Assembly (NCBI RefSeq): GCF_016405985.1
Contig: NZ_JAEFCF010000039.1
Span: 1 to 48,842, forward strand
DNA length: 48,842 nt
Source of the DNA: Paracoccus sp. IB05
Lineage (GTDB): Bacteria > Pseudomonadota > Alphaproteobacteria > Rhodobacterales > Rhodobacteraceae
Direction: 5' to 3'
Positions 1-48,842 of this stretch are shown here, piece after piece. The notes below the pieces were generated by a model. That model did no database searches. It saw only the letters and a program-made list of their open reading frames with translations, and was not told where the DNA came from. The first letter of the stretch is position 1; each line of letters starts with the position of its first letter. A program made the translations under genes and the position numbers.

Positions 1-2
1 CC

Positions 3-205
3 GGCGTGCCACATCTCTTCGGTGGCGAGGTCGAACTTCTGGCTGATCTCGAGGCTCGTCTCGAAAGGGCAGGGGTCTATTCGAAAAGCGCCATTGCCGA
101 GACCCGGGGCGGTGCCTGGGCACTTGCCCGCCGTGGAGGGGGCGTGATCCCGGAATGCGGGTTGCTCTCTCGGCTCGGCCCGATGCCGGTGAGTGCGCTG
201 CGGAT
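3..205 (+). pseudogene. imuB: imuB internal fragment (Y-family polymerase-like protein)
   Basis: In the frame beginning at base 3 the translation contains HLFGGEVELLADL, AIAETRGGAWALARRG and then a stretch ending MPVSALRI, which reads like the internal part of ImuB, the catalytically inactive Y-family polymerase homologue of the ImuA-ImuB-DnaE2 mutasome. The window starts inside the gene, so its 5' part may lie upstream. The likeness stops at about base 205, where dnaE2 sequence begins in a different frame; read on, the imuB frame ends at a stop at 393-395 after non-homologous residues. The gene is therefore 3'-truncated and cannot give a full ImuB. Family assignment is from remembered sequence patterns. 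Confidence 0.6.
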
Positions 206-2028
206 TTACCCGGCATCTGTCGCAGTATGTCGGCGGCTTCGTCATCACCCAGGGAAGGTTGGACGAGCTCTGCCCGATCGAGAACGCCGCGATGGAGGAT
301 CGCACCGTCATCGAATGGGACAAGGACGATATCGACGCGCTTGGCCTCTTGAAGGTGGATATCCTCGCCCTTGGCATGCTGACCGCGATCCGTAAGGCAT
401 TCGGCCTGATCGACGATCACCGGCAGCAGTATCTGACGCTGGCGAACATCCCGCCCGAGGATGGTCGGGTCTACGACATGCTCTGCAAGGCAGATGCGAT
501 CGGTGTGTTCCAGGTCGAAAGCCGCGCGCAGCTGAATTTCCTGCCCCGGATGAAGCCCCGCAAATTCTACGACCTGGTCTGTGAGGTGGCTATCGTCCGG
601 CCCGGGCCGATCCAGGGTGGCATGGTCCATCCATTCATCAATCGCCGGCAGGGCAGGGAGAAGGTCGAGGATCTCGGCCCCGCCATGACGGAGGTGCTGG
701 GTCGCACCTATGGCGTGCCCCTCTTCCAGGAACAGGCGATGCAGATCGCGGTTGTAGCTGCAGGCTTCACGCCCTCCGAGGCTGACCGGCTGCGCCGATC
801 ACTCGCCACCTTCAAGCGCATGGGCACCATCGGCGGTTTCCAGGATCGCTTCGTCGGCGGTATGCTGGAGCGTGGCTATGATGCAGACTTCGCAGCGCGT
901 TGCTTTGCTCAGATCGCGGGCTTTGGCTCCTATGGCTTCCCCGAAAGTCACGCGGCGAGTTTTGCCGGGCTGGTCTATGTTTCGGCCTGGCTGAAACGCC
1001 ATCATCAGGCGATCTTCACCTGCGCGCTGCTGAATGCGCAACCGATGGGGTTCTACGCGCCCGCGCAACTGGTGCGCGATGCCCGCGATCACGGGGTCGA
1101 GGTGCGGCCAGTCTCGGTCAATGACTCGATCTGGGATTGTACGATCGAGCCCCGGGCTGATGGTTCGCACGCTCTGCGGCTTGGCTTCCGGCAAGTGAAG
1201 GGAATGCGCGAGGAGGATGCTGTCTGGATCAAGGCCGCACGCGGTAATGGCTACACGGATGTCGAGAGTGTATGGTGCCGCGCAGGGCTCAGGCCAGATG
1301 CTTTGGGCCGCCTTGCCGAAGCCGATGGCTTCGCAGGCCTCGGTCTCTCGCGGCGGGACGCGCTTTGGCAGGCCAAGTCATTGAAGGCGCCGAAGCCCTT
1401 GCCACTCTTCGGTATCGACGGGGAGGGCGAGCATGAGCCGTTGGTCGAGCTCCCCCGGATGACCCTAGGCCAGGAGGTCATCGAGGACTATCTGGCGCTG
1501 CGCTTGTCACTCCGTGCCCATCCGATGGAGATCCTGCGCCCGAACCTGCCAGAATGTCTGCCGGCGGAGCGCCTGGCAGCGTCAAACGGACGGGTGCTGC
1601 TGACCGGGCTGGTCATCACCCGGCAGCGCCCCGGCAGCGCCTCCGGCGTGGTCTTTCTCACGCTCGAAGACGAGACCGGCACCGCAAATGTGGTGGTCTG
1701 GAAGAGGGTCTATGAGGCGTTCCGCGCCGCCGTGGTCGCCGGGCGGCTTCTGCGGGTGAAGGGGCGGATCGAGCGCGACGGACAGGTCACCCATCTGATC
1801 GCGGAAGCTATCGAGGATCTGTCAGCGCGCCTCTCCACCATCGGGTATCAGCTGCGGATTGGGGCCGAGACCGAGAGGGCAGGGGAGACCGTCAGGCCGA
1901 CCCGGGCAGCGGGCAGGGCGCGTAGTTTACTCCGGGCGGTTCAAAATGGCTGCAATTTCACGTGTGCCACTGACCTGCTCGATATTGAACGTTCCAGAGA
2001 CGGAACCTCCGCCAATGAAATCAGCTGA
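193..2028 (+). pseudogene. dnaE2: dnaE2 3' fragment (error-prone DNA polymerase III alpha), truncated at both ends
   Basis: DnaE2 (ImuC) is the C-family polymerase for SOS translesion synthesis. The frame opens at GTG 193 with RCGFTRHLSQYVGGFVIT, a site normally about half-way through a protein of roughly 1,000-1,100 residues. What remains covers the end of the polymerase domain, the fingers, HhH region and OB fold (RVLLTGLVITRQRPGS onward, about residues 460-540). The catalytic aspartates of C-family polymerases lie N-terminal to this point and are absent. The last 60 or so codons after IEDLSARL no longer resemble the usual DnaE2 tail and run about 100 bp into the convergent gene at 1927-2574. 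The product should be catalytically dead. The start is only the first available codon; real translation is doubtful. Confidence 0.85.
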
Positions 2029-2574
2029 AAAATTCCCGCTGAGCGCGAGACTGGTCCCGTCGTCCCTGACCGAGACACCAGTCATTTCAATCATGATATC
2101 GCGCGCCCTTTGTTCCTGACCGCGACCACCAGTCGCTGGTCGGAAACGCAGGCTTCTACCGCGATCCAGCAACGACAGGTCGTTCAGACCGAGCTGGAAT
2201 TCCAACGCCACCTCGGCGGCCGGGCTTCGCGGGTCGGGGTTTTCGCTGGCGTCGATACTCACGAATATAGCGCCGGGGCCAAGCCCAGCGAGATCCGGTG
2301 CAATCCAGCTGGCGCTGTGGATCTCGCGGCCAGCCATACTCTCAAGAAAGGCTGCCGCGTCCGGGGTGGTGCCAACAGGGGCTTCCCGCGCGACAATGGT
2401 GCGGGAAAAGGTCACAAGGCCGAGGGCATCAGCATCATCAATGCTGATCTCGACGAAGCCGGTGATATGATCCCCCGGCATGCCCAGGCCCTCGGCTTGG
2501 GCAAATACAGGGGCGGTCGACGCGCCGAGAAACCCGGCGAACAGGATCGCGCGCAAAAGGCGGTGTTTGATCAT
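1927..2574 (-). CDS. Exported protein of unknown function (215 aa)
   Basis: Not recognised. The first 25 residues (MIKHRLLRAILFAGFLGAST then APVFAQ) form a typical Sec signal peptide ending in an AXA-type cleavage site. The mature part is acidic with alternating hydrophobic residues and glycines, suggesting a beta-rich periplasmic or outer-surface protein; there are no further membrane segments. The ATG directly follows the TAA of the upstream gene, so it is probably translationally coupled as the last gene of the 8859-to-1927 vWA operon. Its 3' end overlaps the broken dnaE2 frame by about 100 bp, marking the edge of the inserted operon. Confidence 0.75.
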   Translation of the reverse strand: MIKHRLLRAILFAGFLGASTAPVFAQAEGLGMPGDHITGFVEISIDDADALGLVTFSRTIVAREAPVGTTPDAAAFLESMAGREIHSASWIAPDLAGLGPGAIFVSIDASENPDPRSPAAEVALEFQLGLNDLSLLDRGRSLRFRPATGGRGQEQRARDIMIEMTGVSVRDDGTSLALSGNFSADFIGGGSVSGTFNIEQVSGTREIAAILNRPE

Positions 2575-3120
2575 TTACTGAGCCTCCATCATGACCCGGC
2601 GCTTCATGTTCAGACCGCCGCCCGCCCATTCCATCCCGCCGATCAGGGCGACGCTGTCGGGCGTCGTGTTCCAGACCATCAGCCGATAGGTAAAGGTCAA
2701 CGGCACGCCGTCCGAAACTGTGTGTCCGCTGCCGATTAGGCGCGGCAAGCGGTTCACATCACAGCCAACAATCCCTGCCAGTTCATCTATGCTGACCTCG
2801 CCATCATCACCGCGCCAATCCGGCTCATCCGGGCCGACATAGCGGAAATTCACCGAAGGGCCGCCGCTTGCGTCCTGCAAGACCAGATCCTCGCCCATCA
2901 GCACGAAATTCACCGCATGGGATGAGTGATGCGAGGCACTTACGGATCGGACACCGTCGGTCAAGGTGCCGGGAAAGACCGAAAGCCGGTAATTTCCGAC
3001 CAGATCCTCCAGCGGCGGCGAGGCGTCACATTCTGATGGGAACAGCTCGATTACATCGGCGCGCAGCGGTGCCCCAAACAGTGGCAGACCAATCAGAGCG
3101 GCAATCATCACGTGGCGCAT
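2575..3120 (-). CDS. Exported protein of unknown function (181 aa)
   Basis: Not recognised. ATG at 3120 is preferred over an in-frame TTG two codons upstream because it gives a clean signal peptide (MRHVMIAALIGLPLFGAPLR then AD). The mature part has two widely spaced cysteines (in PSECDAS and GIVGCDV) that could form a disulphide. It lies 2 nt downstream of the previous stop (TGA-cg-ATG) and abuts the next gene, so all belong to one minus-strand operon. No catalytic motif is visible; the likely location is the periplasm. Confidence 0.75.
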   Translation of the reverse strand: MRHVMIAALIGLPLFGAPLRADVIELFPSECDASPPLEDLVGNYRLSVFPGTLTDGVRSVSASHHSSHAVNFVLMGEDLVLQDASGGPSVNFRYVGPDEPDWRGDDGEVSIDELAGIVGCDVNRLPRLIGSGHTVSDGVPLTFTYRLMVWNTTPDSVALIGGMEWAGGGLNMKRRVMMEAQ

Positions 3121-3122
3121 CG

Positions 3123-3686
3123 TCAATCCTGCCCGCTCAAGGGCGTGTCGAAACTGCCGCTGATTTCATGGCAATCGTCAGGATCGGCCTCCTCGCCCGG
3201 CACATCGCTGCGGCAAAGCTGGCCGGTGAAGGTCGCACTGACATGCCCGGTTTCGCCATCAAAATAGAAACTGTCGAAGCGGAATGTCACATTGCTGCGG
3301 GTGTCGGGGCTCATTTCCCAGAGCGGCGGGGTGCTGCGGTTGGGATAATAGCTGACCGAGGAGCTTTGCCATATCACAGAGGCGGCGCCATCCTGCGGAT
3401 GCTCGTCATAGTAGTGCGTCAGGTGTAGCGACCCGGCCTCGCGCCCGTCCACGATATGGGCGCCCGTGATCTGCAATACCCTGGCAGCGGGCAGACCCGG
3501 CGTGCCGCCGATGTCCCCGACCGTCGCCGTAGACATGGTTTTGCCGTCCCGCTCGGTGGCCATGGTATCGAAGCTCAGATCCTCGCCCTGAAAGCTGGCG
3601 CGGATCTCGCCGATGTGTTCGAAATCCTGCGCGAAGGCGGGGGCGGCGATCAGGGCCAGCAGGGCGGCGGGCAGAAATCTGTTCAT
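3123..3686 (-). CDS. Exported protein of unknown function (187 aa)
   Basis: Not recognised. The signal peptide is MNRFLPAALLALIAAPAFAQ with cleavage after AFA. ATG 3686 gives this directly; ATG 3695 three codons upstream also works, and an earlier in-frame start (3725) would add a charged, tryptophan-containing stretch that is unlikely in a signal peptide. The mature part is acidic with a tyrosine/serine-rich middle and two cysteines near the C-terminus (QLCRSDV and DDCHEI), a possible disulphide. It is in the same operon as the downstream exported proteins and may be a passenger of the vWA system; that is inference from position only. Confidence 0.72.
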   Translation of the reverse strand: MNRFLPAALLALIAAPAFAQDFEHIGEIRASFQGEDLSFDTMATERDGKTMSTATVGDIGGTPGLPAARVLQITGAHIVDGREAGSLHLTHYYDEHPQDGAASVIWQSSSVSYYPNRSTPPLWEMSPDTRSNVTFRFDSFYFDGETGHVSATFTGQLCRSDVPGEEADPDDCHEISGSFDTPLSGQD

Positions 3687-3725
3687 GAAGGTCATCCGTT
3701 CAAGGGGCGGCCAGAAGGCCGTCAA

Positions 3726-4010
3726 AGGTCAGATTAATTTGGCGGAGGGCCGCCATATCGATGGTTCTGCCGTGATCGGTGGTCTGGCCCAATGGGCCAG
3801 AAAGGTTGCCGGACAAACAAACCATCCAGAACCGCCGCTTGAAGCATCAGCGTCAAGCAGCATAACCTGAAACCGATGAGCCCAAGCCACCCGCTACAGA
3901 ACTAGGCCGCCTGTTCCAAATCATTCGATGACGGACAGAGTAGCTTAAATTCGGCAAGATCTTGTCCAAGAGATGGGGTGTAGCTCATCAACTCCGGATC
4001 CTGAGCGGTG
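3726..4010. other. Intergenic gap in the vWA operon, no gene seen
   Basis: About 285 bp between two exported-protein genes. It is less GC-rich than its surroundings and holds no convincing frame. The last three exported-protein genes may have their own promoter here, but I cannot identify one with confidence. Confidence 0.4.
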
Positions 4011-4478
4011 TCACTCGCCACAATTTATCCGCAAGCTGGCATCCCCAATGATGCGCCAGCCAACTTCGTCGACAAGAGTGATGTGCGGTACTGATATGAA
4101 CTCTCCTGAAGTCTCAACGGTGAACGGTTCTGACACATGCTGTCCCGCCTGCAATTGTCGATCCGAAGAGTCAAATGGTCCTTCTGATCCTATACTGATG
4201 GTCATTGAGTTTCCGGTGGAAGATAACTCAAAGTAGAAATTCTCACCGTCAGGTGCCGTCCCGGGGCCCATGATTTCGATATCCTCGAAGTTGTCCTCAA
4301 GAAAGATGCCACAAACGGTCGTCGTAAACTCATATGTACCGACGGGCGATTCAAGCACGCCTGTTTTACCGGGAGGTAAATCATCCAGTATCGGCGTTTC
4401 AGCAAAAACACTGCCAGCGACATGTAGCCCGATAAAGACAGTCAGAATTACAAGGCCAGGCGAAGGCGCGTTACGCAT
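4011..4478 (-). CDS. Exported protein of unknown function (155 aa), lower GC
   Basis: Not recognised. The signal peptide is MRNAPSPGLVILTVFIGLHV then AGSVFA, with cleavage before ETP. The mature protein is strongly acidic with two cysteines (TVCGIF and RINCGE) that could form a disulphide. Base composition is visibly more AT-rich than neighbours, with many third-position A/T codons, suggesting a different origin from the flanking genes. It lies 42 nt downstream of the SH3-like gene on the same strand, so co-transcription is likely. No motif points to a function. Confidence 0.68.
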   Translation of the reverse strand: MRNAPSPGLVILTVFIGLHVAGSVFAETPILDDLPPGKTGVLESPVGTYEFTTTVCGIFLEDNFEDIEIMGPGTAPDGENFYFELSSTGNSMTISIGSEGPFDSSDRQLQAGQHVSEPFTVETSGEFISVPHITLVDEVGWRIIGDASLRINCGE

Positions 4479-4520
4479 GTTTGGTTTGATGCCTCCAGTT
4501 GGCGCTTCTGTTCGCCGATT

Positions 4521-5339
4521 TCATGGATAGGACCAGCCATCATGTTCGACCCGGAAAATGCGTAAGGGCGCGTTCTGGCGCGTTGTGTCCGGACGGATAT
4601 AGTAAACAACGCGTTGATTTCGGCCAAAGTTGGTGAAATCGACGTTGATGGTGATCATGCCGCGCAGCATGGGGGTGTCGGGATCAGGTGTCGGCTCTCC
4701 GATTGTGCCGTTGAAATCCTGCGCGCCGTAAATCGGATGTGCGCCGATCCGACCTGACGCAAACAGGGCCACGATATCGCTGGTAAAATAATGATTTGCC
4801 ACGTCAGTGTCCAACACACTGGGCAGATTGCTGTTCTCGGACTGAAACTGACGTTCGTAGAGTTCACGCACCAGATCCACGGCCTGCGCGACCGGATCGA
4901 GCCCCGCTTGCGCGGTATAGGGTTCATGCTCGGGTTGCGGCGATGTTTCCGCAGCGGGTGCATATGTCTCGACTCCATCTGGGGTGATGAAGCGCTGCGC
5001 CACCCATCCGGCCTTGCTCATTGTCGCATCGCGCATCAGACACCAGCGCGCTGGCAAGGCTTCGATCTGGGCCTGGCTCATGCGGTGGTAATATTCTGCC
5101 GTGTAGAAAGGCACACAGGTCACCTGCTGCAATCCCCGCTCATTGTGACCAAAACTGTCGATCACCGGATAGCTCGTACCCGGCCCCATGCGGGCATTCA
5201 GGTGATCATTGGCCGAAACCCCGGTGACGCGCCAGGCGTCAGGGCCATGGCCGTCGATTTCAGCTACAGCAGTTACGGCTGTAAGTGTCAAAAGAACCGA
5301 TGCGACGAAGACGGTTGAACGGGCCTCTGGGGTTGTCAT
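4521..5339 (-). CDS. Exported protein with bacterial SH3-like domain (272 aa)
   Basis: A signal peptide (about residues 1-26) is followed by a bacterial SH3-like domain, recognisable by WRVTGVSANDHLNARMGPGT (residues about 36-55), a module that binds peptidoglycan or peptides in periplasmic proteins. Three cysteines fall in or just after it (QVTCVPF, RWCLM). The C-terminal half (about 150-272, from DPVAQAVDLVRELYERQF) looks like a separate mixed alpha/beta domain that I do not recognise. ATG 5339 overlaps the TGA of the vWA gene by 4 bp (ATGA), so the two are translationally coupled. A role as cell-wall-associated partner of the vWA protein is inference. Confidence 0.75.
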   Translation of the reverse strand: MTTPEARSTVFVASVLLTLTAVTAVAEIDGHGPDAWRVTGVSANDHLNARMGPGTSYPVIDSFGHNERGLQQVTCVPFYTAEYYHRMSQAQIEALPARWCLMRDATMSKAGWVAQRFITPDGVETYAPAAETSPQPEHEPYTAQAGLDPVAQAVDLVRELYERQFQSENSNLPSVLDTDVANHYFTSDIVALFASGRIGAHPIYGAQDFNGTIGEPTPDPDTPMLRGMITINVDFTNFGRNQRVVYYIRPDTTRQNAPLRIFRVEHDGWSYP

Positions 5340-7891
5340 GGCTGTACCTCGATGATTGATCGGCCAAGCACTTTTCTGTCAGTCAGGTCAAGAAAGCGCA
5401 GTTCATAGGTTCCGGGGCTGTCCGGCAGGGTCAGGTCAAGACTATTGCCTTCCACAGAACTCGTAGCGCTGATCCAGCTGAAGTCGGCCTGATCGGCGCG
5501 CGCCAGCGCCACGCGCTGATCGCGGCCGTCCTGGCTGGCGGTCCAGGTGACGGTGATTGTCTCGCCCGGTTTGGCGGTGGCGGGTGCCACAAGCCCCGCC
5601 CCATCGTCCAGCGCCGCATCTGCGGCCAGCACCTCAAACGGATGGCGCGCCATGACCCGGTTATCGATATCCAGGTGATAGCGGATTTCGTAAGCGCCCG
5701 GCTCTGTCGGCGCAGTCATCTTGACCTGCGTTGCGCTGTCGATCCGGCGATAATCGCCATATTCGCCCTCCGCAGTCCCGACCGGCACGATGGTGACATA
5801 GTCGCGCGGGTGGATCGCGCCGGTCCAGCTGATGGTCAAATCGCTGCTGGCCCGTAGACGATCCGGGCCGCTGACGGTGACGTTCCCCTCGACCACCTCG
5901 ATCGGAGTGCGGGCCAGAACACGGCCAATCTGCTCCATCTGCAACCGAACCTCATAGAGGCCGGGCTCGGCGGGGGCGCGCAGACGACCCTCGGTCTGGC
6001 CTTCCATGCGGTTATAATCGGTATAGGCGCCGTCCTCGGCGCCCATCGGCACGATGGTGACATAATCGCGCGGATGCAGACCATCAGCCTCCCAGGTCAC
6101 GGTGAAGGCCGATCCGACCGCAACCTGCGCGGGCGCGGAAACGCTCACCTCGACATCGACCACCTCGATCGAAGTGCGGGCCAGAACACGGCCAATCTGC
6201 TCCATCTGCAACCGAACCTCATAGAGGCCGGGCTCGGCGGGCGCGCGCAGACGACCCTCGGTCTGGCCTTCCATGCGGTCATAATCGGTATAGGCGCCAT
6301 CCTCGGCGCCCATCGGCACGATGGTGACATAATCGCGCGGATGCAGACCATCAGCTTCCCAGGTCACGGTGAAGGCCGATCCGACCGCAACCTGCGCCGG
6401 GGCCGAAACAGTGACGGCGGCGTCAATCACCTCGACCGCGGTTGTCGCAAGCACCAACGAACCGCGCCCCTCGGTCTGAAGCCGCACCTCGTAAAGGCCC
6501 GGCTCGGCCGGGGCGCGCAGGCGGCCCTCGGACCGGCCTTCGAGGCGGTCGTAATTGGTATAGACGCCGGCCTCGGCGCCCGCAGGCACGATGGTGACAT
6601 AGTCGCGCGGGTTCACATCGCCCTCGATGGTCCATGACACCGGGACAGCCGCGCCGACCACCACCTGCGCCGGGGCGCTCACGGTGACCGTGGGCAAGGG
6701 CGCCGCGGGCGTCTCGAACACCATGACATGGGTCAGGGCCTCACCCGCCGCCAGATCGAGATCCACGCTTTGCGCGCGTTCCAGAGCGGTATGATGGCCG
6801 GTGATGGTCCAGCCGCCGGGGCGAACCTCCATCACGCCGGGATTGCCGTCGAATTCAAAGCTGTCGCCGTCGCGGCTGAACTCCCAGGTGAATGGCGTGT
6901 CGATCAGCGGGCCGTCGGCGCTGTCCATCACCGCGCGCAGGGTCAGTTCGGCCAGCGCAGGTGCTGCGGGCGGGAACATCACATGCAGATTGCGCGGGCC
7001 TTCAGGGCCGAATGTGCCTTCGGTCTGGACCGGCTGGTCCCAGGCATGGGCGGTGACCGTCACCACATAATCACCAAAGGGCAGATCGAGCGTCAGCGGG
7101 TTGCCGGTGGCCTCGCTCACGAAGCTGAACTCATTGTCCGAGATCTGCCAAAACACCTCGCCCGCGACCAGCGGGGCGGAAGGCGGCTCATTCGGCCAGA
7201 AGAACACAGGCTCTGACCCCATCCGCTCGGGGCTTTGATGGGCGGTGAAGGTGAAGGGGCCAGCGGTCGGCGCGGCGACCTGTTCCAGCGCCGCAGTCAG
7301 CTCTGCGGCATTGTCGGCGGTGAGGAAGCGGCCGCCGGTCTCTTCGGCGATGCATTGCATTTGCATCAGCGCCTCGGCCTCGCCCTTGACGTCAAAGCCG
7401 ATGACATGGGCGGTGAAATCAACGCCTGCTTCATTCAGCGCGCGGGCGGCGGCGCAGGGGTCGGGGTTGCAGGTCTCGATCCCGTCCGAGATCAGGATCA
7501 CGGTCGCCGCCTGTTCGGTATGGCGCAGCGCCTGCGCGGCGGCGATCACGGCATCAGTCATCGGCGTCATGCCGCGCGGGTTCAGCCCGTCGACAATCCG
7601 GGCAATCTCCGCCCCGGTGCCGGGGGCGGGGTCTATCATCGTCTGGATGTCGGAACATTGCCCGCGCTCGCGGTGGCCATAGGTGACAAGGCCAAGGTTC
7701 AGATCCGCCGGGAAGGTGCCGACAAAATCGCGCACCACATCACGCGCGATGGTGATCTTGTTCACCCCGTCGATCTGCCCCCACATTGAGCCGGAGGCAT
7801 CGAGGACGAGGATGGTGTTTGGGCGCTCTTGCGCCATCGCGGGCAGCGCCAACCCGAGGGCGAGCGTGGCGGCGGTCAGCCAGGATTTCAT
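5336..7891 (-). CDS. Exported vWA-domain protein with tandem Ig-like repeats (851 aa)
   Basis: A signal peptide (1-20, ending AMA) is followed by a vWA domain (about 24-205) with a complete MIDAS beginning DASGSM (Asp31, Ser33, Ser35) plus the RGMTPMTDA threonine loop and ISDGIETCNPDPC. Two beta-rich segments follow (about 210-400), then four repeats of about 89 residues marked by PRDYVTIVP and APAEPGLYEVR, and a degenerate fifth (DSPGTYELRF). The middle two repeats are near-identical in DNA. Such proteins act as exported metal-dependent adhesion or scaffold proteins; the ligand here is unknown. It overlaps the upstream membrane-protein gene and the downstream SH3 gene by 4 bp each. A diverged paralogue lies at 21068-24319. 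Confidence 0.85.
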   Translation of the reverse strand: MKSWLTAATLALGLALPAMAQERPNTILVLDASGSMWGQIDGVNKITIARDVVRDFVGTFPADLNLGLVTYGHRERGQCSDIQTMIDPAPGTGAEIARIVDGLNPRGMTPMTDAVIAAAQALRHTEQAATVILISDGIETCNPDPCAAARALNEAGVDFTAHVIGFDVKGEAEALMQMQCIAEETGGRFLTADNAAELTAALEQVAAPTAGPFTFTAHQSPERMGSEPVFFWPNEPPSAPLVAGEVFWQISDNEFSFVSEATGNPLTLDLPFGDYVVTVTAHAWDQPVQTEGTFGPEGPRNLHVMFPPAAPALAELTLRAVMDSADGPLIDTPFTWEFSRDGDSFEFDGNPGVMEVRPGGWTITGHHTALERAQSVDLDLAAGEALTHVMVFETPAAPLPTVTVSAPAQVVVGAAVPVSWTIEGDVNPRDYVTIVPAGAEAGVYTNYDRLEGRSEGRLRAPAEPGLYEVRLQTEGRGSLVLATTAVEVIDAAVTVSAPAQVAVGSAFTVTWEADGLHPRDYVTIVPMGAEDGAYTDYDRMEGQTEGRLRAPAEPGLYEVRLQMEQIGRVLARTSIEVVDVEVSVSAPAQVAVGSAFTVTWEADGLHPRDYVTIVPMGAEDGAYTDYNRMEGQTEGRLRAPAEPGLYEVRLQMEQIGRVLARTPIEVVEGNVTVSGPDRLRASSDLTISWTGAIHPRDYVTIVPVGTAEGEYGDYRRIDSATQVKMTAPTEPGAYEIRYHLDIDNRVMARHPFEVLAADAALDDGAGLVAPATAKPGETITVTWTASQDGRDQRVALARADQADFSWISATSSVEGNSLDLTLPDSPGTYELRFLDLTDRKVLGRSIIEVQP
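5891..6424 (-). repeat. Near-identical 267-bp tandem duplication inside the vWA gene
   Basis: Units 5891-6157 and 6158-6424 are nearly the same base for base (for example GACCACCTCG at 5891 and 6158, GTGCGGGCCAGAACACGGCC in both). Each encodes one 89-residue Ig-like repeat. The flanking repeats on both sides share the protein pattern but are clearly more diverged in DNA, so this is a recent in-frame duplication or a gene-conversion tract. Confidence 0.9.
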
Positions 7892-8859
7892 TGGGGGGCT
7901 CCTTTCGGTGCGCGGGCAAAACGGGTGCTGACACGCTCTTTCAATTTGCGGAAATGCGAGGAGATCTGTTCAAGCCGGGCATCCCATTCCGGGTCCGGGG
8001 TCTGCCCATCGGTGGCCTTGACCCAGACCTGCAACAGGCAGGCCACCGCAAAGGGCTCAAGGAAAGCGGCCTTCACGCTCCAGGCGAACAGCAGCGCAAA
8101 GACGAAACCGCCCGCAGACCAGGCGCCGGGCATGGCATAGACCAGAGCGGCTGCGGGCGCGAGCATGACTAGGAACACCACCGCCGCCAGCCCATAGGTG
8201 AACAGCGTCAGCCAGGCGGCGTTTTTCAGCATGACCTTCCAGTTCTGGCCATAAAGCACCAGCGCCTCACGCGCCGAACCCCAGGCATCGGTCGATCCGG
8301 TGCGGATCGCATGGGCGAGGATGATTTCATCCACAAAGCCGACCGCCACCCGCAAAAACGCCTGCACCACGCCCATCAACTGTTTGACATAGGGAATGGG
8401 CAGGATACCGAGGATCCCACGCACAATGCCGGTGACGGCGCGGATCACGCCCTTGACCAGTTGATCCAGCGCGAAAAGCAGCGAGGCCTGACCGAAACGC
8501 TCTTTCACGACTGTGGTGGCATGGGCGATCTGGCCGCGCCCTTCGGGCAGGGACTTACCGCCCATCAACTCGACCATGACGGCGATATGCCCGGCCTTGA
8601 CGATATAAAGGATATATTCGCGCACCCAATACATCACCGCCCCGGTGATGCCGAAACCGATCATCCCGCCCCAGGCCATGCTCTGGGCGCGGAAATCATC
8701 GTCGCCAAAGGCACCGACGCCCCAGCCGATCCCGATCCCGGTGCCGGTTGCCAGCATATAGGCCAGCGTGATCCCGAAATAGACGCCGGCGCGCAGAGCC
8801 ACAAAGGGCAGCGTGCGCATCATCAGGCCGATGGCCTGGCTGATACTGAAATCCCACAT
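7888..8859 (-). CDS. Multi-spanning membrane protein partnered with vWA protein (323 aa)
   Basis: Family not recognised. The start is ATG 8859 (MWDFSISQAIGL), which has GGAG 11 nt upstream and aligns with the start of the paralogue at 24316-25317; an earlier in-frame ATG (8895) lacks this support. I see about six to eight hydrophobic segments: two near the N-terminus, one at GFGITGAVMYWV, an amphipathic central stretch, then TLFTYGLAAVVFLVMLAPAA and GGFVFALLFAWSVKAAF. The C-terminal tail is charged and cytosolic-like (PDPEWDARLEQISSHFRKLK). The two paralogues match along their whole length, best at EYILYIVKAGHIAVMVEL, AIRTGSTDAW and the tail. The stop overlaps the vWA start (ATGA). A role in assembling or displaying the vWA protein is inference. 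Confidence 0.8.
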   Translation of the reverse strand: MWDFSISQAIGLMMRTLPFVALRAGVYFGITLAYMLATGTGIGIGWGVGAFGDDDFRAQSMAWGGMIGFGITGAVMYWVREYILYIVKAGHIAVMVELMGGKSLPEGRGQIAHATTVVKERFGQASLLFALDQLVKGVIRAVTGIVRGILGILPIPYVKQLMGVVQAFLRVAVGFVDEIILAHAIRTGSTDAWGSAREALVLYGQNWKVMLKNAAWLTLFTYGLAAVVFLVMLAPAAALVYAMPGAWSAGGFVFALLFAWSVKAAFLEPFAVACLLQVWVKATDGQTPDPEWDARLEQISSHFRKLKERVSTRFARAPKGAPQ

Positions 8860-9021
8860 CCGGAAAATTGCTCCTACCCATTCGAATTGTGGCACCCTAA
8901 CGGGCTTTCCGCGTCCCCGCCCCGTTCGTTCAGAGGGGGAAAAGTCGGAAAAGCTGTGGCAGTATGGACCTCAGGGGCTATTCTGCCCCGGTCTAATGGC
9001 AATTTTTCAGCGGAAACCCTC
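8860..9021. promoter_or_regulatory. Divergent promoter region between vWA operon and sensor-kinase operon
   Basis: Both outward transcription units must start within these 160 bp. It holds a short hairpin, GGGG-ctattctg-CCCC, around 8974-8990, but I see no clear -35/-10 pair. Confidence 0.4.
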
Positions 9022-9492
9022 TTGTTCACCCATCGCATCATCGCCGCCACTCTGCTGATCCTGCCCTTTTCCGCCGCATCGCAGGCCCAAGACATCTACT
9101 ATGAGCTTGATGGCGGGGTGGTTTCGGGCGAGCTCTATGCCGATGCGATCATGGAACTGCCGGTGCATGAGCTGTCCACCAGCACTGCTGTGACCGAAGG
9201 CATCCAGCATTTCGAGGGCCACCTGATGCGCGATGTGCTGGCCCTGTTGCGGCGGGAGGAGGGAGAGGTGGTCACCCTCGGCGCGCTGAATGGCTATGAG
9301 ATCGACATCCCGATGCGGGATTTCCACCGCTTTGACGTCATCCTTGCCTGGCGCATGAACGGCCAGACCCTGCATCCGCGCGACAAGGGGCCATACTGGA
9401 TCGTCTATCCACGCGACCAGCATCAGGAATTGCAGGATATCCGTTATGACATCCGCTGGATCTGGCAGTTGAACCGGATCGAGATCCGTTGA
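9022..9492 (+). CDS. Exported molybdopterin-binding-fold (SUOX-like) small protein (156 aa)
   Basis: An N-terminal signal peptide (FTHRIIAATLLILPFSAASQ then AQ) precedes a compact domain ending in PYWIVYPRDQH, LQDIRYDIRWIWQLNRIEIR. This tail is typical of short exported proteins with the oxidoreductase molybdopterin-binding fold that often sit beside sensor kinases in Rhodobacteraceae. It lacks the usual cysteine ligand, so it probably binds a ligand rather than catalysing. No ATG fits the frame; TTG 9022 gives the best signal peptide, with a weak ribosome site (cggaaa). The TGA overlaps the kinase start (TTGA), implying coupling. A role as periplasmic sensing partner of the kinase is inference. 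Confidence 0.65.
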   Translation: MFTHRIIAATLLILPFSAASQAQDIYYELDGGVVSGELYADAIMELPVHELSTSTAVTEGIQHFEGHLMRDVLALLRREEGEVVTLGALNGYEIDIPMRDFHRFDVILAWRMNGQTLHPRDKGPYWIVYPRDQHQELQDIRYDIRWIWQLNRIEIR

Positions 9493-11282
9493 CCAGGCGC
9501 CCGCGCCAACTGCTCGGGGTTGTCCTGCCGCTTTTGACAATCGCCGTCTTTGCGACGGTGCTGGCGTTTTCCTACCGGCAGCTTACGGTTGCGCAAAGCA
9601 CGCTGCGGATCGAGATCACCCAGAATATGCTCTGGGTAATCTCCCGCGCCGAAGCCGCGCATCTGCGGTTGGCCGAGGCCACGGCCCATGCCGGCATGGG
9701 CGACAGGGCCGATCTGCACGAGAAGCTTGATATCTGGTTCAGCACGGCGCGGATCCTATTGGATGAGCCGCAGCGTTCGCGGATGCTGCATCTGGGGCTT
9801 GATGAAACACTGGTAGCGCTGGAGGACGCAGGACCACAGCTTGAGGCCGATATCGCCCAGCTGCTGCGGGGCGATGTTACGGCAAAAGATCGGCTGCAAG
9901 AGGTTCTCCAGCCACTGACGCGCCAGCTCGGGCGGGCGGCGAACCGGGCGATGGTGGCGGAATGGAACGATATCGGCGCCCAGTTGGACGAGACCGCCAG
10001 CCGGATGCGCCAGATCGGTTTCTCGCTCGGGGTGATTGCGCTGGCCGGCGCGGTGCTGATCCTGACGCTGGTGCTGACCGCCCGGTCCTCGAACCGCCGG
10101 GCCGCGCAATTGCAGGCCGAGCGGGCGTTTTCGCAACTGTTGGTCAGCGCCGGGGATCGCGGCGTGGTGGCTTTTGATGCGGCCGGGAAATGTTCCCTGT
10201 GGAATGAGGTGATGGAAAAGCTGCTCGGCATCCGCGCGGGTGATGCTCTTGCGCGGGTGCCGGACGAAATCAGCGGTCTTTTCGCCACCGAACATGTCGG
10301 GGCGCTGCTTTCCGACATCATGGGCGGGCGGGCGCGCGTGTCGCTGGATCAGCCGGTGTTCGGGCCGGATGGCGGCCCGCCCGCCTATGTCGACCTGATG
10401 GGCTTTCCGCTGCGGTCTGAGGATCAGGTGATCGGCGCGGTGCTGATCGCTTCCGATGTGACCGAACGCCACGATGCACAGCGTGAACTGGCCCGGCACC
10501 GCGACCATCTCGAGGCCGAGGTCACGCGCCGCACAGAAGAGCTGGACGCGGCCCTGACCCGCGAACGCGCCTCGCTTGAAATCTACCGCAACTTTGCAGC
10601 CATGGTCTCGCATCAGTTCCGCACGCCGCTGGCGGTGATCGATTCCGGTCTGCAACGCCTGATCCGGCGCGGCACCAGCGCCGATCCGGCTGAGATCAGC
10701 GAACGCGCCACCCGCGCCCGCGGTGCGGTGGCGCAACTGGTGCGGCTGGTGGAAAGTATCCTTGATGCCGCGCGCCTTGACGCGGGCCAGATGACCAACG
10801 ATGCGCTCCAGCTCGATATTTCGGAGCTTGTGCAGGGCATTGTCGCACGTGAGGGCCAAAGCCTCTCTCCGGTCCAGATCGAAACCGGGGCCACGCCCGC
10901 CAATGTCACCGGAGATGCCACCCAGATCGAGCATATCCTGCTCAACCTTCTGACCAACGCCCGCAAGTATACCGGGGCGGGCCTGCCGATCCGCGTCACC
11001 ATTCGCGCGCAGGACGGGCAAGTGCAGATCAAGGTCACAAACCGGGGCCGGATCGTCGCCAATGACCGGCCGCATGTCTTTGATCGCTACTATCGCGGCG
11101 GCGGGGTCGAGGGGATCGGCGGCATCGGCCTTGGCCTCTACATGGCGCGCAGCCTTGCGCGGATACAAGGCGGTGATCTGGCCTTGCTGGATCCGCCCGA
11201 GGATGAAGGCGCGGATGCGGTGGTCTTTGCGCTGACCCTGCCCGCAACCGACCCGGAAAGGAGCCACAATGCGAGGATCTGA
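9489..11282 (+). CDS. Membrane sensor histidine kinase with PAS domain (597 aa)
   Basis: The start is TTG 9489, overlapping the previous TGA. Membrane segments lie at about residues 8-28 and 175-197 and enclose a helical periplasmic sensor of about 145 residues. A PAS domain follows (about 215-325, RGVVAFDAAGKCSLWN), then a short coiled coil, the HisKA dimerisation helix with phospho-acceptor His375 (MVSHQFRTPL), and an HATPase_c domain with an N box (NLLTNARKYT) and a glycine-rich lid (GGIGLGLYMAR). It should autophosphorylate and pass phosphate to the regulator encoded next, whose start lies 14 bp inside this gene. The stimulus is unknown; the coupled exported protein may contribute. Confidence 0.88.
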   Translation: MTRRPRQLLGVVLPLLTIAVFATVLAFSYRQLTVAQSTLRIEITQNMLWVISRAEAAHLRLAEATAHAGMGDRADLHEKLDIWFSTARILLDEPQRSRMLHLGLDETLVALEDAGPQLEADIAQLLRGDVTAKDRLQEVLQPLTRQLGRAANRAMVAEWNDIGAQLDETASRMRQIGFSLGVIALAGAVLILTLVLTARSSNRRAAQLQAERAFSQLLVSAGDRGVVAFDAAGKCSLWNEVMEKLLGIRAGDALARVPDEISGLFATEHVGALLSDIMGGRARVSLDQPVFGPDGGPPAYVDLMGFPLRSEDQVIGAVLIASDVTERHDAQRELARHRDHLEAEVTRRTEELDAALTRERASLEIYRNFAAMVSHQFRTPLAVIDSGLQRLIRRGTSADPAEISERATRARGAVAQLVRLVESILDAARLDAGQMTNDALQLDISELVQGIVAREGQSLSPVQIETGATPANVTGDATQIEHILLNLLTNARKYTGAGLPIRVTIRAQDGQVQIKVTNRGRIVANDRPHVFDRYYRGGGVEGIGGIGLGLYMARSLARIQGGDLALLDPPEDEGADAVVFALTLPATDPERSHNARI

Positions 11283-12333
11283 CGGTAAAGGGTTGATCCT
11301 TTGCATCGACGATGAGGTCGACCTGCTGCGTGATCTGGCCGAGGAACTGCGCGAGGCGGGCTATGGCGTGATCGAGGCCAGCACCGGGGCCGAGGCTCTG
11401 GATCAGCTCGAGCAGGTGCAGCCGGATCTGATCCTGTGCGATATCTCGATGCCGGGGATGGATGGCCATGAGTTGCTGCAAGCGGTGAAGGCTGCGGGCG
11501 GTAGCAATTCGGCGGCACCCTTTGTCTTCCTGACCGCGCTGGCGGAACGGGAACAGATCATCGAGGGCAAGCGCCTTGGTGCCGATGACTATCTGGTCAA
11601 ACCGATCGACTATGACCTGATGCTGGCCACGGTCGAGACCCGCCTGCGCCAGATCCGCCTCTGGCCCAGGCAGACGGCGATCCCCCTGCCATGGGCTGCT
11701 TCGGACCGGCCCGAGGCGCTGGCGGTTCTTGATCTGCTGGCGGTCGGCGTCATCCTGACCGATGCCGCGCGCCGGGTCCATTTCGTGAATGCGGTGGCCA
11801 GAGGCATCCTGCAAGATACGGGCGCGCTCATCACCGAAGGGGCGCTCAGCGCCGCCGACGACAGCGAAAACCGCAAGCTCGGATCATGGCTGCAGCAGAT
11901 CGCGCAGGAGGGGTCGGACAGCGGCGCCAGCCCGCTCGCCCTGCCCTGCCCGGACGGTGCGCGGAGCCTCTCTCTGCTCGGAGTACCGTTTCAGGCGAAT
12001 GGACACGCGGCCCGGATCGCGATCTTTCTCGGCGACCGCCAGAAGCCGCCGCTGCCGCGCGCCGAGACGCTTTCCGCGCTCTATGGCCTGACCCCGACCG
12101 AGGCCCGGATTGCGCTGCTTCTCGCCAGTGGGGACAAACCGGCGGCCATTGCGACCGCCCTCGGCGTCTCTGCAACCACCGTCGCCTTCCATCTGCGCAA
12201 CATATTCGAGAAGACGGGTGCAGACCGGCAGGCGACGCTGGTCGGTATCCTCTTCGCTTGCCCGGCGATATCGGAAGCGTCATCGCTTCCTGTTGCCGAG
12301 GTCAATCGAACAGACCGCTGCGGCACCGAGTGA
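11269..12333 (+). CDS. Response regulator: receiver + central domain + LuxR-type HTH (354 aa)
   Basis: The N-terminal receiver domain has the acidic pair in CIDDEVDLL and phospho-acceptor Asp58 (LILCDISMPGMDG), with the conserved Lys in DYLVKPIDY. A central segment (about 150-265, LAVGVILTDAARRVHFVN) looks PAS-like. The C-terminus is a LuxR/GerE helix-turn-helix (LTPTEARIALLLASGDKPAA, with ATTVAFHLRNIFEKTGADRQ). It is the likely partner of the overlapping kinase gene. Its target genes are unknown; the divergent vWA operon is the nearest candidate. A PAS-like module between receiver and HTH is less common than the plain NarL layout. Confidence 0.85.
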   Translation: MRGSDGKGLILCIDDEVDLLRDLAEELREAGYGVIEASTGAEALDQLEQVQPDLILCDISMPGMDGHELLQAVKAAGGSNSAAPFVFLTALAEREQIIEGKRLGADDYLVKPIDYDLMLATVETRLRQIRLWPRQTAIPLPWAASDRPEALAVLDLLAVGVILTDAARRVHFVNAVARGILQDTGALITEGALSAADDSENRKLGSWLQQIAQEGSDSGASPLALPCPDGARSLSLLGVPFQANGHAARIAIFLGDRQKPPLPRAETLSALYGLTPTEARIALLLASGDKPAAIATALGVSATTVAFHLRNIFEKTGADRQATLVGILFACPAISEASSLPVAEVNRTDRCGTE

Positions 12334-12346
12334 ACGTCCGGACGTT
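12333..12346. repeat. Perfect 14-bp palindrome
   Basis: AACGTCCGGACGTT directly follows the response-regulator stop and lies just before the end of the convergent XRE frame. It could be a short bidirectional terminator stem or a protein-binding site; no T-tract supports a strong terminator. Confidence 0.5.
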
Positions 12347-12349
12347 TGC

Positions 12350-12778
12350 TCAATGTTTTCCTGCTCCTTCAAGCAGTTTCAGAAAAGCCTGCCTCACAAC
12401 TTGCGGTAGCGCAAAATATGCCTTTAGAAGTCGAGCCCGTTCGCCTCTGCGCTGTGTGGATTCCGAGTCTGACAGCGACGCACAATCATCTTTGGACGTA
12501 GGCGGATTCAAAAGTGCAGGAGCGTCCATATCAAATAGCATCGCAATCTTGGCTAGACGTCTGGCGGAAAGGCTGTTTCGTCCTGCCTCGTATTTTTGCA
12601 GCTGCTGATAGCTGATGCCGCTCCCGGCCGCGACCTCAGGGAGTGACAGGCGGCGGCTGGTTCGCAGTTCCTTCAGTCTACGACCGAGGCGTTTGTCAAA
12701 GTTGTCGAATTCGTCGCCCGACTCGGCCTATCCTATACCGAACAGAAGCGAATGCTGCGGTGCGCCCCCGCAAACCAT
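12350..12778 (-). pseudogene. XRE-family HTH regulator interrupted by an amber codon
   Basis: The minus-strand frame from 12727 to 12350 encodes an XRE helix-turn-helix: FDKRLGRRLKELRTSRRLSL, PEVAAGSGISYQQLQKYEAG then RNSLSARRLAKIAMLFDMD. A C-terminal tail (LLKAYFALPQVVRQAFLKLL) resembles that of short alphaproteobacterial phage- or plasmid-type regulators. No ATG, GTG or TTG precedes the HTH within the open frame. A TAG at 12728-12730 separates it from 16 further in-frame codons beginning at ATG 12778. So either the gene is dead by one nonsense change, or it starts at a non-standard codon such as CTG. The insertion sequence begins only 58 bp upstream. Confidence 0.7.
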
Positions 12779-12835
12779 CCTTGTCACCCTGGTGATCGGG
12801 GAGGAAAACCGAACCTGTCCGGTCCCTATGATGGG

Positions 12836-12847
12836 GTGGACGCTCCC
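12836..12847 (+). repeat. IS left subterminal inverted repeat
   Basis: GTGGACGCTCCC, exact reverse complement of 14170-14181; probable end-recognition sequence of the element. Confidence 0.8.
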
Positions 12848-12904
12848 TCCCTCCCGCATTTCTATGTCGGGATCGAGCAGCACCAACTAGAGGATGGACC
12901 CGGC

Positions 12905-13930
12905 ATGCCCACAGTGTGTACCATAGGCCTTGATATCGCAAAGAACGTATTTCAACTTCACGGAGCTGATGCGGCAGGCGGGGTAGTTTTCCGCAAGCAG
13001 CTTCGTCGCAGTAAGGTTCTCGATTTCTTCTCAACATGCCCTCCCTGCCTGGTCGCCTTGGAAGCATGCGGCGGCGCCCACTATTGGGCGCGTGAAATTA
13101 CCCGGTTCGGTCATGATGTGCGGTTGATCCCGCCGGCCTATGTCAAACCTTTCGTCAAACGGCAGAAGACTGATGCGGCCGACGCCGAGGCAATCTGCGA
13201 GGCCGTTCAGCGGCCGACCATGCGGTTTGTGGCCATCAAGAGCGAGGCAGCGCAGGCCAGCGGGGTGGTGTTTCGCGCCCGAGATCTCCTCGTCCGGCAG
13301 AGGATCCAGATTATCAACGCATTGCGCGGACATTTGAGCGAGTTTGGGATTGTAGCACCAGAGGGGCCAGCCTATTTGGGGCGGCTTATCGAACAACTGG
13401 TGGACCCTGAAAGCGCAGTCCCTGATGCGGCGCGCGCGGTGCTGGCGATCATGGTGGACACGCTGCGTCTGCTGGAAGAGAAGATCGCCCTTTTCGATAA
13501 GGAGATCGTTCGGCGTGCTCGGGAAGACGAAGAGGCCCGACGGCTGACGACCATTCCGGGGGTCGGGCCAATTACTGCGACTGCCTTGGTCGCCCTTGCC
13601 CCCGCCGTCTCGCAATTTCGCCGAGGGCGTGACTTCGCCGCCTGGCTGGGTTTGACACCCAAGGAGCATTCGAGTGGGGGTAAGCAGCGATTTGGCGCCA
13701 CATCGAAGATGGGCGAGCGAACGTTGCGCCGGTTGCTCATTATGGGTGCCTCGGCAGTTGTACAGCACTTCGGTCGACGTAAGCCGCCGACCGGCAGTTG
13801 GCTGGCGCAGATGCTATCGCGGAAACCGCGAATGCTCGTGATCGTCGCGTTGGCCAACAAGATGGCGCGTATCGTCTGGGCGATGATGGCGACTGGCAGT
13901 AACTACAGAACTTCGGCGGGAGCGGCATAG
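12905..13930 (+). CDS. IS110 family transposase (341 aa)
   Basis: ATG 12905 gives a protein of the usual IS110 length. The N-terminal DEDD (RuvC-like) domain begins CTIGLDIAKNVFQLHG, with later acidic positions in VALEACGGAHYW and KTDAADAEAI. The C-terminal Transposase_20 domain shows RLTTIPGVGPITATAL, FAAWLGLTPKEHSSGGKQR and LRRLLIMGASAV. Both domains look intact with no frameshift, so the enzyme may be active. A GTP-like earlier start is not needed: the upstream extension of this frame crosses the inverted repeat and has no family likeness. IS110 enzymes recombine DNA guided by an RNA from the element's non-coding end. Confidence 0.92.
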   Translation: MPTVCTIGLDIAKNVFQLHGADAAGGVVFRKQLRRSKVLDFFSTCPPCLVALEACGGAHYWAREITRFGHDVRLIPPAYVKPFVKRQKTDAADAEAICEAVQRPTMRFVAIKSEAAQASGVVFRARDLLVRQRIQIINALRGHLSEFGIVAPEGPAYLGRLIEQLVDPESAVPDAARAVLAIMVDTLRLLEEKIALFDKEIVRRAREDEEARRLTTIPGVGPITATALVALAPAVSQFRRGRDFAAWLGLTPKEHSSGGKQRFGATSKMGERTLRRLLIMGASAVVQHFGRRKPPTGSWLAQMLSRKPRMLVIVALANKMARIVWAMMATGSNYRTSAGAA

Positions 13931-14181
13931 CCGACAACCGCTTCGAAGACGCAAAGAAGGTCGACGGATAGTATGGCGAAATAGTCAGAGAGACGGGATC
14001 GGAAAGCCCGGTAAAGGTCGAGCGTCTCGAGCGCGCCCCTGTGTTTTGGCTCCGATCCGCGAATCCCATACGGGCCCGCGGTCTGTTCGACCGCATGAAG
14101 AGGCCGGACAGATGACTGCACCCAACGACTATGATCGCCGAATTACTCGAAGATTTTCCTTGCGTTCTAGGGAGCGTCCAC
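13931..14181 (+). ncRNA. Candidate bridge/seek RNA region of the IS element
   Basis: IS110-family elements encode a guide RNA in a non-coding end; in the IS1111 group this is the end downstream of the transposase. The 240 bp here carry no gene and contain short stems, for example GCGGTC-tgttc-GACCGC at 14078-14094 and CGAG-cgt-CTCG near 14022-14032. Placement follows from family knowledge; the RNA's exact ends and guide loops cannot be read off by eye. Confidence 0.4.
14170..14181 (-). repeat. IS right subterminal inverted repeat
   Basis: GGGAGCGTCCAC, exact reverse complement of 12836-12847. Confidence 0.8.
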
Positions 14182-14393
14182 AGATGACCTTTAGCACCGG
14201 AGCGCCTGGACATACGTCACAGGCTCCCCGACCGCATGGTCAAGGAATCGGCGCCGTTTCGGCCGACGTCAATACCGACGGGTTCAGGGGTTTCCACGCC
14301 CCAGGGACGACGCGTGGCGTCCCTGAAAGGAGTGTATCGGTTTCAGGGGGTTGGGAGCAAGATGGCGCGTTGGCCACTTAGACGGGGGGCCGG

Positions 14394-14813
14394 TCAGGCT
14401 CCTGTGCCTTTGGTGGCCGGGGCTTCTGGTGCATCAGCGCCGTCCGTCTCACGCAGCCTTCGACCTGCAAGATTCCAGTTGTGCCTGGGCTCATCCCAGT
14501 TTTGCGTCGAGGTAAGCTGTTGGTCCACGTAGTCGCGGAACTCTTGTTCACCGACCCGGAGCTGGAATGAGTAGAGCCGATTGACGATTTCGCGCATCAA
14601 TTCGCCCATCTCGTCATCGCTGATCCTGGAGACCTCCGACCATGGGAACTCCCGGCCGTTGGCATCGGTCACGATCACATCGGAATAGTCCCCGGTATGG
14701 CTGACGACGCCGGGACCCGCATGCAGGGTTTCAAGACAGGTATTGCGAACACAGATCAGCGCCATGGCCTTGGACATGACAGAGGCAATCTTGCGCTCAA
14801 GGTCGGTGGGCAT
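14394..14813 (-). CDS. Hypothetical acidic protein, H-NS neighbour (139 aa)
   Basis: Not recognised. The start is ATG 14813 (MPTDLERKIASVMSKAMA), chosen because GAGGAGGA lies 6 nt upstream; an in-frame start six codons earlier overlaps that site. The protein is soluble, with a helical N-terminus, two cysteines (CVRNTC), a DYSDVIVTDANGREFPWSEV segment and a proline/alanine-rich tail. It follows the H-NS gene on the same strand by about 50 bp, so both may be expressed together as accessory backbone genes. Confidence 0.65.
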   Translation of the reverse strand: MPTDLERKIASVMSKAMALICVRNTCLETLHAGPGVVSHTGDYSDVIVTDANGREFPWSEVSRISDDEMGELMREIVNRLYSFQLRVGEQEFRDYVDQQLTSTQNWDEPRHNWNLAGRRLRETDGADAPEAPATKGTGA

Positions 14814-14866
14814 GGCTTCCTCCTCTCGCAATGCGAGCGAGGGCCTGTCGTGCCCCGCCCTGTTGA

Positions 14867-15184
14867 TCAGATCGCGAAATCTTCCAGCGATTTTCCTGTG
14901 GCCAGAGCCTCGCCGATCCAGCCCGGTTTGCGTCCGCGCCCGGACCAGGTCAGGTCCGGGTTTTCGGGATGGCGATACTTCGCGACCGAAGGAGAGCGCT
15001 TCCGGGTTGTTGCGGCTTCCGCGAGATCCTCGAAAGAATAGCCGAGTTCACGGGCCAGCTCGTCCACCTTAGCGCGCGCCTCAGCCTTGCGACGATCCTC
15101 AAAGGAGGAGATGGCCTTGGCCACCGATTTTTCTAATTGCTTCAGTTCGCTCAGCGAAAATGCATCGAGGTTGATTTCGGTCAT
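14867..15184 (-). CDS. H-NS family nucleoid protein (HvrA-like, 105 aa)
   Basis: A short coiled-coil N-terminus (LSELKQLEKSVAKAISSFED) for oligomerisation is followed by a C-terminal DNA-binding motif, PENPDLTWSGRGRKPGWI, characteristic of alphaproteobacterial H-NS/HvrA proteins. The start is ATG 15184 (MTEINLDAFS) with AGGGGAC about 6 nt upstream; a longer frame to 15265 has a non-homologous extension. Such proteins bind AT-rich DNA and silence foreign genes; plasmid-borne copies often limit the fitness cost of the replicon. It is divergent from the nuclease gene. Confidence 0.88.
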   Translation of the reverse strand: MTEINLDAFSLSELKQLEKSVAKAISSFEDRRKAEARAKVDELARELGYSFEDLAEAATTRKRSPSVAKYRHPENPDLTWSGRGRKPGWIGEALATGKSLEDFAI

Positions 15185-15289
15185 CAAAGTCCCCTTTGTT
15201 CTGCAACATTGATAGGGCAGGGCGCGGTGACAGGCAATTCCCCAATGGGGGACATGGCCAGACATGGCTGTGTGGTCTAATGCTGCCGC

Positions 15290-15769
15290 ATGAGCAGAAG
15301 AAGAGAGCCCCGGCCATTCACGCGTACCATTGCGCGACGATCAGCATCTGGACTTCGCAGACCAGGGGGCAGGCGCCACTGGTCTTTCCAAAGTCTGGCC
15401 GTTGTTGGTTGCGTGTTGTTGTTTGGCTTTATGGCGGTGGAGCGCTTTCCCGAGCATCTCGGGGCGCTGCCGGAATTGACCGCCATTCGTGTGGTTGAAG
15501 GTCCGGTCAGCCATATTCGCGACGGCGATACGATTGAGGTGGCGGGCACGCCTGTCCGGTTAGGATCCCTTGACTGTGCCGAGCGCCGAACAGTGCGAGG
15601 CGATGCGGCTACCAGACGGATGCGGGAGCTGGTTGCCGGGCAGCCCCTCACCTGCGCCCTAAATGGTCGCACCAGCTATGATCGCAGCATCGGGCGCTGC
15701 ACCTTGCCCGACGGTCGCGATCTTGCCGCACAGATGATCCGGGAAGGGGTGTGCGGCCGCTACTGGTGA
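15290..15769 (+). CDS. Membrane-anchored thermonuclease-like (SNase) protein (159 aa)
   Basis: A basic N-terminus (1-30) leads into one membrane segment (about 33-50, SLAVVGCVLLFGFMAV), so the domain should face the periplasm. The nuclease core shows VSHIRDGDTIEVAGTPVRLG, the Asp/Arg/Glu motif in RLGSLDCAERRT, and the second catalytic arginine in SYDRSIGRCTLPDG, ending AAQMIREGVC. This matches staphylococcal-type nucleases common on alphaproteobacterial plasmids. A hairpin follows 8 bp after the stop. Whether it degrades incoming DNA or has a maintenance role cannot be told from sequence. Confidence 0.82.
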   Translation: MSRRREPRPFTRTIARRSASGLRRPGGRRHWSFQSLAVVGCVLLFGFMAVERFPEHLGALPELTAIRVVEGPVSHIRDGDTIEVAGTPVRLGSLDCAERRTVRGDAATRRMRELVAGQPLTCALNGRTSYDRSIGRCTLPDGRDLAAQMIREGVCGRYW

Positions 15770-15777
15770 CGGCCGTC

Positions 15778-15798
15778 CTCTCACATTGAGAGTGAGAG
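15778..15798 (+). terminator. Hairpin after the nuclease gene
   Basis: CTCTCAC-attgaga-GTGAGAG, a perfect 7-bp stem just after the stop, without a strong T-tract (GGTTTT follows 9 nt later). Plausible weak terminator. Confidence 0.5.
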
Positions 15799-15813
15799 CG
15801 CGGCTGGTTTTGC

Positions 15814-15874
15814 CCGTGACGGGGCAGGGCTGGAGGAGAGGCCTCCGGCGGCCCGTCGCGGAGTGACTGTCATG
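15814..15874 (+). promoter_or_regulatory. Shared leader motif, copy A (before DUF932 gene)
   Basis: Contains GACGGGG, then GGAGAGGCCTCCGG, then GCCCGTCGCGGAG and, 8 nt later, the ATG. The same ordered blocks precede the genes at 18262 and 46168. The last GGAG serves as ribosome site. Confidence 0.6.
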
Positions 15875-17068
15875 AACACTATGCAAATTCTGGAACCCGC
15901 GCGCCCGGCGCGCGGCGGCTACAAGGTGGATGTCAGCCGGGGAGAGCGCAACGGCCGGGTGTCGTCCGAATGGTTCAACCGGCCCGACGACGAGCGCTAT
16001 CTTTCGCTCGATGACCTCTGGGCTTCGGTCAAGGCGCGCTCGGAGCGCAGCACCTCCCGCATCGTCGAGACGGCCAAGATCCAGGTTGAAGCCAGCCGCG
16101 ACAATGCCGAACGGCTGCAACTGATCCTGCCGAAGGCCGATGCGCCGTTGGCGCCGACCCATTGGGCGTTTGGTCAACTTGCCAGCCTGGTCGGTGCGCC
16201 GGCCTCCTATCTGCGGCAGTTGCCCGCACCTCTGGCCGGGATCAACCTGCAGTATGGTCTCTCGGGCCATCGGGCCGAGCAGATCAAGACGTTCGAGACC
16301 GAAGACGGCAGGACGGAGCTACGCGCGGTGACCGGTCCGGATTATGGCCGGATCTATGACCATGAGCTGGTCCAGGCCGTGCAGCGCATCGCGGGCAATG
16401 GCACCGGTGATACCCGTTGGAAGGTGCCGGGCACGCTCGACTGGTCGACCGGGGTCTATAACCCAGATGTGGACATCACCCGCGACACGACCACGCTCTA
16501 TGCCTCGGACCGCGATGTGTTCCTCTTCCTCGTGGACGATCACAATCCGATCGAGGCAGGCAAGCTGCCCGACGGCTCGCCGGATCTCTACTTCCGCGGT
16601 TTCTACTGCTGGAACTCGGAGGTCGGTGCCAAGACCCTTGGGATTGCGAGCTTCTACCTGCGCGCAGTCTGCCAGAACCGAAACATCTGGGGGCAGGAGG
16701 AATTCCAGGAGATCACCATCCGCCACTCGAAATACGCTGCCTCACGGTTTGCGCATGAGGCAGCCCCGGCGCTTACGCGCTTTGCCAATTCCTCGCCCTC
16801 GGGGTTCATCAACGGGATCAAGGCGGCCCGCCAGCAGATTGTGGCCCGGACGGATGAGGACCGGGAAACCTTCCTGCGCAAGCGCGGTTTCTCGAAGCTC
16901 GAGGCGGGCAAGATCATCGACAAGGTTCTGGTGGAGGAGGGCCACCCGGCAGAGAGCATCTTTGACTTTGTTCAGGGGATCACGCGCCTCGCGCGGGACA
17001 AGACCCAGCAGGACACCCGCCTCGAGCTGGAGGGCAAGGCCAAGAAGCTGTTGGAACGCGCGGGCTGA
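15872..17068 (+). CDS. DUF932 (phage/plasmid-related) protein (398 aa)
   Basis: ATG 15872 has GGAG 8 nt upstream; a GTG three codons earlier overlaps that site. The protein belongs to the DUF932 family of phage and plasmid proteins: KADAPLAPTHWAFGQLASLV, VGAPASYLRQLPAPLAG, LRAVTGPDYGRIYDHELV, SDRDVFLFLVDD and YFRGFYCWNSEVGAKTLG are typical. The family is soluble, of unknown biochemical role, and nearly always on mobile DNA. It is followed by a small gene and radC, a frequent arrangement on Rhodobacteraceae plasmids. The C-terminus is helical and charged (ELEGKAKKLLERAG). Confidence 0.85.
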   Translation: MNTMQILEPARPARGGYKVDVSRGERNGRVSSEWFNRPDDERYLSLDDLWASVKARSERSTSRIVETAKIQVEASRDNAERLQLILPKADAPLAPTHWAFGQLASLVGAPASYLRQLPAPLAGINLQYGLSGHRAEQIKTFETEDGRTELRAVTGPDYGRIYDHELVQAVQRIAGNGTGDTRWKVPGTLDWSTGVYNPDVDITRDTTTLYASDRDVFLFLVDDHNPIEAGKLPDGSPDLYFRGFYCWNSEVGAKTLGIASFYLRAVCQNRNIWGQEEFQEITIRHSKYAASRFAHEAAPALTRFANSSPSGFINGIKAARQQIVARTDEDRETFLRKRGFSKLEAGKIIDKVLVEEGHPAESIFDFVQGITRLARDKTQQDTRLELEGKAKKLLERAG

Positions 17069-17121
17069 AGCGAGTCGCACCTTCACAGCGCGGATCATCG
17101 CGCGGTGACCCGGCTACAGGT

Positions 17122-17158
17122 CTTGGGTCGCCGCCTCCTTTTCCATTCTCGACCCAAG
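17122..17158 (+). promoter_or_regulatory. Long-loop hairpin in the DUF932-radC gap
   Basis: CTTGGGTCG at 17122-17130 pairs perfectly with CGACCCAAG at 17150-17158 across a pyrimidine-rich 19-nt loop. It sits between the DUF932 stop and the 66-residue gene; it could attenuate, terminate or protect mRNA. Confidence 0.5.
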
Positions 17159-17212
17159 CGCCTGCAGCCCCATAGGCGCGGGCGGTGGGTTCCTCATTCC
17201 GCGAGACCCCAG

Positions 17213-17413
17213 ATGCAGACCTTCGACGAAAAAGTGGATACCGCTGTTTACGCCGCCTTCATGGCTCTTGGCCTTTCGGTGGCCACGAATATGGAGCTGG
17301 CGATCCGGCTCAACGACTTCATCACCCAGGAATTCCAATTCGTCGTGTCAGATGATGACGACAACGGAGACGCAAGGCTTGCCGGCGGGCCCGGAGGCCG
17401 GGCCGATGACTGA
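17213..17413 (+). CDS. Small hypothetical protein upstream of radC (66 aa)
   Basis: Not recognised. From ATG 17213 it reads MQTFDEKVDTAVYAAFMALG followed by an amphipathic helix and a run of four aspartates (VVSDDDDN). The stop overlaps the radC start by 8 bp, so translation is probably coupled. The ribosome site is weak. No domain can be assigned; its steady position beside radC is the main argument that it is real. Confidence 0.5.
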   Translation: MQTFDEKVDTAVYAAFMALGLSVATNMELAIRLNDFITQEFQFVVSDDDDNGDARLAGGPGGRADD

Positions 17414-17846
17414 GCAGGAGCAAACCGTCATCCTTGAAGCGCGCGAGATTCTTGCGCGCTATTTCAACCAGAACCCGATGCTGACCTCCTGGCAGGCTGT
17501 GCTGGACTACTGTGCCCTGGCCGTCCGCGGCGAGGTCGAATGCTTTCACGTACTCTACCTGGACCGGAAAAACCGGCTGATTTCCGATGTTAGGGTCTCG
17601 GTCGGCACGGTCGATCATGTGCCGGTCTATCCGCGTGAGGTTCTGAAGCGCGCCCTGCTGATGAACGCGTCGGCACTGATCCTGGTCCACAATCACCCCA
17701 GTGGTGATCCCGAGCCTTCGGACGCTGACCTGAAAATGACGAAGGAGATCCAGAAGGGCTGCAAAACGCTGGGTCTTACCCTGCATGACCACATCATCGT
17801 GGGTGCTGGCAGGGAAATCAGCCTGCGGGCACGGGGGGATATCTGA
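17406..17846 (+). CDS. radC: Short RadC-type JAB/MPN protein (146 aa)
   Basis: The RadC JAMM motif is complete: LILVHNHPSGDPEPSDAD with His95, His97, Ser105 and Asp108, the zinc-site pattern HxH-x7-SxxD. SWQAVLDYCALAVRGEVECF and FHVLYLDRKNRLISD are also typical. At 146 residues it lacks the N-terminal helix-hairpin-helix of chromosomal RadC (about 225 residues), as usual for plasmid and phage copies. Despite the name, a DNA-repair role is not established; plasmid copies are associated with mobile-element maintenance or anti-restriction. ATG 17406 overlaps the preceding gene. Confidence 0.9.
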   Translation: MTEQEQTVILEAREILARYFNQNPMLTSWQAVLDYCALAVRGEVECFHVLYLDRKNRLISDVRVSVGTVDHVPVYPREVLKRALLMNASALILVHNHPSGDPEPSDADLKMTKEIQKGCKTLGLTLHDHIIVGAGREISLRARGDI

Positions 17847-17848
17847 GC

Positions 17849-18133
17849 ATGCCCCGTCGGGCTGTAAAAAGAAAGCCCCGGCGGTACGCTTGGCAAGGAC
17901 CTGCCGGGGGAACAATATTGCTATCCCTCGCGGCAAGGCACTGGTCAAGGGAATGCCACCGCCGGGCGCTTCCACGCGCATATCTCGCACGAGCGGGGCC
18001 AATTCTGCCGCGGTTCGATGTTGCCGAGGCATCCCGCCGTTTCCTCATCCCTTCGGCCGAGTATGAACCCGGCCTGTTCGGGTTCGTCGTCGATCCCGCG
18101 CGGTATCAAGACCTGACCGACGGCGATGATTGA
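17849..18133 (+). CDS. Doubtful hypothetical protein (94 aa)
   Basis: Frame from ATG 17849, 2 nt after the radC stop. The N-terminal half is arginine-rich and unlike any family I know; the C-terminal part (FDVAEASRRFLIPSAEYEPG, then FGFVVDPARYQDLTDGDD) has a more protein-like composition and may be the real end of a short acidic protein with a later start. No ribosome site is evident. Kept because no competing frame explains the region. Confidence 0.35.
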   Translation: MPRRAVKRKPRRYAWQGPAGGTILLSLAARHWSRECHRRALPRAYLARAGPILPRFDVAEASRRFLIPSAEYEPGLFGFVVDPARYQDLTDGDD

Positions 18134-18204
18134 CTGTCGGTACTGGCGATCTCGGCCGCGCGCGCCTGGTGCGCGGCCCGGAGGGAGAGGCGGGGTCGGG
18201 GTAA

Positions 18205-18264
18205 GGCGACGGGTCATGAGGTGGGAGAGAGGCTTCCGCTGCCTGTCGTGGAGACACCGTGATG
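18205..18264 (+). promoter_or_regulatory. Shared leader motif, copy B (before gene at 18262)
   Basis: Reads GACGGGT, then GGGAGAGAGGCTTCCGC, then GCCTGTCGTGGAG and an ATG 8 nt later. It has the same blocks and spacing as copies at 15814-15874 and 46110-46170. Confidence 0.6.
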
Positions 18265-18825
18265 TCCTATTCTGACTCAGCTGAAGGGTTTCGATCCGCC
18301 GGGCGGGTGCTGATCAACGAGGCCGTGGCTCACCTTCGACTGGCGCAGCGCCACCCTCTGACGGTCACCTGTACCGGCGAGGCGCGCTATCTCGATCCGG
18401 ATCTCGATCAGTGGGCATTTGTGCGCAGCGTCTCCATCGGCACCTGTGACAGCCTGGCGGCAGGGATGTCGCTGGTGTCAACGCGCCTTGGAAGCGGCGA
18501 CATCGCCTGTAGCGATGATCCGGCACTCCGCTTTACCCCGCAGCTGATCGCGGTGCTTGATCCCGATCAGGGGCTGGTGCTGGCTGGTGAGGTTGCAAAT
18601 GGTGGCGTGACCTGGCTTCAACCCGTCGCAAGCAATGCTGAAGCGCGGGCGGTGGTCACGCTGGCCTGCCGCCAGCGAGCTGAAGCGCAGCATCTTGCTG
18701 ATTTGGGTAAACATGCCGAAGCCCGTCGCTTTCGCAGGCAGGCGACCGCGACCGAAGGCCGCTTGGTCGATCCGTTCTGGCGCGCCGCTGCGCAACTGGC
18801 GCTCCTGCAGCGGAGGGCGGCGTGA
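18262..18825 (+). CDS. Hypothetical plasmid-backbone protein (187 aa)
   Basis: Not recognised. ATG 18262 is favoured over GTG 18259 by GGAG 8 nt upstream. It has helices at VLINEAVAHLRLAQRH, a beta-rich middle with three cysteines (TVTCTGEA, SIGTCDS, DIACSDD), then a long helical C-terminus (AVVTLACRQRAEAQHLADLG). No catalytic motif is visible. It shares a conserved leader with the DUF932 and ParB-like genes, suggesting common control on the same mobile element. Confidence 0.6.
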   Translation: MSYSDSAEGFRSAGRVLINEAVAHLRLAQRHPLTVTCTGEARYLDPDLDQWAFVRSVSIGTCDSLAAGMSLVSTRLGSGDIACSDDPALRFTPQLIAVLDPDQGLVLAGEVANGGVTWLQPVASNAEARAVVTLACRQRAEAQHLADLGKHAEARRFRRQATATEGRLVDPFWRAAAQLALLQRRAA

Positions 18826-18832
18826 CGCCGGC

Positions 18833-19024
18833 GATCATATCGAGATCAAGGTCTATCGCTTCGATGAACTGTCGGGGGCCGCAAAAGACAATGCCCGGGC
18901 ATGGTACCGTAAAGGCGCCTTTAATCACGACTGGTACGAGGCGATCTATGAGGATTTCCAGCGCATTGCAGAAATCCGCTGGGTTTGGCCAGGTAACCAG
19001 GTCACTAAAACGCATGTCCCTTGA
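18833..19024 (+). pseudogene. Fragment of an antitoxin-like (phage/plasmid stability) protein
   Basis: The frame contains IEIKVYRFDELSGAAKDNAR, AWYRKGAFNHDWYEAIYEDF and QRIAEI, the N-terminal signature of phage and plasmid proteins annotated as antitoxin of a toxin-antitoxin stability system. There is no in-frame start near the conserved N-terminus, and after base 18977 the sequence changes to an unrelated tail ending at TGA 19022. Intact members are about 150-200 residues, so only the first 50 or so remain. The break coincides with the start of the transporter fragment cluster. No partner toxin gene is visible. Confidence 0.6.
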
Positions 19025-19054
19025 AGCAACGCGGCTGCCGGGTTGCCCGGTCCG

Positions 19055-19912
19055 TCAGATCGCTTCGTTCACGGCAGCCAGGAACTGTTGCGTCCGCTCG
19101 AATTGCGGGCTGCCGAACAGCTCCGAAGGTGCGCCCTGTTCTTCGATATTGCCCTGATGGAAAAAGCAGATGCGGTCCGAGATGTCGCGGGCAAAGCCCA
19201 TCTGATGAGTGACCATCAGCATGGTCAGGTTGTGCTTGCCGACCAGTTTGCGGATCACTTCCGTCACCTCGCCGGTCACCTCGGGGTCCAGCGCCGAGGT
19301 GACCTCGTCGAACAGCATCACCTTGGGCCGCATCGCCAGCGCGCGGGCGATGGCCACGCGCTGGCGATGCCCGCCCGACAGCCGCGCCGGGAACTCGTCG
19401 CGCTTGTCGATCATGCCGACCATCTCCAGCAATTCCTCGGCCCGGGCGATGGCCGCCGCTTTGGTCAGGCCAAGCACATGGATCGGCCCCTCGGCGCAGT
19501 TATCCAGCGCGCTCATATGCGGGAACAGGTTGAAATGCTGGAAGCACATGCCGATATTGGCCCGCTGCCGCTGCCGCTGCCGCTGCCGCTGCCGCTGCCG
19601 GTGCAGGTGCAGGTGCAGGTGATGGCGGTCGGCCGGCACCAACACGCCGTTCTTTTCCATATGGGTCAGCGGCTGGCCGTCGACATAGATGACGCCGGCG
19701 TCGATGGTCTCCAGCGTCATCAGCATCCGCAGCACGGTGGTCTTGCCTGACCCGGACGGGCCGATGATCGTCACCATCTCGCCTTCGGCGACATCGAGGC
19801 AGAGGTTGTCCAGCACCTTGAGGTCGCCATAGCTTTTTGAGATACCGCGAAAGCTGACCATCGGGCGGTCGTTGCCGGTCAGTTCCAGCGGAAATTCGGA
19901 CAGATCGGTCAT
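19055..19912 (-). CDS. ehuA: Ectoine/hydroxyectoine ABC transporter ATP-binding protein (EhuA-like), with repeat expansion
   Basis: ABC ATPase of the polar amino-acid/ectoine import type: Walker A IGPSGSGKTT, Q-loop MCFQHFNLFPHM, signature RLSGGHRQRVAIARAL, Walker B VMLFDEVTSALDPE and switch His in MVTHQMGFARD. ATG 19912 has GGAGGT 5 nt upstream. The stretch GPIHVLGLTKAAA matches EhuA best. Between Walker A and the Q-loop a hexanucleotide repeat encodes HLHLHLHRQRQRQRQRQRQR (20 residues), longer than the usual loop. Only the tail of a permease gene remains upstream and no binding protein is present, so it is probably an orphan without transport function, though its frame is intact. Confidence 0.78.
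   Translation of the reverse strand: MTDLSEFPLELTGNDRPMVSFRGISKSYGDLKVLDNLCLDVAEGEMVTIIGPSGSGKTTVLRMLMTLETIDAGVIYVDGQPLTHMEKNGVLVPADRHHLHLHLHRQRQRQRQRQRQRANIGMCFQHFNLFPHMSALDNCAEGPIHVLGLTKAAAIARAEELLEMVGMIDKRDEFPARLSGGHRQRVAIARALAMRPKVMLFDEVTSALDPEVTGEVTEVIRKLVGKHNLTMLMVTHQMGFARDISDRICFFHQGNIEEQGAPSELFGSPQFERTQQFLAAVNEAI
19562..19620 (-). repeat. Hexanucleotide tandem repeat in ehuA
   Basis: On the plus strand about six CCGCTG-type units are followed by three GTGCAG units. On the coding strand these read (CACCTG)n then (CAGCGG)n, giving alternating His-Leu and Gln-Arg codons. The unit is 6 bp, so copy-number change keeps the frame. Confidence 0.9.
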
Positions 19913-20013
19913 GGTGCACCTCCAAGTGTGCGGCGCAGCCGGGCATCCAGCACCCGCACCGCCTAGGCCAGCGGCAGCGAAATGCACAGGAAGATCACCC
20001 CGACCAGCGTGAC
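19909..20013 (-). pseudogene. ehuD: ehuD 3' fragment (ectoine ABC permease) with amber codon
   Basis: The minus-strand frame ending at TGA 19909-19911 reads TLVGVIFLCISLPLA, then TAG, then AVRVLDARLRRTLGGAP, which looks like the C-terminal end of an EhuD-type permease (last membrane helix and tail). The TGA overlaps the ehuA ATG as in an intact ehuD-ehuA pair. The TAG at 19963-19965 replaces a sense codon, and homology stops near 20013, so at least most of the gene is gone. Only about 35 codons remain. Confidence 0.65.
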
Positions 20014-20334
20014 AGGTTCGCCGCGCTGACCCGGGTCGCTGACCTGCTGAACGCGGACACTGACGCCGCCCCGATCTGGATTCCCGAGCGGTGCTGCCAG
20101 ACCCGCCAGGCTGAGCTATCAGACGTTCTTCTCAGACGATTGCCCTGTCCGGGTGATATGCCGCCGCGGCTCCGCCAATTTACATTGCCCGCTGTGGGGT
20201 TGTCCTCATCTGTAAGATGAATTTCGACCCGCGGCCGCGCAAGGTGGACAGTTTCAACAGCGTCGAAAACGGTCGACACCGCAGGCGGGAACTCACATCA
20301 TCCGGAACAGTTCAGTGATTGGGAAGCAGCCCAT
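20014..20334. other. No identifiable gene
   Basis: About 320 bp between the permease fragment and the second vWA operon. Short frames exist on both strands, none with a ribosome site or recognisable composition. Probably recombination debris. Confidence 0.5.
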
Positions 20335-21063
20335 CTAATCGACCCTTCGCGCCGTGAACGGTGTAACTGTCCGGCACTGCATGTTCTGGAGTATGGCCTG
20401 CGCTGCCGCATCGGCGAGGCCTGACGAAATATCATACTCAAAGACACTCGAGCCGGTTACTTCGGTTGGGCTCACCAGGGCCAGCTGCCAGACGACGCTC
20501 GCCCCTGTCGTGTCGGCACCGTCCGAGAGTCGCTCATCCACGAGAACGCCGCGCCATGAATGGTCTCCTGTGGAAGTCCAGCTCACGTGGCCGACGGCCC
20601 CTGACATCAGCGTGCTGGGCGAAAACCATCCGCCCCAATTGATCTGGCGGGTCTCGCCGCTCATCTGACCCGGCACGGCCTGACCTGTCATTGCAAACAG
20701 GGGGCAGGCCGATGCGTCGGTAGCCCCTGTCGTTATGCGCCACATGCCGTCTTCGGGAATGAGCGGTGCCTCCAGCTGGATCGGACAGGAACCCGGCCCG
20801 CCAAAGGACGCATCGATCTGTGCAGGGGTTTGAGCCCGCCAACTATACTCATTCTCATACACGACAAGTGTCATGTCGCCCGCTCCCGGTGGATTGGGAG
20901 CGCCAAGGATGATTTCGACATCGGAAAGCGCCGTGCCTGGCACATGGCAGCTACAGCCTCCCTCCATGCACATGGCGATCTGGACCATCTGTGCCTGGGC
21001 CGCAGGGATGACGCCGAACGACAGGACCAGGCCGAAAGTGGCGGATGCGAGCTTGTTTCTCAT
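20335..21063 (-). CDS. Exported protein of unknown function, last gene of vWA module 2 (242 aa)
   Basis: Not recognised. ATG 21063 gives a signal peptide (MRNKLASATFGLVLSFGVIP then AAQAQ) with GAGGACT upstream; the longer frame to 21207 is out of character. The mature part has a cysteine cluster near its N-terminus (AMCMEGGCSCH), two more cysteines (GSCPIQL, SACPLF) and many Trp/Ser/Gly residues, suggesting a disulphide-bonded beta protein. It starts 4 bp after the vWA-2 stop. In module 1 this place is taken by an unrelated SH3-like exported protein, so the slot appears exchangeable. Confidence 0.75.
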   Translation of the reverse strand: MRNKLASATFGLVLSFGVIPAAQAQMVQIAMCMEGGCSCHVPGTALSDVEIILGAPNPPGAGDMTLVVYENEYSWRAQTPAQIDASFGGPGSCPIQLEAPLIPEDGMWRITTGATDASACPLFAMTGQAVPGQMSGETRQINWGGWFSPSTLMSGAVGHVSWTSTGDHSWRGVLVDERLSDGADTTGASVVWQLALVSPTEVTGSSVFEYDISSGLADAAAQAILQNMQCRTVTPFTARRVD

Positions 21064-21067
21064 GATT

Positions 21068-24000
21068 TCAGTCCTCCGACCGGTTGTTGAACAGCGCGCG
21101 CAGGACCACCTCCGGATCGCGCCCGCCGAGATCGACCGGGATGATGGCGCCCGGATCCGCGAAAGTCGCCGGAGCGGTGGTCGGCTGAGTAACTGATGCC
21201 TGATCACTTGCAGCTATGATGAACAGATCGGTGAATTCCGGGACAGCCATCACCTCGACCGGCAGGGGGCAGGCGGTCACCGGACCGGAATTGCCTACGC
21301 CCATGCGGCACTCTACCGGGCCAACGCTGACCACCAGTGCAGCGCATGGCGACATCAGCATCGGCGGGGTGAGCGCCTGACCGGCGTCGCTATAGGCGTC
21401 GATTTCCAGCACCACAGGGTCACCGGGATTGAGCGCCGGCGTGACGGGTTGCCCGTTTGCCGTGGCGCTGATCGGCGCGAACAGCGTGAAGGCTTCGCCC
21501 GACGGGTTCGCAAGTTCGGTGTTCAGGAAACAGCCAGTTCCGAATTGCTCGGCGGGCCGAATGGTTAAACGGATCGCACCGGTCGTCTCGGGGTATCGGG
21601 GCGCGGCCACGCCGTCCGCGCCTGACGCCGCGACCTGAAGCGAAGACGCAATTCCCTCAAACCCGATCTCCGCACCCATCCCCTGTCCATTGACCATGCA
21701 GAGCTGATTTGCGCCGACAGACCGGCAAGGGCCATTCGACTCCATCCATTGACGGGGGTTCAACTCCACGCTGATGACAGCGCCGAAATCTTCCGCAAAG
21801 AAGGTGGCAGTTGGCAGATCGGCGCGCGCCCCGCCAGCGGTTTCGTAGAAATACGGCTCGCTCATGGACCAGTTGTTGGGCAGGGTCAGGGAGATACCGG
21901 TTGCGGCATGATTTACCACGCAACCCGACGGATTGTCAGTGCAGTGAAAGGCCACCGGGTCCTCAACGGTGTCGGCAAATGCGGCGAGCGGAATCTCGAA
22001 ATCGTTGCCGCCTGCCGGATCAATCGTAATAGTTCCTGCAAGCCGGATTCCAGCCGCCTCATTGATCCCCTCGACCTCGTAGGTGCCCCCCGGAGCCAGC
22101 CGGGTCGTGAAGGTTGGCAAAAGATCGTGGCTGGCAACGGCAACATCCATTTCCCGGATATCGGAGCGGATGGCCGACCACTGCACCCCGACATCACCGA
22201 TCTCCAACGGCGTACGTAGGCGCACTGGTATGGTCTCGGACACAGTCGGATCGGGCGTTTCAGCGGATGTGGGCGAGCCGGTCATATCAACGAAATCGGC
22301 GGGTGCCGGACCATGCACGGCCGCGCGCATTTCGGCCAGCGAAGGGGGCTCATAGCCGCCAGGCCACATAACGACGCTCATGCCTTGCGCCCCTGAGGAC
22401 AGGGTGCCCGCATAGCCGATGCCAAAAGGTGTGAGGTAGAGCGTCATGGGCTCCGGGATCGGCTCTCCCACCGTGAAAGTCATGCGCAACACCTCGCCTT
22501 CCAGCGTTGCGGATGTAAAGGTTCCTTCCCGTCCGGCCGCGTGTGGCCCGGCAAGACGTTCCCCGACCGTCCAGCTTCCGCCGATCGGACCGTTGGGTTG
22601 CGCCTGTTCAAGCGCGAGGGTCAGCAATTGGTCAGCCTCCGCCTGCACCTGATAGGGCGGCACACCGATAATCTGCCACGGTCCGTCAAGTGTCGCCGCC
22701 GATGCCTCATCCTCGGATGCGTCGACCGGGGGGATGACGAAATTGTTGTCCTGCCCGGGGTAGATTTCCACCTCGGCGCTGAACTCAACTTCGCCCGGTC
22801 CCGTGGTCGTGACGCGATAGCGGCCGGGCTCGAACGCGCCTTCGCCAACGACCATCTCCGAGATGGGCGCCCAGGCCTCCGGGTTCATGTCGGGATCGAG
22901 CGGAACCGCCGACCACCAGAGCGGGATCTGCGGGAAGGTGTCGGGGATACGGAACCTTGCCTCCACCATCGGCATGGCGTCCTGGCCCGGCGCGGCTTGC
23001 GTGGCCGCTGCGGCCTGCGCTGCGAGATCGGCTGTGGTGGTGAGTTCGGTGTCCTCGAACGGCACGCCGACACCAAACTCGCGGGAGAACAAGATTTCCT
23101 GCTGGTTGCCGGAGATGTAGCGAAGTTCGTAAATGCCGGGCTCTGCCGGTGCCCGCAGGCCCATGCTTTGGCTCTGCCGGTTGCTGTAGGGATAGCCCCA
23201 GCTCTCGAAATAGTCACTGGGTGCGGCACCAAGTTGCGCGATCACGATGCGCTCGCCCACCTGATTTGGGCCGCGCCAGGTGAAGTCGAACCGCGCTTCG
23301 GGCTCGACCGAACCGATGGCATCGAAGCCGTTGGAAGGGGGCACGACCTCGATGGGCTGGCGGGCGATCTCGGTGCCGGTTGCCGATGAAATCAGGACCA
23401 GTTCGTAAAATCCCGGCTCGGCCGGCGCGACGCGGGTGACGGGATTGTGAGGGGCGGACGAGCTGCCGCCGATGGTGCCGAAGCTGCCAGAGCCGGGCGC
23501 CCTGCTTTCGCCCGGGATGACGAAACCCATATAGTCGGTATAGCCCGCCTCGCCGGTCCAGCGGATCGTGTAGTTGAACCCCGCCTCGGCCTTGTCGCCG
23601 ATGTCGAAGGCCGCCTCGGGCTCGGGAACCGGTGCCGGAGCGGGTTCGACGGCGGCGATCTGGTCAAGCGCATCGGCCAGTTCCTGCCCGGTCTGCGGGG
23701 TCAGCAGCAGCCCGCCGGTGGCATCGGCCACGCAGGCCATCGCCGCCGCCTCTTGCGAGGTCAGGCCAAAGCCGACGACATGCGCGCGGATGGCGATCCC
23801 TTCCTGCGCCAGTTGCGCGGCCAGCGCGCAGGGGTCGGCTTCGCAGGTTTCCAACCCGTCGGTGACAAGGATGATATCCGCGGATTCCGCCGTGGGCGGG
23901 ATCATCGACGCGGCCAGCGAGAGGGAATCCGTGATCGGGGTCATTCCGCGCGGGTTCAGGCGGTTGAGTTGCGCCGAAAGTTCGGAAGGATCGCGAACGC

Positions 24001-24319
24001 CGACATCGGCAATCACCTGGATGTCAGAGCAGTCGCCGCGCCGGTTGTGGCCATAGGCGATGACGCCCAGCGGAACGCTGGTGTCGCGGCTGGCGAAGAA
24101 ATCACCGATCACCTCGCGCGCGACCTCGACCTTGGTGACCCCGCCGTCAAGCTGCCCCCACATCGACCCCGAGGCGTCATAGATCAGGATCGAGGCGGTA
24201 TCGGCCTGCTGCGCCGCTGCCGGAGGCGCGACCCCCGCCAGGGCGCTGATAGCAGCAATACAGCCGATGCGTGCCAGCCCGGTCAGCCGGCCATTTGTCC
24301 CCTTGTGGTGCGATGTCAC
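21068..24319 (-). CDS. Exported vWA-domain protein, second copy (1083 aa)
   Basis: A signal region (about 1-37) is followed by a vWA domain (about 40-225) with MIDAS DASGSM (Asp48, Ser50, Ser52), RGMTPITDS and VTDGLETCEADPC; this part aligns well with the protein at 5336-7891. Next come two or three Ig-like segments related to the repeats of copy 1 (WTGEAGYTDYMGFVIPGESR, APAEPGFYELVL, RAPAEPGIYELRYI), then several hundred residues of beta-rich domains not shared with copy 1, with a cysteine-rich patch (FHCTDNPSGCVV) and a C-terminal ADPGAIIPVDLGGRDPEVV segment. The GTG start overlaps the membrane-protein stop by 4 bp. Exported and probably surface- or periplasm-located; ligand unknown. Confidence 0.85.
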   Translation of the reverse strand: MTSHHKGTNGRLTGLARIGCIAAISALAGVAPPAAAQQADTASILIYDASGSMWGQLDGGVTKVEVAREVIGDFFASRDTSVPLGVIAYGHNRRGDCSDIQVIADVGVRDPSELSAQLNRLNPRGMTPITDSLSLAASMIPPTAESADIILVTDGLETCEADPCALAAQLAQEGIAIRAHVVGFGLTSQEAAAMACVADATGGLLLTPQTGQELADALDQIAAVEPAPAPVPEPEAAFDIGDKAEAGFNYTIRWTGEAGYTDYMGFVIPGESRAPGSGSFGTIGGSSSAPHNPVTRVAPAEPGFYELVLISSATGTEIARQPIEVVPPSNGFDAIGSVEPEARFDFTWRGPNQVGERIVIAQLGAAPSDYFESWGYPYSNRQSQSMGLRAPAEPGIYELRYISGNQQEILFSREFGVGVPFEDTELTTTADLAAQAAAATQAAPGQDAMPMVEARFRIPDTFPQIPLWWSAVPLDPDMNPEAWAPISEMVVGEGAFEPGRYRVTTTGPGEVEFSAEVEIYPGQDNNFVIPPVDASEDEASAATLDGPWQIIGVPPYQVQAEADQLLTLALEQAQPNGPIGGSWTVGERLAGPHAAGREGTFTSATLEGEVLRMTFTVGEPIPEPMTLYLTPFGIGYAGTLSSGAQGMSVVMWPGGYEPPSLAEMRAAVHGPAPADFVDMTGSPTSAETPDPTVSETIPVRLRTPLEIGDVGVQWSAIRSDIREMDVAVASHDLLPTFTTRLAPGGTYEVEGINEAAGIRLAGTITIDPAGGNDFEIPLAAFADTVEDPVAFHCTDNPSGCVVNHAATGISLTLPNNWSMSEPYFYETAGGARADLPTATFFAEDFGAVISVELNPRQWMESNGPCRSVGANQLCMVNGQGMGAEIGFEGIASSLQVAASGADGVAAPRYPETTGAIRLTIRPAEQFGTGCFLNTELANPSGEAFTLFAPISATANGQPVTPALNPGDPVVLEIDAYSDAGQALTPPMLMSPCAALVVSVGPVECRMGVGNSGPVTACPLPVEVMAVPEFTDLFIIAASDQASVTQPTTAPATFADPGAIIPVDLGGRDPEVVLRALFNNRSED

Positions 24320-25314
24320 GGTGTCGATCCTTCCTCAGGCAATTGTCCGGCAGGGCCGGCACCGGGCGCACCGCGCCCGCCAATGGCCTTGTCCTTGATC
24401 TTGTTGAATTGCTTTGAGACGCTCGACAGTTTCGCGTCCCATTCGGGGTTGGGCTGCTGTCCCTCGATGGTCCTGAAATAGACTTCCATCATGCAGGTGA
24501 CGGCAAAGGGCTCGATCAGCGCCGCCTTGACCGCCCAGGCAAAGATCAGCGCGAAGACGAACCCGCCCGCCGACCATTGGCCGGGAATGAGCCAGACCAG
24601 AGCGGCGGCCGGGGCCAGCATCAACAGGAAGACCAGGAACGACAGCCCATAGACGATGATCGTCAGCCAGGCCGCGTTCCTGAGCATGGGCTGGTAGTTC
24701 TGCCCGTAGAGGACGAGTGCGCTGCGCGCCGACTGCCACGGATTGGTCGATCCGGTGCGAATGGCATAGGCGAGGATAACCTCGTCGATGAAGCCCACGG
24801 AAATGTTGAGAAAAGCGCGCAAGATCCCTGTCATCTGCCGCAAGCCGGGGATCGGCAGGAACGAGGCGATACCCTGGATGAGACCTGTCACCACGCGCAG
24901 CACGCCCTTGACCAGTTGGTCTATGGCAAAGAGCACACTGGCCTCACCAAAGCGTTGCCTGACCACGGCGGCCCCATGGGCCACCTGCGACTTGCCGGAT
25001 GGCATGCCGCGCCCGTCAAGCAGCTCGACCAGCACTGCGATATGCCCGGCCTTGACGACATAGAGGACATACTCGCGCAGGATGTAGAGGACTCCGGCGG
25101 TCAGGCCGAAGCCGATTGCGCCGCCCCAGAAGATCGCCCCGGCCCGAAACCCCTCGTCACCGAGCGCGCCGATGCCCCAGCCGATCCCGGCACCCGTGCC
25201 GGTGACAATGACATAGGCCGCCGCCATGCCGAAATAGACGGCCATGCGCAGCGCGATGAAGGGCATGGTGCGGCCCATGAGGCCGAGAGAGCGGGAAACC
25301 GAAAAATCCCACAT
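24316..25314 (-). CDS. Multi-spanning membrane protein, second copy (332 aa)
   Basis: Full-length paralogue of the protein at 7888-8859: both begin MWDFS, share YVLYVVKAGHIAVLVELL, VLFAIDQLVKGVLRVVTG, ILAYAIRTGSTNPW, ALVLYGQNY and the tail NPEWDAKLSSVSKQFNKIK. Divergence is even along the length, so the duplication is old or the two arrived separately. ATG 25314 is preferred; a GTG one codon upstream is also possible and no strong ribosome site is visible. About six to eight membrane segments. The C-terminal extension here is Gly/Ala/Pro-rich. The family is not one I can name. Confidence 0.8.
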   Translation of the reverse strand: MWDFSVSRSLGLMGRTMPFIALRMAVYFGMAAAYVIVTGTGAGIGWGIGALGDEGFRAGAIFWGGAIGFGLTAGVLYILREYVLYVVKAGHIAVLVELLDGRGMPSGKSQVAHGAAVVRQRFGEASVLFAIDQLVKGVLRVVTGLIQGIASFLPIPGLRQMTGILRAFLNISVGFIDEVILAYAIRTGSTNPWQSARSALVLYGQNYQPMLRNAAWLTIIVYGLSFLVFLLMLAPAAALVWLIPGQWSAGGFVFALIFAWAVKAALIEPFAVTCMMEVYFRTIEGQQPNPEWDAKLSSVSKQFNKIKDKAIGGRGAPGAGPAGQLPEEGSTP

Positions 25315-25515
25315 CACGTTTTAAACTGATCGTGGTGCGGGCATTCCTCGTTGAATGGCTTTGGCTCCATATCCGAACTCTCACCTGTAAATATGGTTCA
25401 CCCTCATCAGCAGGAAAGGTGCGCTCAGGGTGCAGAGTAAGCGGGCGGGAATAGCTCGTCTTGGGGAGAGCGGATGTGAAACACGGGGTGAGCGGAACAG
25501 ACTTTGGAAGCCTGT

Positions 25516-26475
25516 TCAGCGCAAACTTGCGAGCGCGCGCACGTCCTTCGGCGTCATACCATAGACGCGACGGAAGCGGGTGTTGAACCAGGACAGATCG
25601 CCGAACCCTGCACTCATGGCGATCCCGGCGATGCTGCTGCCCAGATTGCGCGGATCGCTCAGCAACCTATGGGCCAACGCCAGTCGCCGTGTGGCCACGA
25701 AATCCCCGAACGAGGTGCCTTCGGCTTCGAACAGGGAGCGCAGATAACGCGGGCTGATCCCGTGGCGGCGCGCCACCCCGTCCGCCGTCAATTCCGGCGA
25801 GGTCAATTGGCGCTCGACGTCCACCTTGATGGCCTTCAGCCTTGCGACCCGCACGCCGCGACCGGCAGCGACTTCCGCGGCCTCTCGCGTCGCACCAAGC
25901 GCCATCAATGCCAGATCCTGTACATGCGTTGCGCATTGCGCGGCCTCGACGGGCGCCAGCATCGCCAGTTCCTGATGCAGGCTGCGTGTATAGTTGAAAA
26001 ACAGGCGCCATTGCGGCGTCAGCGGCGCAGTGCCGCGCAGCATAGCATTGAGTCCCAAGGTCGCGGTTGAGAGATGAACGCGCGGGACAGAAACATAAAA
26101 CCCCTCGGTGGGTTCACCGTGAAACCGAAGGACGCCGGGAACCTCGCCCGGATCGGCATAGACGAGCCCCGAGCGCAGCTCGGTTCGTTCACCGCCCCGC
26201 TGTTCTATGGAACAGCTCCCCGCCAGCGGAATGTGGAACATCACATTGTCGTCGGTATCTGCGGCGTGGTTGGCGGTGCGAACTGCTGTCGAGGCGGAAT
26301 GCCGTCCGTATCCGACAACCAGGTCTTGCATGACGCCGATGGACGTCTCTGATGTGAAGGACCGTGGATCGTCGGGGACAAAGTCGACTTTGGTGATAGC
26401 CGCGATGACGTTCTGAAACTCCTCCACACGCTGGGAAATCTCAAAGTCCTGCGAGCGCAGGGACAATATCGTCAT
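25516..26475 (-). CDS. AraC-family transcriptional regulator (319 aa)
   Basis: The N-terminal ligand-binding domain (about 1-190, VMFHIPLAGSCSIEQRGG, SGLVYADPGEVPGVLRFHG) is of the AraC-binding-2 type. The C-terminal double HTH (about 215-315) shows ADGVARRHGISPRYLRSLFE, SFGDFVATRRLALAHRLL, SIAGIAMSAGFGDLSWFNTR and FRRVYGMTPKDVRAL. It is soluble and intact. No metabolic gene adjoins it: downstream is the promoter region of vWA module 2 on the same strand, upstream a broken DUF736 gene. Its target cannot be named. Confidence 0.85.
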   Translation of the reverse strand: MTILSLRSQDFEISQRVEEFQNVIAAITKVDFVPDDPRSFTSETSIGVMQDLVVGYGRHSASTAVRTANHAADTDDNVMFHIPLAGSCSIEQRGGERTELRSGLVYADPGEVPGVLRFHGEPTEGFYVSVPRVHLSTATLGLNAMLRGTAPLTPQWRLFFNYTRSLHQELAMLAPVEAAQCATHVQDLALMALGATREAAEVAAGRGVRVARLKAIKVDVERQLTSPELTADGVARRHGISPRYLRSLFEAEGTSFGDFVATRRLALAHRLLSDPRNLGSSIAGIAMSAGFGDLSWFNTRFRRVYGMTPKDVRALASLR

Positions 26476-26671
26476 GCGCCCTCCGAAACCGGCACGATGG
26501 CCCTGAATCCACTTCTCCTTCTAGGCCGTCATAGAGGCACATATAGACCTTCATGTCGAGCACGGCGTTCCCCGGCGATGAGATGGCGCCTTTGGGGCAG
26601 GGATAGGACCATCTGTCTTCCGACCAGATGATCAGCCTCGGCTCCATCAAGAAGACCGGGAGCGAGGACCC

Positions 26672-27005
26672 CTGAGAGATCGCCGCACCTTAGATGTGCA
26701 AGCCACGAGCGTGCGCATCGCTTCCGAGCTTTGGGTAAACGGCGAGAATGCACCCTCGGACCGGATTGTGGTTGACCGGGCGAAGATCGGCGCTGCCTTG
26801 TCAAAGCGCTTGATCGATGGTCGGGCGCTATCTGCACCTGAAGCTGGAAAGTCCGAGCTTCGCGCATCCGATCTACGCCAACCTCTTCGATGACAAGGAT
26901 GGCGAGGGCTTGAGCTTGATCTGGTCGCGGTACAACCGCCGCTCGGGGAGTAGCCTTCCTATCCAGGGCCTCGGTCGACAGGCCTGGGCTATTGGCACTA
27001 TGTGA
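26672..27005 (+). pseudogene. DUF736 gene broken by a frameshift
   Basis: Two overlapping frames together make a DUF736 protein, a small family typical of alphaproteobacterial conjugative plasmids. Frame 1 reads RTLDVQATSVRIASEL and NGENAPSDRIVVDRAKIGAA up to LSKRLIDG; frame 2 resumes GRYLHLKLESPSFAHPIYAN with LFDDKDGEGLSLIWSRYNRR. The switch is near 26815-26828, consistent with a one-base indel. There is no clear start before frame 1, so the N-terminus may be missing too. It indicates past conjugative-plasmid DNA. Confidence 0.75.
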
Positions 27006-27044
27006 AAAAACTAGCAGCGATACGGACAAAGCTGCCTTCCGTGA

Positions 27045-27425
27045 TCAGCGTCCCCGTCCATTTTCCGCCTCCTCCCCGACGCTCTTTTGCGCGACCACGA
27101 CTGTGCCACCGTTGAAATGAGCGGCAATGACATGACCCAGGGCAACGGCGGCTACGCAGAGAATAACCGACAAGGCAACGTTCAAAGATGCGCGGATCAT
27201 GGCCCCACTGCGCATCAGTTCCAAGGTCTGCAAGCTAAACGATGAAAAAGTTGTATAGCCACCGCAGAGTCCGATCATCACGAACAGTCTCGTACTCTCC
27301 GGAACTGGATATCGTCCATGGGCCAGTGTTAGCGTTCCAAAAAGTCCGATGATGAACGAGCCCGAGACATTGATGAGGATCGTTCCCCACGGAAGGCCAC
27401 GACTGATCGGTAGAGAGAGCAGTGT
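27045..27425 (-). pseudogene. crcB: crcB (Fluc fluoride channel), 5'-truncated
   Basis: The minus-strand frame reads LPWGTILINVSGSFIIGLFG, TLTLAHGRYPVPESTRLFVM, IGLCGGYTTFSSFSLQTLEL and a last membrane helix. This is Fluc/CrcB with the GN/NVSGSF and GGYTTFSSFS signatures that line the fluoride pore. The frame is closed by TAA at 27426-27428 directly before LSLPISRG, so the first 25-35 residues (helix 1 and its start) are missing, and no ATG occurs until MMIG at 27281. Normal length is about 125 residues. The break coincides with the left border of the arsenic island. Confidence 0.78.
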
Positions 27426-27581
27426 TTAACCGAGTTGATTTTCCGGAGATGCACCGTCTTGTCGGGTTCCTGACCTCTGAATGCTGCGCCGGTGTTGCGG
27501 TGCGCTCGTCGGAGGATGCGGCGTGAGATGCACGTGCTCTTTTTCTTGCTCTGAAACAACTGCAATTCCGGAGATTTGGTG

Positions 27582-28634
27582 ATGACTGACACAACCTTCC
27601 CGACACCCGGCCTCCGGTCCACGCTGCGCCACCTATGGCAAGACCAGCGGGTTTGGCTCGCCTCGACGCTGATCCTTGCGGCGCTGGCGGTCTTCGACGC
27701 GTCCCAAGCCGCCGACAGCGCGCTCTTCGCGGGCACCGCGCTCCTGAACACGGCGCCGTTCCTGATCCTGTCGATCGCCATCGCTGCCTGGTCCAATGCG
27801 ACTGGGGCTGACAACCTGATCGCCAAGGCCTTCACCGGCGCGCCGCTGCTGATGATCGGGCTGGGCGCGCTGGCGGGGGGCATCTCGCCCTTCTGCTCCT
27901 GCGGGGTGATCCCGCTGATCGCCGCACTTCTGGCGATGGGCGTGCCGCTCTCGGCGGTGATGGCCTTCTGGCTTGCCTCGCCGATCATGGACCCGTCGAT
28001 GTTCGTGCTGACGGCGGGCGTGCTGGACCTCGAATTTGCGGTGGCCAAGACCCTCGCTGCCCTCGGGCTGGGCGTGTTCGGCGGCACGGTGGTGCACCTG
28101 ATGATGAAGAGCGGCGCCTTTGCCGATCCGCTGCGCGATGGCATCGGCAACGGCGGCTGCGGCGGCGCGAAGATCCGCGCGCCGAAGCCAGTGGTCTGGC
28201 GGTTCTGGGCCGACCCTGACCGCCGGGCGAAGTTTGGCAAGACGGCGCTGACCACCACGCTGTTCCTCGCCAAGTGGCTGACGTTGGCCTTCATTCTCGA
28301 GAGCCTGATGCTGGCGTGGATCCCGGCAGAAACCGTAGCCGCCGTGCTCGGGGGCGAGGGCCTCATGCCCATTGTGATCGCAACGCTGGTGGGCGTGCCC
28401 GCCTATCTCAACGGCTACGCCGCGCTGCCGCTGGTCGGTGGGCTGATCGAGCAGGGCATGGCGCCGGGGGCAGGAATGGCCTTTCTCGTCGCGGGTGGCG
28501 TCACCTCGATCCCCGCGGCCATGTCGGTCTGGGCGCTGGCGCGACCACAGGTCTTTGCGGTCTATATCGGCCTGTCCCTGATTGGTGCTTTCGCATCGGG
28601 GCTGCTGTTCCAGCTCTGGACGCAGGTGGCATGA
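27582..28634 (+). CDS. arsP: ArsP-like permease, probable organoarsenical exporter (350 aa)
   Basis: DUF318/UPF0718-type permease with about eight to ten membrane segments. The family signature SPFCSCGVIPLIAALLAMGV holds the paired cysteines important in ArsP, and the mirrored second half has GVPAYLNGYAALPLVGGL. ATG 27582 has GGAG 8 nt upstream. A cysteine/glycine-rich cytosolic loop (NGGCGGAKIR) separates the halves. ArsP proteins extrude trivalent methylated or aromatic arsenicals; a related branch exports Cu/Zn, so substrate is inferred from the arsenic context. It is probably co-transcribed with the MFS gene 55 bp downstream. Confidence 0.78.
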   Translation: MTDTTFPTPGLRSTLRHLWQDQRVWLASTLILAALAVFDASQAADSALFAGTALLNTAPFLILSIAIAAWSNATGADNLIAKAFTGAPLLMIGLGALAGGISPFCSCGVIPLIAALLAMGVPLSAVMAFWLASPIMDPSMFVLTAGVLDLEFAVAKTLAALGLGVFGGTVVHLMMKSGAFADPLRDGIGNGGCGGAKIRAPKPVVWRFWADPDRRAKFGKTALTTTLFLAKWLTLAFILESLMLAWIPAETVAAVLGGEGLMPIVIATLVGVPAYLNGYAALPLVGGLIEQGMAPGAGMAFLVAGGVTSIPAAMSVWALARPQVFAVYIGLSLIGAFASGLLFQLWTQVA

Positions 28635-28689
28635 ACACCAGCGGCGAGGCGCGTTGTCTCGCCGCTCCCTTCCAGATCGAAGCCCCATC

Positions 28690-29850
28690 ATGATCCCAAG
28701 ACTGTCTCCGGTGCGGCGAGGACTGATTGTCGCTGCCCTCGGCTCTTCCCTCACCGTCAGCTGGGCTTCGAGCTACTACATCCCCGCCGTTCTGGCTGTG
28801 CCCATGGCCGAAGACCTCGGCCTCTCGCCGGTCTGGGTGTTCGGTGCGTTTTCCATGGCGATGGTGGTTTCGGCTATGGTCGGGCCCTGGGCAGGAGCGC
28901 GCATCGACGGCTTTGGTGGGCGCGGTGTGCTGATGCTGTCGAACCTTGTCTTTGCGGCGGGTCTCGGGTTGCTCGCCGTGGCACCGTCGCCCCTCGTCCT
29001 TTTTGCGGGCTGGGCTGTCATCGGGCTGGGCATGGGGATCGGGCTTTACGAGGCGGGGTTTGCCACGCTGGCCGGGATCTACGGCAAGGACGCGCGCGGC
29101 CCGATCACCGGCATCACCCTGATCGCCGGGTTCGCGAGCACCGTGGGCTGGCCACTGTCGGGGCTGATGCTGGCGACCTGGGGCTGGCGCGAGGCCTGCA
29201 TCGGCTGGGCCCTAATCCACCTGGCCGTGGCCTTGCCGCTGAACGCATGGCTGCCCAAGGGCACCAGGACGGTCACCGCAGAGGCGGCGCCCGTCGAAGA
29301 GGGGCCGCCGCCATCCCGAATTGCGCTCTGGCTGCTGGCCTTCGTCTTCGCCGCGACCTGGTTCAACTCGACCGCTATGGCCGCGCACCTGCCGGGGTTG
29401 CTTCAAGCCGCAGGGGCGAGCACGGCGGTCGCTATCGCGGCAGGCGCGCTGATTGGCCCGGCGCAGGTCGCGGCCCGGGTCCTGGAGTTCGGGCTGTTGC
29501 GCAGGGTGCATCCCCTGATTTCGACGCGGATTGCCGCGGCGGCGCATCCGGTTGCGGCGGTGGCGCTGGTGGGCTTTGGCGCGCCTGCGGCCTATGCCTT
29601 CACGCTCCTGCACGGGGCGGGGAACGGCATCCTGACCATTGCCAAGGGAACACTGCCGCTCGCTCTGTTTGGACCAGCGGGATACGGGCGTCGGATCGGC
29701 TGGCTCAACGCGCCCGCCCGCATCTTGCAGGCGGCCGCCCCGCTGATCTTTGGCGCTGCCCTGACAGCATGGGGCCTGCACGCCATCTGGTTGACTGCAG
29801 CAGTTGGTCTGCTGGCAACGATTGCGCTGCTCGTGCTCAGACGGACCTGA
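28690..29850 (+). CDS. MFS transporter in the arsenic island (386 aa)
   Basis: Twelve hydrophobic segments in two halves joined by a loop rich in Pro/Glu (EAAPVEEGPPPSR). ATG 28690 gives the normal MFS N-terminus MIPRLSPVRRGLIVAALGSS. Motif A-like residues lie in GPWAGARIDGFGGRG. Context suggests metalloid or drug efflux but the substrate is not evident; it is not ArsJ, which is encoded convergently. The last 14 bp overlap the 3' end of arsJ on the opposite strand. Confidence 0.8.
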   Translation: MIPRLSPVRRGLIVAALGSSLTVSWASSYYIPAVLAVPMAEDLGLSPVWVFGAFSMAMVVSAMVGPWAGARIDGFGGRGVLMLSNLVFAAGLGLLAVAPSPLVLFAGWAVIGLGMGIGLYEAGFATLAGIYGKDARGPITGITLIAGFASTVGWPLSGLMLATWGWREACIGWALIHLAVALPLNAWLPKGTRTVTAEAAPVEEGPPPSRIALWLLAFVFAATWFNSTAMAAHLPGLLQAAGASTAVAIAAGALIGPAQVAARVLEFGLLRRVHPLISTRIAAAAHPVAAVALVGFGAPAAYAFTLLHGAGNGILTIAKGTLPLALFGPAGYGRRIGWLNAPARILQAAAPLIFGAALTAWGLHAIWLTAAVGLLATIALLVLRRT

Positions 29851-31108
29851 GCCGCCGGGCGGCCAGCCAACTGGCCAAAGCCATCAGGCCGGCCGTGGCG
29901 AGGCACGCCGTAAGCCCACCGAACTTGTAGCTGAGGCCCGAGAGCAGCGTGCCGATCAGCCGACCCGCCGCATTGGCCATGTAGTAGAACCCCACGTCCC
30001 GTGTGATCCTTTCTGCCGATCCGAAAGCCAGGATCAGGTAGGAATGAACCGAAGAGTTGATCGCGAAGACGAAGCCGAAAACCAAAAGTCCCCCTATGAG
30101 CGTCGCCGTCAGCCATTCCGCTGGGTCGCCGGCTACCCAGGTTGCTGCAGCAAGAGCAAACGGGATCGGGACGAGCAGCCCTGCCCAAAGGATCGCCTTT
30201 CGGGTGGTCTCGGCCTCGGGCTGACCCTTGCCACCCAAAAGTCGGGGGGCAAAGGCCTGCACTGCGCCGTAGGCGATGATCCAGAGCGCGAGGAAACTGC
30301 CGATAAGAAAGAATGCCTCTCGCCGGCCTTCGGGTGTGCCATCGGACAGGACCGCTTGGAAATAGACCGGGATGCCGACCACGAACCACACGTCGCGGGC
30401 GCCGAACAGGAACATACGTGCCAGCGAAAGCCGATTCACGCGCGGGTCCTTTGACCGCCAGCCACCCCAGGCCTCTTCGGATTTCATCCGCCCTGGCAGG
30501 CCTGCGGGCAGAAACAGCACTACGGCGATCAGGATCACCGCCAGCACGGCCGCCATGCCCCAGACCGCCGCCTGAAATCCCGCCAGCGCGAGCAGCGCCG
30601 CGCCGAGGAAGAAGCCCAGCCCCTTTACCGCGTTCTTCGACCCTGTAAGGAGCGCCACCCAGCGGAACAATCCGCCGTCCTCTTTGGGGGCTAGAAGCTT
30701 GACAGCGGATTTCGAGGACATCTTGGCAAGGTCCTTGGCCACGCCCGACACGCCCTGAACGGCCATCACGAAGGCGACCGATGCGGCGACACCCCATGTC
30801 GGATCAAGCTGTGCCAGCGCCACCAAAGCCCCGATCTGCAACGCGAGCCCGCCGTAAAGCGTGGCCGCCAAGCCAAAGCGCGCCGCCAGCCAGCCCGCAG
30901 CCAGGTTGGTGACGATGCCCGCGACTTCGTAGAGCAGGAACAGCCAGGCAAGCTGGATCGGCGTGAAGCCTAGGCTGTTGAAGTGCAAAAGCACCAGCAT
31001 CCGCAGCGCGCCGTCCGACAGCATGAAGGCCCAGTAAGCCGCTGTCACGGCGGCATAGGCGCGGAGAGGATTCGGCGGCGGGGCGACGGGGCTTGCGGCG
31101 TCCGTCAC
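29837..31108 (-). CDS. arsJ: ArsJ, 1-arseno-3-phosphoglycerate exporter (423 aa)
   Basis: MFS protein typical of Ars[60 protein letters not shown] and [20 protein letters not shown] 31108 overlaps the TGA of the GAPDH gene (GTGA); the frame upstream of it is the GAPDH gene in another register. ArsJ exports the unstable arsenate ester made by the companion GAPDH, giving arsenate resistance without reduction. The operon order is arsR-arsC, gapdh, arsJ. Intact, about twelve membrane segments. Confidence 0.9.
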
Positions 31109-32112
31109 AGCGAGCCTGCGACCATCCGCGCGATATCTGCAAGTCGGCAGGCATAGCCCCATTCATTGTCATACCAGGCGTAGATCTTCACTTGGGTGCC
31201 ATTGATGACCATGGTGGACGGCCCATCGACGATGGAGGAGCGCGGATCGTTGGTGAAGTCGCAGGACACCAAAGGACGGGTTTCGAACCCAAGGATCCCC
31301 TTCAACGGCCCGTCAGCCGCGGCGGCGAACAGGGCATTTACCTCCTCGGCCGTGGTCGCCCGCTCCACCTCGAACACGCAATCCGTGAGGGACGCATTCA
31401 AGAGCGGGACGCGCACGGCATGGCCGTTCAGGCGGCCCTTGAGTTCGGGATAGATCAGCGTGATTGCCGTGGCGCTGCCCGTTGTCGTCGGGATGAGGTT
31501 CATCAGCGCCGACCGCGCGCGGCGCATGTCCTTGGCCGGACGATCCACGATGGTCTGGGTGTTGGTCACATCATGGATCGTGGTAATCGACCCGTGCCGG
31601 ATCCCAAGACTTTCGTGGATAACCTTGACCACCGGTGCAAGGCAGTTCGTCGTGCAAGACGCGGCGGTCACAAGGGTCTGCGTGCCGTCATAAAGGCGAT
31701 GGTTCACCCCATAGACGAGGTTCAGCGCGCCCCCATCCTTGACCGGGGCCGAAACGACCACCTTCTTCGCCCCTGCGGCGTAGTAGGGCGCCACCTTCGC
31801 GGCTGTCTTGAAGACGCCCGTGCAGTCGATCACCAGATCGACGCCCAGTTCCGCCAAGGGCAGCGCTTCGATGGTCTTTTCATGCGTCAGACGGATGGTC
31901 TGGCCGTTCAGGATCAGTGCGCCATCGCCTGCCGCGACCGGCGTGCGCCAGCGGCCATGGACGCTGTCGAATTCCATCAGCAGCGCATGCTGATCAGCAT
32001 CGCCGACGGGATCGTTCAGGAGAACGATCTCGCCACCCGCGCCGGTATCGATCAAATCTCGCAGGACAAGCTTTCCGATCCGGCCGAGGCCGTTAAGAGC
32101 GATACGGGTCAT
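31105..32112 (-). CDS. ArsJ-associated glyceraldehyde-3-phosphate dehydrogenase (335 aa)
   Basis: Full-length GAPDH: N-terminal NAD-binding Rossmann motif [16 protein letters not shown], catalytic cysteine Cys153 in [11 protein letters not shown], and C-terminal [19 protein letters not shown]. It forms 1-arseno-3-phosphoglycerate from glyceraldehyde-3-phosphate and arsenate in the cytosol, which ArsJ exports. The position between the arsR-arsC fusion (5 bp upstream) and arsJ (4-bp overlap) identifies it as the arsenic-specific paralogue rather than the glycolytic enzyme. Confidence 0.92.
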
Positions 32113-32117
32113 GAAGA

Positions 32118-32972
32118 TCAGGCCTTTGCGTGTGCGTCAGCGCCGATAGAGTCGACACGGGATTGGAGGGACATCCGGCTCAGCGACTCGAATGGCAGCT
32201 CGACGAAAGTCATGATCCGCCGGCGCAACGCCGCGTAGGTCTGGGCGAAAACCAGAGCCTTCTCTGCATCTGTTCCTGTTGCTTTCACCGGGTCGGGCAA
32301 ACCCCAATGGCCAGTGATGGGCTGGCCGGGCCAGGGCGGGCATTCCTCGGCCGCTGCCGTGTCGCAGACGGTGAAGACGAAATCCATCACGATGCTGCCC
32401 GGCTGCTGGAACTCCGAAATATGCTTGGACCGCAGACCGGCGATGTCATGTCCGTTTCGCTTCAGGATTTCCAAAGCGAAGGGGTTCAATTCGCTGTTGG
32501 GCCGAGTGCCAGCAGAGAAAGCCTGAAACTTGCCCTTGCCCAGATCGCGCAGAAGCGCTTCAGCAAAGATCGAACGGGCAGAATTGCCCGAACAGATGAA
32601 AAGCACGTCGAAGTCGGTGTCGGGGATATTCGGGTCCATTTGGGTGGCGTCCTTTGGGGCGGAGAGCAAGGGGGCAAGGAGATCGGGCCGCGCACGGCCC
32701 ACATCGAGGGCGAGGTAGCCGATCAATCCTTCCGTCGTGTCGAGATCGACAGCGTAGTAGAGCGACCGACCGGCCCGTGTGACCTGGACAAGACCCGACG
32801 CCGCAAAGTCAGCGAGGTGATGCGACAGCGTGTTCTGTTTCAGACCCAAAGCCTCGGCGATCTCGGTCGGCCGCACGCCTTGCGGCGCAAAGCGCATCAG
32901 CAAGCGGAAGACCGCCATCCGGCCGGGGTGGCCGAGCGTGGCGAAAGCGTGGATGGCGCGATTCTGTTCCAT
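32118..32972 (-). CDS. ArsR-ArsC fusion: ArsR-type HTH repressor + LMW arsenate reductase (284 aa)
   Basis: Residues 1-100 form an ArsR winged helix ([20 protein letters not shown] then [17 protein letters not shown]). Residues 118-260 form a low-molecular-weight-phosphatase arsenate reductase with the loop CSGNSAR (Cys127-X5-Arg133) and the later cysteine in [18 protein letters not shown]. The linker [17 protein letters not shown] keeps the start-like methionine of a once separate ArsC. It should reduce arsenate to arsenite and repress its own operon. The HTH lacks the CVC metal-binding helix, so sensing may use other residues or the reductase domain. ATG 32972 adjoins an inverted repeat. 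Confidence 0.9.
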
Positions 32973-32993
32973 ATTTCCCGATTAACGGAAATA
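32972..32993. promoter_or_regulatory. Probable ArsR operator
   Basis: TATTTCC-cgattaac-GGAAATA, 7-bp arms, touching the start codon of the arsR-arsC fusion. An AT-rich inverted repeat at this place is typical for ArsR/SmtB autorepression; the site would block the ribosome-binding/promoter region of the minus-strand operon. Confidence 0.6.
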
Positions 32994-33049
32994 AAAAACT
33001 GCGTCCAATGAAGGTTTCATGACATCAGACGCTCAGGCACCTGCGCTGA

Positions 33050-33063
33050 TTGATCCAGATCAC
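33050..33063 (+). promoter_or_regulatory. FNR-like box
   Basis: TTGATccagATCAC matches the FNR/FnrL consensus TTGAT-N4-ATCAA except for the last base. It lies 52 bp before the arsR start, suggesting oxygen control of the arsR-permease operon. Confidence 0.45.
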
Positions 33064-33080
33064 GGCAGTGATCGCCCGCC

Positions 33081-33098
33081 CATGCGCAGATGCGCATG
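33081..33098. promoter_or_regulatory. Palindromic operator candidate before arsR
   Basis: CATGCGCA-ga-TGCGCATG, a perfect 8-bp inverted repeat ending 16 bp before the arsR ATG and just upstream of its GGAG. Placement fits autorepression by the adjacent ArsR. Confidence 0.6.
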
Positions 33099-33114
33099 AA
33101 GTGGAGCGCCGCCG

Positions 33115-33405
33115 ATGATCCTAGCCGTTCTGTCTGCCCTTGCCGAACCGACCCGTCTTGAAGCCATGCGCTTGCTGGCGGATGGGTCGGAACACTGTGT
33201 CTGCGAGCTGATGCGAAAGCTGGGAGCCACCCAAAGCCGGATGTCGCGGCACATGCAGGTGCTGAAGCAGGCGGGGCTGGCGCTGGACCGTCGCGACGCG
33301 CAATGGGTGCGCTACCGGATCAGCCCGGAACTGTCGCCATCCCTCGCCCGTCTGGTCGAAGCTGCGCTCGAGCGGCCAATCATGGTCACGGAACGGGCAG
33401 CATGA
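33115..33405 (+). CDS. arsR: ArsR-family metalloid-sensing repressor (96 aa)
   Basis: Compact winged helix with the classical sensing motif in GSEHCVCELMRKLGATQSRM, where the CxC pair at the start of the recognition helix region matches the ELCVCDL site of ArsR that binds As(III)/Sb(III). SRHMQVLKQAGLALDRRDAQ is the DNA-reading part. ATG 33115 has GGAG 9 nt upstream. The TGA overlaps the next start (ATGA), so it heads an operon with the permease, mini-thioredoxin, OsmC and CDF genes. A palindrome directly upstream is its likely operator. Confidence 0.9.
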   Translation: MILAVLSALAEPTRLEAMRLLADGSEHCVCELMRKLGATQSRMSRHMQVLKQAGLALDRRDAQWVRYRISPELSPSLARLVEAALERPIMVTERAA

Positions 33406-34400
33406 GCGTGTTTGGCTGGCTGAACGACCAACTGCTGCGGATGACCTGGCTCAACGATCTGGTCGGCGCGGGCGTGGCGGCCGTCGGGCTGGACCCCGCC
33501 TCGCGCATTGGCGGGTCGGTGCAGTTCTTCGTCTATGACGTGATCAAGATCTTCATCCTGCTCTCGGTGCTGATCTTTGCGATCTCCTATGTGCAAAGCC
33601 ATTTTCCGCCCGAACGCACGCGCGCCATGCTGGGCGGACGGTCCGGCCTTGGCGCCAATACGCTCGCGGCCCTTCTGGGCACGCTGACGCCCTTCTGTTC
33701 CTGTTCGTCAATCCCCTTGTTCATCGGCTTCACCGCCGCGGGCCTGCCTCTGGCAGTGACGTTCTCTTTCCTGATCTCCTCGCCGCTGGTGGATCTGGCC
33801 TCGGTCATCCTGCTGGCCTCGATCTTCAGCTGGCCCATCGCCCTCGCCTATGTGGCGGTCGGGCTGGTGGTAGCCATCGTGGGCGGGACGATCATCGGAC
33901 GCTTGGGTATGGAGGGTCAGGTCGCGGATTTCGTCCGCACGGTCCCTGTCTCGGGCGAGGTGGCGACCATGACGCGGGGCGAGCGCTTGGCCTATGCGCG
34001 CGATCAGGTGATGGAGATTGTCCATCGGGTTTGGCCCTATGTGCTTGTCGGTGTGGGCATTGGTGCCGCGATCCACAACTGGGTGCTCGCAGACGTCATT
34101 TCGGCCATGCTCGGGCAAGACAAGTGGTGGTCGGTCCCCGTGGCGGTGCTGGTGGGCATCCCCATGTATGCCGATATCTTCGGCACCTTGCCGATCGCCG
34201 AGGCGCTGGTCGGCAAGGGCGTGGGTCTTGGCACGGTGCTGGCCTTCATGATGGCGGTGACGGCCCTGTCGTTGCCCTCGCTCATCATGCTCAAGCGGGT
34301 GGTGAAGATGCCGCTCCTCGTCACCTTCACCGGCGTCGTCACCCTTGGCATCCTGTCCATCGGGCTGATCTTCAACGCGATTTCCAACTGGTTCGTCTGA
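33402..34400 (+). CDS. DUF318-type permease, second copy (332 aa)
   Basis: ATG 33402 overlaps the arsR stop. About eight membrane segments; the signature TPFCSCSSIPLFIGFTAAGL carries the cysteine pair seen in ArsP, and the second half has GIPMYADIFGTLPIAEALV. A charged cytosolic loop (SGEVATMTRGERLAYARDQV) joins the halves. The arrangement arsR-permease-small CxxC protein is a recurrent arsenic/metal unit. It is distinct from the arsP-like gene at 27582: the halves and motif context differ (CSCSS instead of CSCGV), so the substrates may differ. Confidence 0.8.
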   Translation: MSVFGWLNDQLLRMTWLNDLVGAGVAAVGLDPASRIGGSVQFFVYDVIKIFILLSVLIFAISYVQSHFPPERTRAMLGGRSGLGANTLAALLGTLTPFCSCSSIPLFIGFTAAGLPLAVTFSFLISSPLVDLASVILLASIFSWPIALAYVAVGLVVAIVGGTIIGRLGMEGQVADFVRTVPVSGEVATMTRGERLAYARDQVMEIVHRVWPYVLVGVGIGAAIHNWVLADVISAMLGQDKWWSVPVAVLVGIPMYADIFGTLPIAEALVGKGVGLGTVLAFMMAVTALSLPSLIMLKRVVKMPLLVTFTGVVTLGILSIGLIFNAISNWFV

Positions 34401-34414
34401 GAAAGGACCGCATC

Positions 34415-34642
34415 ATGATCATCAAGATACTTGGCTCGGGCTGCAAGAAATGCGTCACCTTGGGCGAAAACGCCAAAGCCGCTGCGGCGGCTGCGGGCAA
34501 GCAGGCCGAGATCGTTAAGGTCACCGATTTCGCTGAAATCGCCGCCTATGGGGTGATGTCGACGCCGGGGCTGGTGGTGGACGAGAAGGTCGTCTCGACC
34601 GGCAAGGTGCTGACGGTGGAAGAAATCGGACGGCTCATTTGA
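34415..34642 (+). CDS. Redox-active mini-thioredoxin (75 aa)
   Basis: Small thioredoxin-fold protein with the active site GSGCKKCVTLGENAKAAA (CxxC) and the cis-proline loop GVMSTPGLVVDEKVVSTGKV. ATG 34415 has GAAAGGA upstream and lies 14 bp after the permease stop. Such proteins accompany DUF318 permeases and may deliver a reduced or thiol-bound metalloid to them or keep their cysteines reduced; that role is inferred from co-occurrence. The stop overlaps the osmC start by one base (TGATG). Confidence 0.87.
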   Translation: MIIKILGSGCKKCVTLGENAKAAAAAAGKQAEIVKVTDFAEIAAYGVMSTPGLVVDEKVVSTGKVLTVEEIGRLI

Positions 34643-35043
34643 TGGAATATCGCGTCCACGCCCGCCGGATCGATGCGCATGGGAGCCTCGCCGTGGCCAA
34701 GGAGGCCGAAGTCACGCTCGACACCGATTTGGCGGGGCGGCGCGATGCGATGAACCCCGTGGAATTGCTGCTGGCGGCGCTGGCCGCTTGCATGCTGAAG
34801 GGTATCGAGCGGGTGACGCCGATGCTTAACTTCCAGATCAATGGCGCAGAGATTGCGCTGGAGGCGATCCGGCAGGACGCCCCGCCCAAGCTGACGCTGA
34901 TCCGCTATGAGATTACAGTCGACAGTGCCGAGACGGACCAGCGGCTGGACCTTCTTCATCGCAACATCCTCAAATACGGCACGATCTCGAACACGCTGTC
35001 CGGCGCAGTGCCGATGGAAGGGACGCTGACCCGGAAGGTCTGA
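34642..35043 (+). CDS. OsmC-family protein (133 aa)
   Basis: OsmC/Ohr fold: DLAGRRDAMNPVELLLAALA, then ACMLKGIERV with the family's single redox cysteine, and a C-terminal LLHRNILKYGTISNTLSGAV. The second cysteine of true Ohr peroxidases is not evident, so it is better called OsmC-like than Ohr. ATG 34642 is coupled to the thioredoxin stop. A thiol-dependent role against arsenic-induced oxidative stress is plausible but inferred. A degenerate copy of its 3' end lies at 36014-36102. Confidence 0.83.
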   Translation: MEYRVHARRIDAHGSLAVAKEAEVTLDTDLAGRRDAMNPVELLLAALAACMLKGIERVTPMLNFQINGAEIALEAIRQDAPPKLTLIRYEITVDSAETDQRLDLLHRNILKYGTISNTLSGAVPMEGTLTRKV

Positions 35044-35047
35044 CATC

Positions 35048-35932
35048 ATGGCCCACGACCACACCCAAGATCATCGCCCGCCCACGGACCTTGGCCCCGC
35101 GTTCCGCTGGGCCGTAGGCCTGAACACGGGCTACGTGATCGTGGAAGGTGCAGCGGGCTGGATCACCGGATCGCTGGCCCTGCTGGCGGATGCCGCGCAC
35201 AACCTGACCGACGTAGCCGGTCTGCTGATCGCCTGGGGGGCAGCGGTGCTGGCCAAGCGGGCGGTGACGGCACGGCATACCTGGGGTCTGGGGCGGGCCA
35301 CGATCCTTGCCGCGCTGTTCAACGCCATCGCCATTCTGGTGGGTGTCGGTGCGGTGACGTGGGAGGCGGTGCAGCGGCTTTCTGACCCAGTCGCCGTGCC
35401 CGGCCTGACGGTGATGTTGGTCGCGCTGGTCGGGATCGGGGTGAACACGGGCTCTGCGCTCTTGTTCATGTCTTCACGCAAGGGCGATCTGAACGCGAAG
35501 GGCGCGTTCCTGCACATGGCGGCAGATGCAGCGGTTTCGGGCGCGGTTGTTCTGGCGGCGGTGGGAATCATGGTCACTGGCTGGGATTGGCTTGACCCCG
35601 CCGTGGCCATCGCGGTCAGCCTGCTGATCGCCGTTACCGCCGCCGGATTATTCCGCGAGGCGCCGCACCTGAGCCTTGATGGTGTGCCGTTCGAGATTGA
35701 TCGTGCTGCCATTGCAGACTGGCTGGAGAGACAGGATGGCGTGCAGGGCCTGCACGACCTGCACATCTGGCCGCTGTCCACGATGCGCACCGCGCTGGCT
35801 GTGCATCTGGTCTGGCAGGGGGCCGACCCCGACGCCTTCATCGACCGGGTGACCGATGCCTTGGCCGAGGCGCATGGCATCGCCAATGTCACGCTGCAAC
35901 TAGAGCGCCGCCCCTGCGACAGGGCGGCTTGA
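35048..35932 (+). CDS. Cation diffusion facilitator (CzcD/ZitB-like) metal exporter (294 aa)
   Basis: Six membrane segments with the CDF metal site: SLALLADAAHNLTDVAGLL (HxxxD type) in helix 2 and AFLHMAADAAVSGAVV in helix 5, followed by a cytosolic domain (IADWLERQDGVQGLHDLHIW, ending NVTLQLERRPC). The histidine-bearing N-terminus MAHDHTQDHRPP is typical. It exports Zn/Co/Cd-type ions by proton antiport. It starts 4 bp after the osmC stop, so it belongs to the same operon. Confidence 0.9.
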   Translation: MAHDHTQDHRPPTDLGPAFRWAVGLNTGYVIVEGAAGWITGSLALLADAAHNLTDVAGLLIAWGAAVLAKRAVTARHTWGLGRATILAALFNAIAILVGVGAVTWEAVQRLSDPVAVPGLTVMLVALVGIGVNTGSALLFMSSRKGDLNAKGAFLHMAADAAVSGAVVLAAVGIMVTGWDWLDPAVAIAVSLLIAVTAAGLFREAPHLSLDGVPFEIDRAAIADWLERQDGVQGLHDLHIWPLSTMRTALAVHLVWQGADPDAFIDRVTDALAEAHGIANVTLQLERRPCDRAA

Positions 35933-35933
35933 T

Positions 35934-36000
35934 TCTGTCGCGGTCGAAGGGTTCACCCGCTTCATCAGGGCCTCAGCGAATTCCTAGCGGTCGAAATATC
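35934..36000 (-). pseudogene. Relic of an arsH 3' end
   Basis: This stretch resembles the last 80 or so bases of arsH at 36907-36985: both contain GTCGCGG, then TTCAC-CGCTTCATCA-GGCCTC-GCG-ATTCCT with scattered substitutions. It directly follows the CDF stop. It is too short and mutated to encode anything. Confidence 0.65.
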
Positions 36001-36013
36001 GGCTGGGCCTTTC

Positions 36014-36102
36014 TCACCGCAACATCTTGAAATACTGGACCATCTCGAACACCCTGTCATGAGCCGTGCCGCTGGAGGGAAGCCTGCGCCGCAAGGTGTG
36101 AC
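36014..36102 (+). pseudogene. Relic of an osmC 3' end
   Basis: Resembles the 3' end of osmC at 34946-35043: GCAACATC-T-AAATAC-G, ATCTCGAACAC-CTGTC, and GGAGGGAAGCCTG..CG-AAGGTGTGACA against its equivalent, with about one change in six bases. It adjoins the arsH relic, so a former copy of these genes once lay here. Confidence 0.65.
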
Positions 36103-36122
36103 AGGTTCATTTGGGGGCAGGC

Positions 36123-36905
36123 ATGGTCGGATGGCCGCGGATTGTATTGGCTGGCGCGATCGTTGGCATTGTTGGCGGGCTGATCGGGCTTGGCGGGGCA
36201 GAGTTCCGTCTTCCGCTCTTGATCGGCATGTTCGGATTTGCAGCCCTTGATGCGGTGATCCTGAACAAGGCGACCAGTCTGATCGTGGTGGCCACAGCGC
36301 TGCCGTTCCGGGCGGGGACCGTGCCCCTTGATCAGGTGCTGGCCGAATGGCCGATCATCCTGAACCTACTGGCGGGAAGCCTTCTTGGCGCATGGATCGG
36401 CGCGGGGCTGGCCGTGCGGATGAAGTCCCGTACCCTTTATCGAGTACTGGCCGGGCTTCTGGTGCTGATCGCGGCAGTCCTGGCGCTCAGCCACAGCATG
36501 AGCCTTGCGCCCGCTGCCCTTATCACCGGACCTGCGCAGATCGTCGCGGGCCTTGTCGCAGGGTTCGGCATCGGCATCGTGGCTTCACTGATGGGCGTCG
36601 CGGGGGGTGAATTGCTGATCCCCACGCTGGTCCTTCTGTTCGGGATCGACCTGAAACTCGCAGGCAGCCTGTCGCTGGCGATCAGCCTGCCCACCATGCT
36701 GGTCGGGTTCGCCCGATACAGTCGCGACGACAGCTTCACGGTTCTAGCGCGCAATCAGGGCTTCGTGCTGTTCATGGCCTTGGGGTCAGTGATCGGCGTC
36801 GCTATCGGCGGCCAGCTTCTGGGGATCGTATCCGAGGTCGTGCTGCTGCCGGTGCTGGTCTCCATCCTGCTGGTATCCTCGGTCAAAGTATGGCGTCACG
36901 GCTGA
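36123..36905 (+). CDS. TauE/SafE-family membrane exporter (260 aa)
   Basis: TauE/SafE fold with about eight membrane segments and the two glycine-rich repeats, GIVGGLIGLGGAEFRLPLLI and GIVASLMGVAGGELLIPTLV. ATG 36123 has GGGGG just upstream; an in-frame TTG four codons earlier is less likely. The family moves sulfite, sulfonates or other small anions. Its place between CDF and the convergent arsH suggests anion or metalloid stress, but the substrate is not readable. Confidence 0.83.
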   Translation: MVGWPRIVLAGAIVGIVGGLIGLGGAEFRLPLLIGMFGFAALDAVILNKATSLIVVATALPFRAGTVPLDQVLAEWPIILNLLAGSLLGAWIGAGLAVRMKSRTLYRVLAGLLVLIAAVLALSHSMSLAPAALITGPAQIVAGLVAGFGIGIVASLMGVAGGELLIPTLVLLFGIDLKLAGSLSLAISLPTMLVGFARYSRDDSFTVLARNQGFVLFMALGSVIGVAIGGQLLGIVSEVVLLPVLVSILLVSSVKVWRHG

Positions 36906-36906
36906 G

Positions 36907-37623
36907 TCAGGTCGCGGCAGACAGATTCACACGCTTCATCAAGGCCTCGGCGGATTCCTTGCGTTCGGAATAGCGGTCCACAAGGTAGTCAGCCCGGTCG
37001 CGCGTCAGCAGGGTGAACTTCATCAGTTCCTCCATCACGTCCACGATCCGGTCATACAGGGACGACGGACGCATCCGCCCGTATTCGTCGAACTCCTGAA
37101 ACGCCTTCGGGATCGAGGACTGGTTGGGGATCGTCAGCATCCGCATCCAGCGGCCAAGGACGCGCATCTGGTTCACCGCGTTGAAGCTCTGCGATCCGCC
37201 CGAGACTTGCATGATGGCCAGCGTCTTGCCCTGCGTCGGCCGCACCGCGCCGTCGGAGAGCGGGATCCAGTCGATCTGCGTCTTCATCAGCCCGGTCATG
37301 GCGCCGTGGCGCTCTGGCGACGACCAGACCATCCCCTCGCACCAGGATGCAAGATTGCGCAGCTCCCGCACCTTCGGGTGGGTCGCATCGACCCCGTCAT
37401 CGACCAGCGGCAGGCCAGAGGGATTGAAGAAACGCACCTCGGCTCCAAGCCGGGTCAGGATCCTGGCCGCCTCCTCGGCTGCCAGCCTTGAAAAGCTGCG
37501 GGTGCGCAGCGAGCCGTATAAGATCAGGATCTTCGGAGGGTGGGCGGCGATTGGAGGAGATAAAAGCCGATTGCCGTCGATGCCGGGGAACAGTGCGTCG
37601 TCTATGTTGGGTGTATCGGTCAT
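36907..37623 (-). CDS. arsH: ArsH NADPH-dependent FMN oxidoreductase (238 aa)
   Basis: Flavodoxin-like fold with the FMN phosphate loop [38 protein letters not shown] and [20 protein letters not shown], then the ArsH tail ([20 protein letters not shown]). ArsH oxidises trivalent organoarsenicals to less toxic pentavalent forms and reduces quinones and metals. Its ATG overlaps the acr3 stop by 4 bp, so it is translated as part of the arsR-acr3-arsH operon. Length is normal. Confidence 0.93.
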
Positions 37624-38639
37624 GAAGGAAACCTGTTGCGTGTGCGGTTAGCGAAGGCGACCAGCGTCAGCATCACCGGCACCTCGACCAGCACGCCCAC
37701 GACCGTGGCGAGCGCGGCGCCCGAGTTCAGACCAAAGAGGCCGATGGCCACAGCCACCGCCAGTTCGAAGAAGTTCGACGTGCCGATCAGGGCGCAGGGG
37801 GCTGCCACCTTGTGGGGCAGCTTCCAAGCAAAGGCCCAGGCATAGCCGAGTGCGAAGATGCCATAGGACTGGATGATGATCGGCACGGCAATGAGCGCGA
37901 TCAGCAGAGGCTGCGCGATGATCACTTGGCCCTGGAAGCCGAAGAGCAGCACAACGGTCAGCAAGAGGCCGAAGACCGAGGCGAGCTTGATCCGCGCCGT
38001 GAAGTCCGACACCGCCACTTCACCCCCGCGCGCCATCAAGGCTCGCCGTGTCAGTGCCCCGGCGATCAGCGGGATCACGATGTAGAGCACGACCGACAGG
38101 ATCAGCGTCTCCCATGGCACCGAGATGTCGGTAACGCCCAACAAGAAGGCGACGATCGGCGCGAAGGCCACGACCATGATCAGGTCGTTCACGCTGACCT
38201 GCACCAGCGTGTAGTTCGGATCGCCCTTGGTCAGCTGCGACCAGACGAAGACCATCGCCGTGCAGGGCGCGGCACCCAGCAGGATAAGCCCCGCGATGTA
38301 TTCCGGTGCCTTGGTCGGATCGATCAGCCCCGCGAACAGGTGGTTGAAGAACAGCACCGCCAGCGCGGCCATCGTAAAGGGCTTGATCAGCCAGTTGATG
38401 ACCAGCGTGATGATGAGGCCCTTCGGTCGCCGCCCCACATCCTTCAGCGAACCGAAGTCGATGGCGATCATCATCGGATAGACCATTGCCCAGATCAGCA
38501 CGGCCACGACCAAATTGACCGAGGCATATTCCAGCCCTGCGAGCGCAGTGAACAGGCCGGGCATAAGGTTGCCAAGCACAAGCCCCACAAGGATGCAAAG
38601 GGCGACCCAGAGGGTCAGCCAGCGTTCGAACAGGCTCAT
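37620..38639 (-). CDS. acr3: Acr3 arsenite efflux permease (339 aa)
   Basis: Ten-helix BART-type transporter. Family markers: [38 protein letters not shown] with the essential cysteine, [20 protein letters not shown] and [19 protein letters not shown] with the conserved glutamate. ATG 38639 overlaps the arsR stop (ATGA); the longer frame to 38747 runs through arsR. It expels arsenite driven by the membrane potential. Intact. Confidence 0.93.
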
Positions 38640-38959
38640 GCAGATTTCTTCTTTCCAGGAATGCAGCAGGCCCCTTCGGGCGGAGGGGTGAGACCCATGA
38701 TCAAATCGGCGAGCGGTGCCAATGACGCCGGGTTCAGCGCATAGCAAATCCGGGGTCCGTCGATCTCGCCAGTGATCACGCCCGCGGACTTGAGGATACG
38801 GAGGTGTTCCGACACTGTTGACTGAGCAAGGCCGACTGCGCCCACGATATCGCCTCCGATGCAGCCTGGCGTGGCCTGAAGCAATCGTAGGATCCGGATC
38901 CGCGCCGGATGTGCGAGGGCCTTTGCCAAGGCGGCCGTCGTTGTCTCGTCCGTTGCCAT
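38636..38959 (-). CDS. arsR: ArsR-family repressor of acr3 operon (107 aa)
   Basis: Winged helix ([40 protein letters not shown]) with a C-terminal vicinal cysteine pair ([12 protein letters not shown]) and a further cysteine at GCIGGD. This places the As(III) site in the termini, as in the A. ferrooxidans-type ArsR, not in the CVC helix used by the repressor at 33115. ATG 38959 has GGAAAG 8 nt upstream; a TTG five codons earlier is less likely. Heads the minus-strand operon with acr3 and arsH. Confidence 0.9.
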
Positions 38960-38987
38960 CTGCGCGCTTTCCAAACTGCTAAGATTC

Positions 38988-39006
38988 CGTATATCGTCGA
39001 TTTACG
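38988..39006. promoter_or_regulatory. Probable ArsR operator upstream of arsR-acr3-arsH
   Basis: CGTATATCG-t-CGATTTACG, an AT-rich inverted repeat with one mismatch in 9-bp arms, 29 bp upstream of the arsR start and about 85 bp before the divergent binding-protein gene. It could control both. Confidence 0.55.
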
Positions 39007-39089
39007 ATTTCATCCGCCATTGGACAAGCAAGTTTGTGGCGCTTGAGATCGTAGGCGGCGCGCGGGAGACGCGCCCCGGGAGGAAAAGG

Positions 39090-39830
39090 ATGAAAAGCAG
39101 GCGTCGCGCTTTGCTGATGGGGCTGGCGGCCGCGGCCGCGCCCTTCGTCGTGACTCGAGGCTGGGCCCAGGGCCCGGCACCCTTCAGATTTGCTCTGACG
39201 CCAGTCTTTCTCGACAACGACGCGGCAGTCATTTCTGCCCTTCGCGCTGCTTTGGCCGAAGGCATGGGCCAAGACATCGAGCTCGTCCAGAGACGGACGT
39301 ATCAGGAGATCTCGGGCGCGCTTCTCGACGGCTCCGTGGATGCCGCCTGGACATGCGGCTATCCCTATCTTCAGCACAAGACCGAACTTTCGCTGCTCGG
39401 CGTACCCGTCTGGCGAGGGCAGCCGCTTTACCAGTCCTATCTCATCGTCGCCCAGGATGATCCCGCGACCGCGCTATCGGACCTGCGTGGCGGCGCTCAC
39501 GCCTTTTCGGACCCCGACAGCAACTCCGGTTTCCTCGTCACTGCGTCTGACCTCGCGCGGGATGGCCAAACCCCGGACCAGTTCTTTTCACGCGTCATCT
39601 TCACCTATGGCCACCGCAACGTGGTCCGGTCGGTGGCAGGCGGCCTGACGCGATCAGGCAGCGTGGATGGTTACGTCTGGGAGGCACTCAGTTCCGCGGA
39701 ACCGGATCTGACAGCACGGACAAAGGTCATTGTGCGCTCGGAGTGGTTGCCCGGAAACCTTCTTCTCCGCGATCATGCTCGCTGCGACCGTCCTCTTCTG
39801 GCTATGAAACTCAATGAGTCTGGAACCTAA
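39090..39830 (+). pseudogene. AioX/PhnD-like periplasmic binding protein, C-terminus lost
   Basis: ATG 39090 with GGGAGG 6 nt upstream gives a signal peptide with a twin-arginine-like start (MKSRRRALLMGLAAAAAPFV then AQ). The body is of the PhnD/AioX binding type: LALTPVFL-like start, SGALLDGSVDAAWTCGYPYL with Cys89 where AioX proteins carry their arsenite-binding cysteine, SDPDSNSGFLVTAS and GSVDGYVWEAL. After IVRSEWL the usual final segment is missing and an unrelated tail follows to 39830. Intact members are about 280-300 residues, so folding and function are uncertain. No partner kinase or ABC gene follows. Confidence 0.62.
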
Positions 39831-40173
39831 TCAATGGGTCCTAACCATAGGCCGCCGATCGCAGCGATAGTTCGCAGTGAACACGACAAGGAGACTTTTG
39901 GCGCAACGGTCGCGGACAGATCAGGAGAACCAGATGTGCAACACGAACAATCGAGCTCGCGGCGTTGATTTGGACCTTACCGCGAACACCATGCGGGCTC
40001 GTAGCATCCGATAGCCACGCATCGCTCATGTGGTTTTCCGCAGGCTTCAGAGCTCCATGCGAACTCTCTTTCCCCCCGAAAGGAAGGAAAATCTCGCCAG
40101 AATTCTGCAGGTGTTCGGGTCATCCCAACCTTCTGTATTCGGCCCGGCCCGCTTCGCAGCGGGCCGAGGGGTA
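39831..40173. other. Gene-free region with a GC hairpin
   Basis: No convincing frame in about 340 bp. Just past the end of the uspA gene lies CGGCCCGC-ttcgca-GCGGGCCG (40145-40166), an 8-bp perfect stem without a T-tract on the minus side; it probably marks the 3' end of the P-ATPase/uspA transcript. Confidence 0.5.
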
Positions 40174-40626
40174 TCAGGCCCGCACGACCAGTACGGGGAT
40201 TGCGGAACGGGTGACAACCTCGGTTGCCTGACTGCCAAGCAACATCCGCTTTAGCCCGCGCCGCCCGTGAGAGGCCATACAGATGAGATCGCAACCAAGT
40301 GCCTCGGCGCGCTCTAAGATAGCATCAGCAGGCGTGGCATCGGGCACATGCAGGGCCGTTACAGAAACGCCCGCATGTCTCGCACGCTCTGCGGCGGCCT
40401 CAAGGATCCGCTCGGCCGTTTCACGCTGCGCCTGATCATAGCCCTCAAGCACCGCCACCGGCGTGTATGACCCGGCCCCCATCGCCGCTGCTACAATCGG
40501 AAAGGGTGGCGTCACTGTCAGGATCGTTACCGCAGCGCCGATGCAGGATGCCAATGTAAGGCCATGCTCAAGGCCAAGGCCCGCGTTCTCAGAGCCATCG
40601 GTGGTGATAAGGATGTGCTTATACAT
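40174..40626 (-). CDS. Universal stress protein UspA family (150 aa)
   Basis: Usp fold beginning MYKHILITTDGSENAGLGLE and ending with the nucleotide-binding loop CMASHGRRGLKRMLLGSQAT then IPVLVVRA (G-2x-G-9x-G-S/T type). ATG 40626 has AGAGG 6 nt upstream and lies inside the last codons of the P-ATPase gene (8-bp overlap), so it is translationally coupled. The longer frame to 40707 is P-ATPase sequence in another register. Usp proteins bind ATP and support survival under stress or low oxygen; in Rhodobacteraceae they often belong to the FnrL regulon. Confidence 0.9.
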   Translation of the reverse strand: MYKHILITTDGSENAGLGLEHGLTLASCIGAAVTILTVTPPFPIVAAAMGAGSYTPVAVLEGYDQAQRETAERILEAAAERARHAGVSVTALHVPDATPADAILERAEALGCDLICMASHGRRGLKRMLLGSQATEVVTRSAIPVLVVRA

Positions 40627-42574
40627 GAGAAACCTCTTGAGGTTGGGAGGAGGGATGCGAGGGCGCTTTTCGCGCCGCACCGAGATCATTGCGGATCGGA
40701 TCAGCAAGGAGCCGTAAGCCGTTTAGGACCACGAGAACGGTGCCCCCCTCATGACCGATGACGGCAAGCGGCAAGGGTAGGTCGAAGAAGAGCGCTGAGA
40801 TCACCAAAAGCACCATCATCGCCAGAGCAAAGCCAAGGTTCTGCCGGATGATCCGGCGTGTGCGCAAAGCGAGCTTCCGCGCGGCGGCAAGGCGCGTCAT
40901 GTCCTCGGACAGCAGGGCGACATCCGCGGCCTGCAGCGCCACCTCGCTGCCCGCGACCCCCATAGCGACGCCGACATCCGCCCGGGCAAGGGCTGCGGCA
41001 TCGTTCACCCCGTCGCCGACGAAGGCCGTTCGGCCTTTTTCCGCAAGCGCGGCAACCAGCCTCACTTTGTCCTCAGGCAAGAGCTCGGCGTTGATTTCCG
41101 CATCTGAAAAGCCAAGCTCCCGCCCGATCCGCTCGGCGACCGGGCGGCGATCCCCGGTCATCAGGGCCAGATGCGCCACCCCCGCCGCACGCAGTTGCGA
41201 AAGCCCGGCGGCAGAGCTTGGCCGCGGGCGGTCTGCCACCGTAACACCACCGATCAGCTGCGCGCCGCGGCCGATCCAGGTGACGGTTTGGGCAGTGGCC
41301 TTCAGCCGCTGAGCCCCGGCGGTATCGGCACGTGCCCCCATCCGCTCCAGCATCCGCTGGTTTCCGGCCCAGATCGGCCCCTCTTCGTCGATCCCGGTGA
41401 TGCCTTCACTCGGATGGGTCACCACATCCCGAATGGCGGCGGGGGCAAGCCCCTCGGCCTCTGCCCGGCGCCGGATCGCGGCGGCGATCGGATGCTCGGA
41501 CTGCGCCTCCAAACCCGAGAGCAGCGCCAGCATGCGCCCCTCGGGGATCTCTGAGGTGAGGTCGGTGACCTCTGCAACTCCGGTGGTCAGGGTGCCGGTT
41601 TTGTCAAAGGAAAAGCTCTTCACTTCTGCCAAGGCTTCAAGCGCCGCGCCACCTTTGAACAACACGCCGCCCCGTGCCGCAGCCGCCAGCGCCGACAGCA
41701 TGGCGGCGGGCACCGAGATCACCACGGCGCAAGGGCTTGCCGCCACCAACAGCACCGCAGCGCGGTAGAGGGCGTCGGAGGCGGAAGCCCCCATCCCCCA
41801 GAGAACAACAAACGCCAGCGTGGCCCCCAAAAGCACGGCCACGGTGTAGCGCTGCCCGAACCAGGCGCTGAAGGTCTCGGACGGCGCGCGGGCGGCTTGG
41901 GCCTCGGTCACCATGTCGATCATCCGCGCCACGGTGCTGCTTTCGACGGTGGCGCTTGCGCGCATGGTCAGCACGGAATTGAGGTTGACCGTCGCCTCGA
42001 AAAGCTTCGCGCCGGGCGCTTTCGAGACGGGCATCGACTCTCCGGTGATCGTCGCCTCGTCGACCGTGCCTTCGCCGGTGACAAGCACGCCATCCACGGG
42101 CACGCGCGAGCCCGGACGCAGGACAAGCAAATCCCCCTCGCGAAGCGCCACGACGGGGATTTCCTCTGTCGCGCCCGTGGCGCTCAGCCGCAGCGCAGTC
42201 TCGGGGCGCAGCGCCATCAGCGCCTCGATCGCGCGGCGGGCGCGGCCCATAGCGCGATGCTCCAGCGTGCCCGAAATGCTGAAGAGCGTGAGGAGAACCG
42301 CCCCCTCCAGCGGGGCGCCGACGGCAAGCGCGGCCAAAGCCGCGATGATCATCAACAGGTCGATGTCGAGCACGCGGTCCTTGAAAAGTGCACCAAGCGC
42401 GCGCAGCCCCGTCGGAAGCCCGGCCGCAAGATAGACAAGTGCAAGCCCTGCCGTGAGCCAGATCCCCGGCAGCACGAAGGTGCCGAAGAAGGCGGCCGCC
42501 ATGCCGAAACTCGCCGCGAGCGTGAGGGGAAGCATGAGGCGTTCTTCAAGACTTACAGGGGCGGTGCTGGGCAT
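40619..42574 (-). CDS. P1B-4-like heavy-metal P-type ATPase (651 aa)
   Basis: ATG 42574 follows AGGAAG by 7 nt. No N-terminal metal-binding domain. Markers: TITGESMP (about 175-182), the transmembrane metal motif SPC (280-282), phosphorylated Asp324 in FSFDKTGTLT, hinge GDGVNDAAAL, and VIGHEGGTVLVVLNGLRLL in the last helices. SPC together with HEGGT marks the P1B-4 group, which exports Co2+, Fe2+, Zn2+ or Ni2+. Divergent to a VIT/CCC1 iron-manganese transporter and coupled to uspA, so iron export under stress is a reasonable inference. Confidence 0.88.
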   Translation of the reverse strand: MPSTAPVSLEERLMLPLTLAASFGMAAAFFGTFVLPGIWLTAGLALVYLAAGLPTGLRALGALFKDRVLDIDLLMIIAALAALAVGAPLEGAVLLTLFSISGTLEHRAMGRARRAIEALMALRPETALRLSATGATEEIPVVALREGDLLVLRPGSRVPVDGVLVTGEGTVDEATITGESMPVSKAPGAKLFEATVNLNSVLTMRASATVESSTVARMIDMVTEAQAARAPSETFSAWFGQRYTVAVLLGATLAFVVLWGMGASASDALYRAAVLLVAASPCAVVISVPAAMLSALAAAARGGVLFKGGAALEALAEVKSFSFDKTGTLTTGVAEVTDLTSEIPEGRMLALLSGLEAQSEHPIAAAIRRRAEAEGLAPAAIRDVVTHPSEGITGIDEEGPIWAGNQRMLERMGARADTAGAQRLKATAQTVTWIGRGAQLIGGVTVADRPRPSSAAGLSQLRAAGVAHLALMTGDRRPVAERIGRELGFSDAEINAELLPEDKVRLVAALAEKGRTAFVGDGVNDAAALARADVGVAMGVAGSEVALQAADVALLSEDMTRLAAARKLALRTRRIIRQNLGFALAMMVLLVISALFFDLPLPLAVIGHEGGTVLVVLNGLRLLADPIRNDLGAARKAPSHPSSQPQEVSHV

Positions 42575-42654
42575 AGGAAGCTTCCTGTGTTGACACGCAT
42601 GCGGCGGGTTCGGCGCATGAGGAGCCGATAATTCATTCCGTCCAACGTCGGCTA

Positions 42655-42685
42655 TGACCCAGATCAATTGCAATGATCTGGGTCA
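42655..42685. promoter_or_regulatory. Perfect 12-bp inverted repeat in the P-ATPase/VIT divergent promoter
   Basis: TGACCCAGATCA-attgcaa-TGATCTGGGTCA: two perfect 12-bp arms with a 7-nt spacer, 81 bp from the P-ATPase start and 144 bp from the VIT start. Each arm includes an FNR-type half-site (on the minus strand TTGATCTGGGTCA, against TTGAT-N4-RTCAA). A dimeric FNR/CRP-type or metal regulator could control both genes. Confidence 0.6.
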
Positions 42686-42828
42686 CCCTACATTGTTACC
42701 GGAAGTTTAAGGAAGTCGATGGCCTCGTAAGCGTTTCAATCCATCGAGCGCGGATGAGCGGTGAAGCCTTGGCGCGGCCTGGAATCTACAGGGTCAGATC
42801 GACAGTATGAAATTGGAGCGGGACGGCC

Positions 42829-43530
42829 ATGACCTATCAGTCAGCCCATGAAGAAGTACATTTCGTCAACCGCAGCGGTTGGTTGCGGGCCGCGGTGCTC
42901 GGCGCCAACGATGGGATCGTCTCGATCTCGGCGCTCATCGTGGGCGTGGCGGTCGCCAATCCTTCCGCAGAAGCGGTGTTCATCGCAGGCGCCGCGGGAT
43001 TGGCCGCCGGGGCGATGTCCATGGCGGCGGGGGAATATGTCTCGGTCAGCTCACAATCGGATATTGAAGGTGCTGACATCGCCCGTGAGGCGCAGGCTCT
43101 GCGCGAGACACCCGCGGAGGAGGAGGCGGAACTGGCTTCTATCTGGGAGAGCCGAGGTCTCTCGCCCGCGACGGCAGCGCTTGTCGCGCGCGAGTTGACC
43201 GAAGCTGACGCGCTTGGGGCCCATGTGCGCGATGAACTCGGCCTCTCTGAGGTGCATAGCGCCAATCCCTTACAGGCTGCCTTTGCCTCTGGGCTCACGT
43301 TCACTTTGGCCGGGGCTGTGCCGATGGTTGCTGCGCTCGTCTCACCCGCAGAAACTGTCGCCGTCGTGGTTACTGTGACAACGCTGCTCGCGCTTGCCGT
43401 TCTCGGGGCTCTCGGGGCTTGGGCCGGCGGAGCCAAGTTGTTGCGACCAACACTGCGTGTGGTCTTCTGGGGCGGTGCCGCGATGGCAGTGACCGCCGCT
43501 ATCGGGAAACTATTTGGGGTCGCGGTTTAG
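42829..43530 (+). CDS. VIT1/CCC1-family iron/manganese transporter (233 aa)
   Basis: Five membrane segments in the VIT layout: LRAAVLGANDGIVSISALIV in helix 1 with the family's asparagine/aspartate, AGAMSMAAGEYVSVSSQSDI in helix 2 with the metal-binding Met/Glu residues, a cytosolic glutamate-rich loop (ETPAEEEAELASIW) and three C-terminal helices. The family moves Fe2+/Mn2+ out of the cytosol by proton antiport. It is divergent from a P1B-4-like ATPase, forming a probable iron/manganese detoxification pair. ATG 42829 is preceded by GGAGCGGGA. Confidence 0.9.
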   Translation: MTYQSAHEEVHFVNRSGWLRAAVLGANDGIVSISALIVGVAVANPSAEAVFIAGAAGLAAGAMSMAAGEYVSVSSQSDIEGADIAREAQALRETPAEEEAELASIWESRGLSPATAALVARELTEADALGAHVRDELGLSEVHSANPLQAAFASGLTFTLAGAVPMVAALVSPAETVAVVVTVTTLLALAVLGALGAWAGGAKLLRPTLRVVFWGGAAMAVTAAIGKLFGVAV

Positions 43531-43537
43531 GCAGGCA

Positions 43538-43553
43538 GGGGGGCTATCCCCCC
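43538..43553 (+). terminator. Hairpin after the VIT gene
   Basis: GGGGGG-ctat-CCCCCC then TTCTT, 8 bp after the stop; likely terminator of the transporter gene. Confidence 0.6.
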
Positions 43554-43883
43554 TTCTTGGGGATCGGGGGAAAGGTATTTTAGAGTTCAAAAGGGCCCGG
43601 TTTAACGGCTCTGGCATTGTCGAAGATTTGGTTGATGAAACTGCTGCCTCTCTATCAGCGGCGGAGGTTTGGGGGATCGCCAGCCTGCGCAAGCCCATAG
43701 CTGAGGCCCTTGCCAATCCGGTGCGCGAGGCCTGACCAATTGCGGGCCGATCTATTGTGAGGTTAGCAGCCAGCACTTTATCAAAGAGGTCCAGCCATAT
43801 TGGAAACATCTCAGCGCGTATGTCTCCTGCCTCTTTGTGAACGAACATGGGGTTTCCATGAGGCTTTGGATTGGGTCAGTCTG
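43554..43883. other. Region without a convincing gene
   Basis: Frames exist on both strands but none has a ribosome site or family likeness. It looks like mosaic debris between the metal island and the clbS fragment, perhaps an insertion-sequence end without its transposase. Confidence 0.4.
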
Positions 43884-44069
43884 TTGGCACGCCTGACCGA
43901 GGCCAAGACCCGGCTGGTAAACACGATTTCCGCACGGTCCGACGCCGAACTCTACGGCGGGCCCTGGTATGGGAAATGGACGAAGGGCCGGATGATCCAG
44001 TTCAATACGTCTTCTCCCTACGCCAATGCGCGAGTCCGGATTCGGAAGTGGCTCAAGGAGAAGGGCTGA
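43884..44069 (+). pseudogene. ClbS/DfsB-family protein, 3' fragment
   Basis: The frame reads LARLTEAKTRLVNTISARSD, AELYGGPWYGKWTKGRMIQF then NTSSPYANARVRIRKWLKEKG, the C-terminal third of ClbS/DfsB (DUF1706) proteins, which are about 170 residues. The upstream two thirds are absent and the frame is opened only by a TTG at 43800 after unrelated codons. ClbS gives self-resistance to colibactin; other members have unknown roles. Confidence 0.7.
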
Positions 44070-44139
44070 GAGCGATACAGCTCTCTGCTACAAGGGGAAA
44101 CCTGTCCATGCAGCAGAGGCGCCTGGTCTGCCTGTGGCC

Positions 44140-44418
44140 TCACGCCTTCAGCGCGTCTTTCACGGCCTTGGCAGGCGTAAAGGCCAGTTTCTTTGAGGCA
44201 GCAATGGTCACGGTTGCGCCGGTGGCCGGGTTGCGGCCTTCGCGTTCGGCGGTTTCCTTGACCTTGAACTTGCCAAAACCGGGGATCGAGGTTTCTTCGC
44301 CGGCAATGGCGGCGTCGGTCACGGCTTTGAAGACCGCCTCGACGGCAGATTTGGCCTGAGCCTTGGTCAGGCCATTCTCTTCCGCGACTTTGGCGGCGAT
44401 ATCGTTGATCGTGGTCAT
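44140..44418 (-). CDS. hup: HU family DNA-binding protein (92 aa)
   Basis: Complete HU fold: helical N-terminus (INDIAAKVAEENGLTKAQAK), SIPGFGKFKVKETAEREGRN and the DNA-bending arm RNPATGATVTIAASKKLAFT, ending VKDALKA. It bends DNA in nucleoid organisation and recombination. As an accessory copy it may serve the mobile element. Single gene, no operon partner. Confidence 0.93.
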   Translation of the reverse strand: MTTINDIAAKVAEENGLTKAQAKSAVEAVFKAVTDAAIAGEETSIPGFGKFKVKETAEREGRNPATGATVTIAASKKLAFTPAKAVKDALKA

Positions 44419-44472
44419 ATGGGTCAGCTTTAGCGCAGGATCGTAATCTTGAATTTCACGCAGCGTGGACGT

Positions 44473-44994
44473 TCAAGCCGTTTCCTGCTTCTTTACTGCT
44501 GACGGGGCTTCGGCGTGCACTCCCGCAGACGGTGCGTATTCACGCATGCGGCCTATGGTCTGCTGGCATGCCTCATCTGAGGCTTGCAGCGAGGTGCTCG
44601 CCAGTTGCCGGAGTGCGCCGATAGCCGCCTCCTTCGGTATCGGCTTTCCTGCCCCGAGGGCGATTGTTCCGATCGGCTCGTTCGTCTGCATGAACATTTC
44701 CAACCAGGGGCCAACATAATCCGTGCCATTGCCGAGCGGTGAAGCCGCCGTTGGCTCCAGTTCATAGACCATCACGCATTCATCGCTCTTACCGTCTACG
44801 GTCGCCTGATAGCTGCCGAATGGGCGGCGCTCCAACATCCAGGACAGCGCGATCATCGGTGCGTTTTCCAGCGCCGCCGGGAGCTCTTCGGCTCTGTTGA
44901 TCTGCTGCGGCAGCAGATCGGTGTCGAGGCTCCGCCATTGGCTGGTGGTCCCGGAGTAATATGCAAGCAGATAGCGCATTGTCAGCATGCCCAT
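44473..44994 (-). CDS. Hypothetical protein (about 170 aa)
   Basis: Not recognised. Three ATGs within 15 bp (44994, 44988, 44979) are possible starts; the conserved-looking part begins MRYLLAYYSGTTSQWRSLDT. Features include WMLERRPFGSYQATVDGKSD, VMVYELEPTAA and a long C-terminal helix (ASTSLQASDEACQQTIGRMR). Soluble, no signal peptide. The longer frame to 45156 lacks a ribosome site and overlaps the next gene. Confidence 0.55.
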   Translation of the reverse strand: MGMLTMRYLLAYYSGTTSQWRSLDTDLLPQQINRAEELPAALENAPMIALSWMLERRPFGSYQATVDGKSDECVMVYELEPTAASPLGNGTDYVGPWLEMFMQTNEPIGTIALGAGKPIPKEAAIGALRQLASTSLQASDEACQQTIGRMREYAPSAGVHAEAPSAVKKQETA

Positions 44995-45125
44995 ATGTTC
45001 TTGTTGTCGCTGGCATCTTTGCCCGACCAGGAAGTAGGGAGCGCGTCTTCTGCTCGCAAGGATCTGCGGTGGACCTTGGGCGGGATGCCGCCCAAGGGTA
45101 TGTCGTCTTGCCTGCACGTACGGCA

Positions 45126-45404
45126 TTAACGCCGTGACAGCAGCCTGCCGAGCCATCCGCTTTTGCCGGTGGCATTGCGCACCTTTGACCGGGGCGACCT
45201 GGCAAGAACTTCGCGCCCCGCATCGGTCAGTTGGTAACGCTTTGCGCTTATGACCCTGAAGAGCCCGCGATCCGTCAGGCGCTCGGCGATCTGCTCTGTC
45301 TCCGCGTTCTCCTCCGACCCGATCAGCGACAGGATTCCCTCAGGCTTACCCTCCGCGTCGCACAGGAGGTCGAGCCATGAAGATGGCAGGTCATCGTCGG
45401 ACAA
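45126..45404 (-). CDS. Small winged-helix-like protein (92 aa)
   Basis: The part from DDDLPSSWLDLLCDAEGKPE through AERLTDRGLFRVISAKRYQL, TDAGREVLARS has the helix-helix-wing look of a small winged-helix or MarR/PadR-like fold. No ATG is available; TTG 45404 with GGAG 8 nt upstream is proposed, because further upstream the frame only shadows the uspA gene. The C-terminal tail is basic (KVRNATGKSGWLGRLLSRR). It lies 70 bp downstream of uspA on the same strand. Function unknown. Confidence 0.5.
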   Translation of the reverse strand: MSDDDLPSSWLDLLCDAEGKPEGILSLIGSEENAETEQIAERLTDRGLFRVISAKRYQLTDAGREVLARSPRSKVRNATGKSGWLGRLLSRR

Positions 45405-45474
45405 CGCAGGGCTCCGGAGATGGAGACGCGTCGGGCGCCGGGTCGATTTGCATCGCAGGCATCCCTGTCCGACC

Positions 45475-45924
45475 TCAGCGGACGACCAGCACCGGGACCG
45501 GGCTGTGTGCCAGAACTTCGGCGGTCTGGCTGCCGAGCAACAGACGACCAAGGCCACGCCGGCCGTGCGAGGACATGCAGATCAGGCTGCAATCCCGCAC
45601 TTTCGCCGTCTCGACAATCGCCTCGGCAGGTTGGGCATTGGGGATATGCAGAACCTCGGCGACTACACCGATCTTGTCCGCAGCTTCCTTCGCAGTTCTC
45701 AGGATGCCATCGGCCAGTTCCTTCTGGCTTTCCTCGAACCCGCCGCTGACCTCGATGGGCGCGACCCATGCCCCGCCCGCGGCCGCTGCATAGATCGGGA
45801 AGGCTTCCGTGACGGTGACGATGGTCACCTTCGCGCCGAGGGTCTTGGCCAGCGTCAAGCCGTGGTCGAGTCCCTTGGCGGCGGTTTCCGATCCATCGGT
45901 GGAAATCAGGATGTGATGATACAT
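45475..45924 (-). CDS. Universal stress protein UspA family, second copy (149 aa)
   Basis: Paralogue of the protein at 40174-40626: begins MYHHILISTDGSETAAKGLD and ends CMSSHGRRGLGRLLLGSQTA then VPVLVVR, with an intact ATP-binding loop. ATG 45924 has AAGGAA 6-8 nt upstream; the nearby ATG 45930 is an alternative. Both copies share HGLTLA, the VTILTVT/VTIVTVT strand and the C-terminal loop, and differ mainly in the middle. Confidence 0.9.
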   Translation of the reverse strand: MYHHILISTDGSETAAKGLDHGLTLAKTLGAKVTIVTVTEAFPIYAAAAGGAWVAPIEVSGGFEESQKELADGILRTAKEAADKIGVVAEVLHIPNAQPAEAIVETAKVRDCSLICMSSHGRRGLGRLLLGSQTAEVLAHSPVPVLVVR

Positions 45925-46109
45925 GATCATTCCTTTTTGGCTGGCAGGGAAGATCTGGCGCATGGCGGGATCGTGTTATTGTTGCACAGGCTTGCCCCCT
46001 GGCCAAGGAAATCCGTTCCAGATCAATGCCCGAGATGGGCTGGGCCTTTGGCCGTTCGACCGTTTCCTTGCCGCCGGTCAGGAGAGGGAGAGGGGGGAGG
46101 GGTTTTCCA

Positions 46110-46170
46110 TGACGGGTTGGTAGCCGGAGAGAGGGTCTCCCCGGCGCCCGTCCTCGGAGTATCTGACATG
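46110..46170 (+). promoter_or_regulatory. Shared leader motif, copy C (before ParB-like gene)
   Basis: Reads GACGGGT, then GGAGAGAGGGTCTCCCCGG, then GCCCGTCCTCGGAG and an ATG 8-9 nt later. The middle can fold as CCGGAGA-gaggg-TCTCC. Same block order as copies at 15814 and 18205. Confidence 0.6.
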
Positions 46171-48327
46171 GCCACTGCCGTTCAGAAGATCACCCTGTCG
46201 TCCTCGCGCGACATCCCCTTCAACAAGCTGGTGCTGAGCCAGTCCAACGTCCGGCGCGTCAAGGCCGGCGTTTCGGTCGATGAACTGGCCGAGTCCATCG
46301 CCCGTCGCGGACTGATCCAGTCGCTGCATGTCCGCCCGGTTCTGGGCGAGGATGGTACCGAGACCGGCATGTTCGAGGTGCCCGCCGGCGGTCGCCGCTT
46401 CCGGGCGCTGGAGGTGCTGGTGAAGCAGAAGCGCCTCGCCAAAACCGCCCCGGTCCCCTGCATCGTGTCCGACGCAACCGACGACGTGCTGATCGACGAG
46501 GTGTCGCTGGCCGAGAATATCGAGCGCGCACCGCTGCATCCGGTCGACCAGTTCCGCGCCTTCCAGGCCATGCGCGAGAAGGGCATGACCGAGGAGGCCA
46601 TTGCGGCCGCCTTCTTCGTTGATGCCAAAGTGGTGAAACAGCGCTTGCGGCTGGTCTCGGTCGCGCCCGCGCTGCTCGAGATCTATGCCGAGGACGGCAT
46701 GACGCTGGAGCAGCTGATGGCCTTCACCATCTCTTCGGACCATGAGCGCCAGGTTCAGGTCTGGGAGGCGGTGAAGGACAGCTGGTCGAAGGAACCCTAC
46801 AACATCCGCCGCCTGCTGACCGAGACCACGGTGCGGGCCTCCGACAAGCGCGTCACCTTTGTCGGCATCGAGGCCTATGAGGCGGCGGGCGGGTATGTGC
46901 TGCGCGACCTCTTCCAGCAGGACGATGGCGGCTGGCTGCAGGATCCGGTGCTGCTCGACCGGCTGGTGAACGAGAAGCTGAAGGCCGAGGCCGAGACCAT
47001 CGCCGCCGAGGGCTGGAAATGGATCGAGGTCGCGGTCAGCTTCCCCTACAGCCACGCCTATGGCATGCGGCAGTTGATCGGCACCACGGTCGATCTGACC
47101 GAGGATGAGCGCGCCACCCGCGAGGCGCTGCGAGACGAATACGACCGGCTCGAGGCAGAGTATGCGCAAGCGGAAGAATACCCCGATGAGGTCGATGCCC
47201 GGCTGGGCGAGATCGAGAGGCTCCTCGGCGCCTTCGAGATGCGGCCGATGATCTACGAACCTGCGCAGATGGCGCGGGCAGGGGTCTTTGTCAGCCTCGA
47301 TGTCGACGGCACGCTGCTGATCGAGCGTGGTTATGTCCGGGCCGAGGATGAAGCACCGCTGGAACCTGAGCCCGAGATCGTCGATCCCGAGACCGGCGAG
47401 GTTCTGCAGCGCGCCGAGCATGAAACCTACCACAAGCGCGCGGTGTTCACCCTCGAGGGCGAGCCTGCCACCGCACCCGAGGAGGAGGAAGACGAGGGCG
47501 AGGCGATCAAGCCGCTGCCGGAACGGCTGGTGATCGAGCTGACGGCGCATCGGACCCTCGCGCTGCGCGATGCCGTGGCGAACAACCCGCGTATTGCGAT
47601 GACCGCGCTGCTGCACCGGCTGGTGCTCGACTGCTTTGGCATCCGCAGTTCGGGCAATGCGCTGCAGGCCCGTATCAACGAAGTGCATCTGTCGGTGCAG
47701 GCTCCGGATCTTGGCGACTCGATCCCGGCGCAGGCCATCGACGAGCGGCATGCGGCATGGCGAGCGGATATCCCGCTCGATGACGGCGATGACCGGCTCT
47801 GGGACTGGCTGCACGCTCTCGACGAGGCCAGCCGACAGGCTCTGCTGGCACATTGCCTGAGCTTCGGGGTCAACGCGCTCTATGAGCGTCCGAACCCCTA
47901 CAGCGGCAATGGCATCAGCCAGCATGGCCTGGATCGCCGCATGCAGGAGGCAGATCGTCTCGCGCGCGTGACCGGTCTCGATCTGGTTGAGACGGGCTGG
48001 AAGCCGACGGTCGCCAATTACTTCGGCCGCGTGACCAAGGCGCGCATCCTTGAGGCCGTGCGCGAAGGTGTGGGCGAGCAGGCGGTTGAACTGATCGGCC
48101 ATCTGAAGAAGGGCGAGATGGCGACGGAAGCCGAACGGCTGCTGGCAGGCAGTGGCTGGCTGCCGGAGCCACTGCGACTGGACGCCCAGGATGCCGGCGC
48201 AGATGCGGCGGATGCCGGTGGCGCGGAAGCGGAAACTTTGCCCGATTTCCTCACGGACGACAGCGAGGACGATGAGCCTTTGGAAGACGAGGAGCAGGTG
48301 CCGACGCAAAGTATCGCTGCCGAATGA
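46168..48327 (+). CDS. ParB/Spo0J-like nuclease-domain protein (719 aa)
   Basis: ATG 46168 with GGAG 8-9 nt upstream. The N-terminal ParB/sulfiredoxin-like domain (about 15-120) shows NKLVLSQSNVRRVKAGVSVD, FEVPAGGRRFRALEVL in place of the GERRxRA box, and DEVSLAENIERAPLHPVDQF. An HTH follows (MTEEAIAAAFFVDAKVVKQR). The remaining 500 residues are helical with an acidic segment (about 440, EEEEDEGE) and an acidic C-terminal tail (DDSEDDEPLEDEEQ). Twice the length of classical ParB and without a parA neighbour, it matches the large ParB-like proteins of Rhodobacteraceae plasmids. Partition, nuclease or regulatory roles are all possible. Confidence 0.85.
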   Translation: MATAVQKITLSSSRDIPFNKLVLSQSNVRRVKAGVSVDELAESIARRGLIQSLHVRPVLGEDGTETGMFEVPAGGRRFRALEVLVKQKRLAKTAPVPCIVSDATDDVLIDEVSLAENIERAPLHPVDQFRAFQAMREKGMTEEAIAAAFFVDAKVVKQRLRLVSVAPALLEIYAEDGMTLEQLMAFTISSDHERQVQVWEAVKDSWSKEPYNIRRLLTETTVRASDKRVTFVGIEAYEAAGGYVLRDLFQQDDGGWLQDPVLLDRLVNEKLKAEAETIAAEGWKWIEVAVSFPYSHAYGMRQLIGTTVDLTEDERATREALRDEYDRLEAEYAQAEEYPDEVDARLGEIERLLGAFEMRPMIYEPAQMARAGVFVSLDVDGTLLIERGYVRAEDEAPLEPEPEIVDPETGEVLQRAEHETYHKRAVFTLEGEPATAPEEEEDEGEAIKPLPERLVIELTAHRTLALRDAVANNPRIAMTALLHRLVLDCFGIRSSGNALQARINEVHLSVQAPDLGDSIPAQAIDERHAAWRADIPLDDGDDRLWDWLHALDEASRQALLAHCLSFGVNALYERPNPYSGNGISQHGLDRRMQEADRLARVTGLDLVETGWKPTVANYFGRVTKARILEAVREGVGEQAVELIGHLKKGEMATEAERLLAGSGWLPEPLRLDAQDAGADAADAGGAEAETLPDFLTDDSEDDEPLEDEEQVPTQSIAAE

Positions 48328-48337
48328 CCTTCACGCG

Positions 48338-48355
48338 GGGCGGCTCCGGCCGCCC
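48338..48355 (+). terminator. GC hairpin after the ParB-like gene
   Basis: GGGCGGC-tccg-GCCGCCC then TTT, 11 bp after the stop. Confidence 0.6.
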
Positions 48356-48377
48356 TTTACCCTCTCAGTCCAGCCTG

Positions 48378-48406
48378 CCCGGTCCTCGTGACCGGGCTTT
48401 TCTTTT
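48378..48406 (+). terminator. Rho-independent terminator
   Basis: CCCGGTC-ctcgt-GACCGGG followed by CTTTTCTTTT. Canonical stem and T-tract; with the hairpin at 48338 it forms a double stop between the ParB-like gene and the next. Confidence 0.8.
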
Positions 48407-48419
48407 GGAGCACGTCCCC

Positions 48420-48734
48420 ATGTCGCATTCGATCGACATAGATGCGATCTTCATCGAAGATCGCTGTAACCCGCCCACAGAACGGTGCTTGCCCTGGCGC
48501 GAGACCAAGAGCGGTATTTCCGTCGTCGTAGAGCCGAAGCCCCACTGGGCGGACGACTTGCGGGTGTTCCGTCTCGATCGGCGGGAATACTGCTTCTATG
48601 CAGACTGGCTGGCCTCTGGTAGTCGCGCCCGATTTTATGGTCACATAGATCCCAGTGGCGCTGACCTGCTGTTGCAAGCCCGAACGATGCTTGCGCGCGA
48701 GATCGCCGAGGGGCTGTGGGATGAAGTGGCTTGA
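48420..48734 (+). CDS. Hypothetical protein downstream of ParB-like gene (104 aa)
   Basis: Not recognised. ATG 48420 with GGAG about 9 nt upstream. Soluble; contains RCNPPTERCLPWRETKSGIS, REYCFYADWLASGSRARFYG and a C-terminal helix (LLLQARTMLAREIAEGLW). Three cysteines. Single gene between two terminators, so independently expressed. Confidence 0.6.
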   Translation: MSHSIDIDAIFIEDRCNPPTERCLPWRETKSGISVVVEPKPHWADDLRVFRLDRREYCFYADWLASGSRARFYGHIDPSGADLLLQARTMLAREIAEGLWDEVA

Positions 48735-48745
48735 AATGGTCACCC

Positions 48746-48767
48746 CGGCCGTTCGACCGGCCGTTTT
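48746..48767 (+). terminator. Terminator-like hairpin
   Basis: CGGCCG-ttcgac-CGGCCG followed by TTTTGGTT and a later T5 run, 11 bp after the preceding stop. Confidence 0.65.
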
Positions 48768-48793
48768 GGTTGGCGTTTTTCCCCAGGGTCGTC

Positions 48794-48842
48794 ATGAGCG
48801 CACAGGGCTCAGTCTTTCCCTCTTTCCGGCCTCTTCGATCAT
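48794..48842 (+). CDS. Start of a further gene, cut by the window end
   Basis: ATG 48794 with AGGG 6 nt upstream opens a frame reading MSAQGSVFPSFRPLRS to the window edge. Too short to identify; the start context is plausible. Confidence 0.4.
   Translation, partial: MSAQGSVFPSFRPLRS

Follow-up and report, generated by a model that had tools for sequence, protein, structure and literature searches.

A recurrent gene pair in Paracoccus sp. IB05 for a vWA protein and a membrane protein of predicted CysZ/CTL fold

The function of the CTL/SLC44 proteins is disputed. According to a 2026 structural paper, human CTL1 and yeast PNS1 have an unusual, bowl-shaped fold with CysZ as a structural neighbour, neither protein transported choline in oocytes, and their function was given as unknown (PMC13160678). 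Two further groups bear comparison with the locus described here, namely the bacterial exported vWA proteins (PF13519/PF00092) and the DUF3828 proteins, which include the T6SS immunity protein Tai3 and the TolC partner YbjP.

Architecture of the two gene pairs

The window, meaning the whole stretch of DNA that was analysed, comprises 48,842 nucleotides of contig NZ_JAEFCF010000039.1 of Paracoccus sp. IB05 (assembly GCF_016405985.1). A sequence-only reading had reported that one pair of genes, for a multi-spanning membrane protein of 320-330 residues (here MEM) and a vWA protein, occurs twice, and the ORF coordinates confirm the pair on the minus strand at 4521-8859 and 20335-25314. MEM copy 1 (7888..8859, minus strand) has 323 aa counted from MWDFS and overlaps vWA copy 1 (5336..7891, minus strand, 851 aa), while MEM copy 2 (24316..25314, minus strand, 332 aa) overlaps vWA copy 2 (21068..24319, minus strand, 1083 aa); the overlap is 4 bp at both places (7888/7891 and 24316/24319), as had been read. 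The ORF of MEM copy 1 has an alternative GTG start at 8895. The third genes were correctly said to differ: in copy 1 the gene encodes an exported-type SH3b protein of 272 aa (4521..5339, minus strand) and in copy 2 an exported-type Cys/Trp-rich protein of 242 aa (20335..21063, minus strand), between which BLASTP found no similarity. The family of the latter is also found behind vWA in L035-L038.

The copy-1 cassette (type A) ends with an ORF of 155 aa (4011..4478, minus strand), which is annotated on plasmid pAMI8 too. On the plus strand it contains MOP150, a small protein of the molybdopterin-binding-domain type (9055..9492; its start was placed by offset, following the pAMI8 annotation), whose L087 relative matches PF00174, followed by a PAS sensor histidine kinase of 597 aa (9489..11282) and a response regulator of 354 aa with a LuxR-type HTH (11269..12333). 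The conjugative plasmid pAMI8 carries the whole cassette too (3693..12433, no strand assigned), matching it in two pieces with identities of 97.7% and 94.0%; in this type-A form the module is plasmid-borne. Neither 'von Willebrand' nor 'vWA' occurs in the main text of the plasmid's paper (PMC3925955). Directly upstream of MEM copy 2 lies an AraC-family regulator (25516..26475, minus strand), a family found at the same place in 5 of 81 sources, the window included.

The two MEMs are 62% identical over 309 aa (E 1e-135), and the genome's 108 contigs hold only the window's two MEMs and two vWAs of this type. A recent tandem duplication was ruled out because the two MEMs belong to different clades; of the claim of two copies the paired genes are thus real, but they represent two separate module lineages. 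The remark that no named system has this composition agrees with Pfam, NCBIfam, PADLOC and a literature search of limited depth, which found no description of a MEM+vWA module. With E up to 0.01 as the limit, no PADLOC model matched any of the six MEM, vWA and third proteins; a few models matched the kinase and response regulator alone, and no known defence system was recognised in this way.

Tentatively, and in view of the gene linkage and fold model described below together with the CTL1 and PNS1 findings, the module may be read as a regulated cell-envelope device consisting of a MEM platform, the vWA protein and an exchangeable third protein. MEM would form a bowl of three helix pairs in the inner membrane, whose helices contain conserved polar and charged residues; it would offer a docking platform and would probably not act as a free-running channel. 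The vWA protein, translationally coupled to it and provided with a signal-like N-terminus, would be exported to the periplasm, where its MIDAS metal and Ig-like repeats could hold MEM and another envelope partner together. The third gene would supply the exchangeable end of the complex, either SH3b with a Tai3/YbjP-like domain (type A) or the Cys/Trp-rich protein (type B). Expression would be set by the regulator found next to each locus, be it MOP150/kinase/response regulator, AraC or LuxR-type.

Fold and distribution of the membrane protein

In a set with one genome per species the MEM family is encoded at 466 places; its carriers are bacteria and, among the archaea, at least two salt-loving ones. 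A viral origin found no support: neither the profile search of viral contigs nor the search of phages gave a relative; the archaeal query gave one match of 36 residues in viral contigs, and a fold search of the viral library gave nothing below E 0.2.

The model of MEM copy 2 (pLDDT 85) shows three helix pairs with a short helix before each, and the same type of fold may be assumed for its 62% identical paralogue, copy 1. The model supports the description of MEM as an unnamed membrane protein with a predicted CysZ/CTL fold. The best structural matches were three CysZ chains, with VIA Z (rmsd, aligned residues) of 13.7 (3.8, 221), 12.6 (5.3, 227) and 11.6 (4.9, 211), PNS1 with 11.8 (5.7, 236) and CTL1 with 11.5 (7.5, 243) and 11.3 (5.8, 226); the next best match reached 6.6. 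The model has the CysZ fold and, like CTL/SLC44 proteins, three helix pairs separated by three amphipathic helices. Unlike them, it lacks the ten-helix layout with M1-M4 before the core and corresponds to the core only, aligning with residues 207-537 of PNS1 and 313-607 of CTL1; by these ranges MEM, with about 330 aa, is without the N-terminal helices and the extracellular domain. It also differs from CTL/SLC44 in being prokaryotic and often linked to vWA, and from CysZ in being about 100 residues longer.

Direct sequence proof of kinship with CTL or CysZ failed in the Pfam, hhalign and HMM-shuffle tests. A scan of 79 MEMs at E up to 10, in which HMMER filters hide most matches above 0.1, matched 12 families, with neither PF04515 (CTL/SLC44) nor PF07264 (EI24/CysZ) among them; in the genome of the window itself PF04515 matched nothing. 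Of 8 PF04515 'matches' in relatives, the three inspected (L144, L146, L151) were judged by eye to be other proteins, COX2-like, RodA/FtsW-like and TRAP-like. Comparison with the CTL/SLC44 profile by hhalign gave a probability of 0.2% (E 0.39), and that with the CysZ/EI24 profile was not significant. The MEM HMM scored 4.6 bits on CTL1, a value reached by 16 of 1979 scored shuffles, and -1.5 bits on PNS1, reached by 923 of 1941; among 1282 other locus proteins (without L028|0, itself a MEM fragment) two scored above CTL1 and two equal to it. The sole aligned stretch, MEM 185-214 with CTL1 504-533, is not significant, and its register fits that of the structural alignment at its end (offset 319 vs 320). 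No characterised sequence family was detected for MEM; membership of one with an unrelated function would have spoken against the sequence-only reading, which could not see the fold.

The CysZ chains among the top scores also speak for an unlikely alternative, in which MEM works as a permease of the CysZ kind for an anion or small solute, with the vWA protein as its periplasmic capture or gating subunit. Solitary MEMs would then be easily accounted for, and the invariant charged residues inside the predicted helices fit this as they do the docking platform: charged or amide residues conserved there to at least 95% include R23, R80, E81, K88, H91, D132, Q133, K136, D177, E178, R186, N213, K263 and E268. 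Against a permease stand the missing PF07264 matches, the profile comparison with CysZ and the oocyte results for CTL1 and PNS1, proteins of the same fold, as given in the structural paper (PMC13160678).

Gene linkage and the exported partners

The MEM+vWA arrangement recurs in other genomes and is therefore not due to chance. Of 81 sources (the window among them), 33 have a vWA gene within six genes of MEM; of 78 loci, 28 have one on the same strand and at most two genes downstream, L100 and L101 having been dropped from all 78-locus counts (MEM uncalled by script). Directly adjacent pairs number 24, eight of them with the 4-bp overlap (own gene caller, the window's two included). On the MEM tree, rows with linked vWA or SH3 fall in three separate clades, and the linkage labels change 7 times against a shuffled mean near 27. 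The distances of linked MEMs and vWAs are correlated (r 0.82; 0 of 2000 permutations as high). At the genome level the vWA family is present in 20 of 25 MEM-positive genomes vs 10 of 29 MEM-negative ones, the latter hand-picked from earlier listings and not random (p 0.001), and in 14 of 19 vs 10 of 29 when two over-sampled genera were collapsed (p 0.017). Alignment A1 leaves out the MEMs of G013, G016 and G022, which are broken or partial, as well as the second copy in each of G080 and G094; these genomes were kept as MEM-positive in the 25-vs-29 count, G016 with no more than a 63-residue remnant containing a stop. From alignment A2, L059 (identical to L057) was dropped, and from A4 the SH3 relatives L059, L070 and L091 and SH3 calls of at least 330 aa.

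The co-occurrence on which the sequence-only reading depends was found in part, but each gene also stands alone beside other genes. The solitary genes would suit a merely shared regulation, with MEM and vWA co-transcribed and serving different processes; this is improbable in view of the linkage in three clades, the adjacency with overlap and the co-occurrence in genomes where the two lie far apart (e.g. G003, G026, G065, G093). MEM+vWA is a recurrent core with exchangeable exported-type partners, as had been proposed, and its regulators are exchangeable too. The proposal is thereby supported in part; the role in secretion, surface display, contact or defence that it also suggested would be conjectural.

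The MIDAS was rightly read as intact in both vWA copies (DxSxS, T and D all there). Copy 1, with a signal-like N-terminal stretch, exceeds the cut-offs of PF13519 (43.3 bits, cut-off 27) and PF00092; copy 2 falls below the Pfam cut-off, yet its domain (about residues 43-221) is 44% identical to that of copy 1 over 181 aa. In an 11-row alignment the MIDAS residues D7, S9, S11, T85 and D112 and four Cys are invariant. The domain with MIDAS is what these proteins share with the bacterial exported vWA proteins; the DxSxSMWGQ signature, the four Cys, the Ig-like repeats and the coupling to MEM set them apart, and the best NCBIfam model, BatA, reached just 31.5 of 380 bits. For the haloarchaeal protein downstream of MEM, our own profile gave a negative result for a vWA domain (-1.3 bits, a score reached by 1139 of 1484 scored shuffles); in favour of one there are only its DDSGSM motif and, at residues 435-482, a weak match to VWA in NCBIfam (20.3 of 81 bits, E 3e-4).

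The repeats of copy 1, about 89 aa each and Ig-like as judged from sequence, vary in number (851 aa in the window vs 762 aa on pAMI8). Together with the vWA domain and the exchangeable third proteins, this would be in line with surface display or secretion, with MEM assisting the export or assembly of the vWA/Ig protein, which would be an adhesin. That, too, is improbable: among the annotated recurrent neighbour families neither a secretion ATPase nor an outer-membrane channel or anchor was recognised, simple scans of the window proteins gave no C-terminal hydrophobic anchor or lipobox, the vWA protein has a signal-like N-terminus of its own, and its family occurs in MEM-negative genomes.

The C-terminal domain of the SH3b protein may have an NTF2-like, Tai3/YbjP-like fold, according to a model of low confidence (pLDDT 59). 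Gln207-Asp208 is invariant, with Gln-Asp in 17 of 17 members, and is a candidate counterpart of the QDX motif of Tai3; the N-terminal SH3b distinguishes the window protein from the DUF3828 proteins. A device protecting the cell wall, in which the SH3b protein would bind peptidoglycan, its Tai3-like domain would block incoming peptidoglycan amidases, MEM and vWA would place it and the sensor kinase would activate it under attack, is improbable as well, since the model is weak, Foldseek gave MlaC in its first rows (E 0.006) and nothing below E 0.001, DUF3828 (PF12883) was not among the matches of the 17 members at E up to 10, the SH3b protein had no PADLOC match, and it is absent from the type-B loci examined.

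Implications

Returning to the envelope-device reading, a far-reaching extension, which we regard as a long shot, is that CTL-fold proteins are ancient docking platforms for extracytoplasmic adaptors and not transporters, the coupled vWA protein being the prokaryotic adaptor; the plasmid type-A form would shield the cell wall, its SH3b/Tai3-like effector domain blocking peptidoglycan hydrolases when the MOP150 sensor kinase signals. If this were true, human CTL proteins would have to be sought as partners of extracellular proteins and not as choline carriers. The putative envelope module is plasmid-mobile, and the plasmid records examined list its membrane gene as a 'hypothetical protein'. The predicted shape of MEM resembles a human family of unknown function, and its gene coupling to vWA offers a handle on its role; since this prokaryotic family of the same predicted fold is often tied by gene order to one soluble partner, the function of the fold would become approachable by pull-down and deletion.

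Two MEM-vWA modules and their distribution

Both modules lie on the minus strand at the positions assigned by the sequence-only reading, and each pairs a multi-spanning membrane protein starting MWDFS (MEM; copy 1 at 7888-8859, copy 2 at 24316-25314) with an exported-type vWA protein (5336-7891 and 21068-24319). That reading described overlapping pairs with intact MIDAS and differing next genes; accordingly, MEM and vWA overlap by 4 bp in both copies, the MIDAS residues are complete in both vWA proteins, and the third genes, an SH3b protein (SH3; 4521-5339) and a Cys/Trp-rich protein (20335-21063), share no similarity. Identity is 62% between the two MEMs (309 aa) and 44% between the vWA domains (181 aa); copy 1 scores above the Pfam cut-offs for vWA, and the copy 2 partner is counted as vWA on its resemblance to copy 1. 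Pfam SH3_3 was matched by 6 of 17 SH3 relatives (best E 5e-5) and unmatched by the window's own SH3 protein. The genome's 108 contigs yielded no additional MEM or vWA of these types.

The view that no named system has this composition held up. Every NCBIfam model fell below cut-off for both window MEMs, and MEM matched no PDB sequence and no PADLOC model. When 79 MEMs were compared with Pfam (E up to 10), 12 families were matched, the best at E 0.054 by a single member and the commonest, a DUF, by nine (best E 0.63); CTL/SLC44 (PF04515) and CysZ/EI24 (PF07264) were both absent.

MEM occurred in 12/100, 4/387 and 12/398 genomes of the family, class and phylum draws, which overlap and each include the own genome. 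Scanning one genome per species gave 466 MEM-encoding stretches, the best 80 of which are all from Pseudomonadota by title (alpha, beta, gamma). Among 72,556 plasmid records, 87 carry MEM, and a single genus accounts for 62 of these; MEM was found in no phage record. The vWA family is wider, being present in 37 of 299 phylum genomes (E up to 1e-15). A distant MEM with a long Pro/Ala-rich tail was seen in two genomes of the family (loci L136, 9001-11070, and L137, 9001-11064); it is 37-39% identical over 325 aa, its tail of about 350 residues is Pro/Ala/Glu-rich in L136, and it adjoins a hisB-like gene, named by eye. MEM is frame-split or truncated in loci L029, L030, L031 and L013, in the first two beside a long vWA gene, and module decay may be common.

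Gene neighbourhoods and the MEM tree

Neighbouring genes were called by a codon-usage script and grouped by BLAST, and those within six genes of MEM were counted in 81 sources (80 loci and the window); because these loci scored highest among 466, their fractions should not be read as population estimates. vWA was near MEM in 33 sources, a histidine kinase in 30 and a response regulator in 25 (these two clusters may include unrelated kinases), the molybdopterin-domain-type MOP150 in 26, SH3 in 21, AraC and the Cys/Trp-rich protein in five each, and a LuxR-type regulator in four. The gene caller overlooked the window's own MOP150 (9055-9492).

Three layouts recur. In layout A, which includes copy 1, regulator, kinase and MOP150 are divergent from MEM-vWA-SH3. 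Layout B is MEM, sometimes one gene, vWA and the Cys/Trp-rich protein, and both L038 and copy 2 have AraC upstream; three akin loci (L063, L076, L113) have AraC and lack the Cys/Trp-rich protein. Layout C is LuxR-MEM-vWA-SH3 (L039, L042, L044; L040 lacks vWA), and in L040 and L044 the next gene encodes a protein of 1265-1269 aa with a metalloprotease-like motif.

The proposed fixed core stands in part: of 78 loci, 22 have vWA immediately downstream of MEM in the same orientation and 28 have it no more than two genes downstream, but MEM is often solitary. By the caller's starts, 8 of 24 adjacent pairs, including the window's two, show the 4-bp overlap. In L038, a member of a 365-369-aa family (9978-11087) with no convincing Pfam match stands between MEM and vWA; a protein resembling it by eye adjoins a solitary vWA in L210 (8615-9712). 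Solitary vWA genes adjoin housekeeping-type genes, and in six relatives (L211, L213, L215, L218, L219, L226) a UvrA-like gene (about 950 aa, named by eye) lies within four genes, which is a second conserved setting of the family.

A tree of 80 MEMs was built by a quick method with SH-aLRT support only, and 37 rows with vWA or SH3 within six genes were labelled linked, leaving 43 others. The labels require 7 changes against a shuffled mean of about 27 (0/500 as low), and the starred branches alone force at least 5. Linked rows fall into three groups: an A/C clade (29/37 rows linked, support 99), a B clade (5/5, 99) and an AraC-vWA clade (3/3, 98). The nearest MEMs to copies 1 and 2 are those of L095 (Pseudogemmobacter, 87%) and L038 (Ancylobacter, 85%). 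Among linked pairs (n=29), MEM and vWA distances correlate (r 0.82), as expected of co-inheritance. The vWA family occurred in 20/25 MEM-positive genomes and 10/29 hand-picked MEM-negative ones taken from earlier listings (Fisher p 0.001), or in 14/19 against 10/29 with two genera collapsed (p 0.017).

Predicted fold and possible roles

The AlphaFold2 model of MEM (79 sequences) reached pLDDT 85.2 and pTM 0.78. Foldseek alone gave nothing below E 0.001, PNS1 ranking second (E 0.08, prob 0.99). VIA-align 2, run on the Foldseek candidates, gave these Z scores: CysZ 13.7 (3.8 A, 221 aligned), 12.6 (5.3, 227) and 11.6 (4.9, 211), PNS1 11.8 (5.7, 236) and CTL1 11.5 (7.5, 243) and 11.3 (5.8, 226), and others 6.6 and lower, mitochondrial carriers first, though, by the tool's own warning, helical models can score this high without kinship. 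Nel et al. (PMC13160678) likewise report CysZ, then SLC25, as the structural neighbours of PNS1 and CTL1. The MEM model consists of three helix pairs with a short helix before each, an arrangement that these authors describe for the CTL core. The model thus resembles CysZ and CTL in predicted fold; membership is not claimed, since sequence comparison does not confirm kinship.

The analysis shows overlapping genes (in the window and in part of the relatives), repeated linkage, a predicted fold for MEM with polar residues within its helices, signal-like partners, exchangeable regulators and a plasmid-shared cassette. From these we tentatively favor MEM as a platform for its vWA partner: MEM would sit in the membrane and hold the exported vWA protein in a physical complex, and the neighbouring regulators would control the module. 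That MEM is a transporter is unlikely, if better placed than surface display, co-regulation only or cell-wall protection, each of which was rated lower still. As to the regulators, molybdopterin-domain enzymes use Cys as a Mo ligand. MOP150 has no Cys past residue 25 in 31/31 called members and in the window's own reading, so it probably lacks cofactor-bound Mo and is perhaps a sensor derived from an enzyme fold.

Plasmid context and haloarchaeal relatives

Positions 3693-12433, the entire type-A cassette with its sensor, match part of pAMI8, a conjugative plasmid of Paracoccus aminophilus, as one piece of 97.7% and another of 94.0% identity; for the runner-up among 165 matching plasmid records, coverage of the 25-kb query was 6%. 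Between window and plasmid the DNA of the SH3 gene does not differ, MEM differs at 46 codons (38 synonymous), and the vWA protein of pAMI8, at 762 aa against 851 in the window, lacks one 89-residue repeat and has some substitutions. Two adjoining Ig-like repeats of the window's vWA are almost identical. The plasmid is reported to be dispensable and to contain two copies of Tn3434a (PMC3925955). Another module on pAMI8 is more distantly related (63% to MEM copy 2). No close plasmid counterpart of copy 2 was found, the best plasmid matches (68-72% identity, 11-23% of query) falling on its MEM and AraC genes.

The surroundings are plasmid-like at 12752-13930, 14867-15265, 15863-17846 and 193-2028: by eye, there are an IS110-type transposase ORF and a gene resembling H-NS, and the annotation of plasmid matches adds DUF932/RadC genes and an error-prone DNA polymerase. 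The contig is possibly a plasmid or an integrated element. An arsenic-resistance-like region (ArsR-like and related) and a ParB-like protein, named by eye, lie at 32118-38639 and 46168-48327.

Clear MEM relatives occur on plasmids of the haloarchaea Natronococcus occultus and Natrononativus amylolyticus (154.7 and 134.2 bits against the MEM profile). In Natrononativus, a gene starting one base after MEM (locus L237, 7001-10207) encodes a 1068-aa protein with a twin-arginine-like N-terminal stretch (by eye) and a DDSGSM motif of the DxSxS type; it matches NCBIfam VWA weakly and was unrecognised by our own vWA profile. Part of the protein resembles a transglutaminase (Pfam E 0.03, below cut-off), and on its upstream side this MEM has a DUF4870-type membrane gene. 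The second Natrononativus MEM and that of Natronococcus have no such neighbour. Should the 1068-aa protein be a vWA protein, the MEM-vWA pairing would extend to another domain of life, which for now is a lead only.
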